The notes beneath the pieces were generated by a model. It ran no database searches and was not told where the DNA came from. It worked only from the letters and a program-made list of their open reading frames with translations. A DNA stretch of 64,000 bases from contig JANYJW010000033.1 in NCBI GenBank assembly GCA_025361705.1, positions 1 to 64,000 of the forward strand, written 5' to 3'. The translations under genes were made by a program, and so were the position numbers. The stretch is from Gemmatimonas sp. (GTDB taxonomy: Bacteria > Gemmatimonadota > Gemmatimonadetes > Gemmatimonadales > Gemmatimonadaceae). Within the stretch, counting starts at the first letter, position 1; every line of letters starts with the position of its first letter. Of this stretch, positions 1 to 64,000 are shown piece by piece.

Positions 1-1
1 G

Positions 2-1240
<1,239 letters not shown>

Positions 1241-1278
1241 CCGCCGGCGCAACACCCAGCGGCCGGTTCGCCGCTGAC

Positions 1279-1308
1279 CGAACGCCCGCCGGCAACGGCG
1301 GGCGTTCG
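1279..1308 (+). terminator. Hairpin terminator after hppA
   Basis: A perfect 13-bp stem (CGAACGCCCGCCG paired with CGGCGGGCGTTCG) closes on a GCAA tetraloop 39 bases after the hppA stop. There is no proper T-tract (a C-run follows), so this is a strong but not canonical intrinsic terminator. The next gene begins a few tens of bases later. Confidence 0.7.
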
Positions 1309-1384
1309 CGTTGCCCCCCCGGTGTCCGCATGTTCAATTCAGCGAACCCGGTGCCGGGTGCGACCTTCCCGATCGAGCGTGGCT

Positions 1385-3862
1385 GTGCGGAGCATTTTCC
1401 AGCGAAGCGTCCTTGTCGTCACCATGGCGACATTTGCCGTGGCGAGCCTCCTCGGGGTCGCCGCCAATCGCTGGTATGCCAGCACGCAGCGCGCGGCCGC
1501 GCATGAGCGATTGCGGGCGACGTTGCTGCCGTTCGCCAACACGCTGGCGGCGGCCATCGGGCGGCCTGTGTCGCAGATGTCGGGGCTCCGCACCTTCGTG
1601 GAGTCGCGCCGCGATGCCGCCCAGCTCCATCGGGAGTTCCGCACATTCAGCGCGGGTCTCATTGCGAACTCGCCGGGCATCAGCGCCATCCAGCTGGTGC
1701 GCGATGGGCGCATCGTCGCCGTCGAGCCGGAGGCGGGCAACCGCGAGGTGATCAACCTCAGCCTGCGTGACAACCCGAACCCCCAGGGGCGCGCCGACTT
1801 TGCACGCTCCATGGCGACGGACAGTGTGTCGATCTTCGGGCCCGTGCCGCTCCTGCAGGGCGGCGAGGCCCTCGTCATCGACCAGCGCGTGCACGCCCGA
1901 TACGATCCCACGATCAACCTGGTGGCCATGCTGGTCGACGTGAAGGCGCTGATCAAGGACGCGCGCGCCGCCGAGGTGCCGGCCGGACTGGCCGTGGAGT
2001 TCCGCGATGGCCGCGACAAGGTGCTGGTCACCAAGGGCGGGGCGCTTCCAGACGATCCGGAGCTCCTCGATGCCCGCGCGCGCGACGGGGCATGGCATGT
2101 GGTGGGCGGACCTGCCGTCGGCTGGGACGCGTCCATTGCCACGCAGCTGCTTCCCGTGCGAGTGGCCACGGCGGCCATCGTGCTGCTCCTCACGATCATC
2201 GCCGCGCAGGTGGCTGGCCGCGAGGCGCGCTTGACGCAGGCGGTCGAGGAACGCACGGCCGCCCTGCGCGAACTCGTTGAGGAACGCAGCGAGACGATCC
2301 GCCGGCAGGAGGAGACGGAGCGCGCGCTCGCCGCCAACGAGGAGCGATTGCGCCTGGCGCTCGCCGCGGCGCGGATGGGGACGTTCGAGATTGACACCGC
2401 CACCGGCGCGGCCATGAACTCCTCCGAGGTGGCGCTGATGCATGGGCTGCCGGCCGAGTCGACGGTCGACACGTTCGCCGAGATGATGACCTTTCTCGAC
2501 GACGCGGACGCGGCCCACGTGCGCGCGCAGTTCGAGCGCGGGTCCCGCGTGCCGTCCTCAGGCACGCTCGAGTTCCGTTCGCTCGGGCACGATGGCGTCA
2601 CGCGGTGGCTGGGCGCCACCTGGCTGTCGCAGGCCGACGCGACGGGCGTCGTCCGGCGCATTGTGGGCACGATCTCCGACATCACCGAGCGCAAGGAACT
2701 CGAGGAACGATTCCTCCATGCGCAGAAGATGCAGGCCGTGGGCTCGCTGGCGGGCGGCATCGCACACGACTTCAACAACCTGCTGACGGTCATCATCGGC
2801 GCTGGCCAGATGGCCCGCAGCGGGGCCGACGCTCCCGGAGTCCCGGAGTCGATCCGCGTCGACCTCGACGAGGTGCTCGCGGCCGGCGAGCGCGCGTCGG
2901 TGATGACGGGGCAGCTGCTCGCGTTCAGCCGGCGGCAGGTGGTGCAGCTGCGCCACTTCGACGCCTGCGACCTCGTGGGCGGCATGGGGACGATGTTGCG
3001 GCGCCTCGTGGGCGAGCACATTCGCGTCGAAACGGCCCTGCCGGGCACCAAGGTGCCGCTGTTCGCCGATCACGGGCAGTTGACGCAGGTCGTGATGAAC
3101 CTCGCCGTGAATGCCCGCGATGCGATGCCGCGTGGCGGGACGCTGCGCATCAACCTGAGCACCGGCGACGCGCCGTCGGGACTCGCGCTCTCCGGCGAGG
3201 AGCTGGCGCCCGGCCACTTTGCGGTGCTGTCGGTTTCCGACACGGGCACTGGCATCGACCCCGCCATCCAGCACATGATCTTCGACCCGTTCTTCACGAC
3301 GAAGCCGGTCGGGCAAGGGACGGGACTCGGCCTGTCGACGGTCTATGGCATCGTGACGGGGCTTGGCGGCACCGTGCGCCTGTCCTCGGTGCTCGGAAAG
3401 GGGACGACGTTCGACGTGTACCTGCCGCTCGCGCAGCACGCGGCCGACGACGCGCCCGCGCCGAGCGCCGTCGCCGACACCGACCCTGCGCCGGCGCGCA
3501 CCATCCTGCTCGCGGAGGATGAGCAGGGCCTGCGGCGCGTCGTCGCACGGATCCTCGTCGGCGCGGGCTATCGGGTGATCGTTGCCGAAGACGGGGCGGC
3601 CGCGCTCGAGGCATGGCACGCGCACGACGGCACCATCGACCTGCTCGTCTCGGACGTGGTGATGCCGAACATGGGCGGGCTTGAACTGGCCTCTACCCTG
3701 TTGAGTGAACGGCCGAGCTTGCGCGTCCTGTTCATGTCGGGCTATCCCCAGCATGCGGGGCAGGGTTCGCCGGTGTCCCTGGCCGACACCGCGTTTCTGG
3801 CCAAGCCCTTCAGGCCTGTCGAGCTGCTGAACGCGGTGCGGCGCACGCTCGCCGAGGCGTAA
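1385..3862 (+). CDS. Hybrid sensor histidine kinase (CHASE-like sensor, PAS, HisKA/HATPase, receiver)
   Basis: Inner-membrane sensor kinase of about 825 residues. Order seen: TM helix (about 8-28), extracytoplasmic CHASE-like region (about 45-250), second TM (about 258-279), coiled coil, PAS fold (about 320-440), phospho-acceptor motif [11 protein letters not shown] with His461, HATPase domain with NARDAMP, DTGTGI and GTGLGLS boxes, then a C-terminal receiver domain with phospho-acceptor Asp757 in [10 protein letters not shown] and the conserved Lys in AKPF. The HDFNN variant of the H box is typical of hybrid kinases. No DNA-binding partner lies nearby, so the output is unknown. The start is uncertain: in-frame GTG codons lie at 1322, 1358, 1379 and 1385, none with a good Shine-Dalgarno; the shortest that keeps TM1 complete was chosen. 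Confidence 0.85.
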
Positions 3863-3870
3863 CCAGACCG

Positions 3871-3896
3871 CCACCGGCTCGGCGCTCGGCCGGTGG
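3871..3896 (+). terminator. Hairpin after the hybrid kinase gene
   Basis: An 8-bp inverted repeat (CCACCGGC / GCCGGTGG) with a 10-base loop lies directly after the kinase stop and 19 bases before the next start. It may end the kinase transcript. The AT-rich stretch that follows (TACTATATTTC, 3901-3911) could instead be part of a promoter for the downstream gene; no matching -35 is visible. Confidence 0.4.
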
Positions 3897-3915
3897 GACA
3901 TACTATATTTCTCCG

Positions 3916-5214
3916 ATGATCCGACTTCCCATAGCCGTCGTGCTGACGTCGTTGGCCCTGCCGGCGATCCTGCCGGCCCAACGGGCCAAGCCCACTTGCG
4001 ATGGCGGACTGGTGGTCCCCGCCGGGTTCTGCGCGCAGGTATTTGCCGAGCGCCTCGGGGTGCCACGTCACGTGGTGGTCATGCCCAACGGTGACGTGTT
4101 GGTGAACGCCAATCCGTCACAGGGCGGGGCGGAGAGCGGCACCGGCAGCGGCGCGGGCGGCGGCGTGATACTCCTGCGCGACAGCAACCGCGACGGGCGC
4201 GCCGAGATGGTGCGCAGGCTGGGCGGGTCGGGTGGCACGGGCATCGCCGTGGGCCCCGGGTACTTGTGGGCCACCGATCGCAACAACGTGGTGCGCTTCA
4301 AGTACGCCACGGGCGACACGGTCGCCGGCGCTGTCGACACCATAATTGCCGGCCTGCCGGTGGGCGGACACAATGCCTACAACTTCGTGGTGCGCGGCGC
4401 GGTGCTGTACCTGAACATCGGGTCGGCCACCAATTCGTGCCAGGAGCACGACCGGCAGGCGAAGTCCAAGGGCATCGATCCGTGCGTCGAGCTGCAGTCA
4501 CGCGGCGGCATCTGGATGTTCGACGCCAACAAGCCGCGGCAGCAGGCGTCTGACGGTCGGCGATTTGCAACGGGACTCCGCAACTCGGTGGGCCTCGCGT
4601 GGAACGGGCCGGCCAACGAGCTGTGGACCATGATGCACGGCCGCGACCAGTTGTCGATGAACTGGACGTTCACCGACGCGTACAACGCCGAGAATCCCGG
4701 CGAGGAACTGCTGCAGATTGCTGACGGTGACGACTTCGGCTGGCCCTACTGCTACTACTCCTCTGAGGAGAAGAGGCTCGTGCTGGCTCCTGAGTATGGG
4801 GGCGATGGCAAGCAGGTGGGGCGTTGCGCGGCCAAGAAGGCGCCGGTGTACGCGTTCCCGGCGCACTGGGCGCCCAACGCGCTGCTGTTCTACACGGGCA
4901 CGCAGTTTCCGGCCGCGTATCGCAGCGGTGCGTTTGTCGTCTTCCACGGATCGTGGAACCGCGCGCCGATGGTACAGGACGGGTTCCGCGTGTCGTTCCT
5001 GCCGATGAAGGACGGCAAGGTGACCGGCGCGCCGACGACGTTTGCCGATGGATTCGTGACCGAGTTCTTCAAGGGGAACCCGAAGGCCGATCCGGCGCCG
5101 GCCACGGTGCGGAATCATCGGCCGACGGGCATCGCCCAGGGGCCCGACGGATCGGTGTTCATCACCGACGACCTGAGCGGCACCGTCTATCGCATCAGCT
5201 ATCAGGGGAAGTGA
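3916..5214 (+). CDS. Secreted PQQ-type sugar (L-sorbosone/glucose) dehydrogenase family protein
   Basis: Predicted periplasmic beta-propeller oxidoreductase of 432 residues. A signal peptide (about residues 1-21, ending LPAQ) precedes the mature start. The body shows family features: GFCAQVFAERLGVPRHVVV near the N-terminus, repeated blade segments such as NGDVLVN and GPGYLWATD, and a terminal blade IAQGPDGSVFITDDLSGTVYRI typical of soluble glucose/sorbosone dehydrogenases. These enzymes use pyrroloquinoline quinone, but many family members have never been shown to bind it, so the substrate is unknown. No haem-binding CxxCH is present, so electrons must leave through another carrier. It stands between a sensor kinase and asnS with no functional link evident. 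Confidence 0.75.
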   Translation: MIRLPIAVVLTSLALPAILPAQRAKPTCDGGLVVPAGFCAQVFAERLGVPRHVVVMPNGDVLVNANPSQGGAESGTGSGAGGGVILLRDSNRDGRAEMVRRLGGSGGTGIAVGPGYLWATDRNNVVRFKYATGDTVAGAVDTIIAGLPVGGHNAYNFVVRGAVLYLNIGSATNSCQEHDRQAKSKGIDPCVELQSRGGIWMFDANKPRQQASDGRRFATGLRNSVGLAWNGPANELWTMMHGRDQLSMNWTFTDAYNAENPGEELLQIADGDDFGWPYCYYSSEEKRLVLAPEYGGDGKQVGRCAAKKAPVYAFPAHWAPNALLFYTGTQFPAAYRSGAFVVFHGSWNRAPMVQDGFRVSFLPMKDGKVTGAPTTFADGFVTEFFKGNPKADPAPATVRNHRPTGIAQGPDGSVFITDDLSGTVYRISYQGK

Positions 5215-5218
5215 TCTC

Positions 5219-6520
5219 GTGAGCCAGACGTTTGCCCGCATCGACCAGCTGTCGCAGTTCGCCGGCCAGACCGTCACCGTGCGCGGGTGGGTGACCCACC
5301 TGCGTTCGAGCGGCAAGGTGGCCTTCATCGTGCTGCGCGACGGATCGCCGGCGCTGCAGTGCGTGCTGGTGAAGAAGCAGATGCCCGAGGCCGATTGGGC
5401 GCGTTTTGCCGAGCTCACGCTCGAGACCAGCGTGGCCGTCACTGGCGAGGTGCGCGCGGACGACCGCGCCCCTGGCGGATACGAGCTTGGCGTGGCGTCG
5501 TTCGCGATCATCGGGGCCAGCGCGCTGGATTATCCCATCCAGCCCAAGGAGCACGGCATCGACTTCCTGCTCGACAACCGGCACCTCTGGCTGCGCTCGC
5601 CCAGGCAGGCGGCGATTGCGCGCGTTCGGCACGAGGTGGAACAGGCCATCCACGACTTCTTCTACGAGCGCGGGTTCCTGCACGTCGACACGCCCATCCT
5701 GACGGCGGCGCAGGGCGAACGGTCGGGTATGTTCTCGACCGAGTATTTTGAGGAAGGCAACGCGTTGCTGGCGCAGACGGGCCAGCTGTATGGCGAGGCG
5801 GCGGCCGCGGCCTTTGGGCGCATCTACACCTTCGGCCCCACGTTCCGCGCCGAAAAAAGCAAGACGCGCCGCCACCTCACCGAGTTCTGGATGATCGAGC
5901 CGGAGATGGCGTTTTACGACCAGGCGATGAACCAGGACCTGCAAGAGGAGTTCGTCTGCTACCTCGTGCAGCGCTGCCTGACGCGGCGCGCCGCCGAGCT
6001 CAGGGAACTCGAGCGCGATGTGACGAAGCTCGAGACGGTGCAGGCGCCCTTCCCGCGCATCCCGTACACGGAAGCCGTGGAAATTCTCCAGAAGAAGGGG
6101 AGCGCCATCGCGTGGGGCGACGATCTGGGCGCCGAGGACGAGGCGCTGCTCGTGGCCGACTATGACCGTCCGGTCTTCGTGTGCAACTATCCCAAGGAGG
6201 CCAAGGCCTTCTACATGAAGGAGAACCCGGACGATCCGCGCACCGTGCTCTGCGCCGACCTGCTGGCGCACGAGGGGTACGGCGAGATGATCGGCGGGTC
6301 GCAGCGCGAGGACGATCACGACAAGCTGCTGGCGCGTCTCACGCACGAAGGACTGCCGATGGACGCGTACGGCTGGTACCTCGACCTGCGCAAGTACGGC
6401 ACGTTCGTGCACTCGGGCTTCGGGCTCGGACTCGAGCGCACCGTCGCCTGGATCTGCGGCATCTCGCACATTCGCGAATGCATCGCATTTCCGCGCATGA
6501 TGCACCGTCTGCGCCCATGA
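5219..6520 (+). CDS. asnS: Asparaginyl-tRNA synthetase
   Basis: Class II aminoacyl-tRNA synthetase (433 aa) charging tRNA-Asn with asparagine. The N-terminal OB-fold anticodon-binding domain begins with the VTVRGWVTHLRSSGKVAF stretch. Class II motif 2 is visible as FRAEKSKTRRHLTEFW (from about residue 209) and motif 3 as GFGLGLERTVAW (about 400). The Asn- rather than Asp-specific type is supported by length and by the sequence around motif 2. The start is GTG at 5219, with AGGGGAAG overlapping the preceding stop as ribosome binding site. deoC follows 10 bases later, so the two are probably co-transcribed. Confidence 0.95.
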   Translation: MSQTFARIDQLSQFAGQTVTVRGWVTHLRSSGKVAFIVLRDGSPALQCVLVKKQMPEADWARFAELTLETSVAVTGEVRADDRAPGGYELGVASFAIIGASALDYPIQPKEHGIDFLLDNRHLWLRSPRQAAIARVRHEVEQAIHDFFYERGFLHVDTPILTAAQGERSGMFSTEYFEEGNALLAQTGQLYGEAAAAAFGRIYTFGPTFRAEKSKTRRHLTEFWMIEPEMAFYDQAMNQDLQEEFVCYLVQRCLTRRAAELRELERDVTKLETVQAPFPRIPYTEAVEILQKKGSAIAWGDDLGAEDEALLVADYDRPVFVCNYPKEAKAFYMKENPDDPRTVLCADLLAHEGYGEMIGGSQREDDHDKLLARLTHEGLPMDAYGWYLDLRKYGTFVHSGFGLGLERTVAWICGISHIRECIAFPRMMHRLRP

Positions 6521-6530
6521 GGGCGCCCCA

Positions 6531-7487
6531 GTGACCCTGCTGCCCCGCAATCCGGGAGAGCCGCTCGACCTCGAGCGGGTGCGTGCCATCCGCGTGAACC
6601 GCAGCGCGGCCGAGCGGCGCGCGGCGACCATTGGCACGCGGCGCACGGTCAAGAAGGAATGGCAGGCCGCATGGCTGCTCCGCGCCCTGACGCTCATCGA
6701 CCTCACCACACTGAGCGGCGACGACACACCGGGCAACGTCAGACGGCTGTGCGCCAAGGCGCGCAATCCGCTGCGCCCCGACCTGGTGGCGTCACTTGGC
6801 GTCGCGCACCTGCATCCCACGGTGGGTGCCGTCTGCGTCTACCACGAGATGGTGCCCACGGCGGTGGCGGCGCTTGCGGGGAGCGGCATTCCCGTGGCGG
6901 CCGTGTCGACGGGTTTCCCCGCGGGGCTTTCACCCTTTGCGCTGCGCGTGCAGGAAATTGGCGCGTCCGTGCAGGCCGGGGCGCGCGAGATCGACGTGGT
7001 GATTACCCGCGGCCACGTGCTCACCGGCCAGTGGGAGAAGTTGTACGACGAGGTGACGGCGTTCCGCGCGGCGTGCGGCGAGGCGCACCTCAAGGTGATT
7101 CTCGCCACGGGCGAGCTGGCGACGCTCACCAACGTGGCGCGCGCCAGCTGGGTGGCGATGCAGGCCGGCGCCGACTTCATCAAGACGTCCACGGGCAAGG
7201 AGAGCGTGAACGCCACGCTCCCCGTGTCGCTGGCGATGGTGCGGCAGATTCGCGAGTACCACGCGCGTACCGGATTCTGCGTGGGCTACAAGCCCGCGGG
7301 CGGCATCCGCACGGCCAAGCAGTCGCTCGAGTTCCTGATGCTCATGAAGGAAGAGCTCGGCCGCGAGTGGCTCGAGCCGCACCTGTTCCGCTTTGGCGCG
7401 AGCAGCCTGCTCACCGACATCGAGCGCCAGCTCGAGATGTTCGTGACCGGGCGCTACGCCGCGGCACACCACCACCCGATGCCCTGA
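6531..7487 (+). CDS. deoC: Deoxyribose-phosphate aldolase
   Basis: Cleaves 2-deoxyribose-5-phosphate to acetaldehyde and glyceraldehyde-3-phosphate. The TIM barrel shows the Schiff-base lysine Lys218 in DFIKTSTGK and the second catalytic lysine Lys254 in VGYKPAGGIR. At 318 residues with the N-terminal IDLTTLSGDDTPGNV segment it resembles the longer, animal-type DERA subgroup rather than the 250-residue E. coli form. Start is GTG at 6531. The ALDH16 gene begins 5 bases after the stop; that pairing makes sense because the aldehyde dehydrogenase can oxidise the acetaldehyde released here. deoB and cdd of the same pathway lie about 10 kb downstream. Confidence 0.95.
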   Translation: MTLLPRNPGEPLDLERVRAIRVNRSAAERRAATIGTRRTVKKEWQAAWLLRALTLIDLTTLSGDDTPGNVRRLCAKARNPLRPDLVASLGVAHLHPTVGAVCVYHEMVPTAVAALAGSGIPVAAVSTGFPAGLSPFALRVQEIGASVQAGAREIDVVITRGHVLTGQWEKLYDEVTAFRAACGEAHLKVILATGELATLTNVARASWVAMQAGADFIKTSTGKESVNATLPVSLAMVRQIREYHARTGFCVGYKPAGGIRTAKQSLEFLMLMKEELGREWLEPHLFRFGASSLLTDIERQLEMFVTGRYAAAHHHPMP

Positions 7488-7492
7488 TCCCC

Positions 7493-9886
7493 ATGGCCAC
7501 CGTTGCCGAGCTGTATGAGACGATGGAGTACGGTCCCGCGCCCGAGGGCGACGCGCCGGTGCGCGCCTGGCTCGCGGCGCACGACGCCCGGTTCGGGCAC
7601 TTCATCGGTGGCGCGTGGACGAAGGCAGGCAAGGGCTTCGACACGTGCGATCCCTCCACTGGCGCTCGGCTGGCGGGGGTGACGCACGGTACGGCCCGGG
7701 ACGTTGATGCCGCCGTGGCTGCGGCCCGCAAGGCGTACCCGGCGTGGAGCAAGCTCCCGCCGCACGCGCGCGCCCGGCACCTGTACGCGCTGGCGCGCAT
7801 GGTGCAGCGGCACGCGCGCCTGTTCGCCGTGCTCGAGACGCTCGACAACGGCAAGCCGATTCGCGAGACGCGCGACGTGGACGTGCCGCTCGTGGCGCGG
7901 CACTTCTACCACCACGCCGGGTGGGCGCAGTTGGCCGACACCGAGTTTGCGGGCTACGGCCCCGTGGGCGTGATTGGCCAGATCATTCCGTGGAATTTTC
8001 CGCTGCTCATGCTGTCGTGGAAGGTGGCGCCCGCGCTCGCGGCGGGAAACACGGTGGTGCTCAAGCCGGCCGAGTTTACGCCGCTCACTGCGCTGCTCTT
8101 CGCCGAGTTCGCGCATCAGGCCGGGCTGCCCGCGGGCGTGCTGAACGTCGTGACCGGCGACGGGGACACAGGCGCGGCGCTGGTGAACCATCCGAAGGTC
8201 GACAAGATCGCGTTCACGGGGTCCACCGAGGTGGGCAAGATCATCCGCCAGGCGACGGCGGGAAGCGGCAAGAAGCTGTCGCTGGAGCTCGGCGGCAAGA
8301 GCCCGTTTATCGTGTTCGAGGATGCCGACCTCGATGGCGTGGTCGAGGGTGTCGTGGACGCCATCTGGTTCAATCAGGGGCAGGTCTGCTGTGCCGGGTC
8401 GCGCCTGCTCGTGCAGGAGGGCGTGGCCGACCGGCTGCACGCGAAATTGAAGGCGCGCATGGAGACGCTGCGTGTGGGCCCGCCGCTCGACAAGACGGTG
8501 GACATGGGCGCGGTGGTCGCACCCGTGCAGCTGCAGCGTATCAGCGCGCTGGTGGAGCAGGGGCGCGCCGAGGGTGCGAGCGTGTGGCAGCCCTCGTGGC
8601 AGGTGCCGGCGACGGGCTCGTTCTATCCGCCAACGCTCTGCACCGATGTGTATCCGTCGAGCACCATCGCGCAGGTGGAGATCTTCGGCCCGGTGCTGGT
8701 GTCGATGACGTTCCGCACGCCCGAGGAATCGGTGGCGCTGGCCAACAACACGCCGTACGGCCTGGCCGCGTCGGTGTGGACCGAGAACATCAACCTCGCG
8801 CTCGACATCGCGCCCAAGATCAAGGCCGGCGTGGTGTGGGTGAACGCATCCAACCTGTTTGACGCGGCCGCGGGGTTCGGCGGGTATCGCGAGAGCGGGT
8901 TCGGCCGGGAAGGTGGGCGCGAAGGAATGTGGGAGTATCTGAAGCGACGGGAGACAGGAGATGGGAGACGGGAGCCGGTGACCGCGCGGTCGCTCGTCGC
9001 TCGTCCCCCGTCCCTCATCTCGCCAGCGCCAGCCGGCGCTGGCGTCGACCGCACCGCCAAGCTCTACATCGCGGGCAAGCAGGCGCGCCCCGACAGCGGG
9101 TACTCGCGCGTGATCACGTCGCCCAAGGGGCGCACGCTTGGCGAAGTGGCCGAGGGTAGTCGCAAGGACATTCGCAATGCGGTGGAGGCGGCGCATGCGG
9201 CCGCGAAGGGCTGGGCGGGCGCCACCGGGCACCTGCGCGCGCAGATCCTCTATTACATCGGCGAGAACCTCGACGCGCGCCACGCCGAATTTGCCGCGCG
9301 CCTCGGCGCGATGACCGGTGCCACGGCCGCCGATGCCCGGCGCGAGGTCGATGCCACGGTGCGCCGGCTCTTCACCTACGCCGCGTGGGCCGACAAGTGG
9401 GATGGCGCGGTGCACAGCGTACCCATCCGTGGCGTCGCGCTGGCGATGCACGAGCCCATCGGGGTGGTGGGGGTCGCGGCGTCGTTTGCCGCGCCGCTGC
9501 TTGGCCTCGTCTCGCTGGTGGCGCCGCTGATTGCCACCGGCAACACCGTGGTGGCGGTGCCGAGCGAGCCGCACCCGCTGGCCGCCACCGACTTGTACCA
9601 GGTGTTCGAGACCTCGGACCTGCCGGGTGGAGTGGTGAACATCATCACGGGTGAGCGCGATGCGCTGGCCAAGGTGATGGCGGAGCACGACGACGTGGAT
9701 GCCGTCTGGTACTGCGGAACCGCGCGTGGGGTGAAGACCGTCGAGATGGCGTCGGCGTCGAACATGAAGCGCACGTGGTGCACGGCGGACGCGCGCGACT
9801 GGATGGATGCGTCGCACGGCGAAGGGCGCGAGTACCTGCGCGGGGCAGTGCAGGTGAAGAACATCTGGATTCCGTACGGTGAGTGA
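7493..9886 (+). CDS. ALDH16-type double-domain aldehyde dehydrogenase
   Basis: NAD(P)-dependent aldehyde dehydrogenase of 797 residues made of two ALDH folds. Domain 1 (about 1-485) is complete: general base Glu265 in LELGGKSP and nucleophile Cys299 in NQGQVCCAG. Domain 2 (about 520-797) keeps the fold ([46 protein letters not shown]) but has neither the ELGGK box nor the GQxC cysteine, so it is presumably catalytically dead, as in the ALDH16 family. The linker (about 485-517) is unusual: it is encoded by heptameric repeats and a perfect 10-bp hairpin and reads as low-complexity Arg/Pro/Ala sequence. Start is ATG 7493; a longer upstream extension of this frame is only a shadow of deoC. Acetaldehyde from DeoC is a plausible substrate. 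Confidence 0.9.
8946..9044 (+). repeat. Heptameric repeats and hairpin inside the ALDH16 linker
   Basis: Bases 8946-8972, read on the minus strand, give GTCTCCC/ATCTCCT/GTCTCCC units; 8989-9021 carry the related CTCGTCC/CCCGTCC pattern on the plus strand. The two arms form an imperfect inverted repeat (GAGATGGGAGACGGG against GAGATGAGGGACGGG). They are followed by a perfect 10-bp stem CGCCAGCGCC / GGCGCTGGCG (9021-9044) with loop AGCC. The whole block is translated in frame as the interdomain linker. Confidence 0.75.
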
Positions 9887-9890
9887 GCCG

Positions 9891-9920
9891 ACGGAGTACG
9901 GCGTCTGGCGTACAGCGTAC
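9891..9920 (-). repeat. Heptameric repeat between ALDH16 and tesB
   Basis: On the minus strand the intergenic sequence reads GTACGCT/GTACGCC/AGACGCC/GTACTCC, four 7-base units in register. It starts 4 bases after the ALDH16 stop. Same family, diverged unit, as the RTCTGCC blocks elsewhere. Confidence 0.65.
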
Positions 9921-9973
9921 CGCAGCCGCGCTCAGCACGCGGTCCGCGGCACGCCATCAGCTGAGCACCGCGT

Positions 9974-10852
9974 ATGACGACTCCCGTCGCCGACCTGCTC
10001 GACCTGCTCGACCTCGAGCCGCTCGAGGTCAACATCTACCGCGGGCGCAACCGCGACATCGGCACCGGACGCGTGTTCGGCGGTCAGGTGTTCGCACAGG
10101 CACTGGTTGCCGCGCAGCGCACCGTCGAAGCCGGGCGCGATGCACACTCGGTGCACGGTTATTTTCTGCGGGCTGGCGACCTCAAGGCGCCCATTATCTT
10201 CTTCGTGGACCGGCCGCGGGACGGCGGGTCGTTCACGAGCCGGCGCGTGACGGCCATCCAGCACGGCGAGGCCATCTTTCACCTCTCCGCCTCGTTCCAC
10301 GTCAGTGCGTCCGGGCTCGAGCACCAGTCGGCGATGCCCGAGGTGCCGCCCCCCGAGTCCTTGGCGCCCGAGCTCGACCTCATCCGTGAGATGGCGCACC
10401 GCATTCCCGAGTCGGTGCGCGCCGTCCTCACGCAGGACCGTCCGTTCGACTTTCGGCCCGTCGCGCCCATGGATCCGTTCCACCCCGAGGTGCGTGACCC
10501 TGTGCGACGCGTCTGGTTCCGCGTGCTGGCGCCGCTGCCCGACGAGCGCATCATCCATCAGGCGGTGCTGGCGTACGCCAGCGACTACGGCCTGCTGCCC
10601 ACGGCGCTGCATCCGCACGGCGTGGCCATGCGCGATCCGCGCATGCAGATGGCGTCGCTCGACCACTCGCTGTGGCTGCACCGCCCGTTCCGCGCCGACG
10701 ACTGGCTGCTGTACGACATGGACAGCCCGGTGGCCGCGGGGGCCCGTGGCTTCACCCGCGGCGCGATCTTCGCGCGCACCGGGGAACTGGTGGCGTCGGT
10801 GGCGCAGGAAGGGCTGATGCGGATGCGCTCGGAGCAGGGGCCGCGTCCCTGA
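9974..10852 (+). CDS. tesB: Acyl-CoA thioesterase II
   Basis: Cytoplasmic double-hotdog thioesterase (292 aa) releasing free acids from acyl-CoAs. The catalytic Asp204 (ASDYGLLP) and Gln278 (SVAQEGLMR) fall at the same residue numbers as in E. coli TesB; the third residue, Thr228 there, is Ser228 here (MASLDHSLW), a conservative change. The N-terminal hotdog shows RVFGGQVFAQAL and the C-terminal one RGAIFARTGELVASVAQEG. Starts at ATG 9974 after an 87-base gap filled largely with heptameric repeats. It is followed by a new transcription unit, so it may be monocistronic. Confidence 0.93.
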   Translation: MTTPVADLLDLLDLEPLEVNIYRGRNRDIGTGRVFGGQVFAQALVAAQRTVEAGRDAHSVHGYFLRAGDLKAPIIFFVDRPRDGGSFTSRRVTAIQHGEAIFHLSASFHVSASGLEHQSAMPEVPPPESLAPELDLIREMAHRIPESVRAVLTQDRPFDFRPVAPMDPFHPEVRDPVRRVWFRVLAPLPDERIIHQAVLAYASDYGLLPTALHPHGVAMRDPRMQMASLDHSLWLHRPFRADDWLLYDMDSPVAAGARGFTRGAIFARTGELVASVAQEGLMRMRSEQGPRP

Positions 10853-10965
10853 GGTTGCTTGCTACGATTCCGTCCCGTTCCTAGGTTAGGCACGTTCGCG
10901 TCACTCGGCGCTCCCCGCAGGTGGGGCCGGCGGTGCGACGTCACGACTTCTTCCCGGATGCCCTC

Positions 10966-12297
10966 ATGCGCTACGTGATTGCCGGTGCCGCCTTCGCCCT
11001 GTCGCTTGCCGCACCGGCGCAGGCGCAGTTCTTCTCGACGACGATCACACTCGTCGCCGACCCGGCCACCGCGACCATCTACCGCCTGAAGGTGCAGGAC
11101 AACTCGCTGGTGGCGATCGGCACGGGGAACGCCAAGATGAAGCTCGACAAGGACGATCCCAACACCATTGTCGTGCGACAGGACGGCTTCCGCGACGTGA
11201 AGCGCAGCTTCCCGAAGGACGCGGAATACAAGGACAAGACGTTCACGATTGCGCTCACCAAGCGGGTGGTGCAGCTCACGGCGCTGCCGTACGACGCGCG
11301 GATCCTGGTGAATGGCGAGCCCAAGGGCACACGGGCCCTCGAAGTGGACGTCGAGGCCGGACAGACGACGACGATCGAGGTGACGAAGAGCGGGTTCGCC
11401 ACCATCAAGCGCGTCTACCGCTGGGAGAAGGGGGGCGACATGCCGCCCATCCAGGACCGCATCGAACTGCTCGATCGCAAGGTCTCCGTCACGACGTTCC
11501 CCGAGGGCGTCGAACTGGTGAGCGCCGACGCCAAGGTAGGCGACGGTGACGCGGACTTCATCATCAAGCGCGGCACGTGCGCCAAGCTCACGGCGCGCAA
11601 GGCGGGCTGGATTGCGGAGACGCACGAGTACTGCAACAAGGACGGCCAGTCGGAACCGCTGCCGGCCGACCGCTTCGTGCTGAAGGGGCGCGTCGTGAAC
11701 GTCTCGGCGCCGTCGGGGGCGCGGATTTTCGTCAACAACAAGCAGGCAGGCGTCGGGTCATTCGCGGTGCAGGTGCCGGACGGCGGCTGCGTGAAGGTCA
11801 AGGTGGAGCAGTCGGGGTTCCTGACCTACGACCGCGAGTACTGCGCGCAGGCCAACGCCCCGGTGCCGCCGCTGGAGGACAACGTCACGCTCAAGCAGGA
11901 CGACTCGTTTGCCGCGTCAGTGGCGAGCGACCAGGCCAACGTCAACGTCACCGTGGAGCCTGGCGCGAAGTTCAAGGAGGAGCAGGCGTGGAAGCTCCTC
12001 TCGTCCATCGTGCTCACCTACTTCGACGTGCTCGAAAACTCCGACAGCCAGACGGGCTACCTGCGCACCGCGTGGCAGATCAAGTCGTGGGGCGACAACA
12101 ACGAAGTCGTGATTCGCACGCGGATCATCGTCAAGCGCTCCAACGACTCGCCCCTGCGCTACTCGGTGAAGATAGTGAGCGAACGGAACAAGTCGGCGGG
12201 GGTGTCCGTAAAGGAAGACGAGAACTTCATGCCGTGGGACCGCTTGCTGAACACGTATAAGGACGTGATCAGCGAAGCGCAGAGCCGGCTCAAGTAG
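10966..12297 (+). CDS. Secreted PEGA-repeat-like protein
   Basis: A 443-residue exported protein of unknown function. An N-terminal signal peptide (about 1-21, ending APAQAQ) leads into a series of short beta-rich modules resembling PEGA repeats: TALPYDARILVNGEPKGTRA followed by a TTIEVTKSGF segment, and later a SAPSGARIFVNNKQAGVGSF module with VKVEQSGFLTYDREYC. Two copies of a Cys-containing EYC motif (EYCNKD, EYCAQ) recur. The last 120 residues lack the repeat and contain WKLLSSIVLTYFDVLE. PEGA domains are thought to mediate surface or cell-wall interaction. ATG 10966 is chosen over an upstream GTG (10921) because it gives a standard signal peptide. Confidence 0.7.
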   Translation: MRYVIAGAAFALSLAAPAQAQFFSTTITLVADPATATIYRLKVQDNSLVAIGTGNAKMKLDKDDPNTIVVRQDGFRDVKRSFPKDAEYKDKTFTIALTKRVVQLTALPYDARILVNGEPKGTRALEVDVEAGQTTTIEVTKSGFATIKRVYRWEKGGDMPPIQDRIELLDRKVSVTTFPEGVELVSADAKVGDGDADFIIKRGTCAKLTARKAGWIAETHEYCNKDGQSEPLPADRFVLKGRVVNVSAPSGARIFVNNKQAGVGSFAVQVPDGGCVKVKVEQSGFLTYDREYCAQANAPVPPLEDNVTLKQDDSFAASVASDQANVNVTVEPGAKFKEEQAWKLLSSIVLTYFDVLENSDSQTGYLRTAWQIKSWGDNNEVVIRTRIIVKRSNDSPLRYSVKIVSERNKSAGVSVKEDENFMPWDRLLNTYKDVISEAQSRLK

Positions 12298-12324
12298 CCG
12301 CATGATCGCCGCTGCCCGGGGCGC

Positions 12325-13731
12325 ATGACCAGTTCGGGTTCGCTGATCTTCGCGCAGTCGCTGCTTGCAGCGATCACGCTGACCTACGGATCGGCGTTTC
12401 TGGGGTTGTGGCTGCAGTACCGGCGCCGTGCAATGCGGGCGTTTGCCGTCGCGTGGATCGGGCTCGGGCTGTACTCGGCGTGGAGCATCATGTACGTCGT
12501 GGTGCATCCCGACCTCGAGCGACTGTCGCCCGCGCTCGACCTGGCACTCGTCTGCGCCGAGATCGTCCTTGGCACCGCCACCGCGGTGGCGATTCTGCAT
12601 GCCGTGTACTCGGTGGTCGCCCCCACACGGTCGCGTCGTGGCCTGTTGATCGCCGCCATCGTCGCGGTGGTCATCCTGCTCGCCATCGCGGTGAAGGGGG
12701 GCGAATACGCCTCGATCATGCGGTTGGTGGTGATGGCGGCGCTGGTGCACGGCATGGTGTCGGCGTGGCGTGCCGCACCGTCCCCCGGGCGGCTCAGCAT
12801 GTTCGCCGCGCTCGGCCTGCTCGTCATGCGCCCGGCCTTCGGGCTGCTCGCCGTGCAATGGCAGGCGGGTACGCAACCCACCTGGTATTCGGTGTTGCAG
12901 GTCATCGTGTCCATCGGGTCGGGGTTCTTTGTGACGGTCGCCGTCTTCGCCGTCGAGCGGGAGGCCAGCCTGCGCGAGCGCGCGGCGCTCGACCGCATCG
13001 TCGCCGAGTCGCAGCGCCTGGAGTCCATGGGACGCATGGCGCGCAGCGTGGCGCACGATTTCAACAACATCCTGACCGCCATTCTCGCGACCGGTGGATC
13101 GGACGCGCTGGAGGGGACGTCGCCCGCGGAGCGCGACGCGGCGGCCCGCGAGGTCGACGTTGCGGTGGCACGCGGCAACGAACTGACGCGCCAGTTGCTG
13201 TCGTTTGCGCGGCCGCAGGTGGCGACGGCCGAGCTGTTCGACGCCAGCGCGCGCCTCGCGGCGCTGCTCCCGATGGCGCAACGCGTCGCGGGCAACGACG
13301 TCCGGCTGGTCGGCATGATCCATCCGGCCGCCGGTGCACCGCCCGCGATGCTGCGCGCCGATCCCGTGCAGTTCGACCAGGTGTTGCTCAACCTGGTGGC
13401 CAATGCGCGCGACGCGACCCGGACCGACGGCGTGATCACGGTCGGATCGGAGATGCTGCCCGCTGGACGACGCGACCAGCTGCCCGCCGGCGTTCCGCCT
13501 GGCGACTACTTCGTCGTCACGGTCAGCGATACCGGCTCGGGCATCGCCGCCGACATTCGCGATCGGATCTTCGAGCCGTACTTCACCACCAAGCCCGACG
13601 GACGGGGTACCGGACTCGGCCTGGCATCGGTCTTCACCTTTGTGCGAACGGCGGGCGGTTTCGTCACCCTCGACAGCGCCGTGGGAGTCGGCAGCACGTT
13701 TGTGCTTTACTTCCCGCTGGCGCAGGGATGA
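12325..13731 (+). CDS. Seven-TM sensor histidine kinase (first of a tandem pair)
   Basis: Inner-membrane histidine kinase, 468 aa. About seven hydrophobic segments fill residues 7-212, followed by a short helix (VEREASLRERAALD) and the kinase core: phospho-acceptor His244 in SVAHDFNNILTAI, N box NLVANARDAT, G1 box DTGSGI, F box YFTTKP and G2 box GTGLGLA. There is no PAS, HAMP or receiver domain, so signal detection must be in the membrane part. It overlaps the next gene by four bases (ATGA); that gene is a close paralogue with the same architecture. No response regulator is adjacent. Confidence 0.88.
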   Translation: MTSSGSLIFAQSLLAAITLTYGSAFLGLWLQYRRRAMRAFAVAWIGLGLYSAWSIMYVVVHPDLERLSPALDLALVCAEIVLGTATAVAILHAVYSVVAPTRSRRGLLIAAIVAVVILLAIAVKGGEYASIMRLVVMAALVHGMVSAWRAAPSPGRLSMFAALGLLVMRPAFGLLAVQWQAGTQPTWYSVLQVIVSIGSGFFVTVAVFAVEREASLRERAALDRIVAESQRLESMGRMARSVAHDFNNILTAILATGGSDALEGTSPAERDAAAREVDVAVARGNELTRQLLSFARPQVATAELFDASARLAALLPMAQRVAGNDVRLVGMIHPAAGAPPAMLRADPVQFDQVLLNLVANARDATRTDGVITVGSEMLPAGRRDQLPAGVPPGDYFVVTVSDTGSGIAADIRDRIFEPYFTTKPDGRGTGLGLASVFTFVRTAGGFVTLDSAVGVGSTFVLYFPLAQG

Positions 13732-15158
13732 TCGCGCCCAGCCCGGCGGTTTTCGCGCAGTTGCTGGTGGCGGTTATCGCCCTGGCCTACGGTTCGGCAT
13801 TCGTCGGGCTGTGGCTGCATTATCGCCGCGACGCGATGCGGGCGTTTGCCTTCGCGTGGCTCGCCCTGGGCGTGTATTCGCTGGTCACCGTGTTCTGGCT
13901 GGAGGTCTACCGGGGCGCAATGCCGGCCAGGGATGCCGTGCTGACCGGGCTGACGGCGGCAACCGCGGTGCTGTCGGTGATCGCCTCGGCGTGGATGATC
14001 TCGGCCACCTCTGCGGTGATCACCCCGGATCGTGCACCCCGCTGGTTGCGCCCCGTGGCGCTGGCTGTCGCGGTCTTCCTGCTCGTGATGGTCCTGCTCG
14101 ATCGCCCGCTGGCCATCTCCACCATTCGGCTCGTCTTCGTCGCCGCGTGGGGATGGGGGCTGATTGCCGCCGTGCGAGCCGCGCCATCGCCCGGTCGGCG
14201 CAGCCTCGCCGCGTTCCACGCGCTGATGCTGCTGCGCGTGTTCCTCGCCCTGGCATTGATCTCGCTGACCACCGGTGACCAGCCGCTCTGGTACACCATC
14301 CTGCAGATGATCGTCACCATTGCGGCCGGCTTCCTCTCCACGACGGCGGCGTTCTCCCTTGAGCGGGAGGCCGCGCTGCGTGAGCGCGTGACGTACGAGC
14401 GTGGCGCCGCGCAGTCGCAGCGGATGGAGTCGATGGGCCGCATGGCGAGCAGCGTGGCACACGACTTCAACAATATCCTCACGTCGGTGCTGGCGGCGTC
14501 GGAGTCTGTGTCGGACGACCTGGCGGCGCCCGCCGAACGCGCCGAGGCGCGCGCGGACGTCGGCGCGGCGGTCCAGCGCGGCAAGGAGCTCACGCAGCAG
14601 CTGCTGGCATTTGCGCGGCCTGCGGCGTCTCAGTCAGTGGAGTTCGATCCGGCGCGCCGTGTGCTCGACCTTGTGCCGATGATCGAGCGGCTGGTTGGCC
14701 GCGAACGGCCAGTGGCGTGCTCGGTGGCGGAGGCGCTGCGCGCGTCGCCCTGCGCGGTGCTGGCCGACGCGGTGCAGTTCGACCAGGTGATGCTCAACCT
14801 CGCGGCGAATGCGCGCGACGCGATGCCGCACGGTGGCACGCTTGCCATCGACTGTGCGCTGTCGACGTCGGAACGTGAACTCGGTGCGGCCGGCCTGTCG
14901 GCGGGTCGGTATGTGCGGGTGCGGATGACCGATAGCGGCTCCGGGATGACGCCGGAGACGATCGCCCGGATCTTCGATCCGTACTTCACCACCAAGGCCC
15001 CGGGCAAGGGCACGGGCCTCGGCCTCGCCACCGCCTTTGCATTCGTGCGGCAGGCCCAGGGCGCCATTCGCGTGCAGAGCGCCGACGGCGCGGGGAGTAC
15101 GTTTTGGATCTATCTCCCAGTGAAGATACCTGGGCGGGCGCGGGCTGACCTCGCCTGA
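13728..15158 (+). CDS. Seven-TM sensor histidine kinase (second of a tandem pair)
   Basis: 476-residue paralogue of the preceding kinase with the same layout: seven hydrophobic segments, then His245 in SVAHDFNNILTSV, NLAANARDAMP, DSGSGM, YFTTKAPGKG and GTGLGLA boxes. Segments such as AYGSAFVGLWLHYRRDAMRA are almost identical to the first copy (TYGSAFLGLWLQYRRRAMRA), which supports an old tandem duplication. The start ATG lies inside the stop of the first gene, so the two are probably translated in a coupled way and could form heterodimers. The gene ends in a hairpin and faces mazG. Confidence 0.88.
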   Translation: MIAPSPAVFAQLLVAVIALAYGSAFVGLWLHYRRDAMRAFAFAWLALGVYSLVTVFWLEVYRGAMPARDAVLTGLTAATAVLSVIASAWMISATSAVITPDRAPRWLRPVALAVAVFLLVMVLLDRPLAISTIRLVFVAAWGWGLIAAVRAAPSPGRRSLAAFHALMLLRVFLALALISLTTGDQPLWYTILQMIVTIAAGFLSTTAAFSLEREAALRERVTYERGAAQSQRMESMGRMASSVAHDFNNILTSVLAASESVSDDLAAPAERAEARADVGAAVQRGKELTQQLLAFARPAASQSVEFDPARRVLDLVPMIERLVGRERPVACSVAEALRASPCAVLADAVQFDQVMLNLAANARDAMPHGGTLAIDCALSTSERELGAAGLSAGRYVRVRMTDSGSGMTPETIARIFDPYFTTKAPGKGTGLGLATAFAFVRQAQGAIRVQSADGAGSTFWIYLPVKIPGRARADLA

Positions 15159-15167
15159 CGGGCGAGG
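15149..15167. terminator. Hairpin between convergent kinase and mazG genes
   Basis: Perfect 7-bp stem CCTCGCC / GGCGAGG with loop TGACG, overlapping the kinase stop codon; a second small stem GGGCG/CGCCC follows at 15160-15172. Position between two convergent genes suggests bidirectional termination. No T-tract on either strand. Confidence 0.45.
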
Positions 15168-15181
15168 CGCCCAGCGCGCGT

Positions 15182-16006
15182 CTACTCTGCCTGCTTCACC
15201 TCGTCCCACATCGCGTCGAGTACGGGCAGCCCCGCCGTGCGCACGTCCACGCCGCGCTGCACGGCGAGCCGTTCGATGGCCTCGAACCGCCGTTGGAACT
15301 TGCCGTTGGCCGCGTCGAGGGCGAGCGCGGGATGCACCCCGCATTTGCGGCACAGGTTGACCACGGCAAACAGCAGGTCGCCCAGCTCACCCTCGAGCGC
15401 GGCATGCCGCGGGTCGCCACTCGGGACGCCGTGGGTGGCGAAGACGTGCCCATCGCGCGCAATGAGCTCGGCCACCTCGGCCAGTTCCTCGGTGACCTTC
15501 TGTGACGGCCCCTCCGCGTCGGGCCAGTCGAAGCCCACGCCGGCCGCACGTTCCTGCAGTCGGTGCGCGCGGTGCAGGCTCGGCAGCCCCTGCGGTAGTC
15601 CTTCTGCAAGCGACGTGCGCGTCTTGGACTTCATCTGCTCCCACGGCTCGCGCTTGGAATCATCCGCGAGCACGCTGCCGTCTGCCGTCGGCCGTCGGCC
15701 CTCTGGATACAGCCACGGATGCCGCTTCACCATCTTTGCTACCAGCGACCCCGAGACGTCGCGGATATCGAACGCGCCGCGCTCCTCGGCGATGAGGGCA
15801 TGGAAGAGCACCTGCAGCAGCACATCGCCGAGCTCGCTGCACGTGGCCGCGTCATCGCCGGCCAAGAGCGCGTCGTCGAGCTCGTGCATTTCCTCGTTGA
15901 GGTAGGGGCGCAGGGAATGGTGCGTCTGCGCCTTGTCCCAGGCGTCGCGTGTCCGCAGGTCGCGCATGATGGCCAGCGCGTCGTCGAGTGTCTTCTTTTC
16001 TTGCAT
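15182..16006 (-). CDS. mazG: Nucleoside triphosphate pyrophosphohydrolase MazG
   Basis: Hydrolyses (d)NTPs to monophosphates plus pyrophosphate; house-cleaning and stress-response enzyme. 274 residues with two MazG repeats: first with EEMHELDDAL and ELGDVLLQVLFHA (metal-binding ExxE/ExxD), second with TEELAEVAELI and GELGDLLFAVVNLCRK. Between them, after KRHPWLYP, lies an extra segment EGRRPTADGSVLADD where family members usually have a short loop; it is encoded by heptameric repeats (15674-15707). ATG 16006 is chosen because GAGGGGGG sits just upstream; a 12-codon longer start lacks this. Divergent from alr with only 35 bases between, so promoters must overlap. Confidence 0.93.
   Translation of the reverse strand: MQEKKTLDDALAIMRDLRTRDAWDKAQTHHSLRPYLNEEMHELDDALLAGDDAATCSELGDVLLQVLFHALIAEERGAFDIRDVSGSLVAKMVKRHPWLYPEGRRPTADGSVLADDSKREPWEQMKSKTRTSLAEGLPQGLPSLHRAHRLQERAAGVGFDWPDAEGPSQKVTEELAEVAELIARDGHVFATHGVPSGDPRHAALEGELGDLLFAVVNLCRKCGVHPALALDAANGKFQRRFEAIERLAVQRGVDVRTAGLPVLDAMWDEVKQAE
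15674..15707 (+). repeat. Heptameric repeat inside mazG
   Basis: Plus-strand units GCTGCC/GTCTGCC/GTCGGCC/GTCGGCC/CTCTGGA, read in frame on the minus strand as the extra EGRRPTADGS loop of MazG. The block keeps the reading frame open. Confidence 0.75.
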
Positions 16007-16041
16007 CGCCCCCCTCACGGCCGCTAACTTTACAGGCTGCA

Positions 16042-17142
16042 ATGACGACGCAATCTACAGCACAGGAAACAACGCGCGCCTGGGTCGACGTGGACCTCGG
16101 CGCGTTGGTGCGCAACGGGGCCGCGCTGCAACGGCACGCCGGCGTGCCGCTGGTGCCGATGGTCAAGGCCGATGCCTATGGCCTGGGCGCGGTGGCGTGC
16201 GCGCGGGCGCTCGAGCGGCTCGACCCACTCGCGTTCGGCGTCGCCACCGTGCGCGAGGTCGAGGAGTTGCGCGCGGCCGGCATCGGGCGCCGAATCTACG
16301 TCTTTTCGCCACTGTTGCCCGAGGAGTTTGCCGCGGCCCGCGCGGTGCGTGCCGTGCCGACTCTTGGCGATCCGGCGGCCATAGCCGCGTGGGTGCAGGG
16401 CGGTGGCGGCCCGTGGCACCTGTCCATCGAGACGGGGATGCACCGCGCCGGCCTGCGCTGGGACCTGGTGGGGCTGGTTGCCGATCTGGTGCGCGCGCAT
16501 CCCCCTGAGGGGGCGTTCACGCACTTCCATTCGGCCGAGCACAACGATGGGTCGCTGGAGCGGCAGGAGACCCGTTTTCGCGAAGCGCTGGCCGCCCTGC
16601 CGGTGATGCCCGCACTGCTGCATGCGCAGAACAGCGCGGCCATCGTGCGTCGCGCGGAGTCGCCGTGGAGCTTCGTGCGCCCCGGCGTCTTCCTGTACGG
16701 GGTGGGCAGCGGCCCCGGCGCCGCCTTGCACCCGGAACCTGTCGCCCATATCCGCGTCCGCGTCCTCGAACTGCACGACCTGCAGGACGGGGACACGGTG
16801 AGCTACTCGGCGTCCTGGCGCGCCGTTGGCCCGCGTCGCGTGGCCACGCTGGGCATCGGCTACGCCGACGGCTACCGCCGCGCTCTGGGAAACCGCGGGC
16901 CAGCCTTGCTCCACGGCGTGTGCACGACGGTCGCGGGCTTGGTCACCATGGACATGACGATGATCGACGTGACGGACCTGGCGTGCCGCGTCGGGGATGT
17001 GGTGACCCTGCTTGGACGCGATGGCAGCGAACTGATTACCGTGGAGGAGCTGGCCGTGTTTGCCGACTTCATGTCGCCGTACGAGTTGCTCACCGGGCTG
17101 CGCCAGCGCCTGCCGCGCCGCCATCACGAGGCGGTCGCATGA
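16042..17142 (+). CDS. alr: Alanine racemase
   Basis: PLP enzyme interconverting L- and D-alanine for peptidoglycan synthesis; 366 aa. PLP lysine is Lys42 in PMVKADAYGLGA; the opposing catalytic tyrosine is Tyr255 in TVSYSASWRA; GIGYADGYRRAL and MDMTMIDV complete the C-terminal barrel signature. ATG 16042 is used; an upstream in-frame ATG (15988) would run into the mazG coding region and adds non-conserved residues. Its stop overlaps deoB (ATGA), making it the first gene of a six-gene coupled operon that ends at 22299. Pairing of a cell-wall gene with nucleoside catabolism is not functionally obvious. Confidence 0.95.
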   Translation: MTTQSTAQETTRAWVDVDLGALVRNGAALQRHAGVPLVPMVKADAYGLGAVACARALERLDPLAFGVATVREVEELRAAGIGRRIYVFSPLLPEEFAAARAVRAVPTLGDPAAIAAWVQGGGGPWHLSIETGMHRAGLRWDLVGLVADLVRAHPPEGAFTHFHSAEHNDGSLERQETRFREALAALPVMPALLHAQNSAAIVRRAESPWSFVRPGVFLYGVGSGPGAALHPEPVAHIRVRVLELHDLQDGDTVSYSASWRAVGPRRVATLGIGYADGYRRALGNRGPALLHGVCTTVAGLVTMDMTMIDVTDLACRVGDVVTLLGRDGSELITVEELAVFADFMSPYELLTGLRQRLPRRHHEAVA

Positions 17143-18302
17143 GCCGCCGCGCCTGCATTCTGGTGCTTGATGGCGTGGGAATTGGCGAAGCGGCGGACGC
17201 CGATGAGTACGGTGACGAAGGCTCGCACACGCTGGCCAATACCGCCCGCTTCGTGGGCGGATATGACCTGCCCAACCTGCAGCGGGCCGGCCTCGGCAAC
17301 CTGGCGGCCATCGCCGGGCTGGCGGTCGAGCCGCATCCTGTGGCGGCGCACGGCGTCCTCGCCCCCGCGTCCAAGGGCAAGGACAGCACCACCGGCCATT
17401 GGGAGCTGGCGGGCGTGCATCTCGCGCAGCCGTTTCCCACCTTTCCACACGGCTTTCCGCAGGCGGTCCTCGACGAGTTTTCGCGCCGCACGGGGCGCCC
17501 CTGCATTGGCAACGTCGTGGGCAGCGGCACGGCAATCCTCGACGAGTACGGCGCCGAGCAGGTGCGCACTGGGGCGTGGATCATCTACACGTCGGCCGAC
17601 TCGGTCTTCCAGGTGGCGGCGCACGAGGGCGTGGTGCCGCTGGCCGAGCTGCACGCCGCCTGCCAGGTGGCCCGCGAGATGCTCGTGCCGCCGTACAACG
17701 TGTCGCGAGTCATCGCCCGACCGTTCGTCGGCGAGGCCGGGCACTGGGTGCGGACCAGCAACCGCCGCGACTTTTCGGTCGTATCGCCCGATGAGACACT
17801 GCTCGACGCCCTCGCGGCGGCGGGCATCCCGCGCACGGGAGTGGGGAAGGTGGACGACCTGTTTGCCCGCCGGAACCTGGAGGGCGGCCACACGAGGTCG
17901 AACGCCGAGGGAATTGCAAGCCTCACGGATTGGCTGGCCCGGGGCAATGGGTTCTGCTTCGCCAACCTTGTAGATTTCGATCAGGCCTTCGGGCACCGAA
18001 ACGATGCTCCGGGGTTCTATGGAGCGTTGCGCGAGTTTGATGCCGCCCTTCCCGATCTCCAACACGCCCTGCGAGAGGACGACCTGCTGTTTGTGACCGC
18101 CGATCACGGCAACGACCCGACCACCCCGTCGACCGACCACGCCCGCGAGAACGTTCCGGTGCTCGTGTTCGGTCCGCGGGTGCGTCCGGTGGCGCTTGGA
18201 TTGCGTCCCACGTTCTCCGATCTCGGAGCGACCGCCGCCGAGTGGCTGGGCGTCGCATTCCGCGGCCGTGGCACCTCGTTTCTTTCCGCCCTGCTCGGCT
18301 GA
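17139..18302 (+). CDS. deoB: Phosphopentomutase
   Basis: Interconverts (deoxy)ribose-1-phosphate and -5-phosphate, linking nucleoside phosphorolysis to DeoC and the pentose phosphate pathway. 387 residues; alkaline-phosphatase-like metalloenzyme with the N-terminal metal site LVLDGVGIGEA, the phospho-acceptor Thr region SKGKDSTTGHWELAG, and the C-terminal TADHGNDPTTPSTDHARE metal ligands. ATG 17139 overlaps the alr stop by four bases; the stop overlaps the cdd start by one base. deoC itself is in a separate unit at 6531. Confidence 0.95.
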   Translation: MSRRACILVLDGVGIGEAADADEYGDEGSHTLANTARFVGGYDLPNLQRAGLGNLAAIAGLAVEPHPVAAHGVLAPASKGKDSTTGHWELAGVHLAQPFPTFPHGFPQAVLDEFSRRTGRPCIGNVVGSGTAILDEYGAEQVRTGAWIIYTSADSVFQVAAHEGVVPLAELHAACQVAREMLVPPYNVSRVIARPFVGEAGHWVRTSNRRDFSVVSPDETLLDALAAAGIPRTGVGKVDDLFARRNLEGGHTRSNAEGIASLTDWLARGNGFCFANLVDFDQAFGHRNDAPGFYGALREFDAALPDLQHALREDDLLFVTADHGNDPTTPSTDHARENVPVLVFGPRVRPVALGLRPTFSDLGATAAEWLGVAFRGRGTSFLSALLG

Positions 18303-18712
18303 TGGCTGACGCCTCCACGCTCGAGTCGCTGCGCGCCGCTGCCTTGGCGGCCATGGAGCACGCGTACGCACCCTATTCGCATTTTCGGGTGGGGGCGGCG
18401 TTGCTTACGCCGGACGGCGAGATCGTCGCCGGCTGCAATGTTGAGAATGCCGCCTACCCGTCGGGCATGTGCGCGGAGCGTGTGGCAATGGGCGCGGCCA
18501 TCGTGCGTGGCCTGCGGCACTTCACGCACGTCGTGGTGGCCACCGAAGCCGGCACGCCGACGCCGCCCTGCGGCATGTGCCGGCAAGTATTGCAGGAGCT
18601 GGCGCCCGGATGCCGTGTGATCAGCGTGACCCGTGGCGGCGCCGAGGCCGAGTGGCCGCTGGCGGATCTGCTGCCGTACCCCTTTGATACCTCGTCGCTG
18701 CGAGACGAATGA
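18302..18712 (+). CDS. cdd: Cytidine deaminase
   Basis: Zinc hydrolase (136 aa, the homotetrameric short type) converting cytidine and deoxycytidine to uridine and deoxyuridine. Zinc ligands and the proton shuttle are seen in CAERVAMG (Cys-Ala-Glu) and PCGMCRQ (two Cys); substrate site NVENAAYPSG precedes them. ATG 18302 uses the last base of the deoB stop; the stop overlaps the next gene (ATGA). Together with deoB and the distant deoC-ALDH16 pair it covers deoxycytidine salvage except for the nucleoside phosphorylase, which is not in the window. Confidence 0.96.
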   Translation: MADASTLESLRAAALAAMEHAYAPYSHFRVGAALLTPDGEIVAGCNVENAAYPSGMCAERVAMGAAIVRGLRHFTHVVVATEAGTPTPPCGMCRQVLQELAPGCRVISVTRGGAEAEWPLADLLPYPFDTSSLRDE

Positions 18713-19995
18713 CCAGACTTCTCCTCCGTCGCGCGTTGTCGGTGCTGTTCGTGGCGTCTGCCGCGGCAGCGCTTGGCGCGTGCAACGAGCATCTCGATGC
18801 CGGCAGTGCGTGCCCCTCGCTGTGCCCGGGACTTTCCGTGCCCATCAAGGACACGGTGCTCTCCCCGGTGCTCGCGTTCGACACCACGCTGGTGGGCTAT
18901 CCCTCCGTCGGCACCGAGCTGGGGATCCCGCTTGCATCGCGCGGCGACACGCTCGACGTGCGCGGCGTCATCCGGTTCGACTCGCTCGTGACGTTCTTCG
19001 CGCCGCCGGCCGACACCTCGCGACCAGTCACGCAGGCCGACACGGCCATCCTCCGCGTGCGCATCAACCTCACACAAAGCCGGCTGCCGGCGTCGGTGCG
19101 GTTCGAGGCGTATGATGTGGACACCATCGCCGACGACGGCAATACGGCGGCGGTGCTCGCCCTCTTCAGGCCCGACCGGCTGTTCTCGGCCCGCACGCTG
19201 ACGCGCGCCGAAATCACCGACTCGCTGATTTTTCCGATCTCCAGCGGCTGGCTGATGCAGAAGATCCAAACTGGCGCGCGGCTGCGCGTGGGGATTCGCC
19301 TGGTGGGCAGTGGGCCGGTGTCGCTGCGCCTGCACACCATCGAGACGGGGCTGCAGTCCGAGATTCGGTACTACGTGTCGACCGATACGGCGGTGAAACA
19401 GATCATCGTCGCCCCGTACTCCAAGACGCCGCTCGAGCCTGCGCTGCTGGCGTACGACTATCGCGACTACGCGGTGGTGGCGCGCAACGCGTTGCCGGCC
19501 ATCGGCAACCAGGCCCTCGCCACGGGCGGCGTCCCTGCGCGCAGGACGTACCTGCGATTCAACATTCCGCAGTGGCTGCTCGACTCCAATACGGTCGTGC
19601 GCGCCACGCTGCAGCTGACGCAGATCCCGATGCGCGGCTTCGACCAGGGCGATTCCGTGACGATCCATGGCCAGGCGGTGGCGGCGACCAGTCTCATCAC
19701 CGACCTGTACCGGTCGTCGCAGATCCTCATTCCGCAGGGCATGTTCGTTGGCGATTCCATTCGCGTGGCGCCGGCGGACAGCGGCGTGCGTTCGCTCGAG
19801 ATCAACTCGCTGCTGACCGTCTGGAAGTCACAGGCGGGCACCGCCGAGGCGCCGCAGCGCGCCATTGTGCTGCTGCAGACGGAGGAGGGGCTGCACGGTG
19901 CCGAGGTGCGGTTCTTCAACGCCCGGGCGGCGGCGGCGGTGCGCCCGCGGCTTCGTGTGAGCTATATCCCACGCGTCACTTTTGGAGTGCCTTGA
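18709..19995 (+). CDS. Predicted lipoprotein of unknown function
   Basis: 428-residue exported protein. The N-terminus has positive charges, a hydrophobic stretch and lipobox LGAC with Cys25, so it should be a lipoprotein. The body is beta-rich with recurring TAILRVRINLTQS and ATLQLTQIPMRGF style strands, followed each time by a predicted ligand-domain-like segment; the two halves look like a weak internal duplication (about 85-190 and 250-420). I do not recognise a family. Translationally coupled to cdd upstream (ATGA) and to the following barrel gene (one-base overlap), which suggests that lipoprotein and barrel act together in the outer membrane. Confidence 0.7.
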   Translation: MTRLLLRRALSVLFVASAAAALGACNEHLDAGSACPSLCPGLSVPIKDTVLSPVLAFDTTLVGYPSVGTELGIPLASRGDTLDVRGVIRFDSLVTFFAPPADTSRPVTQADTAILRVRINLTQSRLPASVRFEAYDVDTIADDGNTAAVLALFRPDRLFSARTLTRAEITDSLIFPISSGWLMQKIQTGARLRVGIRLVGSGPVSLRLHTIETGLQSEIRYYVSTDTAVKQIIVAPYSKTPLEPALLAYDYRDYAVVARNALPAIGNQALATGGVPARRTYLRFNIPQWLLDSNTVVRATLQLTQIPMRGFDQGDSVTIHGQAVAATSLITDLYRSSQILIPQGMFVGDSIRVAPADSGVRSLEINSLLTVWKSQAGTAEAPQRAIVLLQTEEGLHGAEVRFFNARAAAAVRPRLRVSYIPRVTFGVP

Positions 19996-21134
19996 TGCGC
20001 CGCCTTCTGCTGGCGACCCTCGTCGCCGCACTCTCTGCCGTGCCGCTGGCGGGACCGCTCGCCGCGCAGGGTGCGCTGAGCATCCAGGGGTTCGGGTATC
20101 CAACGGGCCAGCTGAGTCCGCGCGCCGCCGGGACAGCCAGCGCGCTGGCTGAAATCGACGCCGGGTCGCCGTTGAACCCCGCCGCGCTGCTTGGGGCGGG
20201 CAAGTCCATCTTCTCGTTCCAGGTGGATCCCGAGTACCGGCAGGTGAAGCTGGCCGGCCAGACGGTGAACACGACGACGGTCCGCTTTCCCGTCATCCTC
20301 GTGGGGACGCGCGTGGGAGCTCGTGGCTTCATTAGTGGCTCGTTTTCGACACTGCTCGACCGCACGTGGGATGCGGCGTACGAAGACAGCGTCTCGGTGA
20401 GCGGCCAGCGCGTGGGATCGACCGTGGCGACACGGGTGCGCGGCGCCATCAACGATGCACGGCTGGCGTTTGCCTGGCAGTTGTCCGAAAAGCTGCAAGT
20501 GGGCGCGGCGTTCCACGCGCTCACGGGCGCCAATCGCATGCATCTGACCCGGAGCTTTTCCGACAGCACCACGTATGGTGCGCTCAATCAGGTGACGACG
20601 CTGGCCTATGGTGGGTCGGCAGTGTCGGCCGGCCTCGTGGCGCTTCCGTTGCCGCATCTGATTCTGGCGGCGTCGCTGCGCCTCGGCGGTGCCATGTCGA
20701 CGCGCTACAACGACTCGCTGGCGACGCATGGCAAGGCGCCCAATCGTCTGGGGGCATCGGTGAACTTCGACGGCATCCCGGGCTCGATGCTCTCGGTGCG
20801 GGTCAGCCGTGAGCAGTGGTCGCGGATGGGCCCGCTCGGCACAGCGGCACTCCTCGTGCACGACGCCACCGAAATTGCAGCCGGCGTGGACGTGGCGGGC
20901 CCCAAGGTCCAGGGTACGGCCACGCAGTTTCGGTTCGGCGCGCGGACGCGTGACTTGCCGTTCGGCGTCAACGGGAGCTTCGTGTCGGAGCAGACATTTG
21001 CCCTTGGCGGCGGTCTGACATTCGCCCGCGGGTGGGCGTCGCTGGATGCCAGCCTGCAGCGGGCGCAGCGCAAGGCGGGCGCCCTGCGCGAACAGGGAAC
21101 GATGCTCAGCGTCGGGCTCACCGTCCGGCCATAG
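19995..21134 (+). CDS. Outer-membrane beta-barrel protein, unknown function
   Basis: 379-residue exported protein with signal peptide (about 1-25, ending LAAQ). After ALSIQGFGYPTGQLSPRAAG and ALAEIDAGSPLNPAAL (reminiscent of the N-terminal hatch region of FadL/PorV-like barrels, where the chain begins with asymmetrical Asn-Pro-Ala motifs) it continues as alternating amphipathic strands and ends with a strand finishing in MLSVGLTVRP. This suggests a transporter or assembly barrel. Coupled to the preceding lipoprotein gene (one-base overlap) and 4 bases ahead of a response-regulator/kinase gene. The FadL/PorV likeness is inference from pattern only. Confidence 0.65.
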   Translation: MRRLLLATLVAALSAVPLAGPLAAQGALSIQGFGYPTGQLSPRAAGTASALAEIDAGSPLNPAALLGAGKSIFSFQVDPEYRQVKLAGQTVNTTTVRFPVILVGTRVGARGFISGSFSTLLDRTWDAAYEDSVSVSGQRVGSTVATRVRGAINDARLAFAWQLSEKLQVGAAFHALTGANRMHLTRSFSDSTTYGALNQVTTLAYGGSAVSAGLVALPLPHLILAASLRLGGAMSTRYNDSLATHGKAPNRLGASVNFDGIPGSMLSVRVSREQWSRMGPLGTAALLVHDATEIAAGVDVAGPKVQGTATQFRFGARTRDLPFGVNGSFVSEQTFALGGGLTFARGWASLDASLQRAQRKAGALREQGTMLSVGLTVRP

Positions 21135-21138
21135 CCGC

Positions 21139-22299
21139 ATGCCGCCGGCCGGTGCGGAGCTCCCCCCGCTCGTTCTCGTCGCTGACGACGTCGAGGCCAA
21201 CTGCGAACTGCTTGCCGACCAGCTCGCCGGGCTCGGGGTGCGCACGGTGTCGGCGCACGATGGCCCCAGCGCGCTTGCCGCCTGCTTTGAGCACCGCCCC
21301 GACCTCTGCATCCTCGACGTGTCGATGCCGGCGGGCGAGCTGGGTGTGGATGATCGCGACACCGGGTTTGAGGTCTGCCGCCGCCTGAAGAAGGACGCGC
21401 GGACGGGGCGCACGCCCGTGATCTTCGTGACCGCGCTCAACGACACCGCCGATCGCGTGAAGGCCATCGAGGCGGGCGGCGACGATTTCCTGCTCAAGCC
21501 GCACAACCGTCTGGTGCTCGGCGCGCGCGTGCGCTCGCTGCTCAAGCTCAAGAGCACCACCGACGAACTCGAGCAGAGTTACCGCAAGCTGCGTGAGCTC
21601 ACCAAGGTGCGTGACGACCTGATGCACATGATCGTGCACGACCTCAAGACGCCGCTCACGAGCGTGCTGGCCACGCTCGAGATGCTGCGCGAGGGTGACT
21701 ACGGCCCGATGGCCGAACGGCAGTACAAAGCCGTGTCGGAGGCGGAAGGCAAGGCGGAGGACCTGCTGGGTCTCATTCAGGACCTGCTCGAGGTGGCGCG
21801 CGTGGAGGAGACGCGCATTGCCATTTCGCCCGAGCAAATCGCGCCGGCCGCGTTCCTCTCGGAACTCGTCATCGACTGGACCGCGCGCTTCACCGCCGAG
21901 GGCGCGACGATGGCGTATGCCGCCGCCGACGACGCGCCGGTGTTCCGGGCCGACAAGGCACTGCTGCGGCGCGTGTTCGCCAACCTGGTGCAGAACGCGC
22001 TCTCGCACTCGGCGACCACGGTGCACGTGACCCTGGCGGCGGTGCGCGATCCGCAGGGCATCCTGTTCACCGTCACCGACAACGGTCCGGGCATCCCGGC
22101 CGAGTTCCAGGAAGTGATCTTCCGCAAGTTCGAGCAGGTGCGATCGCCCAACGCGCCACGGACGCGCAGCTCGGGCCTTGGTCTCGCATTCTGCCGACTT
22201 GCGGTGGATGCGCACGGCGGCCGCATCTGGGTGCGGTCGAAGGAGCAGGAAGGGAGCACGTTCTATATTCAGTTGCCCGAGGAGCCGAAAGGCGATTGA
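21139..22299 (+). CDS. Response-regulator/histidine-kinase fusion (REC-HisKA-HATPase)
   Basis: Cytoplasmic 386-residue signalling protein with a receiver domain first (about 12-140: acidic pair VADD, phospho-acceptor in CILDVSMPAG, Lys in LLKPHN), a connecting helix, then HisKA with phospho-acceptor in MIVHDLKTPLTSVL and HATPase boxes NLVQNALSHS, DNGPGI, FRKFEQ and SSGLGLAFC. Such REC-first kinases are usually switched by a partner kinase. The receiver has a short insertion (GELGVDDRDTG) after the Asp. Start ATG 21139 lies 4 bases after the barrel gene, so it is the last gene of the alr operon. The stop codon falls within a repeat. Confidence 0.9.
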   Translation: MPPAGAELPPLVLVADDVEANCELLADQLAGLGVRTVSAHDGPSALAACFEHRPDLCILDVSMPAGELGVDDRDTGFEVCRRLKKDARTGRTPVIFVTALNDTADRVKAIEAGGDDFLLKPHNRLVLGARVRSLLKLKSTTDELEQSYRKLRELTKVRDDLMHMIVHDLKTPLTSVLATLEMLREGDYGPMAERQYKAVSEAEGKAEDLLGLIQDLLEVARVEETRIAISPEQIAPAAFLSELVIDWTARFTAEGATMAYAAADDAPVFRADKALLRRVFANLVQNALSHSATTVHVTLAAVRDPQGILFTVTDNGPGIPAEFQEVIFRKFEQVRSPNAPRTRSSGLGLAFCRLAVDAHGGRIWVRSKEQEGSTFYIQLPEEPKGD

Positions 22300-22455
22300 A
22301 GACCTGGACTCAGGATGGCGATCGGGAATGTCGATGATGGATCGCAATCCCGAAAATCCGCCGGAGTCCCCGTGCCGTGACGCCCCGGATCGCCAATCGC
22401 GATCCCGGATCGCAAACTGCCGTCGGTATGCTGAGTCCAAATCCTGAATCGTCCC
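22294..22455. repeat. Inverted-repeat element between the REC-kinase gene and miaB
   Basis: The minus strand of 22294-22322 carries ATCGCCATCCTGAGTCCAGG and the plus strand of 22425-22450 carries the related ATGCTGAGTCCAAATCCTGA, so the element's ends point outward. The interior is rich in GATCGC/GATCCC units roughly 7 bases apart (for example ATCGCCA/ATCGCG/ATCCCGG/ATCGCAA). A third copy of the CTGAGTCCA motif lies at 53849-53877. It covers the whole gap and the last codons of the upstream gene. Confidence 0.65.
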
Positions 22456-22457
22456 CC

Positions 22458-23783
22458 ATGCCTACTGTCTTCATCGAAACCTACGGCTGCCAGATGAACG
22501 TCAGCGACTCCGAGCTCATGCTTGGCACGCTGGCGGCCGAGGGCTATGTGGCGGTGGACGGGCCCGAGGATGCCGACGTCGTGCTGCTCAACACCTGCGC
22601 CATTCGCGAGCACGCGGAGACGCGCGTCATCGGGCGGCTCGGGGAGTTGCGACGCTTTCTCAAGAAGGACGCGGTGCTCGGCGTGACCGGATGCATGGCG
22701 CAGCGGCTCGGGCCGCGTCTGCTGGACAGCGACTCGCGCGTGTCGCTGGTCATCGGCCCTGACGGCTACCGCGCGCTGCCCACGCTGATCGAGAGCGCAC
22801 GCAAAGGCGAGCGCATGACGTCCACCGACTTCGATCTCGAGGAGCACTACGAAGACGTGCAGGCGAGCCGCTTTGACGGGGTCAAGGCGTGGATCCCCGT
22901 GCAGCGCGGCTGCGACTACCGCTGCACCTATTGCATCGTGCCGTTCACGCGCGGCAACGAGCGCAGCCGGCAGCTTGAGGACGTGGTGCGCGAAACGGCG
23001 GCGGTGGTGGCGCAGGGACTCACCGAGGTGGTGCTGTTGGGTCAGACCGTGAATTCGTATCACGACGGCGCGCGCGACTTTGCCGACCTGCTGCGTGCGG
23101 TCGGCGCGGTGCCGGGGCTGCAGCGCCTGCGATTCACCAGCCCGCATCCCAACGACTTCAGCGACCGGGTCATTGCGGCCATGGCCGACGTGGCGACCGT
23201 GTGCGAACACGTGCACCTGCCCATGCAGAGCGGGTCGAGCCGCACGCTCAAGCGGATGCTGCGCCGCTATTCGCGTGCGGAGTATCTGGATTGCGTGGCG
23301 CGCCTGCGCGCCGCCATCCCGGGGCTGGGACTCACCACCGACATCATCGTCGGCTTTCCCGGGGAGACGGACGAGGAGTTTGCCGAAACGCTCAGTGCGG
23401 TGCGCGAGATCGGATTTGACGATGCGTTCATGTTCAAGTTCTCGCCGCGTGAGGGGACGCCGGCCACGCGCTTTCCAGCCAGCGAGACGGTGCCCGAGGA
23501 CGTGGTGGACGCGCGCTTCGATGAACTGATGAAGACCGTGCGCGGCATGTCGCGCGACCGCAACTTCCGTCGCGTGGGTGAGCGCACCGAGGTGCTGGTG
23601 GAGAAGGAGGCGCGCAAGGGCGAGCTGATGCAGGCGCGGTCGCGCGATTTCAAGACCGTGCTCGTGCCTGGCGACCGAACGCTCATCGGCCAGTACCTGC
23701 ATGTGGAACTGACGGGCACGACCGGGTCGACGTTTACGGGGCAAGTGGTGCGGGAGCGCAAGGCGTTGCCGACGGCGGGATGA
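22458..23783 (+). CDS. miaB: tRNA-2-methylthio-N6-dimethylallyladenosine synthase
   Basis: Radical SAM methylthiotransferase (441 aa) acting on i6A37 of tRNAs reading UNN codons. N-terminal domain cluster Cys11 (ETYGCQMN), Cys47 (NTCAIRE) and Cys79 (TGCMAQR); radical-SAM CxxxCxxC at Cys152, Cys156, Cys159 (GCDYRCTYC); C-terminal TRAM domain (about 375-441) ending in FTGQVVRERKAL. ATG 22458 gives the family-typical MPTVFIETYGCQMN start; a 27-codon longer in-frame start exists but is made only of repeat sequence. Not coupled to neighbours. Confidence 0.96.
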   Translation: MPTVFIETYGCQMNVSDSELMLGTLAAEGYVAVDGPEDADVVLLNTCAIREHAETRVIGRLGELRRFLKKDAVLGVTGCMAQRLGPRLLDSDSRVSLVIGPDGYRALPTLIESARKGERMTSTDFDLEEHYEDVQASRFDGVKAWIPVQRGCDYRCTYCIVPFTRGNERSRQLEDVVRETAAVVAQGLTEVVLLGQTVNSYHDGARDFADLLRAVGAVPGLQRLRFTSPHPNDFSDRVIAAMADVATVCEHVHLPMQSGSSRTLKRMLRRYSRAEYLDCVARLRAAIPGLGLTTDIIVGFPGETDEEFAETLSAVREIGFDDAFMFKFSPREGTPATRFPASETVPEDVVDARFDELMKTVRGMSRDRNFRRVGERTEVLVEKEARKGELMQARSRDFKTVLVPGDRTLIGQYLHVELTGTTGSTFTGQVVRERKALPTAG

Positions 23784-23816
23784 AGGAGACGTAAGCGGGA
23801 GACGGGCGACGGACGT
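23784..23816 (-). repeat. Heptameric repeat after miaB
   Basis: Minus-strand reading gives GTCC/GTCGCCC/GTCTCCC/GCTTAC/GTCTCCT, about 7-base spacing, beginning right at the miaB stop. The rest of the gap to comEC (to 23889) shows nothing recognisable. Confidence 0.55.
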
Positions 23817-23889
23817 AGCCCGCCCGCGCGTCATGTGCAGCGTTTTGCCGTCATGCGCGTGGACTCGATGACGCATCGCGACGTGCCGC

Positions 23890-25953
23890 ATGGCAGGGTG
23901 CCCACCACCCACCCGAGCGACGTCCGTTCCACTTATCGCCTGGGCTGCAGCGGCGTACGCCGCCGGCCTGATCGCAGGGCTCTCCTCCGAGGCCGTGGCC
24001 GACGCGGCCATCGTTGGCGCAGCGGTGGCGTTTGCGGCGGCGGTGTGCCTCGCGCTGCGGCGTGCATCCATTGGCAGCGTGCTTCTCATCGCCGCGCTCG
24101 GCGTCGGCGTGGGCGGCAACGCGGCGCGCCTCGACCGCGACTGCATGGCGCGCGAACGGCTGCCATTCCGCTGCCGCGTGCGGTACGAGCCGCCGGCCCT
24201 GCTGGCCCCGTGGCGCGACCGCGCCGGGACGGCCATCGACCGGTACTTCGCGAGCGATGCAGGCCTGGTGCGCGCCCTGCTCATTGCCGACACCAAGGAC
24301 CTCGATCCGGAGATCCGCGACGCCTACGCCGCGGCGGGTATTGTGCACATGCTCTCCATTTCGGGCCTGCACGTGGCCATCGTGTCGGGGGCCATGCTGC
24401 TGCTCCTGCAGGCGGCGCGATTGCCCGCACCAACTGCGCGATGGGCGGGACTGTCGCTCGTGATGCTGTACGTGCTGCTCATTGGCGCGCCGCCGCCCGC
24501 CGTCCGCAGCGCGGTGATGATCGGCGCGCAGGTGGTGGCACTCGCGCTGCAGCGCAACACGTCGCCGTGGGCAGCGCTCGCCTGGGGCGGCGGCATCCCG
24601 CTGCTTTACCAGCCGCGGACGGCCGTCGACCTCGGCTGGCAACTGAGCGTGAGCGGCTTTGCAGCACTCATTGCGGGACGCGCGGTGGCCGAGCGTGCAC
24701 TGCCACGAACGCTCGAGGGTTGGAAGCGGAAGATCGCGGGCGAACTGGTGGTCAGCGTCGTCGCATCGTTTGCCACGGCACCGCTCGTGGCATGGCACTT
24801 CGGGCGGGTAAGCCTGATTGCGCCGTTGGCGAACATCGCGGCCGGGCCGGTGATTGCCGTGCTGCAGCCCACGCTCTTTCTCGGGCTGTCGCTTGCGTGG
24901 TGGCCGGCGGCCGCGTCGCTCGTCGCGGCGGCATCGGTGCCGATGGTGCGCGCCTTCGACCTCGTGGCATGGGCGGGGGCCGCGCTGCCGTGGGCCACCC
25001 TGCACGCGGCGCCGACGCTGGTGACGGCCGTGGCGCTCGGCGTGGCCTGCGTGGCGGTGCTGGCGGCATGCGTCGAGCATTTCTGGCCTCGTCCGGTGCT
25101 CGTGGCGCTGGGCGCGGTGGCGGTTGCCGCGTTTGCGCCGGCGCCGAGTGGCGTGGAAGTCGAAGTGCACATGATCGATGTAGGGCAGGGCGATGCGATT
25201 GCCGTGCGCACGCCACGCGGGCGGTGGGTGCTGTTCGACGCGGGGCGCGGCGATGCCAAACGCGACGCCGGCCGCACGACCATCGTGCCGTACCTTCGCG
25301 CCCGCGGCGGCGCACTCGCGCTGCTCATCGTCACGCATCCCGACGCCGACCACGCGGGCGGCGCTGCCACCGTGCTGGAGTCCATGCGCCCGCCCGCCAT
25401 CACGGAACCCGGCTTTACGAGCGCCACCGAGACGTACCTGCGAGCGCTCTCCACGGCCCGGGCGCGCGGCGTGGCGTGGCACCGCGCGCGTGCCGGCGAG
25501 GTGATTGACGTCGACGGCGTGACGCTGCGCATTCTGGCGCCCGATGCGGCGTGGACGGCCGCGCAGACGAACCCCAATGCGGCCTGCGTGGTGGTGCGGC
25601 TCGAGTATCACGGCGCCACGATGCTGTTCACGGGTGACGCCGACGTGGCGGAAGAGCGCTGGCTGGTGGACCGGGCGCCGGCGCTGCTGCGGGCCGACCT
25701 GCTCAAGGTGTCGCACCACGGCAGTGCGTCCGGGTCGTCGGAGGCGTTTCTCGACGCGGTGCGTCCGCGTGCCGCGCTGGTGTCGGTGGCAGCGCGCAAC
25801 GTGTACGGGCACCCCACGCCACGCGTGATGCAGCGGCTGGTTGACCACGGCGCCACCGTGCTGCGCACCGACCAGTTGGGGTCGATCGTGGCCAGCACCG
25901 ACGGCGCGGGCTGGACCATGCGGGCTGCCGGTGTGCGCTGGCGCCTGCCGTGA
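23890..25953 (+). CDS. comEC: ComEC/Rec2-family DNA-uptake channel protein
   Basis: Inner-membrane protein of 687 residues with the competence domain (conserved MLSISGLHVAIVSG at about residue 155 and GAPPPAVRSAVM at about 200), many TM helices to about 415, and a C-terminal metallo-beta-lactamase domain with HPDADHAGG, GDADVAEE and KVSHHGSASGSS metal motifs. In natural transformation ComEC moves single-stranded DNA into the cytoplasm; the MBL domain is the presumed nuclease. The N-terminal OB-like (DUF4131) module found in larger members seems absent: only about 90 residues precede the competence helices. No other com genes are nearby. Confidence 0.9.
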   Translation: MAGCPPPTRATSVPLIAWAAAAYAAGLIAGLSSEAVADAAIVGAAVAFAAAVCLALRRASIGSVLLIAALGVGVGGNAARLDRDCMARERLPFRCRVRYEPPALLAPWRDRAGTAIDRYFASDAGLVRALLIADTKDLDPEIRDAYAAAGIVHMLSISGLHVAIVSGAMLLLLQAARLPAPTARWAGLSLVMLYVLLIGAPPPAVRSAVMIGAQVVALALQRNTSPWAALAWGGGIPLLYQPRTAVDLGWQLSVSGFAALIAGRAVAERALPRTLEGWKRKIAGELVVSVVASFATAPLVAWHFGRVSLIAPLANIAAGPVIAVLQPTLFLGLSLAWWPAAASLVAAASVPMVRAFDLVAWAGAALPWATLHAAPTLVTAVALGVACVAVLAACVEHFWPRPVLVALGAVAVAAFAPAPSGVEVEVHMIDVGQGDAIAVRTPRGRWVLFDAGRGDAKRDAGRTTIVPYLRARGGALALLIVTHPDADHAGGAATVLESMRPPAITEPGFTSATETYLRALSTARARGVAWHRARAGEVIDVDGVTLRILAPDAAWTAAQTNPNAACVVVRLEYHGATMLFTGDADVAEERWLVDRAPALLRADLLKVSHHGSASGSSEAFLDAVRPRAALVSVAARNVYGHPTPRVMQRLVDHGATVLRTDQLGSIVASTDGAGWTMRAAGVRWRLP

Positions 25954-26019
25954 GTGCGGGCGACCTTTCAGCGACGGTTCGCCGCGCCCTGTCGTATCCC
26001 GTCCCACTCTGCGCCCGCC

Positions 26020-27035
26020 ATGATCTTCCATTCCGACACGTCGATTGTCACGATCGACCGGTTCATCATTGAACAGGAAGCCAAGTTCCCCGAGGCCACG
26101 GGGGAACTGTCGGGCATCCTGTACGACCTCGCCGTCGCCGCCAAGATGATCAGCAGCAAGGTGCGGCGTGCCGGGCTCATCGACATTCTGGGCGGCGCCG
26201 GGTCGGAGAACGTGCAGGGCGAGCACCAGCAGAAGCTCGACGTCATTGCCAACGCGATCATCACCAAGGCGATGGACCACGGCGGCCGCCTCTGTGCCAT
26301 GGCGTCGGAAGAGGAAACGGGGATCATCGAGATCCCGCCGCCATTCAAGTGCGGCAAGTATGTGCTGCTGTTCGATCCGCTCGACGGATCGTCGAACATC
26401 GACGTCAACGTCCCGGTGGGCACCATCTTCTCGGTGATGCGGCGCGTGACGCCGGGCACCGGCCAGGGCACCATGGAAGACATGCTGCAGCCGGGTCTCG
26501 CGCAGGTGGCGGCTGGCTACATCATTTATGGATCGAGCACCATGATGGTGTACACCACCGGCCACGGGGCGCACGGCTTTACGCTCGACCCGTCCATTGG
26601 CGAGTTCCTGCTGTCGCACCCCGACATCCGCACGCCCGCGTCGGGGAAGTACCTGTCGGTCAACGATTCATACGAACGGCACTGGAGCGAACCGGTGCGC
26701 GCCCTGATGCGCCGCTACCGCGGCCTCGACAACCATCGCGAGGCGATGAACGTCCGCTACGTCGGGTCGCTCGTCGCCGATTTCCACCGCAACCTGTTGG
26801 GCGGCGGCATCTTCGTCTATCCGGCCAACACGCAGAGCCCCACCGGCAAGCTGCGCCTGCTGTACGAGTGCAATCCGCTGGCGTTCATCGTGGAGCAGGC
26901 GGGCGGCGCGGCCACCAATGGCTCGCATCGCCTGATGGAGGTGGTGCCCACCGACTTGCATCAGCGGTCGCCGCTCTACCTCGGCAGCAGCCGGGACGTT
27001 GCCATCGCCGTGCAGATGCTCGAGGATGACCGCTA

Positions 27036-27036
<1 letters not shown>
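26020..27036 (+). CDS. fbp: Fructose-1,6-bisphosphatase class I
   Basis: Gluconeogenic enzyme (338 aa) hydrolysing fructose-1,6-bisphosphate to fructose-6-phosphate. Metal-binding signature [15 protein letters not shown] and SEEE segment are intact, as are the active-site [16 protein letters not shown] and [21 protein letters not shown] stretches. ATG 26020 chosen over an upstream in-frame ATG because [16 protein letters not shown] is the conserved beginning. The stop TAG shares a base with the GTG start of the mutase gene, so both are probably co-translated, joining propionate/odd-chain carbon entry with gluconeogenesis. Confidence 0.95.
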
Positions 27037-28604
<1,568 letters not shown>

Positions 28605-28605
28605 G

Positions 28606-28636
28606 GGGACATCCGGAACCCCGATCCTGACGTTCC
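28606..28636 (+). repeat. Diverged heptameric repeat after the mutase gene
   Basis: The gap reads ATCCGGA/ACCCCG/ATCCTGA/CGTTCC, units 6-7 bases apart, running to the GTG start of the next gene. Assigned to the repeat family with low certainty. Confidence 0.35.
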
Positions 28637-29644
28637 GTGTACTCCACCTGCCTCTACTGCCACGCCGCCCTCGGCACGAACGAGGTCATTGAGGCGTTCC
28701 CCGTCGGGCGCCGCCTCGCGTTCGACAGTGCCAACGGCCGGTTCTGGGTGATCTGCCCCTCGTGCAAACGGTGGAACCTGTCGCCGCTCGAGGAGCGATG
28801 GGACGCGATGGACGAGTGCGAGCGACTGTTCGAGCGCGCGCGGCTTCGGATGAGTACCGACAACATCGGGCTTGCGCGCATCGCCGAGGGCACCGAACTC
28901 GTGCGGGTCGGCGCGGCGCTGCGCCCCGAGATGGCGGCGTGGCGGTTCGGGCGGACGATTGGCGAGCGGCGCAAGCGCGCCGCGCTCGTCACGGTGGGTT
29001 CGGTGGGCATGGCCGCGGCCATCTACGGGGGCGCGGCCATGGCGGGCGGAGCGCTCGTGCTGGCGAGCATGGCGGGCGATGCGCTGTTGTTCGGGGGACG
29101 CGGCGTGTACGAGCGCATCCGCGGCACGCCGCTGCCGAATCCCGAAGGCGGCGCGCCCGTGCGCGTCACGCTCGACCAGCTGCGGCGCGTCACGTTCTCG
29201 GTCGAGGACGACGAACCGTTGATTCGCGTCAAGCGGACGCTGTTCTCGCTCGTGTGGCGCGGGGAGCAGGCGCGACGCGTGCTGCCGCAGGTCATTGCCG
29301 GCAGGAACTGGAAGGGCGCACCGAGGAAGCGCCTCGAGGATGCCGTCACGCTGCTCGGCCGGATGGATACTGTGTCCGCAGACCGGCCCGTCGCCGACAC
29401 GCTGTTCAGGCAACTCGCAACGTGGCGGAAGATGTGGGACTCGCCGCCCGAGTACGAACCGGCGTACCTCGCCCTCGAAATGGCGCTCAACGAGCAGGCG
29501 GAGCGCGAGCTGCTGGCCGGTGAGCTGCTCGACCTGGAGTTTGCCTGGCGCGAAGCCGAGGAGCTGGCGCGCATCGCCGACACGCTGGTGCCGACGGCCA
29601 TTGAGCAGGCGCTGGTGCGGCTCAAGGCCCGGATTGGTGGCTGA
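28637..29644 (+). CDS. Zinc-ribbon membrane-associated protein of unknown function
   Basis: 335-residue protein. The N-terminus has a two-knuckle zinc ribbon: CLYC at residues 5-8 and CPSC at about 40-43, separated by a hydrophobic FDSANGRFWVI strand. A stretch of small hydrophobic residues (about 115-155, ALVTVGSVGMAAAIYGGAAM) could span the membrane once or twice. The C-terminal half (about 170-335) is helical and acidic, with EQAERELLAGELLDLEF giving a coiled-coil-like look. I do not recognise a family. GTG start at 28637. It precedes another zinc-ribbon gene (FmdB-like) and argS. Confidence 0.6.
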   Translation: MYSTCLYCHAALGTNEVIEAFPVGRRLAFDSANGRFWVICPSCKRWNLSPLEERWDAMDECERLFERARLRMSTDNIGLARIAEGTELVRVGAALRPEMAAWRFGRTIGERRKRAALVTVGSVGMAAAIYGGAAMAGGALVLASMAGDALLFGGRGVYERIRGTPLPNPEGGAPVRVTLDQLRRVTFSVEDDEPLIRVKRTLFSLVWRGEQARRVLPQVIAGRNWKGAPRKRLEDAVTLLGRMDTVSADRPVADTLFRQLATWRKMWDSPPEYEPAYLALEMALNEQAERELLAGELLDLEFAWREAEELARIADTLVPTAIEQALVRLKARIGG

Positions 29645-29645
29645 A

Positions 29646-29700
29646 CGCGCGATCGAGGGTCAGGCATCCGCGATCGAAACCCGGATTCCATATCCTCAAC
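29646..29700 (+). repeat. Diverged heptameric repeat
   Basis: Directly after the stop the sequence reads ATCGAGG/GTCAGGC/ATCCGCG/ATCGAAA then ATTCCAT/ATCCTCA, i.e. RTC-led units at 7-base spacing. It resembles the interior of the 22294-22455 element. Confidence 0.5.
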
Positions 29701-29781
29701 CGCTTTCTCCGCGCGCCTTCTTTTCCCTCTGGGCCCGTGGTAAATTTCAAGGTTATCTCGCCTCAGCCCCCGCGCACCGCC

Positions 29782-30264
29782 ATGCCCACGTACGAGTATC
29801 GCTGCACCAACGGCCACGACTTCGAGGATTTCGTCCTCAAGATCAGCGCCGCCAAGATGGAGTTGCCGTGTCCCACCTGCGGGGCGCGCGGCGATCGCCG
29901 CATGTCCGCGGGCGGCGGCCTGCTGTTCAAGGGCTCCGGCTTCTACATCACGGACTACGGCAAGGACGGCAAGAAGTCGTCGGCGGTGCCGGCCAAGACC
30001 GACAGCGCCAAAGGAGAGAGCGCCAAGGGGGACAACTCCAACGCAAAGGGCTCCACGAGCGAAGGGGCCAGGAACGAGGGCAGCAAGGGCGAGAGCTCCA
30101 AAGGCGAGAGCGCGAAGGGCGAGGGCTCACAGGGCGGGAGCGCGAAGCGAGAAGGCGCCACGGGCGACAACGCCAAGTCCGCCGCGCCCAAGGCTGAAGG
30201 ACAGAAGTCCGACGCGAAGCCATCAGGGTCCGCCGCGCCCCCGCCGTCCAAGGGCACGGAATGA
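29782..30264 (+). CDS. FmdB-family zinc-ribbon protein with Lys/Ser/Gly/Glu repeat tail
   Basis: Small protein (160 aa) beginning with the FmdB zinc ribbon: MPTYEYRCTNGHDFE, then CPTCG, and GSGFYITDYGK which closes the family core at about residue 60. The following 100 residues are a hydrophilic low-complexity tail with repeated KGES/AKGE units (for example GESSKGESAKGEG), encoded by imperfect 15-base direct repeats, and a Pro/Ser-rich end. FmdB family proteins are putative regulators; function here is unknown. Overlaps argS by four bases (ATGA), so it is coupled to tRNA-Arg charging. ATG 29782 is chosen because MPTYEYRC is the invariant start. Confidence 0.85.
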   Translation: MPTYEYRCTNGHDFEDFVLKISAAKMELPCPTCGARGDRRMSAGGGLLFKGSGFYITDYGKDGKKSSAVPAKTDSAKGESAKGDNSNAKGSTSEGARNEGSKGESSKGESAKGEGSQGGSAKREGATGDNAKSAAPKAEGQKSDAKPSGSAAPPPSKGTE

Positions 30265-31958
30265 CACCGGACGAGCTGCTGCGGGCCGCGCTCGTCCGCG
30301 CCGCGATTGCCATCGGGGCGCCCGACGGCATCACGCCGGTGCTCGAGCGCCCGCGTGATCCGGCGCACGGCGACTGGGCCACCAACCTGGCCATGACGCT
30401 CGCCAAGCCGCTCGGCAAGAAGCCGCGCGACATCGCCGAGTCGCTCGTGGCCACGCTCGACCTCGCCGCGGCCGGCGTGTCGGCCACCGAGATTGCCGGC
30501 CCGGGCTTCATCAACTTCCGCTTGGATGCCGGCGCGCTCGCGCGTCCCATCGCCGACATCATCGCCCTTGGTGCGGCCTACGGACGCAGCACCGTGGGGC
30601 AGGGCACACTGGTGAACGTCGAGTTCGTCTCGGCCAATCCCACGGGGCCGCTGCACGTGGGCCACGGGCGGCAAGCTGCACTGGGCGATGCCATCAGCGC
30701 GCTGCTCTCGGGCGCGGGGTACGCGGTCGCGCGGGAGTTCTACTACAACGACGCGGGCGTGCAGATTGAGAACCTCGCCAAGTCGCTGTGGGTGCGCGTG
30801 GCCCAGCGCGCGGGCGTCGAGGCGGCCATCCCCGACGGCGGCTACAACGGCGATTACATCACGGAAATCGCCGACCGGTATGTCGCTGACCACGGGACGC
30901 CCCAGCGCGCCGTACTGACGGACGGCGCCGTGGCCATCGCCACCGGCACGCGCCCCGACGATGCCACGCTCTTCGATGCCATGCGCGCCTATGCCGTTGC
31001 CGCGCTGCGCGTGGAGCAGGATCTCGACCTCAAGGCGTTCGGCGTGCAATTCGACGTCTACTACCTGGAGTCGTCGCTCTACACGGACGGCAAGGTGCAG
31101 GAGACCGTCGACCTGCTGGTCAAGGGCGGCCACACGTTCGAGCAGGACGGTGCGCTCTGGCTGCGCACCACCGATTTCGGGGACGACAAGGATCGCGTGA
31201 TGCGCAAGCGCGACGGCACCTATACGTACTTCGTGCCCGACGTGGCGTATCACGTGACCAAGTGGCAGCGCGGCTTTACGCGCGCCATCAACGTGCAGGG
31301 GTCGGACCATCACGGCACCGTGGTGCGCGTGCGTGCCGGGCTGCAGGCGCTCGAGGTCGGCGTGCCGCAGGGGTATCCCGCCTACGTGCTGCACCAGATG
31401 GTCACTGTGATGCGCGGCGGCGAGGAAGTGAAGATCTCCAAGCGCGCCGGCAGCTACGTGACCGTGCGCGACCTCATTGACGAAGTCGGGCGCGATGCGG
31501 TGCGCTACTTCTTCCTCATGCGCAAGGGCGACAGCCAATTGGTGTTCGACGTCGACCTCGCGCGGTCGCAGTCCGAAGAGAATCCGGTCTATTACATCCA
31601 GATGGCGCACGCGCGGCTCAGCGGCATCTTCCGCGTGGGGGAAATCGATCCGGCGACGATCACGGCGGACGGCGTGCAGTGGGAGTGTCTGGTGGAGGAC
31701 GCCGAGCGCGAGCTGGTGAGTGCGCTGCTCGACTACCCGCGCCTGGTGGCGGGAGCCGCCGAGGCGCTGGAGCCGCATCGCGTGGCCGCATGGCTCCTCG
31801 AGACGGCGCGGCTGGTGCACCTGTGGTACCACAAGCATCACGTGCTCGGCGAACCCGAACACATCCTGCGTGCGAGGCTCGCGCTGGCCAAGGCCGCCCG
31901 GCAGGTGTTGGCCAACGGCCTCGGCCTGCTCGGCATTTCCGCTCCCGAGCGGATGTAG
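30261..31958 (+). CDS. argS: Arginyl-tRNA synthetase
   Basis: Class I synthetase (565 aa) charging tRNA-Arg. N-terminal Add-1 domain (about 1-110), then the HIGH motif as NPTGPLHVGHGRQAALGD (about residue 125), the KMSKS-equivalent VKISKRAGSYVTV (about 390), and the C-terminal all-helical DALR anticodon domain ending in ANGLGLLGISAPERM. The start ATG overlaps the FmdB stop. It is separated from the next gene by 80 bases containing a heptameric repeat, so a new promoter there is possible. Confidence 0.96.
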   Translation: MTPDELLRAALVRAAIAIGAPDGITPVLERPRDPAHGDWATNLAMTLAKPLGKKPRDIAESLVATLDLAAAGVSATEIAGPGFINFRLDAGALARPIADIIALGAAYGRSTVGQGTLVNVEFVSANPTGPLHVGHGRQAALGDAISALLSGAGYAVAREFYYNDAGVQIENLAKSLWVRVAQRAGVEAAIPDGGYNGDYITEIADRYVADHGTPQRAVLTDGAVAIATGTRPDDATLFDAMRAYAVAALRVEQDLDLKAFGVQFDVYYLESSLYTDGKVQETVDLLVKGGHTFEQDGALWLRTTDFGDDKDRVMRKRDGTYTYFVPDVAYHVTKWQRGFTRAINVQGSDHHGTVVRVRAGLQALEVGVPQGYPAYVLHQMVTVMRGGEEVKISKRAGSYVTVRDLIDEVGRDAVRYFFLMRKGDSQLVFDVDLARSQSEENPVYYIQMAHARLSGIFRVGEIDPATITADGVQWECLVEDAERELVSALLDYPRLVAGAAEALEPHRVAAWLLETARLVHLWYHKHHVLGEPEHILRARLALAKAARQVLANGLGLLGISAPERM

Positions 31959-31969
31959 AAGTGCACGTG

Positions 31970-32004
31970 GTCAGTGAACGAACGGCGTAACGCGTACTGC
32001 GGAC
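31970..32004 (-). repeat. Heptameric repeat between argS and the PfkB kinase
   Basis: Minus strand reads GTCCGCA/GTACGCG/TTACGCC/GTTCGTT/CACTGAC, five 7-base units, matching the RTACGCC variant found at 9891-9920. Confidence 0.6.
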
Positions 32005-32038
32005 CGCCCACAGCTTCCTTTCAATCACTCATCAGAAC

Positions 32039-32956
32039 ATGTCCCTTCTCGTCGTCGGTTCCGTCGCGCTCGACTCGGTCGAAACTCCGTTCGGCAAGGC
32101 CGACGAAGTCCTCGGCGGTTCGGCCACCTACTTCTCGGCCTCGGCGAGCCACCAGGGCCCGGTGCAGCTCGTTGGGGTCGTTGGCAGCGACTATCCCGTG
32201 GAGCGCCTCGAGGCGCTGCGCGAGCGCGGTATCGATTTGGCGGGTGTCGAGCACATGGAGGGCGAGTCGTTCCGCTGGCGTGGGCGTTACCGCCATGACC
32301 TCAACTCGGCCGAAACGCTCGAGACGCGCCTGGGCGTCTTCTCGCACTTCCGGCCCAAGCTCCCCGAGCAGTTCAAGTCGGCGCAGTACGTCTTTCTCGC
32401 CAACATCGACCCGCGGCTGCAGCTGCAGGTCCTCGAGCAGGTGGCGAAGCCCAAGTTTGTCGCCTGCGACACCATGAACTTCTGGATCGAGTCGCGGCGC
32501 GGCGACCTCATCGAGCTGCTGAAGCACGTTGACCTCATCACGCTCAATGACGGCGAGGCACGCCAGCTCACCGAACAGGCCAACCTGGTGCAGGCGGCGC
32601 GGTGGATTCTCGCCCGCGGCCCCAAGACGGTGCTCATCAAGAAGGGCGAACACGGCGCGTTCATGTTCACTGCGGACTCCATCTTCTACGCGCCAGCCTA
32701 TCCGCTCGAGGCAGTCTTCGATCCCACGGGCGCAGGCGATTCATTCGCCGGCGGTTTCATGGGCCACCTGGCGCGCACCAATGACCTCAGCGAGGCCAAC
32801 CTGCGCCGCGCGGTCATCATCGGCTCGGCCATGGGCTCATTCGTCGTCGAAGCGTTCTCCATCACGCGGCTCTTGTCGGTGACCCGTGCAGACATCGACC
32901 GGCGCGTCGCCGAGTTCCATCGGCTCGTGTCGTTCGACCAGGGCATGGCCCCGTGA
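32039..32956 (+). CDS. PfkB-family carbohydrate/nucleoside kinase
   Basis: 305-residue ribokinase-fold enzyme transferring phosphate from ATP to a sugar or nucleoside. N-terminal LLVVGSVALDSVETPFG with the GGSATYFSAS substrate loop, and C-terminal signature DPTGAGDSFAGGF with catalytic base Asp234. The substrate cannot be told from sequence; coupling to purM (GTGA overlap) makes a nucleoside or ribose kinase attractive but unproven. ATG 32039 has a usable spacing but no strong Shine-Dalgarno. Confidence 0.85.
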   Translation: MSLLVVGSVALDSVETPFGKADEVLGGSATYFSASASHQGPVQLVGVVGSDYPVERLEALRERGIDLAGVEHMEGESFRWRGRYRHDLNSAETLETRLGVFSHFRPKLPEQFKSAQYVFLANIDPRLQLQVLEQVAKPKFVACDTMNFWIESRRGDLIELLKHVDLITLNDGEARQLTEQANLVQAARWILARGPKTVLIKKGEHGAFMFTADSIFYAPAYPLEAVFDPTGAGDSFAGGFMGHLARTNDLSEANLRRAVIIGSAMGSFVVEAFSITRLLSVTRADIDRRVAEFHRLVSFDQGMAP

Positions 32957-33990
32957 GTGATGCGGGCATGACCTACGCCGGCGCCGGCGTCGACATCGAC
33001 GCTGCGGAGTCGTCGAAGCACCGCATCAAGGCGCTGGTCGAAAGCACGTTCACGGCGGGCGCGCGCGGCGCGTTCGGCGGCTTCGGCGGCATGTTCCGGG
33101 TGCCCACGGGCGCCAGGGCGCCGCTGCTGGTGTCGAGCGCCGATGGCGTGGGGACCAAGATCAAGCTCGCCATCGAGGCAAGCCGTCACGACACCATCGG
33201 CCACTGCCTCGTGAATCATTGCGTCAATGACATTCTGGTGCAGGGCGCCGAGCCACTCTTCTTTCTCGACTACGTGGCGTTTGGCCGGCTGATTCCCGAG
33301 GTGGTGGAGCAGGTGGTGGCGGGTGTCGCGGCGGGGTGCCGCGAAAACGGCTGCTCGCTGGTGGGCGGCGAGACGGCGGAGATGCCCGGGCTGTACACGC
33401 CGCCCGACTACGACCTTGCCGGCTTCATCGTCGGCTGGGTGGAAGAGGACGAGGTCATCACGCGCGACCGCGTGCGCCAGGGCGACGTGCTGGTGGCGCT
33501 CGCGTCGAGTGGGCTGCACACCAACGGCTACTCATTGGCGCGCCGCATCGTGACTGAACGACTGACGCTCGCGCCCGACGACCTCTTCCCAGGCGATACC
33601 CGCTCGGCGGCCGACGTGCTGCTCGCGGTGCACCGGTCGTACCTCAAGGCACTGGCCCCGGTCCGTGGCGCAATTCACGCCATGGCGCACATTACAGGAG
33701 GCGGCCTTCCGGGAAATCTCGATCGGTCGCTGCCGCCGACGCTTGATGCCGAGGTCGATCTCCGCTCGTGGGAAGTGCCCAACGTGTTCCGCGTACTGGG
33801 CGAGGCCGGTGGCGTGTCGCGCGACGAGATGTTCCGCGCCTTCAACATGGGCGTGGGGATGGTGGTCATTACGGATGAGCAAGGCGCGAAGGCGGTGCGC
33901 AGCAGCGCGTCCGCCGCTGGCGTGGATCACTGGATGCTCGGGCGCGTGATTCCGGGATCCGGACGGGTCATCCTCAACGGAGGCAAGTGA
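32953..33990 (+). CDS. purM: Phosphoribosylformylglycinamidine cyclo-ligase (AIR synthetase)
   Basis: Fifth step of purine synthesis: ATP-dependent ring closure of FGAM to AIR. 345 aa with MTYAGAGVDIDAAE start region, SADGVGTKIKLA, VNHCVNDILVQGAEPLFFLDY, the invariant GGETAEMPG loop and HITGGGLPGNLDR. Start GTG 32953 overlaps the PfkB stop. The following barrel-protein gene starts 2 bases after its stop. No other pur genes are adjacent, so this is an isolated purine gene inside a riboflavin/PTS run. Confidence 0.96.
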   Translation: MSDAGMTYAGAGVDIDAAESSKHRIKALVESTFTAGARGAFGGFGGMFRVPTGARAPLLVSSADGVGTKIKLAIEASRHDTIGHCLVNHCVNDILVQGAEPLFFLDYVAFGRLIPEVVEQVVAGVAAGCRENGCSLVGGETAEMPGLYTPPDYDLAGFIVGWVEEDEVITRDRVRQGDVLVALASSGLHTNGYSLARRIVTERLTLAPDDLFPGDTRSAADVLLAVHRSYLKALAPVRGAIHAMAHITGGGLPGNLDRSLPPTLDAEVDLRSWEVPNVFRVLGEAGGVSRDEMFRAFNMGVGMVVITDEQGAKAVRSSASAAGVDHWMLGRVIPGSGRVILNGGK

Positions 33991-33992
33991 CG

Positions 33993-34991
33993 ATGCAGGT
34001 TCGGCATGCGATGATCATGGCGGGTGCGGCGCTGGCGCTGTCGAGCGCCCCTGCGCAGGCACAGTGCGCCGCGGGCTACACCCAGGATGCCTGCCAGAAG
34101 ACCGTGGACCTCTTCAATTTCCTCACGCCGCAGATCTCCACGGCGCTGGCCGGCGGTGCGGCAACCATTGGGCAGGGCGGCGTGCTCGGCGGCTTTCCGC
34201 ATTTCGCGCTGGGGCTGCGCGCCAGCGCCGTGCAGGGCTCTTTTCCCAAGATGCAGAACGTCGGGTTCGCCACAGGCGGTGCGGCGCGCACCAACTACCC
34301 GACAGACAAGCAGTTCGTGCCCATGGCCACCATCGACGGCGCAATCGGCATCTTCGACGGCTTCCCGCTCGGCATCACGAAGGTCGGTGGCATCGACCTG
34401 TTGCTGTCTGCCACGTACATCCCCACCACCCCTGACGGCGGGGACGTGACGGTCACGCTGCCCGGCGGGTCGACCAAGGTCGGCGGTGGTGTGCGCGTTG
34501 GCCTGCTCAAGGAATCCATCCTGATGCCGGGCGTCGGCTTCACATACATCAGTCGCGGCCTGCCGACGATCGCGGTCGCCGGCTCGAGCAACGTGACGAC
34601 GACGGTCGGCTCGGCGCCGGGCACGTTTGCGCTCAACAACCTGTCGCTGAGCACCAAGGGCTGGCGCGTGAGCGCATCCAAGAGCTGGCTGGCGTTTGGC
34701 CTGCAGGCGGGGTTCGGGCGGGACACGTACGACAACTCGGTGGACATGAGAGTCACCGTCAATGCGGCGGCCCCAGTGGGCACGCAGAGCACGACCGCGA
34801 CCGCCAAGAACACGATGACGCGCACCAACATGTACGCGGGCGTGAGCATCGGCTTCATCATCGGCAAGCTCGTGGCCGAAGTAGGGCAGGTGAGCGGCGG
34901 GACGCTGCCGGCCGCGTACAACACGTTCGGGTCCGAGGCCGCCGCGGCGAGCCGCGGCTACTTCTCGGTGGGTCTCCGCACAGGCTACTGA
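33993..34991 (+). CDS. Exported outer-membrane barrel-like protein, unknown function
   Basis: 332-residue protein with signal peptide ending APAQAQ (about 1-24) followed by CAAGYTQDACQ, two Cys likely bridged. The rest is a series of short alternating strands with Gly/Ala turns (FPHFALGLRASAVQGSF, IDLLLSATYIP, GVRVGLLKESILMPGVGFTY) and ends in GYFSVGLRTGY with a C-terminal aromatic residue typical of outer-membrane barrels. No family recognised. ATG 33993 preferred over GTG 33987 because the GGAGG at 33979-33983 is then at a normal distance. Stop overlaps ribD by one base. Confidence 0.65.
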   Translation: MQVRHAMIMAGAALALSSAPAQAQCAAGYTQDACQKTVDLFNFLTPQISTALAGGAATIGQGGVLGGFPHFALGLRASAVQGSFPKMQNVGFATGGAARTNYPTDKQFVPMATIDGAIGIFDGFPLGITKVGGIDLLLSATYIPTTPDGGDVTVTLPGGSTKVGGGVRVGLLKESILMPGVGFTYISRGLPTIAVAGSSNVTTTVGSAPGTFALNNLSLSTKGWRVSASKSWLAFGLQAGFGRDTYDNSVDMRVTVNAAAPVGTQSTTATAKNTMTRTNMYAGVSIGFIIGKLVAEVGQVSGGTLPAAYNTFGSEAAAASRGYFSVGLRTGY

Positions 34992-36094
34992 TGACGGGCA
35001 CTGACGGCGCGTGGAGCACGCGCGAGCGCGCCTGGATGCGGCGCGCGCTCGCGCTGGCAAAGCGCGGATGGGGGCAGACGGCGCCGAACCCGATGGTCGG
35101 CGCCGTCATCGTCCGTGATGGTGAAGTCGTGGGCGCGGGCTTCCACGCGCGGTACGGCGAACCGCACGCCGAGGCGGTGGCGCTGGCGCAGGCGGGCGAC
35201 CGTGCGCGCGGCGCCGATGTCTATTGCACGCTCGAGCCGTGCAATGCGCACGGAAAGCAGCCGCCGTGCAGCGAGGCGCTCATCGCCGCCGGCGTGCGGC
35301 GCGTGGTGGCCGCCATGGCTGATCCCAACCCGGCCATGGCGCACGGCGCAGCGCGGCTGCGCGCGGCGGGCATCGCCGTGGACGTCGGACTGGAAGAAGC
35401 AGCGGCGCGCGAACTCAACGCCCCGTTCATCCACTGGGCGGGTGGAGCGCCGCGACCGTGGATCACCCTCAAGCTCGCCATGTCGGCTGATGGCGCCATC
35501 GCGGCCGCCGACCGCGAGCGCGGCTGGCTGACCGGCGAGGCCGCCCGCCGCGAGGTGCACCGCCTGCGCGCCGGCGCGGACGCCATTGGCGTGGGCATTG
35601 GCACGGCCCTGGCGGACGATCCGCTGCTGACCGTGCGCGGCGTGCGCAAGCCGCGGGTTGCCCCGTTGCGGGTCGTCTTTGATCGCCAGGCGCGCCTGCC
35701 CACGTTCAGCCAACTGGCAAAGACGGCCAAGCGGGTGCCCACAGTGCTCGTCACCGACGATCCCGAAGCGCCGGCCATGACCGCCCTGCACCGAAAGGGC
35801 ATTGGCGCCATCTGCGCGCGCACCCTGCCAGCCGCGCTGGCGGCCCTGCATGCGCGCGGTGTCCATCACCTGCTCGTGGAGGGAGGTGCCGAGCTCGCGG
35901 GTGCCTTGTTGGGGGCCAATCTGGTCGACCGACTGGTTATCTTTCAGGCACCGGTCCTGCTTGGAGCCGGCGCCCTGGGCGCCTTCTCGGCGGTGCCGGC
36001 CGCGGACACCGGGGCCTTGCCGCGCTGGCGGGTCGTTGAGCGCCGCGAGTTCGACGATGACCTGATGACTGTGCTGGCTCCTCCCGTTGGTTGA
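34991..36094 (+). CDS. ribD: Bifunctional diaminohydroxyphosphoribosylaminopyrimidine deaminase / 5-amino-6-(5-phosphoribosylamino)uracil reductase
   Basis: Steps two and three of riboflavin synthesis in one chain (367 aa). Deaminase domain (about 1-145): TAPNPMVGAVIV, zinc site HAEA and CTLEPCNAHGKQPPC; the usual SHHGRTPPC sequence is replaced by NAHGKQPPC but both Cys ligands remain. Reductase domain (about 150-367): ITLKLAMSADGAIA, GIGTALADDPLLTVR, and LLVEGGAELAGALL. The gene begins on the last base of the preceding stop. A 52-base gap separates it from ribE. No FMN riboswitch precedes it. Confidence 0.95.
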   Translation: MTGTDGAWSTRERAWMRRALALAKRGWGQTAPNPMVGAVIVRDGEVVGAGFHARYGEPHAEAVALAQAGDRARGADVYCTLEPCNAHGKQPPCSEALIAAGVRRVVAAMADPNPAMAHGAARLRAAGIAVDVGLEEAAARELNAPFIHWAGGAPRPWITLKLAMSADGAIAAADRERGWLTGEAARREVHRLRAGADAIGVGIGTALADDPLLTVRGVRKPRVAPLRVVFDRQARLPTFSQLAKTAKRVPTVLVTDDPEAPAMTALHRKGIGAICARTLPAALAALHARGVHHLLVEGGAELAGALLGANLVDRLVIFQAPVLLGAGALGAFSAVPAADTGALPRWRVVERREFDDDLMTVLAPPVG

Positions 36095-36146
36095 CCCACG
36101 CCGCGAGCGCTCTACGCGGTCCACGCTGTTTATTCCCTGATTCTCC

Positions 36147-36764
36147 ATGTTCACCGGCATCATCAGCGACGTCGCCACCATCGTCCGGGTCGCCAGCACC
36201 GCGGCGGGGCGTGAGTTCGTGGTGGGCACGGTGTTCGACGGAATGACCGACGGCGAGAGCATCGCGTGCGACGGCGTCTGCCTGACGGTACGCGAGGCCA
36301 GTGCGGGCACATTTACCGTAGCCGCTGTGGTGACGACGCTCGAACGCACCACGCTCGGCAGCTGGCACGAGGGCCGCCGCGTGAACACCGAGCGCGCGAT
36401 GGCCCTCGGCGATCGGCTGGGCGGACATCTTGTGGCGGGGCACGTCGACTGCGTGGCCGAGGTGACGCGCGTTGCCATGCATGGCGACGCACTGCTCATC
36501 GACCTCGCGCTGGCCCCCGAGTGGATGCCGCTGATGGTTCCCCACGGCTCCATTGCGGTGAATGGCGTGAGCCTCACCGTGAACGAGCGGTTGGACGCGG
36601 GCGTCCAGATTTCCCTGATCGAGTACACACTGCGGCACACGGCGCTGGGCGACCTGCGCGCGGGCGACCGCTGCAACATCGAAGCCGACCTGGTGGGCAA
36701 GTTCGTGCAGCAACTCGCTGCGCCGCATCTGCCATCTGCCGTCTCCCATCTGCCATCAGCGTAA
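36147..36764 (+). CDS. ribE: Riboflavin synthase alpha chain
   Basis: Dismutates two 6,7-dimethyl-8-ribityllumazine molecules to riboflavin. 205 aa with two internal beta-barrel repeats: MFTGIISDVATIV and GESIACDGVCLTV in the first, LGGHLVAGHVDCVAEV and GSIAVNGVSLTVNE in the second. The last dozen residues, HLPSAVSHLPSA, do not belong to the family; they are translated from heptameric repeats (36727-36760) that run to the stop. The stop abuts the ribBA ATG with no gap, so ribBA has no separate Shine-Dalgarno and relies on coupling. Confidence 0.94.
   Translation: MFTGIISDVATIVRVASTAAGREFVVGTVFDGMTDGESIACDGVCLTVREASAGTFTVAAVVTTLERTTLGSWHEGRRVNTERAMALGDRLGGHLVAGHVDCVAEVTRVAMHGDALLIDLALAPEWMPLMVPHGSIAVNGVSLTVNERLDAGVQISLIEYTLRHTALGDLRAGDRCNIEADLVGKFVQQLAAPHLPSAVSHLPSA
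36727..36760 (+). repeat. Heptameric repeat forming the ribE 3' end
   Basis: Units ATCTGCC/ATCTGCC/GTCTCCC/ATCTGCC/ATC, among the least degenerate copies of the family in the window. Translated as the foreign-looking RibE C-terminus and placed directly before ribBA, where a ribosome binding site would be expected. Confidence 0.85.
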
Positions 36765-37967
36765 ATGCCATTCGCGACCGTCGAGCAGGCCATAGCCGAT
36801 CTCCGCGCCGGCAAGTTCATAGTCGTTGCCGATGACGAGGACCGCGAGAACGAGGGTGACCTCATTCTCGCGGCCGAATTTGTCACGCCCGAAAAAGTCA
36901 ACTTCCTCATGCAGGCCAAGGGGATGATCTGTGTCGCGCTGAGTCCCGCGCGCGTGGCGCAGCTCAACCTGCCGATGATGGGGCACGAGAATTCCGACGC
37001 GCTCCGGACGGCGTACACCGTCACCATCGATGCCGTGCGCCGCTACGGAGTCACCACGGGCATCAGCGCGGCCGACCAGGCGGCAACCATCCGGCAGTGC
37101 GCGACGGCCGAGGCCGTGCCCTCGGACTTCCGGCGGCCCGGGCACGTGCATCCGCTGCGCGCCCGCGAGGGCGGCGTGCTGGAGCGCACGGGACACACCG
37201 AAACGGCCGTCGACCTCATGCGCCTGGCGGAACTGCAGCCGGCGGGCGTCATCTGCGAAATCCTGACCGACGACGGGTCCACGGCGAAGCGTCCGCAGCT
37301 CGACGCGTTCTGCCGCCAGCACGGGTTGTCCTTCATCACAGTGGCGCAGGTGGTGGCCCACCGACTGCGCAACGAGCGCCTGGTGCACCGCGTGGCCGAG
37401 GCGCGCCTCCCCACCGAGTTCGGCGAGTTCACGGTGATCGGCTATCGCAACGATGTCGATGAGCGCGAGCACGTGGCGCTGGTGATGGGCCAACTGGAGG
37501 GCGCCGACGAGGTGCTGGTGCGCATGCATTCCAAGTGCCTCACCGGCGACACGTTCCATTCGCTGCGCTGCGATTGCCGCTGGCAGCTGCATGAGGCCAT
37601 GCGACTCATTGGCGCGGCGGGGCGCGGCGTGATCGTCTATCTCGATCAGGAAGGGCGGGGCATTGGCCTGCTCAACAAGCTCAAAGCCTATGAGCTGCAG
37701 GATCGCGGTGCGGACACGGTGGAGGCCAACGAGCGCCTCGGCTTCGCGCCTGACCTGCGGAACTACGGTATCGGCGCGCAGATCCTGCTCGACCTCGGCC
37801 TCGAGTCCATCCGGCCCATCACCAACAACCCCAAGAAGCTCGTCGGCCTCGAAGGCTACGGGCTGCGGCTGGGTGAGCGCGTGCCGGTCATTTCGCCGAC
37901 GACGAGCGAGAACGCGAATTATCTCGAGACCAAGGTGCGCAAGCTCGGCCACTTGAGGGCGCTCTAA
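36765..37967 (+). CDS. ribBA: 3,4-dihydroxy-2-butanone-4-phosphate synthase / GTP cyclohydrolase II
   Basis: Bifunctional enzyme (400 aa) making both riboflavin precursors. RibB domain (about 1-200): FIVVADDEDRENEGDLILAAE, GMICVALSP, HTETAVDLMRLA and ICEILTDDG. RibA domain (about 205-400): zinc cysteines in HSKCLTGDTFHSLRCDC, catalytic DQEGRGIGLLNKL, and LGFAPDLRNYGIGAQIL. Both halves keep their catalytic residues. Starts at ATG 36765 immediately after the ribE stop and ends one base into ribH. Confidence 0.96.
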   Translation: MPFATVEQAIADLRAGKFIVVADDEDRENEGDLILAAEFVTPEKVNFLMQAKGMICVALSPARVAQLNLPMMGHENSDALRTAYTVTIDAVRRYGVTTGISAADQAATIRQCATAEAVPSDFRRPGHVHPLRAREGGVLERTGHTETAVDLMRLAELQPAGVICEILTDDGSTAKRPQLDAFCRQHGLSFITVAQVVAHRLRNERLVHRVAEARLPTEFGEFTVIGYRNDVDEREHVALVMGQLEGADEVLVRMHSKCLTGDTFHSLRCDCRWQLHEAMRLIGAAGRGVIVYLDQEGRGIGLLNKLKAYELQDRGADTVEANERLGFAPDLRNYGIGAQILLDLGLESIRPITNNPKKLVGLEGYGLRLGERVPVISPTTSENANYLETKVRKLGHLRAL

Positions 37968-38458
37968 TGGCCGAGTTCGAAGGGACGCCCACCGGCATCG
38001 GCCGCCGCTTCGTGGTGGTCGGGGCCCGGTTCAACGACGTGGTCACCCAGTCGCTGATGGACGGGGCGCTCGACTGCCTCGTGCGCCATGGGACGCGCGC
38101 CGACGACATCGACGTGGTGTGGGTGCCCGGCGCGTGGGAGCTGCCCTCGGCGGTCGCGCGCGTGCTGATGAGCGAACGCTACGCTGCGGTCGTGGTGGTG
38201 GGCGCCGTGATTCGCGGCGAGACGCCGCATTTTGATTTCGTGGCCGGCGAAGCATCGCGCGGGCTGTCGCTGCTGCAAGGCGAGTACGGCGTGCCCATCG
38301 GCTTCGGCCTGCTCACCACCGACACGCTCGAGCAGGCGACGGCACGCGCTGGTGGCGATCACGGCAACAAGGGATGGGACGCCGCGCTCGCGGCGATGCA
38401 GATGGCCGACCTGTTCGGCGTGCTCGACGCCAGCGAAAGCCACGAGGACGACGCCTGA
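37967..38458 (+). CDS. ribH: 6,7-dimethyl-8-ribityllumazine synthase
   Basis: Condenses the two RibBA/RibD products to the lumazine precursor of riboflavin; forms icosahedral or pentameric shells in other bacteria. 163 aa: FVVVGARFNDVVTQSL, VWVPGAWELPSAV, VVGAVIRGETPHFDFV, PIGFGLLTTDTLEQA and ARAGGDHGNKGWDAA. One-base overlaps with both neighbours (ribBA and nusB). Confidence 0.96.
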   Translation: MAEFEGTPTGIGRRFVVVGARFNDVVTQSLMDGALDCLVRHGTRADDIDVVWVPGAWELPSAVARVLMSERYAAVVVVGAVIRGETPHFDFVAGEASRGLSLLQGEYGVPIGFGLLTTDTLEQATARAGGDHGNKGWDAALAAMQMADLFGVLDASESHEDDA

Positions 38459-38871
38459 TGGCCCGACTCGAAACCCGCGGTCGTGCCCGCGCCCTGCAGG
38501 CCCTCTATGCGTGGGACATGCGCGACGGGCAGGCGCTCGACCGCATTGCCGCACTGCTCTGGGACGACCTGCTGGTCGCGCCCGAGGAGCGCAGCTTTGC
38601 CGACGCGCTGCTGCGCATCGTGCAGGCGCAGGGCACCGCGCTCGACGCCGAGCTCACGGAGGTGACCACGAACTGGCGCATCGAGCGCCTCGGCGCCATC
38701 GAGCGCTGCGTCCTGCGTCTCGGCGCCGCCGAACTGGTGCAGGGGAGCACGCCGCCGCGCGTCATCATCCAGGAAGCGGTGCGCCTGGCCGAGCGCTTTG
38801 GGAGCGCGCCAAGTGCGCGTTTCGTGAATGGCGTGCTCGATGCGCTCGCCCGCCGGATGGGACAGCTCTAG
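38458..38871 (+). CDS. nusB: Transcription antitermination factor NusB
   Basis: RNA-binding helical protein (137 aa) that joins NusE/S10 in antitermination of rRNA operons. Opening RGRARALQALYAWDM, central NWRIERLGAIERCVLRLGAAEL and PPRVIIQEAVRLAERFG are diagnostic. ribH-nusB adjacency is a widespread arrangement in bacteria. Start ATG 38458 on the last base of the ribH stop; stop TAG shares a base with the next GTG start. Confidence 0.95.
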   Translation: MARLETRGRARALQALYAWDMRDGQALDRIAALLWDDLLVAPEERSFADALLRIVQAQGTALDAELTEVTTNWRIERLGAIERCVLRLGAAELVQGSTPPRVIIQEAVRLAERFGSAPSARFVNGVLDALARRMGQL

Positions 38872-39977
38872 TGCGCCTCCTGGTGGTCAACTGGCAGGAT
38901 CGCGAAAATCCGCTGGCCGGCGGCGCGGAGATTCACCTGCACGAGATCTTCGAGCGGCTGGCCGCGCTCGGCCATCAGGTGACGATGCTGTGCGGCGGTT
39001 GGCCCGGCTGCCCGCCGCGCGCCACGCTTGGCGGCATCGACGTGCACCGGACCGGCACGCGGCAGACGTTCGCGCTGCGGGCGTGGAGCCACTACCGGCG
39101 CCATCTCGCCGCCGAGCCGTTCGATGTGGTCATTGAAGACATCAACAAGATGCCGCTGTACACGCCGTGGTGGGGCGCGCGCCGCGTGGTGGCGTGCGTG
39201 CCGCACCTCTTTGGCGGGACGGCATTCCAGGAGCTGGCCTCGCCGCTCGCGGCGGCGGTCTGGCTGTCGGAACGGCCCATTCCGGTCGTGTATCGCCATA
39301 CGCCGTTCGAGGCGATCAGCGAGAGCACGGCCGACGACCTCGTGGCGCGCGGCGTGCCGCGTGAGCACGTGCGCGTCATTTATCCGGGCGCGTCGTGCGA
39401 GTACTACACGCCCGACGCGGTCCAGCGCTCGTCGACGCCGGTGTTTGCCTACCTCGGGCGGCTCAAGCGGTACAAGGGCGTCGACCTCGTTATCCGGGCG
39501 TTCGCGCAGGTTGCCGATCCGCGCGCCGTTCTCGAGATCGCCGGTGAAGGCGATTTCCGGCCCGCGCTCGAGCAGCTGGTGGCGTCGCTTGACCTGACCG
39601 CGCGCGTGCGGTTTCTTGGCTTCGTGAGCGAGTCGGAGAAGTTGGCGCTGTTGCGGCGCGCGTGGGCGACGGCCTTTGCCTCGCCCAAGGAAGGGTGGGG
39701 GCTCACCAACATCGAGGCCTCGGCCTGCGGCACGCCGGTGGTGGCGTCGAACTCGCCGGGGATCCGCGAGTCGGTGCGCCATGGCGAGACCGGCTTTCTC
39801 GTGCCGCACGGCGACACCGCAGCCATGGCGGCGGCGATGCAGCGCCTGTGCGAATCGCCCGACCTCGTGGCCCAGCTGGGGGGGCGCGGGCGCCAGTTTG
39901 CCGAGTCCTTTACCTGGGACCGTGCGGCCGTCGATACAGCATTGCATCTTCAGCAGGTGATTCACACCGGAGGATAG
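38871..39977 (+). CDS. Family 4 glycosyltransferase
   Basis: GT-B fold glycosyltransferase of 368 residues. N-terminal acceptor domain: LLVVNWQDRENPLAGGAEIH and FDVVIEDINKMPLYTPWW. C-terminal nucleotide-sugar domain: FAYLGRLKRYKGVDLVIRA, FLGFVSESEKLALL and the E-x7-E motif EGWGLTNIEASACGTPVVAS. Donor and acceptor are unknown; lipid or surface glycan synthesis is likely. GTG 38871 overlaps the nusB stop by one base. It sits between nusB and an HPF-like gene without functional connection. Confidence 0.88.
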   Translation: MRLLVVNWQDRENPLAGGAEIHLHEIFERLAALGHQVTMLCGGWPGCPPRATLGGIDVHRTGTRQTFALRAWSHYRRHLAAEPFDVVIEDINKMPLYTPWWGARRVVACVPHLFGGTAFQELASPLAAAVWLSERPIPVVYRHTPFEAISESTADDLVARGVPREHVRVIYPGASCEYYTPDAVQRSSTPVFAYLGRLKRYKGVDLVIRAFAQVADPRAVLEIAGEGDFRPALEQLVASLDLTARVRFLGFVSESEKLALLRRAWATAFASPKEGWGLTNIEASACGTPVVASNSPGIRESVRHGETGFLVPHGDTAAMAAAMQRLCESPDLVAQLGGRGRQFAESFTWDRAAVDTALHLQQVIHTGG

Positions 39978-39981
39978 CGTC

Positions 39982-40287
39982 GTGGAGATGGTTTTTTCGC
40001 ACCGTGGCATCGCGCTCACGCAGTCCATGCTCAAGAAGGCCGAACGGGCGGTGCTCAAGGCGGCGGAACGAATTCCGCGCGCCACGGCCGCCACCGTGCG
40101 GTTTGACGAGGACGGTCCGGAGCGCCGCGTCGAGATTGTCTTCACCGCGCCGCGCGGTACGCGCCTCGTCGCCGCCGCCGCGGCACGCTACTGGGGGCCG
40201 GCGCTGAACGCGGCGCTCGGCAAGCTGGTGCGTCAGGCGAGCAAGGAACGCCACACGCCGCAGCGTCGCGCCGGCACGAGGGACTGA
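39982..40287 (+). CDS. HPF/RaiA-like ribosome-associated protein
   Basis: 101-residue protein resembling the short hibernation promoting factor: MVFSHRGIALTQSMLKKAER start (beta strand then helix), TAATVRFDEDGPERRVEIVF strands, and ALNAALGKLVRQASKERH helix with the basic K-x-R-x-x-K pattern. HPF binds the decoding centre and silences ribosomes in stationary phase. Similarity is moderate, so the call is inference from pattern. GTG start. Its position just before hprK-PTS recalls the hpf-ptsN arrangement of proteobacteria. Confidence 0.65.
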   Translation: MEMVFSHRGIALTQSMLKKAERAVLKAAERIPRATAATVRFDEDGPERRVEIVFTAPRGTRLVAAAAARYWGPALNAALGKLVRQASKERHTPQRRAGTRD

Positions 40288-40292
40288 CCGCG

Positions 40293-41261
40293 ATGGCACT
40301 GACCGTCCGCGGGCTCGTTGAACGCATGGGGGAGGCCCTGCGCCTCACGGTGATGGGCAGCCCGGAGGGGCTGGCGCGCGAAATCCCGTCGTCCGATGCC
40401 TCGGGTCCGGGGCTCGTGCTCGCCGGGTATACGGGGCGTTTCGTGCACCAGCGCGTACAGGTGCTCGGCGAGACCGAGGTGAGCTACCTGCGCTCGCTCA
40501 GCGACGACGCGCGACGCGAGAACCTGCGCACGTATTTCAGCTATCCCATCCCCTGCGTGATGGTCACCAAGGGACAGTCGCTGCCCGACGGCATGGACGA
40601 GGAAGCGCGGCGCGCCGGCGTATCCATCCTAGTCTCCGCGCTCAAGACGCAGGAGTTCTATCGCGTCATCGCGCCGTTTCTCGAAAACGAGTTCTCGCCG
40701 GCACTCTCGCTGCACGGCTCGCTGGCCGACGTGTTCGGCGTCGGCCTGCTGTTCACGGGCGAGAGCGGCATCGGCAAGTCCGAGTGCGTGCTCGACCTCG
40801 TCGAGCGCGGGCATCGCCTCGTGGCCGATGACCTGGTGCTGGCGCGTCGCAAGGGCGTCGACGTCATCATTGGCCGCGGACACGAACTGCAGCGCCACTT
40901 CATGGAGATCCGCGGCGTCGGGCTCATCGACATCAGCGCCATCTTCGGCATCCATTCCGTGCGTCAGCAAAAGCGCATCGAAGTGGTGGTGGACCTGATC
41001 GTGTGGGACAAGAACCTGCAGATCGACCGCACGGGCCTCGATGGCGAGACGGTGAACATCCTCGGCGTCGACCTGCCCAAGATCACCGTGCCGCTGAACC
41101 CGGGCAAGAACATCACCGTCATCTCCGAGGTGATCGCCATGAACCACCTGTTGCGCTACACCGGCGTGGACGCGGCGCACGCGTTCAACGAGCGCCTCAA
41201 GTCGAACATGGCCCGCAAGGCCGGCGATGTCGGCAAGTACCTGCTGGACGACGATGAGTGA
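40293..41261 (+). CDS. hprK: HPr kinase/phosphorylase
   Basis: Bifunctional enzyme that phosphorylates and dephosphorylates HPr on its regulatory serine. 322 aa: N-terminal domain to about 130, then Walker A GESGIGKSE with Lys162, catalytic loop VADDLVLARRKG, and the signature MEIRGVGLIDISAIFGIHSV. All catalytic residues are present. The target serine in HPr (43583 gene) is conserved, so the regulatory loop is complete. Overlaps the IIA gene by 8 bases. Five bases after the HPF-like gene. Confidence 0.96.
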   Translation: MALTVRGLVERMGEALRLTVMGSPEGLAREIPSSDASGPGLVLAGYTGRFVHQRVQVLGETEVSYLRSLSDDARRENLRTYFSYPIPCVMVTKGQSLPDGMDEEARRAGVSILVSALKTQEFYRVIAPFLENEFSPALSLHGSLADVFGVGLLFTGESGIGKSECVLDLVERGHRLVADDLVLARRKGVDVIIGRGHELQRHFMEIRGVGLIDISAIFGIHSVRQQKRIEVVVDLIVWDKNLQIDRTGLDGETVNILGVDLPKITVPLNPGKNITVISEVIAMNHLLRYTGVDAAHAFNERLKSNMARKAGDVGKYLLDDDE

Positions 41262-41655
41262 CGGCCCGCGCGCCATCGTGGCGGCTCATGGTGACCTCGC
41301 TGAGGGGTTGGTGAGCGCCGTCGCGCGCGTGGCGGGCGCTGAGGCGGCCGCGCGCCTGATGCCATTCAGCAATGCCAGCCTGGGCGGCGCCGAACTCGCC
41401 AATGCCATGCGGCAGGCGCTCGCGTCCTCGGGTGCGCGGGTGGTATTCACCGATCTCCCCGCCGGCAGTTGCACGATCGCCGCGCGGCGCATGGCCCGCG
41501 AACTCCCTGGGCTCGCCGTGGTGTGCGGCGCCAATCTTCCGATGCTGCTCGCCTTCGTGATGGCGCAGCCGCACGGCCCCGACACGCTGGCGCTCGCCGT
41601 GGAGCGCGGCCGCTCGGGAATTGTCGTGGCCGAGGCGGGCGCGCGTGTCGATTGA
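41254..41655 (+). CDS. PTS mannose-family EIIA domain protein
   Basis: 133-residue phosphocarrier of the mannose/fructose/sorbose PTS family, accepting phosphate from HPr on His12 (IVAAHGDLAEGL). FTDLPAGSCTIAARR and VVCGANLPMLLAF are family-typical. A separate IIA domain, not fused to IIB. ATG 41254 lies inside the hprK end; its own end overlaps the IIB gene start by 11 bases, indicating tight coupling. Confidence 0.9.
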   Translation: MSDGPRAIVAAHGDLAEGLVSAVARVAGAEAAARLMPFSNASLGGAELANAMRQALASSGARVVFTDLPAGSCTIAARRMARELPGLAVVCGANLPMLLAFVMAQPHGPDTLALAVERGRSGIVVAEAGARVD

Positions 41656-42133
41656 GGTCTTTCGCATCGACGACCGGCTGGTGCACGGTCAGGTCGTCGT
41701 GGGATGGGGCCAGCCACTCGCCCTCGGGTTTGTGGTGCTGGTCGATAATCTGGTGGCCGAGAGCGACTGGGAGCAGGACCTGTATCGCATGGGCGTCCCA
41801 CCCGAGATGAGCGTGCACTTCGAGTCGGTCGATGGGGCGCTGGCGCACCTCGCAGAGTACGAAGGCCGGCCCGAACACGGACTCCTGCTCACCGGCGACA
41901 TTGCCACGATGCGCGCGCTCGTCGAGCGCGGCGCCGCCATCCGCCACGTGAATGTCGGCGGGCTGCATCATCGCGCGGGGCGTTCGCCGCGCCTGCGGTA
42001 TGTCTTTCTCGACCCGGCGGAGGAGGCGGATCTGCGGGCCATCGCCGACCGCGGCGTCGCGGTGGACGCGCAGGATGTGCCGGCGGCTCATCCCGTGCCC
42101 CTCGCCGAACTTCTGGCCGCGACGGGCGGATGA
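41645..42133 (+). CDS. PTS mannose-family EIIB protein
   Basis: 162-residue IIB phosphocarrier. Phospho-acceptor His14 lies in FRIDDRLVHGQVVVGW, the family signature. YVFLDPAEEADLRAIADRGV forms the C-terminal helix. Start GTG 41645 is inferred because the signature normally starts within ten residues of the N-terminus; the gene overlaps IIA upstream and IIC downstream (ATGA). Confidence 0.92.
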   Translation: MSIEVFRIDDRLVHGQVVVGWGQPLALGFVVLVDNLVAESDWEQDLYRMGVPPEMSVHFESVDGALAHLAEYEGRPEHGLLLTGDIATMRALVERGAAIRHVNVGGLHHRAGRSPRLRYVFLDPAEEADLRAIADRGVAVDAQDVPAAHPVPLAELLAATGG

Positions 42134-42831
42134 TCGACACCGGCACGCTCGCGATGCTCACGATGGTCGGGGCTGTGGTCGGGCTCGACTTCGTGTCGTT
42201 CCCTCAGGCCATGCTGTCGCGTCCCATCGTCGCTGCCACGCTCGGCGGTGCGGTGTGCGGGGACGCTGGTGCCGGATTGCTGGTGGGCGTGCTGCTCGAG
42301 TGTTTTGCGCTCGAAACGATGCCGTTCGGCGCCTCGCGGTACCCCGAGTGGGGGCCGGCATCGGTGGCGGCCGCCGCCGCGGCGGTCGTGCCCGGCGCGG
42401 ACGCGGCGGAGATGGCGCGCACCGTCCCGTTTGCCGTCCTCATCGGACTCGCCTGCGCCATGCTCGGTGGGCAGACCCTCGTCTGGCTGCGGCGGTTCAA
42501 TCTCACCGTCGCTGAGCGCTATCGCGACGAACTCGCCGCCGGTGACTCGGCCGCCGTTGTTGCCGTGCAGTGGACCGGGCTCGTGGTGGACTTCGGGCGC
42601 GCGGGGGCGGTGACGGCCGTCTGGACGCTCGTCGCGGTGCAGGCGCGCATCATCGTGATGGGTGTGACGCCGTCGGTTGGCACGGGAACACTGGCCCTGT
42701 CCGTGGCGAGCGCGGTGGCTGTCGGAGTGGCCGGGGGCGCGGTGTGGAAGGTGGTGCACACCACCAAGGGGTACCAGTGGTGGCTCCTCGCCGGCCTCCT
42801 CGTCGGCGGCGCCGTGGCGGTGTTCGCATGA
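42130..42831 (+). CDS. PTS mannose-family EIIC permease
   Basis: 233-residue inner-membrane subunit with about six or seven TM helices. LDFVSFPQAMLSRPIVAATL, then GALLECFALE-like segment VGVLLECFALETMPFGASRY and GPASVAAAAAAVV match the IIC family. Slightly shorter than the usual 250-265. Overlaps both neighbours by four bases. Sugar specificity cannot be inferred, and no sugar-catabolic gene is linked. Confidence 0.88.
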   Translation: MIDTGTLAMLTMVGAVVGLDFVSFPQAMLSRPIVAATLGGAVCGDAGAGLLVGVLLECFALETMPFGASRYPEWGPASVAAAAAAVVPGADAAEMARTVPFAVLIGLACAMLGGQTLVWLRRFNLTVAERYRDELAAGDSAAVVAVQWTGLVVDFGRAGAVTAVWTLVAVQARIIVMGVTPSVGTGTLALSVASAVAVGVAGGAVWKVVHTTKGYQWWLLAGLLVGGAVAVFA

Positions 42832-43586
42832 CGGCCGCCCCGACGCTCCCGCTGGGCACCTGGCTGCGGGTCTTCGTCCGCCTCTTTGCGGTGCAAGGGA
42901 GCTACAACTACGAGGCGATGATTGGCAACGGCATCGCCTTTGCGGCCGAGCCGGCCTTCCGCCTGCTTCCCGGCGGGCGCGGCGGCGAGGCGTACCGCGC
43001 GGCGATGGCGCGGCACAGCCGCTACTTCAACGCGCATCCCTACCTTGCCGCGCTTGCCATTGGGGCGCTCGTGCGCGCCGAGCTCGATGGGGAGGATCCG
43101 GTGCGCATTGAGCGCTTCCGGACGGCGTGCTGCGGTCCGCTGGGAGCAGCCGGCGACCGCCTGATCTGGGCGGGGTGGCTGCCGTTCTGCTCCGCACTGG
43201 CCCTGTTGGCCTTCGGGTTGGGCGCGCCCGTCGCTGGCGTGGTGGGTCTCTTTGTGGGAACTTACAACGTGGCACACGTGGCCCTGCGGGCATGGGGGCT
43301 GCGAGCGGGATATCGCGAGGGGCTCAAGGTCGCTGCGGCGCTCGGGAGCCCCGTGTTGCGCAAGGGACCATTGCATGTGGCGCGCGCGGTGGCGCTGGTG
43401 GGCGGCGCGGCGCTCCCCCTCGTGCTGCATCGCGTGCGCGCCACCCAATTGTTCTCCACCGGCATCGAGATCGCGCTGGCTGCGGTCCTCGCGGCCGCCC
43501 TCGCGCGGTGGCAGGGGCGCGTCGATGGCTGGCGGGTGGGCGTTATGCTCCTCGCGGTGTTCGTCCTCTACTCGGTGATTCGATGA
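42828..43586 (+). CDS. PTS mannose-family EIID permease
   Basis: 252-residue IID subunit that forms the translocation complex with IIC. N-terminal FAVQGSYNYEAMIGNGIAFA and HSRYFNAHPYLAALAIGA are family hallmarks (the QGSWNYERM/FFNTHP type). Several TM helices follow, the last ending VGVMLLAVFVLYSVIR. Somewhat shorter than the typical 270-280. ATG 42828 overlaps the IIC stop; the stop overlaps the HPr start. Confidence 0.9.
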   Translation: MTAAPTLPLGTWLRVFVRLFAVQGSYNYEAMIGNGIAFAAEPAFRLLPGGRGGEAYRAAMARHSRYFNAHPYLAALAIGALVRAELDGEDPVRIERFRTACCGPLGAAGDRLIWAGWLPFCSALALLAFGLGAPVAGVVGLFVGTYNVAHVALRAWGLRAGYREGLKVAAALGSPVLRKGPLHVARAVALVGGAALPLVLHRVRATQLFSTGIEIALAAVLAAALARWQGRVDGWRVGVMLLAVFVLYSVIR

Positions 43587-43852
43587 TCGTTGAGCGGTCG
43601 GTGCAGGTGCAAAACTCCCACGGCATCCACGCGCGACCGGCGGCGGAGATCGTGAAGGTCGCTGCCCGGTTCCGGTCGGCGATCACCATCATTCGCGACG
43701 ACCTCGAGGTCAACGGCAAGAGCATCATGGGCGTGATGATGCTCGCCGCCGAATGCGGCGCCACCATTCTCGTCCGTGCAGACGGCGACGACGCCGAGGC
43801 GGCCGTCGACGCGCTCGTGGCGCTCATCCTCACGCGATTCGGCGAAAGCTGA
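43583..43852 (+). CDS. ptsH: Phosphocarrier protein HPr
   Basis: 89-residue carrier between EI and the EII proteins. His16 in SHGIHARPAAEIV is the EI-dependent site; Ser47 in NGKSIMGVMMLAAE is the site used by HprK. Both are intact. Overlaps the IID stop by four bases; ptsI starts two bases after its stop. Confidence 0.96.
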   Translation: MIVERSVQVQNSHGIHARPAAEIVKVAARFRSAITIIRDDLEVNGKSIMGVMMLAAECGATILVRADGDDAEAAVDALVALILTRFGES

Positions 43853-43853
43853 C

Positions 43854-45662
43854 ATGACTGTCGTCCTCTCCGGCGTTCCCGCGTCCCCCGGCATCGTCAT
43901 TGGACCGGTGCACCTCCTGCGCTGGGAAGTGCCCGAGGTGGAACCGCGCACCATCGAGCCGGGGGACGTCGACCTCGAAGTGTCGCGGCTGGGCGCGGCG
44001 TGCGACCTTGCCGTCGCGCGGCTGCGCAAAGTGCGCGACCGGGTGGAAGAGCACGCCGGTCCCACGGAAGCCGCCATCTTCGACGTCCAGATCTCCATCT
44101 GCGAGGATGCCGACCTCCGGCTGAGCGTCGAGACGCTCATCCGCCAGGGCTTCTCGGCCGAGAAGGCGTTTGATCTCGTGCTGCTCGAGTGGCGCGAGCA
44201 CTTCGGGCGTTCCACCAATGCCCTGATGCGCGAGCGCGTCAGCGACCTCATGGACGTGCAGATCCGCGTCCTGTCGCTGTTGCTCGACCTCCCGGACCAC
44301 GATCCCGTGGGCCTCCCCAAGGGAGCCAACGCGATCCTCGTGACGCACGACCTCACGCCGTCGCTCACGGTGCAGTTCGACCGCGAGGCCATTGCTGCCA
44401 TTGCCACCGATGCGGGAACTGGCACGTCGCACGTGGCCATCCTCGCCCGGTCGCTGGGCTTGCCGGCGGTCGTGGGCCTGCGCGATGCGACGACGCGCGT
44501 GCAGGCCGGCGCGACCGTGATCATCGACGGCACGCACGGCATCCTCTGCTGTGATCCGTCGGATGAGCGGATCGCGGAGTACCGGGCCCGGGCGCGCGTG
44601 GAGCAGGAAGAGACGCGCGAGCTGCAGCAGTATGCGCGTGCCGAAGCCGTGACGGCCGATGGCGTGCGCATCACGCTTCGCGCCAACGTCGACATGCCCG
44701 ACGAAGCCGCCGCCGGCGCCTCGAGCGGCGCCGAGGGCGTGGGGCTGATGCGCACCGAGTTCCTCGTGGTCGGCCGCGCGGCGATGCCCGACGAGGACGA
44801 ACAGTACGAGGCGTACAGCAAGGTGCTGCGCGCCTTCGCCCCGCATCCGGTGGTCATCCGCACGTATGACATTGGCGGCGACAAGCTGCCCGTGGGGGGC
44901 TTTCCGCACGAGGCCAATCCGTTCCTCGGCTGGCGCGCCATCCGCATGTGCCTCGACGAGCCCGAGTTGTTCAAGGCGCAGTTGCGCGCGCTGCTGCGCG
45001 CCGCCGTGCACGGCGACCTCCGCATCATGCTTCCACTCATCGTCTCCATCAGCGAGGTGCGCCAGACGCGCGTGCTGCTGGCGGAGGCGGCGCGCGAACT
45101 CGCCGCGCGCGGGGTGGCGCACCGCACCGACGTCCCGCTGGGCGTGATGATCGAGACGCCGGCTGCCGTCATCACGGCCGATGCGCTGGCGCGGGAGACA
45201 TCGTTCTTTTCCATCGGCACCAACGATCTTGTGCAGTACACCCTGGCGGTGGACCGCGGCAACATTGCGCTGGTCAACCGGTTCCAGGCGTTGCACCCGG
45301 CCGTCTTGCGCTTGATCGCGCGCACGCAGCGGGAGGGGGCCAAGGGGGGCATTGAGGTGTCGGTGTGCGGCGAGATGGCGTCGCAACCGCTGATGGCGTT
45401 CGCCTTGCTGGGGCTTGGCATTCGCCAGTTGAGCGTGGCGCCGCGTTCGGTGGCCGCCGTCAAGCATCTGGTGCGCACCATCCGCGTCTCCGAGGCGACG
45501 TTGGCCGCCACGGCGGCGCTCGATGCAGGCACCGCAGAAGACGCCGAGTTGCTGCTGCGCACGCACCTGCTGGCCGAGCTGCGCGCACACGGCGATGCCG
45601 CCGATGGGTTGCTCGCCCTCGTCGACGCTCATATTCTTCCTGACAGTAGCGATACTCACTAG
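43854..45662 (+). CDS. ptsI: Phosphoenolpyruvate-protein phosphotransferase (Enzyme I)
   Basis: First PTS component; takes phosphate from PEP and passes it to HPr. 602 aa: N-terminal helical HPr-binding domain, active His193 in GTGTSHVAILARSLGLPAVVG, PEP-binding barrel with GLMRTEFL, RTYDIGGDKLPVGG, PLGVMIETPAAV, FSIGTNDLVQYTLAVDR and the C-terminal Cys in EVSVCGEMASQP. Last gene of the run; a canonical terminator follows 15 bases later. Confidence 0.96.
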   Translation: MTVVLSGVPASPGIVIGPVHLLRWEVPEVEPRTIEPGDVDLEVSRLGAACDLAVARLRKVRDRVEEHAGPTEAAIFDVQISICEDADLRLSVETLIRQGFSAEKAFDLVLLEWREHFGRSTNALMRERVSDLMDVQIRVLSLLLDLPDHDPVGLPKGANAILVTHDLTPSLTVQFDREAIAAIATDAGTGTSHVAILARSLGLPAVVGLRDATTRVQAGATVIIDGTHGILCCDPSDERIAEYRARARVEQEETRELQQYARAEAVTADGVRITLRANVDMPDEAAAGASSGAEGVGLMRTEFLVVGRAAMPDEDEQYEAYSKVLRAFAPHPVVIRTYDIGGDKLPVGGFPHEANPFLGWRAIRMCLDEPELFKAQLRALLRAAVHGDLRIMLPLIVSISEVRQTRVLLAEAARELAARGVAHRTDVPLGVMIETPAAVITADALARETSFFSIGTNDLVQYTLAVDRGNIALVNRFQALHPAVLRLIARTQREGAKGGIEVSVCGEMASQPLMAFALLGLGIRQLSVAPRSVAAVKHLVRTIRVSEATLAATAALDAGTAEDAELLLRTHLLAELRAHGDAADGLLALVDAHILPDSSDTH

Positions 45663-45677
45663 GGACACCCACTCGAG

Positions 45678-45702
45678 CGGCCGGCGCCTGCGCCGGCCGT
45701 TT
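45678..45702 (+). terminator. Intrinsic terminator of the PTS operon
   Basis: Perfect 9-bp GC stem CGGCCGGCG / CGCCGGCCG with loop CCTG, followed by TTT. Placed between ptsI and metK, it separates the long upstream run from the metK unit. Confidence 0.85.
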
Positions 45703-45725
45703 GCGACTCCAACCGGTCCGATCTC

Positions 45726-46904
45726 GTGCTGCATCGTCATCTCTTCACGTCCGAATCCGTCACCGAAGGGCATCCCGACAAGGTGGCTGACCAGATTTCC
45801 GACGCCGTGCTCGACGCCCTCATCGCGCAGGACGCGCACTCCCGCGTGGCGTGCGAGACCATGGTCACCACCGGCCTGGCGACGATCTTTGGCGAAGTGA
45901 CGACCTCGGCCTGGGTCGATCTCCGCGCCCTGGTCCGCGAGACCATCAAGACCATCGGCTACACCGAGACCGGCATCGGGTTTGACGCCGACTCGTGTGC
46001 CGTGCTCAACGCGCTCGGCCAGCAGTCGCGCGACATCGGGCAGGGCGTCGACACGGGCGGCGCGGGCGACCAGGGCATGATGTTCGGCTTCGCCTGCGAC
46101 GAGACCGAGGAGCTGATGCCGCTTCCCATCACGCTCGCGCACAAGCTCACGCACGCGCTGGCCGACCGCCGCAAGGACGGCACGCTGCCGTGGTTGCGCC
46201 CCGACGGCAAGTCGCAGGTGTCGGTCGTGTACGAGGAGGGGCGTCCGGTCGAGGTCGACACGGTCGTCATCTCCACCCAGCACGCCGACTCGGTGAAGAA
46301 CAAGGCCATTCACGAGGCCGTCAAGCGCGACATCATCGACGCGGTGATCCCCGCCGCACTGCGTGGCCGCAAGATGAAGGTGCACATCAATCCCACCGGC
46401 CGATTCGTCGTGGGCGGCCCGCACGGCGACGCCGGGCTCACCGGACGCAAGATCATCGTCGACACGTACGGCGGCACCGGCCGTCACGGGGGCGGCGCCT
46501 TCTCGGGCAAGGACCCGTCAAAGGTCGATCGCTCAGCCGCGTATGCCGCGCGCTGGGTGGCCAAGAACATCGTGGCCGCCAAGCTCGCGTCGAAGTGTGA
46601 AGTGCAGCTGGCGTATGCCATCGGCGTCGCCCAGCCGGTGTCGGTGATGGTGGACACCTTCGGCACGGGCACTGTGCCCGAGGCGGCCATCATGCGGGCC
46701 GTCACCGCGACGTTCGACCTCACGCCGCGCGGCATCATCGCGGCGCTCGACCTCCGCAAGCCCATCTACGGGCCCACGGCGTCGTACGGCCACTTCGGCC
46801 GCGTGCCGCAGAAGGTGGAACGGTTCGGCAAGAAGGTCTCGCTGTTCAACTGGGAGCGCACCGACAAGGTGGCGGACCTCAAGCGCGCCGTCCGCGCGCG
46901 CTGA
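45726..46904 (+). CDS. metK: S-adenosylmethionine synthetase
   Basis: Makes SAM from methionine and ATP; 392 aa. Three-domain enzyme: [20 protein letters not shown] with the ATP-binding His16, [36 protein letters not shown], and [19 protein letters not shown] with its catalytic lysines. Start GTG at 45726. The 63-base upstream gap holds only the PTS terminator; no SAM riboswitch is visible. Confidence 0.97.
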
Positions 46905-46924
46905 ACCGCGCGCCGGCAGGTCTC

Positions 46925-47422
46925 GTGATTCCGGTCACCGTCGCCAGACTGGGGCTCGACAGTACGTCCAAGACGTACGTCGTCGTCCTGCAGGAGCGCG
47001 ACGGTGATCGTGTGCTTCCCATCTGGATCGGCCGCCCCGAAGCCGAGTCGATTGCCATGCAGCTCGGCGGCGTGCGGCCTGAACGCCCACTCACGCACGA
47101 CCTCTGCCGGGCGATCATCACCGGCCTGGGCGCCACGCTGCGTGATGTGCAGGTGACCCGCGTGCATGATGGCACGTATTACGCCGAGCTCCACCTGGTG
47201 CGCGGCGCGTTGCCGACCGTCATCGACGCGCGGCCGAGTGACGCCATCGCCATCGCGTTGCGGCTCGATGCGCCCATTCTCGTGCACGCGTCGCTGATGG
47301 ACGGCGCCGCACCCGATGGGCAGGCGCCCGTGCGTGCGGACGACGATGCACTGTCTGCCGAACAGCTGCAGCGGCACCTCGAGCAGTTGCGGCCCGAGGA
47401 CTTTGGCAAGTTCTCACTCTGA
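46925..47422 (+). CDS. Bifunctional nuclease family protein (DUF151)
   Basis: 165-residue protein with the BFN/DUF151 pattern: LDSTSKTYVVVLQERDGDRVLPIWIGRPEAESIAMQL (residues about 10-46 hold the core), DLCRAIITGLGATL, and DARPSDAIAIALRLDAPI. Family members show DNase/RNase activity in plants and are often near metK-type housekeeping genes in bacteria. A short charged C-terminal tail (LQRHLEQLRPEDFGKF) recalls the UVR-like end of some members. GTG start. The following gene begins 1 base after the stop. Confidence 0.85.
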   Translation: MIPVTVARLGLDSTSKTYVVVLQERDGDRVLPIWIGRPEAESIAMQLGGVRPERPLTHDLCRAIITGLGATLRDVQVTRVHDGTYYAELHLVRGALPTVIDARPSDAIAIALRLDAPILVHASLMDGAAPDGQAPVRADDDALSAEQLQRHLEQLRPEDFGKFSL

Positions 47423-47423
47423 C

Positions 47424-48632
47424 ATGACCAGTCGACTCGTGCACGTGGCGGCCGCGTGGGCCGCGCTGTCGCTCGTCGCGGACCCGCGGCCCATGGCAGC
47501 GCAGACCCCCGGCGCGGCCACGCCGGCGCCGAGTGTGCATGGGGCGCCGCCGGGCGCTCTGCGCACGGTGCGTGGACGCGTGGTGCGCGGCGGCGCCGCG
47601 GTGGCCCGCCCGATGGCGGGAGCGTGGGTGGTGCTGCATCGCGTGGGCAGCGACCACGCCGCGCCGCTCGACTCCATGCGCACCGACGAGCATGGCGCGT
47701 ACGCGTTCAGCTACCGCACGTCAGGTGATCCACGTGCCGTGTACTTCGTGTCCAGCGCGTTTGGTGGCATCGCCTACTTCACCGCGCCGCTGCAGGCTGC
47801 CATGGTGCGCGGCGACGATGCCGAGCTGGTGGTGCACGACACCACCAGCGCGCCCGTGCCCATTCGCGTGCGGGCGCGACACATCGTGCTCTCGGCACCC
47901 GACGCGAAGGCGAGTCGGCGGGTGGTCGAAGTGTTCGAACTGTCCAACGATTCATCGGTCACGCGCGTGGCCGCCGGCGACACCGGCCTCGTGTGGCAGA
48001 GCGCGATGATCGACGGCGCGCGCAATGCTGCCGTGGGGAGCAGCGATTTCTCCGTGAACGCGGTGCGGTTCGTGGGAGGGCGCGTGCGGTTGGCGGCGCC
48101 CTTTGCGCCAGGGCTCAAGCAGTTCTCGTATGCGTACGAAGTGCCCGCAGGGACGGAGTACCGGCTGGCGGTCGCCGCGCCGGCCGATCTCGTCGAAGTG
48201 CTCATTGAGGACGGCTTGGGCCGCGCCGAAGGCGGAGGCATCATTGCTGCCGGGCCAACCACGGTGTCGGGTCGCACGTTCGTGCGCTTTCTTGGGCAGG
48301 ATGTGCCCGCCAACGCGGTGCTCACGCTGCACGCGCCCACGCAGGGGGCCGCGTCGGGCAATCAACTGCGCATGCTGGCGATCGTGGCAGCGCTGGGTGC
48401 CGTGCTGCTCGTCGGCCTTGCCCGCGTGATGATGCGCCGATCGCCCACGTCGCGGCGTGCCGCCGCACCCATGGACGCGGCCGCGTTGCGCGCACGTCTT
48501 GCCGCGCTCGACGAGGTGTTTGCGAACATCGACACGCCCACGCCCGTCCAGCGCGCCGATCACTACGAGGCGCGGGCGCGCCTGGCGCAGCAGATCACCG
48601 ATGCCGTTGCGCGCGAGCAGGGGCTGTCATAG
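47424..48632 (+). CDS. Exported single-pass membrane protein with carboxypeptidase-regulatory-like domain
   Basis: 402-residue protein of unknown role. Signal peptide (about 1-26), then a beta-sandwich (about 45-125: TVRGRVVRGGAAV, MRTDEHGAYAFSYR) like carboxypeptidase regulatory or CNA-B modules. A second beta-rich region (about 140-310) is followed by one TM helix (about 317-336, MLAIVAALGAVLLVGLARVM) and a helical, charged cytoplasmic tail (ALRARLAALDEVFANIDTPT). The layout suggests an envelope sensor or assembly factor. I do not recognise the family. The cobalamin riboswitch starts within about 20 bases of its stop. Confidence 0.6.
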   Translation: MTSRLVHVAAAWAALSLVADPRPMAAQTPGAATPAPSVHGAPPGALRTVRGRVVRGGAAVARPMAGAWVVLHRVGSDHAAPLDSMRTDEHGAYAFSYRTSGDPRAVYFVSSAFGGIAYFTAPLQAAMVRGDDAELVVHDTTSAPVPIRVRARHIVLSAPDAKASRRVVEVFELSNDSSVTRVAAGDTGLVWQSAMIDGARNAAVGSSDFSVNAVRFVGGRVRLAAPFAPGLKQFSYAYEVPAGTEYRLAVAAPADLVEVLIEDGLGRAEGGGIIAAGPTTVSGRTFVRFLGQDVPANAVLTLHAPTQGAASGNQLRMLAIVAALGAVLLVGLARVMMRRSPTSRRAAAPMDAAALRARLAALDEVFANIDTPTPVQRADHYEARARLAQQITDAVAREQGLS

Positions 48633-48653
48633 GTTCACCCGACAACAGATGGT

Positions 48654-48810
48654 CACAACGGACGCGGGTAACGGAAGCCGGTGAAAGACCGGCGCGGCCC
48701 CGCCACTGTAACGGGCGCAGTTCGCCCTGCTCATAGACCCACTGGCCGCGCGCGGCCGGGAAGGGGAGCGGGGGCCCGGAGCCAGGAGACGCCCCGCGTC
48801 CGTGCCACAG
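48654..48810 (+). ncRNA. Cobalamin riboswitch (aptamer)
   Basis: B12-sensing leader of the btu operon. Conserved core seen: GGTAACGGAAGCCGGTGAAAG (48667 on), CCCCGCCACTGTAACGG (48699-48715) and the B12 box GAGCCAGGAGACGCC (48779-48793). The closing stem pairs GGACGCGGG (48660-48668) with CCCGCGTCC (48793-48801). In this class cobalamin binding shuts down expression of the genes downstream, here uptake genes, as expected. The expression platform is the hairpin at 48870-48898. Confidence 0.93.
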
Positions 48811-48869
48811 CAGGTGCCTCGGGGGAGGCCACGTGGCGGCGCACGCGCAACGGGCGCGTTCGCCGTACT

Positions 48870-48898
48870 GGGCTCGTTCCCTTGGCGGGAGCGAGCCC
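48870..48898 (+). promoter_or_regulatory. btuF: Expression-platform hairpin sequestering the btuF ribosome binding site
   Basis: Stem GGGCTCGTTCCC / GGGAGCGAGCCC (12 bp, one G-T wobble) with loop TTGGC. The 3' arm contains GGGAG, the only Shine-Dalgarno candidate, 6-7 bases before ATG 48899. When formed it should block initiation, which makes translational control by the upstream riboswitch likely. There is no T-tract, so transcription termination is less likely. Confidence 0.65.
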
Positions 48899-49960
48899 AT
48901 GGTGTTTGCCGGTCATGCCACGCGAGTTGCCACACGCGCAACGCGCGCCACACGCGCCACACGCGCCACACGCGCCACACGCGCCGCACGCGCCGCACGC
49001 GCCGCAGGCGTCGCGGCCTGTTGCGCCGTCATGGGCGCCCTGGCGTGCAGCAGTCCCGCCCGTGATCTGCGCGGCCTGGGCGCGGGTGATGCGGCCGTCG
49101 CGCCGGGGGCGCCTGTCGCGAACATTGCACCGGGGCTAGGTGCAGCGGGCGACACAAGGGTGGATGACTTCGGCGATGCGCTGCAATTGTCAGCGCCCGC
49201 CCAGCGCATCGTCTCGCTGAACCCCGTCACCACCGAAGCGTTGTTTGCCATTGGTGCCGGCGCACGCGTCGTTGGCCGCACGCATTGGGACAACGCGCCG
49301 CACGCCGCGCTTGCCGTGGCCGACCTCGGCAACGGCATCCAACCCAATGTCGAGGCCGTGCTGGCCGTGCACCCGGACCTCGTGGTGCTCTACGCGGCGC
49401 AGTCCAACCGCGCCGCAGCCCGTGCGTTCCGTCGCGCTGGCGTGCAGACGCTCACGCTGCGTACCGATCACGTGGCGGATCTCGACCGTGTCCTGCGCGA
49501 TCTCGGGCGCGTCACGGACCGTTCGACCGAAGCGCAAGGAGTGGCCGACTCCGTGCGCCGCTCGCTCGCGGCCGTGCGCGCCATGCCATCGCACGGCACG
49601 CCACCGTCCGTCTTCTGGCACGTGTGGGACGAGCCCGTGATCACGAGCGGCGCGGGGAGCTACCTCGACGAACTTCTCACCCTCGCCAAGGCGCGCAATA
49701 CGTTTGGGGACCTCGCGCAGCCGTCGCCACAGGTGACGCTCGAGGCAATCGCGCAGCGCAATCCGGATTTCGTGCTCGCCGGCCCGCGCACCGCAGCGCG
49801 CCTGCGCACCGACACGCGCTGGCAGGTGGTGGACGCGGTGCGGCTCGGCCGCGTGCTCGTGTACGACACGATGCTGGTGGGGCGTCCGGGCGTGCGATTG
49901 GGTGAGGCCGCCCGATCGCTGCGCCTGTTGATTGACTCCGCCACGCGGGCGCGTCGATGA
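48899..49960 (+). CDS. btuF: Cobalamin ABC transporter substrate-binding lipoprotein BtuF
   Basis: Periplasmic binding protein (353 aa) for B12-type ligands. From about residue 95 it has the helical-backbone BtuF/FhuD fold: RIVSLNPVTTEALFAIGAG, GRTHWDN, NVEAVLAVHPDLVV and GSYLDELLTLAKARNTF. Lipobox ALAC with Cys50 gives membrane anchoring. The 49-residue pre-sequence is abnormal: residues 8-38 are an Arg-Ala-Thr array made by a 9-base minisatellite (48931-49011), before the hydrophobic core AAGVAACCAVMGALAC. ATG 48899 is chosen because its Shine-Dalgarno lies in the regulatory hairpin; an earlier in-frame ATG (48833) would be inside the leader. Confidence 0.88.
   Translation: MVFAGHATRVATRATRATRATRATRATRAARAARAAGVAACCAVMGALACSSPARDLRGLGAGDAAVAPGAPVANIAPGLGAAGDTRVDDFGDALQLSAPAQRIVSLNPVTTEALFAIGAGARVVGRTHWDNAPHAALAVADLGNGIQPNVEAVLAVHPDLVVLYAAQSNRAAARAFRRAGVQTLTLRTDHVADLDRVLRDLGRVTDRSTEAQGVADSVRRSLAAVRAMPSHGTPPSVFWHVWDEPVITSGAGSYLDELLTLAKARNTFGDLAQPSPQVTLEAIAQRNPDFVLAGPRTAARLRTDTRWQVVDAVRLGRVLVYDTMLVGRPGVRLGEAARSLRLLIDSATRARR
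48931..49011 (+). repeat. 9-bp minisatellite in the btuF signal-peptide region
   Basis: Nine tandem units in register: CACACGCGC, AACGCGCGC, four times CACACGCGC, twice CGCACGCGC, then CGCAGGCGT. As 9 is a multiple of 3 the repeat encodes (Ala-Thr-Arg)n then (Ala-Ala-Arg)n, lengthening the positively charged n-region of BtuF without changing the frame. A partial older unit (GCCACGCGAG) precedes it. Confidence 0.95.
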
Positions 49961-50931
49961 CGGCGGCGCGCTGGGGCCTGCTGCTGCTGGTGCTCGTGTG
50001 CGCCATCGCGGCGGGACTCGCACTCGGTCCTGTCGCCATCGGCGTTGGCGATGTGGCGCGCGCGCTCACGGGCATCGGGGACGCGCAAGTGGTAGCCATC
50101 GTGCGCGACCTGCGGCTCTCGCGCGTCGCTCTTGCCATCATCACGGGCGCCGGGCTTGGCATGAGCGGGGCCGCGCTGCAGGGGACGCTGCGCAATCCAC
50201 TGGCCGAACCGTACCTGCTGGGCGTTTCTGGTGGTGCGGCCGTTGGCGCCGTGCTCGCCGTGGTCGCCGGCCTCTCGATGGTGGTTGCGCTTCCCGTCGC
50301 TGCATTCGCCGGAGCCGCGGCGGCCGTCGTGCTTGTTCTGCTCATCGCGCGCGCCGCGAGCGGTCGTTCCGATCCACGCATCTTGCTCATGGCCGGCGTT
50401 GTCGTGGGCGCATTTGCCAACGCGGTCATCATGGTGCTGCTCGCGGGTGCCGGCGAGGGCACCGTGCGCAACGCGCTCTGGTGGATGATGGGCTCGGTTG
50501 CCGGCGCCGACTGGCCCACCTTATGCTGGCTCGCGGCGTATGCCGTGCTCGCCGGTGCCGCGCTGCTGACCGTCGCGCGTGACATCGACTTGCTGGCGCT
50601 TGGCGAAGACGCCGCCGCCGGACTTGGCGTGCCGGTGGCGATGGCAACACGACGCATCTTCCTGCTTTCCGCGCTGCTCGCGGCGGTGACGGTAGCGGGA
50701 GCAGGGCTCGTTGGATTCGTTGGCCTCGTGGTGCCGGCCATCGCGCGGGCGCTCGGTGCACGACGCTCGCGGCACGTTCTGGTTGCGTCCGCCATGCTCG
50801 GCGGCGCGCTCGTTGTGCTGGCTGACGTCGTGGCGCGCACGGTGCGGGCGCCGGCCGAGTTGCCGCTTGGGGCGGTGACCGCGCTGGTGGGCGTGCCGTT
50901 CTTCCTCCTGCGCCTGCGGAAGGTCTCGTGA
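49957..50931 (+). CDS. btuC: Cobalamin ABC transporter permease BtuC
   Basis: FecCD-family permease of 324 residues with about ten TM helices. Signature stretches: RLSRVALAIITGAGLGMSGAALQGTLRNPLAEP, split here as LRLSRVALAIITGAGLGMS and ALQGTLRNPLAEPYLLGVSG; GTVRNALWWMMGS; LGEDAAAGLGVPV (the coupling helix region) and GLVGFVGLVVPAIAR. ATG overlaps the btuF stop by four bases. Specificity for cobalamin is inferred from the riboswitch. Confidence 0.93.
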   Translation: MTAARWGLLLLVLVCAIAAGLALGPVAIGVGDVARALTGIGDAQVVAIVRDLRLSRVALAIITGAGLGMSGAALQGTLRNPLAEPYLLGVSGGAAVGAVLAVVAGLSMVVALPVAAFAGAAAAVVLVLLIARAASGRSDPRILLMAGVVVGAFANAVIMVLLAGAGEGTVRNALWWMMGSVAGADWPTLCWLAAYAVLAGAALLTVARDIDLLALGEDAAAGLGVPVAMATRRIFLLSALLAAVTVAGAGLVGFVGLVVPAIARALGARRSRHVLVASAMLGGALVVLADVVARTVRAPAELPLGAVTALVGVPFFLLRLRKVS

Positions 50932-51707
50932 TCACGGTCTCGCAGGCGGTGGTGCGATATCCCGGCGCGCGCGTGAACGCGCTCGACGGCGCGTCGTTCG
51001 AGGCGCCGCCGGGTTGCGTCACCGCGGTCGTCGGCCCCAACGGAAGCGGCAAGAGCACGATCGTGCGCGCCCTTATCGGACAGGTGCCGCTGGCCGGCGG
51101 ATCGGTGCGGGTGGGTGCACTGGACGTTGCCGTGGCCGACCGGCGCGTGCTGGCGCGCACGCTCGCGGTGGTGACCCAGCGTGAGGAGCCCGCATTTCCG
51201 CTGATCGTGCGCGAGTATGTGATGCTTGGCCGTTATCCGCATCACGGCGCGTGGAGCGCGCTCGGCCCGGCCGACGCCGAGGCCGCCGATGCCGCCGTGG
51301 CACTCGCTGGCGCCGAGTCGCTGGCGTGGCGTCGCACCGATGAGCTGTCGGGCGGCGAGTGGCAGCGCGTGCGACTCGCGCGTGCGCTGGCGCAGGGCGG
51401 GGAGGTGCTCGTCCTCGACGAGCCTGGCACCTTTCTCGACGTCGCGCACGAGATGGCGGTCTTCGAGCGGCTCGATACGCTGGCGCGCGAAGGGCGCACC
51501 ATCCTGCTCGTCAGCCACCAGCTCAACCTGGTGGCGCGGTTTGCGTCGCAGATCGTGCTGCTCCATCACGGCCGCGTCGCCGCGGCGGGCAGCCCATCCG
51601 ATGTCATGCGCGGCGACGTGCTCGAGTCCGTGTACGAGTGGCCACTCGTCGTGTCGCGCGATCCGGTAATTGGCGCGCCCGTGCTGGTGCCGCTGCGAAA
51701 ACGCTAG
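50928..51707 (+). CDS. btuD: Cobalamin ABC transporter ATP-binding protein BtuD
   Basis: ATPase of the importer, 259 aa. Walker A GPNGSGKST (about residue 35), Q-loop VVTQREEPAFP, signature LSGGEWQRVRLARAL, Walker B VLVLDEPGTFLD and H-loop VSHQLNL are all present. GTG 50928 overlaps the btuC stop (GTGA). An 83-base gap with repeats separates it from btuB. Confidence 0.95.
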   Translation: MITVSQAVVRYPGARVNALDGASFEAPPGCVTAVVGPNGSGKSTIVRALIGQVPLAGGSVRVGALDVAVADRRVLARTLAVVTQREEPAFPLIVREYVMLGRYPHHGAWSALGPADAEAADAAVALAGAESLAWRRTDELSGGEWQRVRLARALAQGGEVLVLDEPGTFLDVAHEMAVFERLDTLAREGRTILLVSHQLNLVARFASQIVLLHHGRVAAAGSPSDVMRGDVLESVYEWPLVVSRDPVIGAPVLVPLRKR

Positions 51708-51735
51708 CCGTTGGCGCGCGGCCGCCCGCGCCTGC

Positions 51736-51790
51736 TGTCAGGACTCTCATCTCCGCTGTCAGTAGTCCTTTTACCGTCCACCGTCTCTTC
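51736..51790 (+). repeat. Heptameric repeats upstream of btuB
   Basis: Units such as GTCAGGA/CTCTCAT/CTCCGCT/GTCAGTA and ACCGTCC/ACCGTCT run straight into the btuB ATG at 51791, leaving no recognisable Shine-Dalgarno. No second riboswitch is present here. Confidence 0.6.
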
Positions 51791-53731
51791 ATGCGCCGCC
51801 TCCTCCTGTCGCTCATCTGCCCCGCGGTCGCGTTCGCGCAGGCGCGCCCCGACTCCTCCTCGCGTCTCGCACCGCTGGTCATCACCGCCACACGCGTCGC
51901 TGTGCCGGTGGCCGCGCCGGCGTCGGTCACGGTCTTGTCCGGCGACTCGCTGCGCGCGCGCGGCATCACGCACCTGGCCGATGCGCTGCGCCTCGTGCCC
52001 GGCGCAACCATTGTGGCGTCCTCGTCGTTCGGTTCGCAGGCCTCGCTGTTCCTGCGTGGCGGCCAGGCCAACTTCGTGCGCGTGCTGCTCGACGGCGTGC
52101 CGCTCAACGAGCCGGGAGGCGCGATGGACCTTGGCGCGCTCACCCTCGACAACATCGACCGCGTGGAAGTGGTGCGCGGCCCGGCGAGTGTCCTCTACGG
52201 CGCCGATGCCGTCACGGGAGTCATTCAGCTGGTGTCGCGCGTGGCGGCGCCGTCGCGGCCAGCCGGCACCCTGTCGTTCGATGCCGGCAGTTACGGGCAG
52301 CGCGACGTCGCGCTCGCCGGCGCTGCGGCCACGGCGCACGTTGCGCTCAACGCGACGCTCAGTGAGCGGTCCGCCGAGGGCACGCTGCCGTTCAACAACG
52401 GCTACCACAATCGCGCCGCGGGGGCGTCGGCGCGGTTCGCTGACCGGCACACCGAGGCCGCGCTCTCTGCGCGCTGGCAGGCGGCCACGTATCACTATCC
52501 GACCGAGAGCGATGGCACCATTGGCGACCGCAACGCCGAGAACACCAGTCACCGGCTGACCCTCGCCTTCTCCGGGCGTCGCGTGCTGAGCGAGCGCGTG
52601 TCGGCCACGTGGGCGCTGGCCGCCGGCGCGCACAACCCGCGCAGCAACGACGGCCCCGACACGGCGGGCGACACGCTCGGCTACTACGGCTTCTTCTCGC
52701 GCGGCACCATCACGCGGCGTTCGGCCAGCGCACAGCTCACCGCACGCGCCGGTGCGACGCAGTTCATCACCGTGGGCGCCGACATGGCGCGCGACCACGA
52801 GCGATCGTCCACCCGGTCGCTCAGTGAGTACGGCGAGGAACGCGGGACGTTTGCCGCCTCACGCCGTGACCGGGCGCTCTACGTGCAGGCGCTCGGCACG
52901 GTGCAGTCGCGTGGCAGCTACCAGGTGGGGCTGCGCCTCGATGACAACAGTGCGTTCGGCATGTTCCGCACCGTGCGACTGGCCACCAGCTGGCAACTGG
53001 CGCCCGGCTGGCGCGTGCGCGCGGCCGTGGGTTCGGCGTTTCGCGCGCCCAGTTTCTTCGAGAACTTCGCCACCGGCTATGTGCGCGGAAATGCGGCACT
53101 CGTGCCGGAGCGATCGCTGAGCCGGGAGGCCGGCGTCGAGGCGACGCTGCGCGGAGTGTCCATGCGCATTGCGGCGTTTCAGCAGCGCTTTCACGATCTC
53201 ATCCAATACACGGCAGCCGCCGCGACGCCGACGGCGCCCAACTACCTCAACGTCGCGGCAGCACACGCAGACGGCATCGAGGCTGATGGGGAGACCACGC
53301 TGCCCGCCAGCGTGCGCACGCACCTGACCTACGCCTACACCCGTACGCGCGTGACCAATGCCGGCTTCGATACGGGCCTCGGCGCGACGTTCGTGCTCGG
53401 GCAACCGCTCATGCGGCGCCCCGCGCACACCGCGCGGTTCGAGTTGGCCCGGCGTGTTGGCGTCCGCGCCGACGTCATTGCCGGCGCCGCGTATTCCAGC
53501 CGCTCGGACGATCGCAACTTCGCGGCGTGGCCTGCCGTGCCTGTCGTGCTGCCAGCGCGCACGCTCGTCGACGTCGCGGCCACCATGCGCCTGTCTCGGC
53601 CCGGCACGCCGGTGCCGGTTCACGCGCGGTTCCGCGCCGACAACCTCACGAATGTTCGGTATCAGGCGATTTACGGCTTCCAGGCCCCGGGACGCTCGGT
53701 CCGCGTCGGCCTTACGCTCGGGGCGCCGTAA
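51791..53731 (+). CDS. btuB: TonB-dependent cobalamin receptor BtuB
   Basis: Outer-membrane 22-strand receptor (646 aa). Signal peptide (about 1-17, ending FAQA), TonB-box-like APLVITATR, plug domain with VTVLSGDSLRARGI, FLRGGQANFVRVLLDGVPLN and RVEVVRGPASVLYGADAVTGVIQ, then the barrel with FRAPSFFENFATGYVRGN and a final strand PGRSVRVGLTLGAP. Substrate is inferred from the upstream riboswitch-controlled btuFCD set. It is probably in the same transcript, since no terminator separates them. Confidence 0.9.
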   Translation: MRRLLLSLICPAVAFAQARPDSSSRLAPLVITATRVAVPVAAPASVTVLSGDSLRARGITHLADALRLVPGATIVASSSFGSQASLFLRGGQANFVRVLLDGVPLNEPGGAMDLGALTLDNIDRVEVVRGPASVLYGADAVTGVIQLVSRVAAPSRPAGTLSFDAGSYGQRDVALAGAAATAHVALNATLSERSAEGTLPFNNGYHNRAAGASARFADRHTEAALSARWQAATYHYPTESDGTIGDRNAENTSHRLTLAFSGRRVLSERVSATWALAAGAHNPRSNDGPDTAGDTLGYYGFFSRGTITRRSASAQLTARAGATQFITVGADMARDHERSSTRSLSEYGEERGTFAASRRDRALYVQALGTVQSRGSYQVGLRLDDNSAFGMFRTVRLATSWQLAPGWRVRAAVGSAFRAPSFFENFATGYVRGNAALVPERSLSREAGVEATLRGVSMRIAAFQQRFHDLIQYTAAAATPTAPNYLNVAAAHADGIEADGETTLPASVRTHLTYAYTRTRVTNAGFDTGLGATFVLGQPLMRRPAHTARFELARRVGVRADVIAGAAYSSRSDDRNFAAWPAVPVVLPARTLVDVAATMRLSRPGTPVPVHARFRADNLTNVRYQAIYGFQAPGRSVRVGLTLGAP

Positions 53732-53848
53732 GGCGATCGATGCGGGGGACGCCACGCCGCACGGGCGCAGGGCCAACGGTATCTTCCAGCGTTGGCCGCC
53801 GCATCGTCAGCGGCCATCGCGACGCGCTGTCGCCAGTCGTGATCCTCC

Positions 53849-53882
53849 ATCGCCGTCCTGAGTCCAAGCCCTCAATCTCCGT
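53849..53882 (+). repeat. CTGAGTCCA repeat upstream of recO
   Basis: ATCGCCGTCCTGAGTCCAAG at 53849-53868 followed by CCCTCAATC nearly matches the minus-strand end of the element at 22294-22322 (ATCGCCATCCTGAGTCCAGG). Two distant near-identical copies show a dispersed repeat. It ends 4-8 bases before the recO start. Confidence 0.7.
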
Positions 53883-53885
53883 CCG

Positions 53886-54647
53886 TTGACCCTCGTCACC
53901 ACCGACGCCCTGGTGCTTCACGCCTTCGACTACCGGGAGACGTCGCGCATCGTGCGCCTCATCACCCGGGAACTCGGCATCGTGTCGGCGATTGCACGGG
54001 GGGCGCGGCGTCCGCGCAACAAGTTCGGGGCGGCGCTCGATCTGTTTGCCAGCGGGCAGGTGCAGCTCTCTACGGCCGAAGGCCGCGACCTGCACGCACT
54101 CAACGGCTTCGAGGCCACCTGCTCGCGGCCGGAACTCGCCACCTCGCTCGACCGCTTTGCCGCTGCTGCGGTGTTTGCCGAACTGCTGTTGCGGTTTGCG
54201 CCGGAACAGGAAGACCCAGGTCTGCTCGACGTCGTCACCGATGCGCTCGATGCGCTCTGCAGCGCGCCGCCCGGCGCAGCGGGGCCGGTGGCGCTTGGCG
54301 GCGCCTGGTGCCTGATTGCCGAGTTGGGTTTTGCCCCCGCGCTCGAGGCATGCGCGTCGTGTCACGCCGTGCTCGATCCTGCGGCCGCGGTGACGTTCCA
54401 CCATCGTGCCGGAGGCGCGCTGTGCGCCGCGTGTGCCCGGCACGCGCCCGGAGCACGTACGCTGCCCCCCGAGGCGCGTGGCACGCTGCGTGGATGGCTG
54501 GGGCGGCATCCCGCGCCGGCGCTCGATGAACCCACGCTGCGCGCGCACCAGCGCCTGTTGCGCGAGTTCCTCGAGGAGCACCTCACCGATGGTGGGCGTC
54601 CGTTGCGTGCCCTGGTGGCGTGGGAACGTCACGAGGTCGACGCGTGA
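53886..54647 (+). CDS. recO: DNA repair protein RecO
   Basis: Recombination mediator (253 aa) acting with RecR to load RecA on SSB-coated DNA. N-terminal OB-fold: [23 protein letters not shown] and [18 protein letters not shown]-terminal helical domain with a four-Cys zinc site, CASC (about 155) and CAAC (about 178). TTG at 53886 is the probable start because the conserved chain begins at once after it; no ATG or GTG is available upstream without repeat sequence. Stop overlaps selB (GTGA). Confidence 0.93.
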
Positions 54648-56545
54648 TCCTCGGCACCGCCGGCCACATCGACCACGGCAAGACGGCGCTCGTGCGCGCC
54701 CTCACCGGCGTCGACACCGACCGCCTGCCCGAGGAGAAGCGCCGAGGCATCACCATCGAGTTGGGCTTTGCGCCGCTTGCGCTCGAGGGCGTGGGCACGG
54801 TGGGCGTGGTTGACGTGCCCGGGCACGAGGCGTTTGTGCGCACGATGCTCGCGGGCGCGGCGGGCATCGACCTCGCCCTGCTCGTCGTTGCCGCCGACGA
54901 AGGCGTGATGCCGCAGACACGCGAGCACCTTGCCATCCTCGGCGCGCTGGGCATTCGCGGCGGCGTGGTGGCGCTCACCAAGAGCGACCTGGTGGACGAC
55001 GAGATGCGCGCACTTGCCGCTGAGGATGTGGCCTCGCTGCTCGTCGGCTCGCCGCTTGCGCACGCGCCCGTCATCGGGGTGTCGGCGCGAACTGGCGAGG
55101 GTCTGGATGCGCTGCGCCTCGCCCTTGCGTCGGCCGCCTTGTCGGTGCCCGCGCGAAATGCCGGCGACCTGTTCCGCATGCCCGTCGATCGCGTGTTCAC
55201 GGTGAAGGGCACGGGCACTGTGGCCACCGGCACGGTGTGGGGTGGCAGTGTGCGGCGCGACGAAACGCTGCAGGCGTTCCCCGGTGGCGCCCTGCTGCGC
55301 GTCCGAGGCGTGGAGGTTCATGGTCAGGCGGCGGATGCAGGGGGCGCAGGCCAGCGCGTCGCCATTGCCCTCGCTGGTGCCGAGCGTGACGAGCTCGCGC
55401 GCGGCGCAGTGCTGGTGGCCGCCGCCGACGCGTGGGCGCCGAGTGACCGGATGCGGGCCGACGTCGCACTCTTCGCCGACACCGACGTGGTGCTCACCGC
55501 GCGCACCCGTGTCCGCCTGCACCTCGGCACGGCGGATGTCGGCGCGCGCGTTGTGGCGCGCGGCGGGCCCGTGCGCCCGGGAGCCACCGTGGCGGTGCGG
55601 CTCGTGCTCGACCAGCCGCTCGTGGCGCGCGGCGGCGATCGCTTCGTGCTGCGCTCGGCGTCCCCGGTGGCGACCATCGGCGGGGGCGTGATCACCGATC
55701 CGCTGCCCCCGTTTCGCCGAGTGCCGCCGTTCGCCAGCGCCCTCGCGAGTGATGCCCAGCGACTGCGGTGGATGGTGGCTGAAGAGTCTGCGCGCGGACT
55801 CGAAGTGGCCGGCCTTGCGATGCGGCTTGGCATCCCCGCCAGTGCATGCCAATCTGCCGTCGGCCATCTGACGTCTGACATCACGCAAGTCGACGACCGC
55901 CTCGTCGAACAAAGCCGGTTGGCGTCCGCCATGTCGGCCCTGCTGGCGGCGGTCGATGCCGCGCATGCCCAACGCCCGCTCGACCGCGGCGTGCCGCTGC
56001 AGCCGCTGCGCGTGCGGCTTGGCGTGGGCCCCGAGGTGGCGGACTGGGTGGTGCGCGCCGCTGTGGAGCAGGGCGCCATCACCATGGCCGACGGGCTGGT
56101 GGCGCGTGCCGGGTGGGCGCCGCGGTTTTCCGCAGAAGATCTCGTGGCGCTTCCCGCCATCGAGGCGATGCTGGCCGCTGCTGGTCGCGAAGCGCCGACG
56201 GCCAGCGAGATTGCCGTGGTGGCCGGCCCGCGCACCCCGGCGCTGCTGCGCCTGCTCGAGCGCGAGGGGCGCGTGGTGCAGGTGGGAGAGCAGCGATTTC
56301 TCACAACTGGCGCCTGGCGGGAAGCGCTTCTCGCGTTGCGTACTCGCACCGTGGTCGACCGTACCTATGCGGCGGGCGAGTTTCGGGAAATATTCGGGGT
56401 GAGCCGCAAATTCTCCATCCCGCTCATCGAGGGCTGCGACCGGGTGGGTGTCTGCGCGCGGATCGGCGACGGCCGCCGGTTCTTCTGGGATCGTCTCAGC
56501 CTGGCCGTTGCCTCATTCCTTGACAGTTCGCCAGACCATCCATAG
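54644..56545 (+). CDS. selB: Selenocysteine-specific elongation factor
   Basis: GTPase (633 aa) delivering Sec-tRNA to UGA codons that precede a SECIS element. N-terminal EF-Tu-like part: [62 protein letters not shown]; domain II with [21 protein letters not shown]-terminal winged helices finish with [20 protein letters not shown], the typical SECIS-binding end. A stretch in the middle (about 403-415, [13 protein letters not shown]) is encoded by heptameric repeats. Starts at GTG 54644 over the recO stop. Its presence implies selA/selD/selC elsewhere. Confidence 0.94.
55852..55886 (+). repeat. Heptameric repeat inside selB
   Basis: Five units in perfect register: ATCTGCC/GTCGGCC/ATCTGAC/GTCTGAC/ATCACGC. 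Lies at the border between the GTPase-barrel part and the winged-helix part of SelB and is read through in frame. Confidence 0.8.
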
Positions 56546-56548
56546 CTT
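56520..56548 (+). promoter_or_regulatory. Consensus sigma-70-type promoter for the FlgD-Ig-like gene
   Basis: TTGACA (56520-56525), 17-base spacer, TAGCTT (56543-56548), placed across the selB stop codon. Expected start of transcription is near 56555, giving a leader of about 70 bases with a small hairpin (CAGAC/GTCTG, 56597-56614) and a strong AAAAGGAG ribosome binding site (56615-56622) 5 bases before the ATG. The best promoter match in the window. Confidence 0.8.
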
Positions 56549-56627
56549 GATCCTCGGCCAATCACATCCACACACAAACCTAGAGGAGACACTCAACAGA
56601 CCCTGCATTGTCTGAAAAGGAGCAACA

Positions 56628-57068
56628 ATGAGGTATCGTTGGGCAGCACTCGCAGTTGTGCTGGCCCTCACCCTCACGCCACAGCTTGGGAAGGCCCAGG
56701 CAGCAACGGGAACCTCCAAGCGACCTGCAGTAACGCTCGGACAGAACTTTCCAAACCCGTTCAACCCGGAAACACGGATCCCGTTCGATATTGGTTGTTC
56801 GAACGATCCGAGCCAGCAGTTCAAGGTTTCCGTCCGCGTTTACAACCTGCTCGCGCAGTTTGTTGCGATGCCGGTGCTTCAGGGCGGAACGGGCAATGTG
56901 GCAGGGGGTCAGCCGCTGGAGAACGTATTGCTGACGTGCGGCCAGTACACGGCGTACTGGAATGGCAACTACCGCAATACGAGCAACGAAGTGGCCTCGG
57001 GCATCTACATGTATGTCATCGAGGTCGACGGTCTGCGGATCGTCAAGAAGATGCTCGTTACCAAGTAG
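56628..57068 (+). CDS. Small secreted protein with FlgD-Ig / T9SS-sorting-like domain
   Basis: 146-residue exported protein. Signal peptide (about 1-23, ending GKAQA), then one domain that begins LGQNFPNPFNPETRIPFDI and ends EVASGIYMYVIEVDGLRIVKKMLVTK (cited here as VASGIYMYVIEVDG and KKMLVTK), the pattern of FlgD-like Ig folds used as C-terminal sorting domains by type IX secretion substrates. Here the domain stands alone without cargo. Two Cys (GCSND, LTCGQ) may pair. Codon use is visibly less GC-rich than in neighbours. It has its own promoter, strong Shine-Dalgarno and canonical terminator, so high monocistronic expression is expected. Role unknown. Confidence 0.75.
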   Translation: MRYRWAALAVVLALTLTPQLGKAQAATGTSKRPAVTLGQNFPNPFNPETRIPFDIGCSNDPSQQFKVSVRVYNLLAQFVAMPVLQGGTGNVAGGQPLENVLLTCGQYTAYWNGNYRNTSNEVASGIYMYVIEVDGLRIVKKMLVTK

Positions 57069-57079
57069 ACAATCAGCAG

Positions 57080-57119
57080 CCGCCTCGGGGACCATCCACC
57101 TCCGAGGCGGTTGTTTTTT
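57080..57119 (+). terminator. Intrinsic terminator of the FlgD-Ig-like gene
   Basis: Perfect 9-bp stem CCGCCTCGG / CCGAGGCGG (57080-57088 and 57102-57110) with 13-base loop, followed by TTGTTTTTT. The most canonical rho-independent terminator in the window. Confidence 0.95.
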
Positions 57120-57189
57120 ATGCCTTCCGTTCCGTTGCCAGCGGTGCGGCCAGACTGCACCTTCACTGCGTCCCCTTCACGCGGTCCGC

Positions 57190-58008
57190 ATGTTCCACGG
57201 AAAGGTCGTCTTCATCACCGGCGCCGGCTCGGGCATCGGCAAGCATCTCGCGCTGGGCGCGGCGCGTCTTGGCGCCATCGTCTGGGTCACCGATGTCGAC
57301 GCCGAGTCGGCGCGCGCGGTGGCCCACGCATGCCGCGAGCTCGGCGGCCGCGCGCGCGATCGTGCCCTCGACGTTACTGACGCCGCGGACGTGGCGCGCG
57401 CCATCGCCGACGCCGCGGCCGCCGATGGGCGCATCGACTACTGCTTCAACAACGCGGGCATCGGATTCGCCGGCGAGTTCCGCGATTCGACACTCGAACA
57501 GTGGCGGCGCGTGCTCGACGTCAATGTCTTTGGTGTGATTCACGTGGCGCACGCGGCGTATCGCCAGATGGTGGCCCAGGGCCACGGGCATCTGGTCAAC
57601 ACGGCGTCGCTGGCCGGGCTCATTCCCACGCCGGGGCTGAGTGCCTACGGCGTTTCCAAGTGGGCGGTGGTGAGTTTCACCAACACGCTGCGCCTCGAGG
57701 GCGAGGGGTTGGGCGTGAAGGTGAGCGCCATCTGCCCCGGATTCATCGAGAGCAACATCTACGCCAACACGCTGGTGGCCGGCCTCAAGACCGACGCCAT
57801 GCGCACTATGGCACCGTTCCCGATTGTTCCCGTCGACGGACTCGTCGCGCGCGTCTTTGCCGGCGTGGCCCGCAACGAGCCGCTCATCATCTACCCGTTC
57901 TACGCGCGGGCGCTCTGGTGGCTGTGGCGGCTGGTGCCGTGGGCGCTGAAAGGCAGGGGGCTGGCGCAGATGCGGAAGATCCGGCGCGAGTTCCGTATAG
58001 TTCAGTAA
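57190..58008 (+). CDS. Short-chain dehydrogenase/reductase
   Basis: Classical SDR of 272 residues using NAD(P)H. Cofactor loop TGAGSGIG near residue 10, [11 protein letters not shown] (NNAG motif), active Ser in NTASLAGLI, and YGVSK with catalytic Tyr and Lys. Asp after the second strand (VTDVDAES) suggests NAD preference. The C-terminal 40 residues ([21 protein letters not shown]) are hydrophobic and basic, suggesting membrane association and a lipid-like substrate. ATG 57190 chosen; the frame runs further upstream into the previous gene's region without support. Confidence 0.88.
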
Positions 58009-58027
58009 TGGCAGTGTCGTTGCAGGA

Positions 58028-58110
58028 CGATTCTGCAGTTCCATGCACCGTGCACCACACCGTGCCTGCGTCCGTATCCCACACCATGCCTTTGCCCGCA
58101 GGATTCCACC
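58028..58110 (+). repeat. Low-complexity GTGCACC/CCACACC-rich leader before clpB
   Basis: The 127-base gap before clpB contains recurring ACCGTGC, CCACACC and ACCATGCC words at roughly 7-base intervals. It may be a further diverged block of the heptameric family, but register is poor. No CIRCE element or heat-shock promoter is recognisable here. Confidence 0.35.
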
Positions 58111-58135
58111 CCGTGCCCTTGCACCGCAGGCCAAG

Positions 58136-60721
58136 ATGCTGAGCCCCGACCGCCTTACCGTAAGATCCGCCGACGCCCTCAACGACGCCCTCGCGTTGGC
58201 GCGCAAAGCAGGCAATCCGCTGGTCTACGACGCGCACCTGCTGGTCGCGCTACTCGATCAGGACGAGAGCATCGTGGTGCCGGTGCTGCAGAAGCTCGGC
58301 ATCAACGTGCCGGCATTGCGCGAGTCGCTGGAACGCGAGATCGCGCGCTACCCCAGGCAGAGCGGCGCCAACCCATCGTTGGCGCGCGAGCTCACGGCCG
58401 TGCTTGACCAGGCCGAACTCGACGCCAAGACGCTCGGTGATGAGTACGTCTCCACCGAGCACCTGCTGCTCGCGCTCAGCGACGCCAAGGGAACCGAAAG
58501 CAAGGCCGCGCTATCGTCGCTGGGCGCTACGCGCGCCGCGCTGCTCGAAGCCATCGAGATGGTGCGTGGTGCGCATCGCGTCACCGACCAGACGCCCGAG
58601 AACCAGTATCAGGCGCTGCAGAAGTTCACCGTCGATCTCACCGAGCGGGCGCGCAAGGGCAAGCTGGACCCGGTGATCGGGCGCGATGAGGAAATCCGAC
58701 GCGTGATGCAGGTGTTGTCGCGCCGCACCAAGAACAACCCGGTGCTCATCGGGGAGCCGGGCGTGGGCAAGACGGCCATCGCCGAGGGACTGGCGCAGCG
58801 CATTGTCAACGGCGATGTGCCCGAGTCGCTGAAGAACAAGCGGCTCGTCGCGCTCGACATGGGCGCGCTCATCGCCGGCGCCAAGTTCCGCGGCGAGTTC
58901 GAGGAACGGCTCAAGGCGGTGCTCAAGGAGATCACCTCGAGCGAGGGGCAGTTTGTCGTCTTCATCGACGAGATGCACACCATCGTCGGCGCGGGCAAGG
59001 CCGAGGGGTCGATGGACGCCGGCAACATGCTCAAGCCGTTGCTCGCGCGCGGTGAACTGCGCGTGGTGGGCGCCACGACGCTCGACGAATACCGCAAGCA
59101 CGTTGAGAAGGACCCGGCGCTCGAGCGTCGATTCCAGCCGGTGTACGTGGGTGAGCCGACGGTGGAGAGCAGCATCGCCATCCTGCGCGGGCTCAAGGAG
59201 CGCTACGAGAGCCACCACGGCGTGCGCATCACCGACGGCGCCATCGTGGCCGCCGCCACGCTGAGCCACCGCTACATCGGCGACCGCTTCCTGCCCGACA
59301 AGGCCATCGACCTCGTGGACGAGGCGGCGTCGCGCCTGCGCATCGAGATCGATTCGCTGCCGCAGGAAATCGACGAGGTGGAGCGCCGCATCGTGCAGCG
59401 CGAAATCGAGCGGCAGGCGATGGCCAAGGAAAAGGACAAGGCGTCGGTGGAGCGGCGCAAGGCGCTCGAGAAGGAACTGGCCGAGCAGCGCGAGCAGAGC
59501 GTCTCGATGAAGGCGCAGTGGCAGCTCGAAAAGGACGCGCTGGGCGGTGTGGGCAGGCTCAAGCAGCAGATCGAGGAGGCGCGGGGCGAAGCCGACCGCG
59601 TGACGCGCGCCGGCGACCTGGGCACGGCCGCCGAAATCACGTACGGGCGCATCCCGCAGCTCGAGCGCAACCTCAGGGAAATCGAGGAGCGCATCACGGC
59701 GCAGCGGCACGCCGGTGCGCGCTTCCTCAAGGAGGAAGTGACCGCCGAGGACATCGCAGAGATCGTCGCCAAGTGGACGGGGATTCCGGTTACGCGGATG
59801 ATGGAGAGCGAAAAGGAACGTCTCACCACGCTCGACCAGGAGCTCTCGCGTCGCGTCGTGGGTCAGGTGGAGGCGGCGCGCGCGGTGGCCGACGCGGTGC
59901 GCCGGTCGCGCGCCGGGCTGCAGGATCCCAACCGGCCCATCGGGTCGTTCATCTTCCTCGGCCCGACGGGCGTGGGGAAGACGGAGACGGCGCGCGCGCT
60001 GGCCGAGTTCCTGTTTGACGACGAGACGGCGATGGTGCGCATCGACATGTCGGAGTACATGGAGAAGCACGCCGTGGCGCGGCTCATCGGCGCGCCGCCG
60101 GGCTATGTGGGCTACGAGGAAGGCGGGCAGCTCACCGAGGCCGTGCGCCGCCGTCCGTATGCCGTCATCCTGTTCGACGAGATCGAAAAGGCGCACGCGG
60201 ACGTGTTCAACATCCTCCTGCAGATTCTCGACGACGGGCGGCTCACCGATGCGCAGGGACGCACGGTGGACTTCCGCAATGCCGTCATCATCATGACGTC
60301 GAACATCGGGTCGCAGTGGATGCTCGAGCAGGGCACGGCGGACTGGGCGCTGGTGGAGACCAAGGTGACGGAGGCGCTGCGCGGGCATTTCAAGCCCGAG
60401 TTCCTCAACCGCGTGGACGACATCATCGTCTTCCGGCCGCTGGGGCTTGGCGAGATCACGCACATCGTGGACCTGCAGCTCGCGCGCTTCGACAAGTTGC
60501 TGGCCGACAAGAAGCTCACGCTCGATGTGACGCCGGCGGCGCGCGCGCTGCTGGCGCACGAGGGATACGACCCCGCGTTCGGCGCGCGCCCGCTCAAGCG
60601 CGCCATGCAGCGCATGCTGCAGAACCCGCTGGCCATGGCGCTGCTGCAGGGGGAGTACGCCGAGGGCGACACCGTGCGCGTGGATGTGGCGGATCACGGG
60701 CTGCGGTTCGAGAAGGTGTGA
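58136..60721 (+). CDS. clpB: ATP-dependent chaperone ClpB
   Basis: Hexameric disaggregase (861 aa, the family's usual length) that works with DnaK. N-domain with two Clp repeats (about 1-145), NBD1 with Walker A GEPGVGKT (about 205) and [10 protein letters not shown], coiled-coil middle domain (about 400-525), NBD2 with Walker A GPTGVGKT (about 609), pore loop GYVGYEEGG and sensor TSNIGS. The N-terminal [13 protein letters not shown] differs from the common MDxxKFTxK start but is in family range. ATG 58136 chosen; a 31-codon longer frame is made of the low-complexity leader. Confidence 0.96.
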
Positions 60722-60737
60722 TGCGCAGGGCCCGCTG

Positions 60738-61739
60738 ATGCCGCTGGCCGCCGTGTGGCAGGAGGCGCTGCTGCGGCGCGGTGCGTCGCTGGCGACGCTC
60801 GCGAGTCTGCTCGCCTGCGGCGGCGGATCGTCGGCGCCTGCCGCGCCCGCTCCGCCAAACGCGCTTGGCGTCGCGGGCGACGTGCGGACCGATGCGAACG
60901 CGTGGGTGGAGTACACGCTCGGCAACGCGCCGCTGATCATTGCGGCGCCGCATGGCGGCGCACTGACGCCAGCGTCGATTCCCGATCGCCGCTGTGCGGC
61001 GTGCCTGACGGACACCGATACCAACACCGAGGACCTGGCACGCCGCGTGGCCACCCTGTTCTACTCGCGCACCGGCAAGCGCGTGCACTTGGTGATCAAC
61101 CGCTTGCAGCGCGCCAAGCTGGACCCCAATCGCGAGGTCATCGAGGCGACCGACGGCAACACGGCGATGGTGCCGACCTGGCAGGCGTACCACACGTTCA
61201 TCGACTCGGCGCGCGGGCGCATCACGACGAGTCCTGGGCGCGGGCTACTGCTCGATCTGCACGGGCACGGCCATGCCATCCTGCGTCTCGAGCTTGGCTA
61301 CACGATTGCCGCGTCAGACCTGCGCCTCAGCGACGCGGCGCTCACGACCAGCGGGGCCGTGGCCCGGTCGAGCATCGCGCGGCTCGCGGTGCTCGACGTG
61401 GCCCGCTCGGCGCCCGTCGCCCTGCTGCGTGGCCCGACGAGCCTCGGCGCCTTGTTCGTGGCGAACGGGTTTCCCGCCGTGCCGTCGCCCAGTGACCCAG
61501 CGCCCGCGGCGGCGGACCTGTACTTCGATGGCGGCTATACCACCGACCGGCATGGTTCCGCCGCGGGGGGAACCGTCGATGCCGTGCAGATCGAGGCCCA
61601 TCGCGTCGGCGCACGCGATACCTCGGAGAACCTCGACCGCTACGCGGCGGCCATCGTGACGTCGGCGCTGGAGTACTTGCGGGTGCACTACGGGTGGACG
61701 CCGACCGGCACGGCGGCTGCGGCCGTGTTCGCGCCGTAG
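60738..61739 (+). CDS. N-formylglutamate-amidohydrolase-like lipoprotein
   Basis: 333-residue predicted lipoprotein (lipobox LLAC, Cys27). The body has the zinc amidohydrolase/carboxypeptidase-like pattern: LIIAAPHGGALTP, DTNTEDLARRVATLF, VHLVINRLQRAKLDPNRE and LLLDLHGHGHAILRLE, with His and Glu ligands in PHGG, TNTED and DLHGHGH. Such proteins hydrolyse N-formylglutamate or other N-acyl amides; a cell-surface location points to an external peptide or amide substrate. ATG 60738 lies 16 bases after the clpB stop. Confidence 0.75.
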   Translation: MPLAAVWQEALLRRGASLATLASLLACGGGSSAPAAPAPPNALGVAGDVRTDANAWVEYTLGNAPLIIAAPHGGALTPASIPDRRCAACLTDTDTNTEDLARRVATLFYSRTGKRVHLVINRLQRAKLDPNREVIEATDGNTAMVPTWQAYHTFIDSARGRITTSPGRGLLLDLHGHGHAILRLELGYTIAASDLRLSDAALTTSGAVARSSIARLAVLDVARSAPVALLRGPTSLGALFVANGFPAVPSPSDPAPAAADLYFDGGYTTDRHGSAAGGTVDAVQIEAHRVGARDTSENLDRYAAAIVTSALEYLRVHYGWTPTGTAAAAVFAP

Positions 61740-61748
61740 ATTCCGCCC

Positions 61749-62261
61749 ATGCCACGTGCGCCCGGACCTGTGACGTTCGCCTCGCGCGACGACGAAGACG
61801 ACTACTGGATGGGGCTCGCGATCGACGAGGCCAAGCGCGCCGCGGCCGCCGGCGAAGTTCCGGTTGGCGCGATGCTGCTTGTGTCGGGCGCGCCGGTGGC
61901 GAAGGCGCACAACACCATGGTGGCGAGCAAGGACGCCACGCAGCACGCCGAGATGCGCGCGCTCAAGGCCGGCGCGTATGCCGCTGGGGACACGCGCCTG
62001 GCGCAGGCCACGCTGTACGTGACACTCGAGCCCTGCGCGATGTGCGCTGGCGCCATCGTGCTCTCGCGCGTGGGGCGCGTGGTGTTTGGCGCGTGGGACG
62101 ACAAGGCGGGCATGGCGGGTTCGGTGCACGACCTGCTGCGGAACCCGCGGCTCAACCATCGGCCCGAGGTGCGAGGCGGGGTGCGCGAGAAGGAGTGCGC
62201 GATGTTGTTGAGCGGGTTCTTTGCCGGGCGAAGGGGAGGAGAGACATCAGATGGCAGATGA
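61749..62261 (+). CDS. tadA: tRNA-adenosine(34) deaminase
   Basis: Converts A34 to inosine in tRNA-Arg(ACG). 170 aa: zinc/proton-shuttle motif HAEM (about residue 65) and PCAMCAGAI, with the substrate-contacting SRVGRVVFGAWDDKAG segment and HRPEVRGGV of tRNA-type deaminases. The N-terminus is a little longer than usual (about 18 residues before the first helix). The last residues (GGETSDGR) and the stop codon itself are provided by heptameric repeat sequence. Confidence 0.94.
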   Translation: MPRAPGPVTFASRDDEDDYWMGLAIDEAKRAAAAGEVPVGAMLLVSGAPVAKAHNTMVASKDATQHAEMRALKAGAYAAGDTRLAQATLYVTLEPCAMCAGAIVLSRVGRVVFGAWDDKAGMAGSVHDLLRNPRLNHRPEVRGGVREKECAMLLSGFFAGRRGGETSDGR

Positions 62262-62327
62262 CGGCACGAGAGCCCGGAGGACTGCTCCCCCGGGCTCTCT
62301 GCCACCTGCCATCGGCCCTCTGACGTC
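62246..62327. terminator. Bidirectional terminator built from heptameric repeats
   Basis: Core stem GAGAGCCCGG / CCGGGCTCTC (62268-62277 and 62290-62299), perfect 10 bp, between the convergent tadA and namZ ends. It is extended by repeat arms in opposite orientation: the left arm carries GATGGCAG, the right arm CTGCCATC, the latter continuing as CTCTGCC/ACCTGCC/ATCGGCC/CTCTGAC/GTCTATT. The arms overlap both stop codons. Confidence 0.8.
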
Positions 62328-63547
62328 TATTTGTATATCCAGTACTTCCTTGCCTCACCCTCCCACGCCTTCGACTCCGCAGCGAGAATCGGCAGCAGCG
62401 CCTCGATGCCGCCGTCCTTCTCCACGGCCTCGCGCATGCGGGCACTGCCCGACAGCCGGTCGATGGAGCTCCTGCGCCACTCCCACTTGTCCTTGTGGCG
62501 CTCGTAGATGGCGCGCAGCATGTAGGCGCCGACGTCCACTGGCACGACCGCATCGCGGTTGGTGACCTTCACGTGAATCATCGGGATTGTCTGCCCGCCG
62601 AACTCATAGCCGGGTTCCACCGGTCGCAGAATTGAATCGAAGCGCACGCCAGGAATCTTCTTGGCGTTCAGCGCGGCCGCGATGGCGCCCGCGTCGGTGA
62701 GCCAGCTGGCCCCGGCTTGGGCGAACGGGTCGTCGGTGCCGCGTCCTTCGCTCACATTGACGCCCTCAAAGAAGACCGTGCCGGTATAGAGCACGTTGGC
62801 GTCGTTGTTGCGCAGGTTGGGCGACGGGTTGACCCAGGGCAGCCCGGTGTCTTCGTAGTACATCGACCGCGTGTACCCTTGCATGGGCACGACCTTGACG
62901 TCGGCCTTGAACTTGCCGCTCCCCACGAGGTACAGCGCGAGTTCGCCCGGCGTAAAGCCGTAGCGCAGCGACACGGGGTACAGCCCGACGAGCGACTTGA
63001 AGGCGGTGTCAAGGATGCCGCCGTCCACCTTGTCGGCGCGAATCGGGTTGGGGCGGTCGAGAATGATCACCGGCACGCCGGCCTTGCCTGCCGCTTCGAC
63101 CGCCTGCGCCATGGTCCACTGGTAGGTATAAACGCGTGCGCCGACGTCCTGGATGTCGTAGAGCAGCACGTCGATGGTCTTGAGCTGCTCGGGCGAGGGC
63201 ACGCGCTGGTCGCCGTAGAGCGAGTAGATGGGCACGCCCGTGGCCGAGTCGACGCTCGATGAGATCTTCTCGCCGGCCTTGGCGACGCCGCGAATGCCGT
63301 GTTCGGGCCCGAAGAGCGCCGCGAGCGTGACGCCCTTGGCCTTGAATAGCGCGTCGATGGTACTGGTGCCGTCGGGCAGTCGCCCGCTGTGGTTGGTGAG
63401 CAGGCCCACACGCTTGCCCTGCACGAGGTGCAGGGAGTCACGCAGGAGCACCTCGAGGCCGGAGCGGACACGGGCCTGGGCGAGGGCGGGGGATCCGCAG
63501 GCAGCGAGGGCCGCGGCGGCCAGCAGAAGTCGATGGCGGAGCGTCAT
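62327..63547 (-). CDS. namZ: Exo-beta-N-acetylmuramidase NamZ (DUF1343)
   Basis: 406-residue exported hydrolase of the DUF1343 family, whose characterised member NamZ removes MurNAc from the non-reducing end of peptidoglycan fragments. Motifs: RVGLLTNHSGRLPDG, ALFGPEHGIRGVA, DVLLYDIQDVGARVYTY, IILDRPNPI and FEGVNVSEGRGTDDPF. The N-terminus carries LAAC (Cys17) and, a little later, ALAQ, so it is either a lipoprotein or cut after ALAQ. ATG 63547 preferred to an upstream ATG (63583), giving a proper signal peptide. Suggests cell-wall recycling or scavenging. Confidence 0.9.
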   Translation of the reverse strand: MTLRHRLLLAAAALAACGSPALAQARVRSGLEVLLRDSLHLVQGKRVGLLTNHSGRLPDGTSTIDALFKAKGVTLAALFGPEHGIRGVAKAGEKISSSVDSATGVPIYSLYGDQRVPSPEQLKTIDVLLYDIQDVGARVYTYQWTMAQAVEAAGKAGVPVIILDRPNPIRADKVDGGILDTAFKSLVGLYPVSLRYGFTPGELALYLVGSGKFKADVKVVPMQGYTRSMYYEDTGLPWVNPSPNLRNNDANVLYTGTVFFEGVNVSEGRGTDDPFAQAGASWLTDAGAIAAALNAKKIPGVRFDSILRPVEPGYEFGGQTIPMIHVKVTNRDAVVPVDVGAYMLRAIYERHKDKWEWRRSSIDRLSGSARMREAVEKDGGIEALLPILAAESKAWEGEARKYWIYK

Positions 63548-63586
63548 GCTGAAAGGTGGCACTGCTGGGGGGCGGGTGTCCATTGA

Positions 63587-63656
63587 GATGGCAGACTTCT
63601 GATGGCAGACTTCTGATGGCAGACTTCAGATGGCAGACGGCCGAGGGCAGACGGCG
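63587..63656 (-). repeat. Tandem 14-bp (double-heptad) repeat upstream of namZ
   Basis: Five contiguous 14-base units on the plus strand: GATGGCAGACTTCT twice, GATGGCAGACTTCA, GATGGCAGACGGCC, GAGGGCAGACGGCG. On the minus strand this resolves to heptads GTCTGCC alternating with ATCAGAA. The most regular tandem block in the window, lying between namZ and the tRNA-Ser promoter. Confidence 0.9.
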
Positions 63657-63692
63657 CGCAGCACGGGTGGTGCTGATCTACGGTGGCAACAG

Positions 63693-63721
63693 TTGACCCT
63701 GATCACGCACCGGGATAATTT
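63693..63721 (+). promoter_or_regulatory. Promoter of tRNA-Ser(CGA)
   Basis: TTGACC (63693-63698) with TAATTT 17 bases downstream (63716-63721), or the better hexamer GATAAT (63714-63719) with 15-base spacing. Transcription would begin about 5-10 bases before the mature tRNA 5' end at 63735. Confidence 0.6.
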
Positions 63722-63734
63722 CAGGATTCTGCTT

Positions 63735-63821
63735 GGACAGGTGGCCGAGTGGTTGAAGGCACCGGTCTCGAAAACCGGCGTACCGGCAACGGTACCGTGA
63801 GTTCGAATCTCACCCTGTCCG
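63735..63821 (+). tRNA. tRNA-Ser (anticodon CGA)
   Basis: Type II tRNA, 87 bases. Acceptor GGACAGG pairs with CCTGTCC; D-arm GGCCGAGTGG; anticodon arm CCGGT-CTCGAAA-ACCGG gives anticodon CGA (reads UCG); long variable arm GTACCGGCAACGGTACC; T-arm with GTTCGAATC. Discriminator G is as expected for serine. CCA is not encoded. Confidence 0.97.
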
Positions 63822-63833
63822 CTCGATCAGGAC

Positions 63834-63870
63834 GCGCAACGCGTCGGTGCCCGCACCGGCGCGTTGTCGC
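63834..63870 (+). terminator. Hairpin after tRNA-Ser(CGA)
   Basis: GCGCAACGCG pairs with CGCGTTGTCGC (one bulged T) around an inner stem GGTG/CACC. No T-tract. Could terminate the first tRNA transcript or be a processing structure between the two tRNA genes. Confidence 0.45.
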
Positions 63871-63898
63871 AGGTAGTCGCGCAACGGCGCTGTCATCG

Positions 63899-63930
63899 AC
63901 CGTCTACCGTCTACCGTCTGCAGTCTGCGG
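63899..63930 (+). repeat. Heptameric repeat between the two tRNA-Ser genes
   Basis: ACCGTCT repeated three times without mismatch (63899-63919), then GCAGTCT and GCGG; in the common register these are GTCTACC/GTCTACC/GTCTGCA/GTCTGCG. Ends 4 bases before the second tRNA. Confidence 0.85.
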
Positions 63931-63933
63931 CAA

Positions 63934-64000
63934 GGACAGATGGCCGAGTGGTTTAAGGCGCACGCCTGGAAAGTGTGTGTACGTCAAAAGCGTACCGTGG
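63934..64000 (+). tRNA. tRNA-Ser (anticodon GGA), 3' end cut by window edge
   Basis: Starts GGACAGA, D-arm GGCCGAGTGG, anticodon arm CACGC-CTGGAAA-GTGTG giving anticodon GGA (reads UCC/UCU), and a long variable arm GTACGTCAAAAGCGTACC. The T-arm and 3' acceptor half lie beyond base 64000. Confidence 0.95.

Follow-up and report, generated by a model that had tools for sequence, protein, structure and literature searches.

Arrays of a dispersed 7-bp repeat family (unit consensus GAYGGNR, both orientations) occupied sites that were often common to the species of one genus of uncultured Gemmatimonadota, while the units at those sites differed between species; the own genome and ten congeners were compared. 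The inverted arms within one gap were matched in unit type, and matched arms point to copying in cis. With a probability just short of even, these long-lived intergenic arrays are maintained by DNA-level turnover, that is, by replication slippage together with arm-to-arm template switching.

The window, i.e., the whole stretch of 64 kb analysed, had been described in an earlier note as carrying 15 blocks of 7-base periodicity. For every length, intergenic sequence was simulated 1500 times with a first-order model, and the blocks, which had been picked by eye, were each compared with these simulations (p-values uncorrected), with p < 0.01 as the pass level in a lag-7 test and in a GAYGGNR-profile test. 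Nine blocks passed both tests (8946, 9891, 15674, 23784, 36727, 55852, 62246, 63587 and 63899). Two passed one test: block 51736 passed the profile test (0 of 1500 simulations as good; lag-7 p = 0.018), and block 31970 was periodic (0 of 1500 simulations) but its unit differed from GAYGGNR (profile p = 0.16). Block 22294 was marginal (lag-7 p = 0.053; profile p = 0.035), and blocks 28606, 29646 and 53849 were not above chance in the lag-7 and profile tests (1500 simulations per length). The units attributed to the blocks did not hold for 9891 and 31970, which had other or mixed units. The array sites and adjoining features in the window were:

8940..8986, + strand: inverted pair within the long ORF 7493-9886, left arm (GAYGGNR array)
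8985..9024, - strand: right arm, pair of the 8940..8986 array
9891..9920, + strand: weak periodic block of GTACGGC-like units in gap 9887-9973 (lag-7 15/21, profile p = 0.009)
15669..15707, - strand: GAYGGNR array within the MazG ORF 15182-16006
23791..23816, + strand: degenerate array just 3' of the stop of gene 22377-23783
36716..36766, - strand: array in which the lumazine-binding-domain ORF (36147-36764) ends
51758..51789, - strand: degenerate array upstream of the gene that starts at 51791
55847..55891, - strand: array in the SelB ORF 54644-56545, between the beta-barrel and winged-helix domains
62231..62269, + strand: inverted pair, left arm; overlaps the stop of gene 61770-62261
62268..62299, no strand: GC-rich inner hairpin between the arms
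62294..62331, - strand: right arm, where the convergent NamZ gene (62327-63451) ends
63582..63659, + strand: long array; starts where the alternative ATG (63583) of the NamZ ORF lies on the complementary strand
63735..63822, + strand: tRNA-Ser(CGA) (L303:735-822), between two inverted arrays
63887..63934, - strand: GACGGTA-type array that runs up to the 5' end of a second tRNA-Ser(GGA)

Four of the blocks (8946, 15674, 36727 and 55852) lay within called coding sequence. The aldehyde dehydrogenase domain of ORF 7493-9886 ended at about 8950, and a G005 ORF of nearly equal length (L228:15846-18242) had an inverted pair of another unit at the matching place. The G005 gap orthologous to 9887-9973 scored 21 bits. 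Array 36716..36766 had its C-rich strand as the sense strand and lay directly before the ribBA start (36765); at this site C-rich-sense heptamers occurred in all 8 relatives seen, with differing units. Gaps orthologous to the 51758..51789 site held clear arrays of differing units in G001, G002 and G008, and a hairpin like 62268..62299 was found in the orthologous gap of G001, G004 and G010. The alternative start of the NamZ gene was 63583 instead of 63451.

The genome-scale sample consisted of the window and 40 further stretches (753 kb, of which 75 kb were non-coding by own gene calls). Genes were called with an own script; single family-level genomes offered too little training sequence, their coding fractions were unreliable, and their rows were used for lag counts only. 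At a criterion of at least 18 of 21 lag matches, lag-7 arrays numbered 23 in intergenic and 4 in coding sequence, though 90% of the sample was coding; this bias to non-coding DNA was present with a unit length not divisible by three. Intergenic arrays at lags 5, 8, 10 and 11 numbered 0-2 each in the 753 kb, and the highest non-multiples of 7 were lag 18 (7 intergenic arrays) and lag 12 (5). None of 50 simulated sets had a lag-7 intergenic array, against 23 in the real sequence. A periodic profile, trained on the very gaps on which it was scored, detected arrays in 45 of the 334 gaps that measured 28 bp or more, vs. 0.67 in simulated gaps. It also found arrays in 27 gaps read backwards and uncomplemented, because the reversed unit is itself near the family. 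Chance or composition as the source of the arrays was ruled out by the first-order simulations. The lag-7 and profile tests thus bore out a dispersed 7-bp-periodic family in both orientations, with a lag-7 signal far above first-order simulations and with blocks across the genome and genus beyond the window, and the family withstood both refuting conditions named in the earlier note.

The density of one element per 4-5 kb, or about 1000 per chromosome, proposed in the earlier note was overestimated three- to fivefold. The 753 kb held 88 arrays: 10 in the 64-kb window, 57 in 400 kb of five long contigs already seen to carry matches, and 21 in 289 kb of other contig starts. Extrapolation gave about 350 arrays per 2.97 Mb overall, and about 220 from the less selected stretches. 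The suggestion that the repeats fill most larger gaps failed, with an array in only 1 of 9 complete window gaps of at least 100 bp (23784-23994; array weak). Several unit types stood side by side in one genome; adjacent-copy counts in the G000 sample were 320 for GATGGCG, 137 for GATGGCA and 33 for GACGGGA, and GACGGTG reached 133 in G010.

Counted once each, 154 of 182 arrays had a purine-rich strand that pointed inward from the gene border closest to them. In the own genome the G-rich strand was sense after stops in 40 vs. 8 cases and antisense before starts in 26 vs. 3, and in the relatives the counts were 37 vs. 9 and 51 vs. 8, respectively. With a stricter profile, inward arrays of the own genome numbered 37 vs. 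7 at stops and 13 vs. 2 at starts. Among the gaps with several arrays (n = 36 in the genus), 28 were '+-', 2 '++-', 6 same-direction and none '-+'; hence 30 of 36 were inverted pairs, all of one polarity (G000: 12 '+-', 0 '-+', 2 same-direction). Many arrays were single, without a partner arm. At stops, 51 of 71 border matches were phase-locked to the stop codon (p = 2.5e-12), i.e., in one of the two phases where TGA supplies GA or TAG supplies G; one array in a short gap can count at both borders in this total.

An 11-bp family (GAGAGACAACA), without G-tract, followed the same orientation rule. It ran inward at starts in 16 of 16 matches, 8 of them more than 15 nt from the border, and had no T on the purine strand (two 11-bp hits in G000, at any place, were marginal by eye), hence no start codon; start-codon avoidance alone therefore cannot be the cause. 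Arrays at coding ends were C-rich-sense in 9 cases and G-rich-sense in 1, and because they represent one orthologous site in nine species they count as one case.

Where the own gap had an array, the relative had one in 31 of 55 comparisons, vs. 4 of 112 where the own gap had none (Fisher p = 1e-14, comparisons not independent). Calculated per gap, sharing was 0.53 over 11 gaps vs. 0.05 over 35 (p = 3e-6), in a sample partly chosen around own arrays (L163, L175). The orthologous gap L175:12782 held an inverted pair in 7 of 8 species, the own genome included, with six different units among the 7 species and the unit type alike in both arms; the eighth species (G004) had no array in this gap.

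At threshold 16, unit similarity was 0.521 between the arms of one gap (32 pairs), 0.447 between orthologous gaps and 0.442 between unrelated arrays. Thresholds 16 and 20 gave orthologous arrays no higher similarity than unrelated ones, and threshold 24 a slightly higher one (0.496 vs. 0.479). Arm-to-arm match was 15.8 vs. 11.6 for arms swapped within the genome (0 of 300 swaps; genomes with three or more pairs, which supplied 22 of the 33). A genome dialect effect was small: per-genome mean similarity was 0.475 vs. 0.442 with shuffled genome labels (0 of 300 shuffles reached 0.475), and without G000 it was 0.480 vs. 0.459 (2 of 300). Pooled same-genome arrays did not differ in this direction (0.440 vs. 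0.442 for unrelated), because G000 (0.430) dominates the pairs, and the effect appeared only as a mean over genomes. With weak arrays included, the arm effect was seen and the genome effect was not.

For the turnover proposed here, we infer two steps. Slipped-strand replication would renew the units within each array, and template switching, of the kind known at quasi-palindromes, would copy one inverted arm onto the other. According to the accessible parts of two papers (PMC8604942, and PMC7202029, an E. coli study by its title), template switching makes the arms of inverted repeats uniform and operates at quasipalindromes. Since many arrays are single, arm copying cannot act at those. Slippage alone does not explain one unit family at hundreds of unlinked sites. 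The orientation rule would be imposed by translation: a purine-rich array may supply TGA or TAG in its first unit, so that the gene ends there; a pyrimidine-rich array without a stop would become part of the coding end; and a purine-rich array in front of a start would be lost, as it could resemble a ribosome-binding signal. This argument from translation is indirect, and the coding-end arrays that agree with it amount to the one case given above. Effects of the arrays on mRNA ends, if any, would be secondary.

A primary role at that level, with the arrays selected as terminators, processing sites or insulators of mRNA ends, was judged rather unlikely. It would place a purine-rich 5' arm after the stop and a pyrimidine-rich 3' arm before the next start, and agrees with the fixed polarity of inverted pairs, the location at gene borders and the sites common to species. 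Rehm et al. (PMC4692102, accessible text) found transcript starts or stops to be more frequent in quadruplex-capable repeats than in their control repeats. In co-directional gaps of 80-200 bp a hairpin outside the array was present in 2 of 44 gaps with arrays vs. 58 of 202 without, but the difference faded when any hairpin was counted (7 of 44 vs. 58 of 202; p = 0.09). Unmasked counts of convergent gaps gave no sign of arrays standing in for terminators: a hairpin was equally common where arrays were present (14 of 22 gaps) and where they were not (50 of 76), and of the 14 hairpins in array-bearing gaps 11 lay mostly outside the arrays. Masking of arrays, which hides hairpins touching them and shortens the sequence, gave the opposite direction in convergent gaps (6 of 21 with arrays vs. 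49 of 71 without; p = 0.002). Folding z-scores in a sample of gaps did not clearly separate array from array-free gaps (medians -3.75 vs. -3.39 convergent, -1.83 vs. -0.72 co-directional). The arms of co-directional gaps had no wobble asymmetry in a low-power test, which, like the abundance of single arrays, speaks against selection at mRNA ends.

A single DNA-copying process at work in many bacterial phyla, which would write short purine-strand repeats from gene borders inward, renew the two arms of a gap in concert and so give each species its own repeat dialect at inherited sites, was considered improbable. Were it true, the geometry would be what is conserved, and not the sequence, a quadruplex or a fixed unit length of 7, since the 11-bp family behaves like the 7-bp one. 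The loci from other phyla had been chosen by (GATGGCA)4; at least 80 were analysed, 7 of them from Gemmatimonadota, and a later analysis left out 6 of these 7.

A sequence-specific protein that changes its specificity from species to species could read the arrays as nucleoid, segregation or DNA-uptake signals; such sites were less probable still. Weak genome-specific dialects, both orientations and dispersal fit such sites, but several unit types coexist in one genome, and arms more alike than the rest of the genome are not required by a trans-acting reader.

G-quadruplex elements, as proposed for the GGGNATC repeats of Xanthomonas and Nostoc, were very improbable. Period, placement and strand rule agree with those repeats as described in the accessible text (PMC4692102), and GACGGGA units carry GGG; the commonest units, however, carry GG only, GGG (GACGGGA) occurs in a minority, and four or more G-tracts of at least 3 G were not present with the dominant units. 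The 11-bp family has no G-tract and yet follows the strand rule. A rule held by two unrelated units of different lengths, mostly without G-tracts, argues that the quadruplex model is not a general explanation.

A dedicated copying enzyme was the least probable. It would be either a reverse transcriptase of telomerase type that lengthens the two 3' ends at an intergenic break, or a transposase of REP type (Y1). A G-rich strand that points inward at both borders is what 3'-end extension would be expected to leave, and DRT10 shows (PMC12632851, accessible part) that an RNA template can serve bacteria for the synthesis of tandem-repeat DNA, but RVT_1 had no match in 10 of 11 genus genomes (own and 99%-complete G001 included) and Y1 transposase none in 9 of 11 (G000 among them; matches only in G006 and G010), so that absence from most genus genomes largely ruled out both origins, with the reservation that the genomes are 78-99% complete and the gene could be missed in some.

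The earlier note was right in recognising a genome-wide heptanucleotide family of STRR type, as simulations and genus-wide occurrence indicated. Its sole precedent, heterocystous cyanobacteria, was too narrow, with heptamers reported also from Xanthomonas (PMC4692102) and Beggiatoaceae (PMC4679880) in the accessible text of both papers. A search of the open-licence literature found no description of Gemmatimonadota heptamer repeats among the papers listed, which is weak evidence of absence. Heptanucleotides are the most abundant long simple repeats in most genomes (Mrazek et al. 2007, as cited in the accessible text of PMC4679880).

Judged by the accessible text of Rehm et al. 2015 (PMC4692102), on GGGNATC repeats of Xanthomonas and GGGGA(T/C)T repeats of Nostoc, the present family is a variant of these heptameric repeats, mostly without the G-tracts of the quadruplex model. 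Shared features are the 7-bp unit, mostly intergenic location, genome-wide dispersal, overlap with ORF ends, and the strand rule, by which the sense strand is G-rich immediately after a stop and the antisense strand immediately before a start. Xanthomonas also has inverted pairs of convergent orientation (70 and 75 cases in two genomes), of which Nostoc has only a few. The present repeats differ in unit (GAYGGNR, mostly GG not GGG) and phylum (Gemmatimonadota), in units that differ between species at one site with arms changing together, and in an 11-bp analogue that follows the strand rule too. The TAACTGA heptamers of Beggiatoaceae, Cyanobacteria and Bacteroidetes (MacGregor 2015; PMC4679880, accessible text) are likewise intergenic tandem arrays, patchy across phyla, and in one genome lie mostly just upstream of starts. 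They differ in having a fixed unit, related heptamers rarely or never repeated and one 'indirect' repeat, and neither TAACTGA nor close relatives were among the unit spectra here. For cyanobacterial STRR and the repeats of Mrazek et al. 2007, inverted pairing and unit turnover are not stated in the accessible parts of the citing papers (PMC4679880, PMC4692102). DRT10 cDNA shares tandem short repeats of one strand sense; it needs a reverse transcriptase (PMC12632851, accessible part), unlike the repeats here, where none was found in 10 of 11 genus genomes.

Published accounts of bacterial heptanucleotide repeats, as far as accessible, give no settled origin or function. Unit turnover at kept sites offers a handle on how heptamer repeats arise, and in one genus whose several species have shared sites and differing units, orthologous loci allow the renewal to be followed. 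Gene ends are shaped by the arrays as well: the first unit often includes the stop codon, and arrays occur in frame within SelB, within the aldehyde dehydrogenase ORF and at the end of the lumazine-binding-domain ORF.

The own-genome sample comprised the window and 40 further stretches (753 kb, 75 kb of it non-coding by our own gene calls). The assembly is 2.97 Mb in 71 contigs and 93% complete, and its contig 18 starts with the 64-kb window; the host genus is uncultured Gemmatimonadota (GC ~67-70%). Syntenic stretches were collected from ten congeners for gap-by-gap comparison.

The signal at lag 7 (≥18/21 matches) exceeded that of random sequence, with 23 intergenic arrays and 4 coding arrays in 753 kb versus no array in 50 first-order simulations of the same non-coding length. 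Its multiples gave 25 (lag 14) and 18 (lag 21) intergenic arrays, and the remaining lags from 4 to 20 gave 0-7 each, with lags 18 and 12 the highest. A periodic profile, trained on the same data, converged to G-A-Y-G-G-N-R and was positive in 45/334 real gaps vs. 0.67 simulated gaps; it was positive in 27 gaps read backwards, because the reversed unit itself resembles the family. At 14 bits, 88 arrays were found in 753 kb: the window contributed 10, contigs already known to have matches 57 (400 kb), and the starts of other contigs 21 (289 kb). Among the 15 blocks that the earlier note had claimed as periodic, nine passed both the lag-7 and profile tests, those at 51736 and 31970 passed one, that at 22294 was marginal, and those at 28606, 29646 and 53849 failed. 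The observation of a dispersed 7-base family is partly confirmed, and its interpretation partly supported. Individual sites in the window were:

63735-63822 (L303:735-822), tRNA-Ser (CGA), between two inverted heptamer arrays
63934 onward (L303:934-1021), tRNA-Ser (GGA), starting at the end of the right array and extending beyond the window
7493-9886, ORF encoding an aldehyde dehydrogenase domain and containing an in-frame inverted heptamer pair followed by ~290 more codons
55847-55891, heptamer array in the part of the SelB ORF that links its beta-barrel and winged-helix domains

An ORF of congener G005 (L228:15846-18242) has the layout of ORF 7493-9886 with a different repeat unit. A nine-bp tandem, GCCACACGC (~8 copies), lies at 48929-49003 within a 527-bp gap. 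A convergent gap holds a ~180-bp self-complementary element (L163:11939-12122), with diverged copies elsewhere in the own genome (C59 and C67) and in congeners.

Arrays occupied 15/48 convergent, 25/220 co-directional and 5/66 divergent gaps of the own genome; for the genus set, pooled from gaps of 40-400 bp, the respective counts were 21/92, 72/411 and 16/120. Relative to the nearest gene border, the purine-rich GAYGGNR strand mostly pointed inward. Counting each array once, inward vs. outward arrays numbered 40 vs. 8 at stops and 26 vs. 3 at starts in the own genome (334 gaps), and 37 vs. 9 and 51 vs. 8 in relatives (434 gaps); a stricter profile gave 37 vs. 7 and 13 vs. 2 in the own genome. 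Gaps with two arrays usually held an inverted pair, purine arm left (own genome: 12, with none reversed and 2 same-direction); multi-array gaps of the genus set read '+-' in 28 cases, '++-' in 2, '++' in 3, '--' in 3 and '-+' in none. Among 748 stop borders examined, 51/71 matches fell in two of seven phases (p = 2.5e-12), those in which TGA supplies the unit's GA, or TAG its G.

In several orthologous gaps an array was present in nearly every species seen. At L175:12782 an inverted pair occurred in 7/8 species, G004 having no array there, and both arms shared the unit type within each:

own genome (G000), GACGAGG-type
G001 and G005, GATGGCG
G006, GATGGTA
G007, GATGGCA
G008, GATGGGA
G010, GACGGTG

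The relative had an array in 31/55 comparisons with an own array in the gap vs. 4/112 without, leaving out 7 and 16 comparisons, respectively, in which the relative's spacer was <28 bp. Own arrays without counterparts included L163:9043 (0/6) and L163:18996 (0/3). Coding identity between species at compared loci was mostly ~71-87% (longer matches) with periodicity intact, which implies that arrays are renewed. Unit similarity (threshold 16) was 0.521 between arms of one gap, as against 0.447 for arrays of orthologous gaps and 0.442 for unrelated arrays. Within genomes, the mean of genome means was 0.475 vs. 0.442 for shuffled genome labels (0/300 reached it); pooling all same-genome pairs gave just 0.440, because most came from the own genome, with its several unit types. 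Arms matched each other at 15.8 vs. 11.6 for arms exchanged within the genome (0/300; 22/33 pairs). At L163:4605-4807 and its orthologues, ~40 bp upstream of the array are conserved in most congeners; these may form a promoter region, which would put the array in a 5' leader.

A second tandem family in congeners, with the 11-bp unit GAGAGACAACA, followed the same strand rule (28 inward, 5 outward; starts 16 vs. 0, stops 12 vs. 5). The own genome all but lacks it, with 2 weak matches in 753 kb. Before the lumazine-binding-domain gene it lay at the start border in G001, G002, G006, G008 and G010; in G005 it lay within that gap too, on the same strand but nearer the other gene's stop, and was thus scored outward. 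Gaps with several such arrays all read '+-' (7/7). Inverted pairs, purine arm left, often adjoin stops and starts, and include, among others:

L222:19195-19345
L232:3210-3343
L252:8974-9216
L253:8183-8383

Unit turnover, matched arms, a strand rule holding across sequences and lengths, and independence of G-tracts favour DNA-level turnover as what maintains the arrays, with translation filtering their orientation. Replication slippage would act within an array, one inverted arm would be copied to the other, and translation would filter array orientation. The simplest translation argument is weakened because the 11-bp purine strand contains no start codon; the coding-end arrays that fit it come from a single orthologous site. 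The arrays may instead act in transcription termination, although ordinary hairpins appear to be retained in convergent gaps. That a reverse transcriptase lays down the repeats is attractive because array geometry is that of 3'-end extension, but this origin largely fails on gene content.

All 8 sampled genomes of the genus contained exact (GAYGGNR)4, with 24 to 320 matches each; elsewhere its occurrence was patchy (30/201 genomes of the order, 11/69 genera). Exact (GATGGCA)4 was found in many phyla among the matches listed. At 80 such loci, seven of them from Gemmatimonadota, adjacent GAYGGNR arrays ≤250 bp apart read '+-' in 14 cases, '-+' in 1 and same-direction in 4. Lag-7 inverted pairs, counted without six of those seven loci, had the G-rich arm left in 10/13, the C-rich arm left in 1 and were even in 2. 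G012, from another genus of the family, had inverted pairs built from GGGAATC and AGGAACC units.

The GAYGGNR arrays are a kind of repeat already known. In Rehm et al. 2015 (PMC4692102), the same strand rule is reported for Xanthomonas and Nostoc heptamers, and inverted pairs, ORF-end overlap and conserved positions for those of Xanthomonas. The present genus adds unit turnover at shared sites and matched arms, as well as a strand rule that still applies when sequence and unit length differ, with no dependence on G-tracts, and the evolutionary pattern of the arrays is informative.
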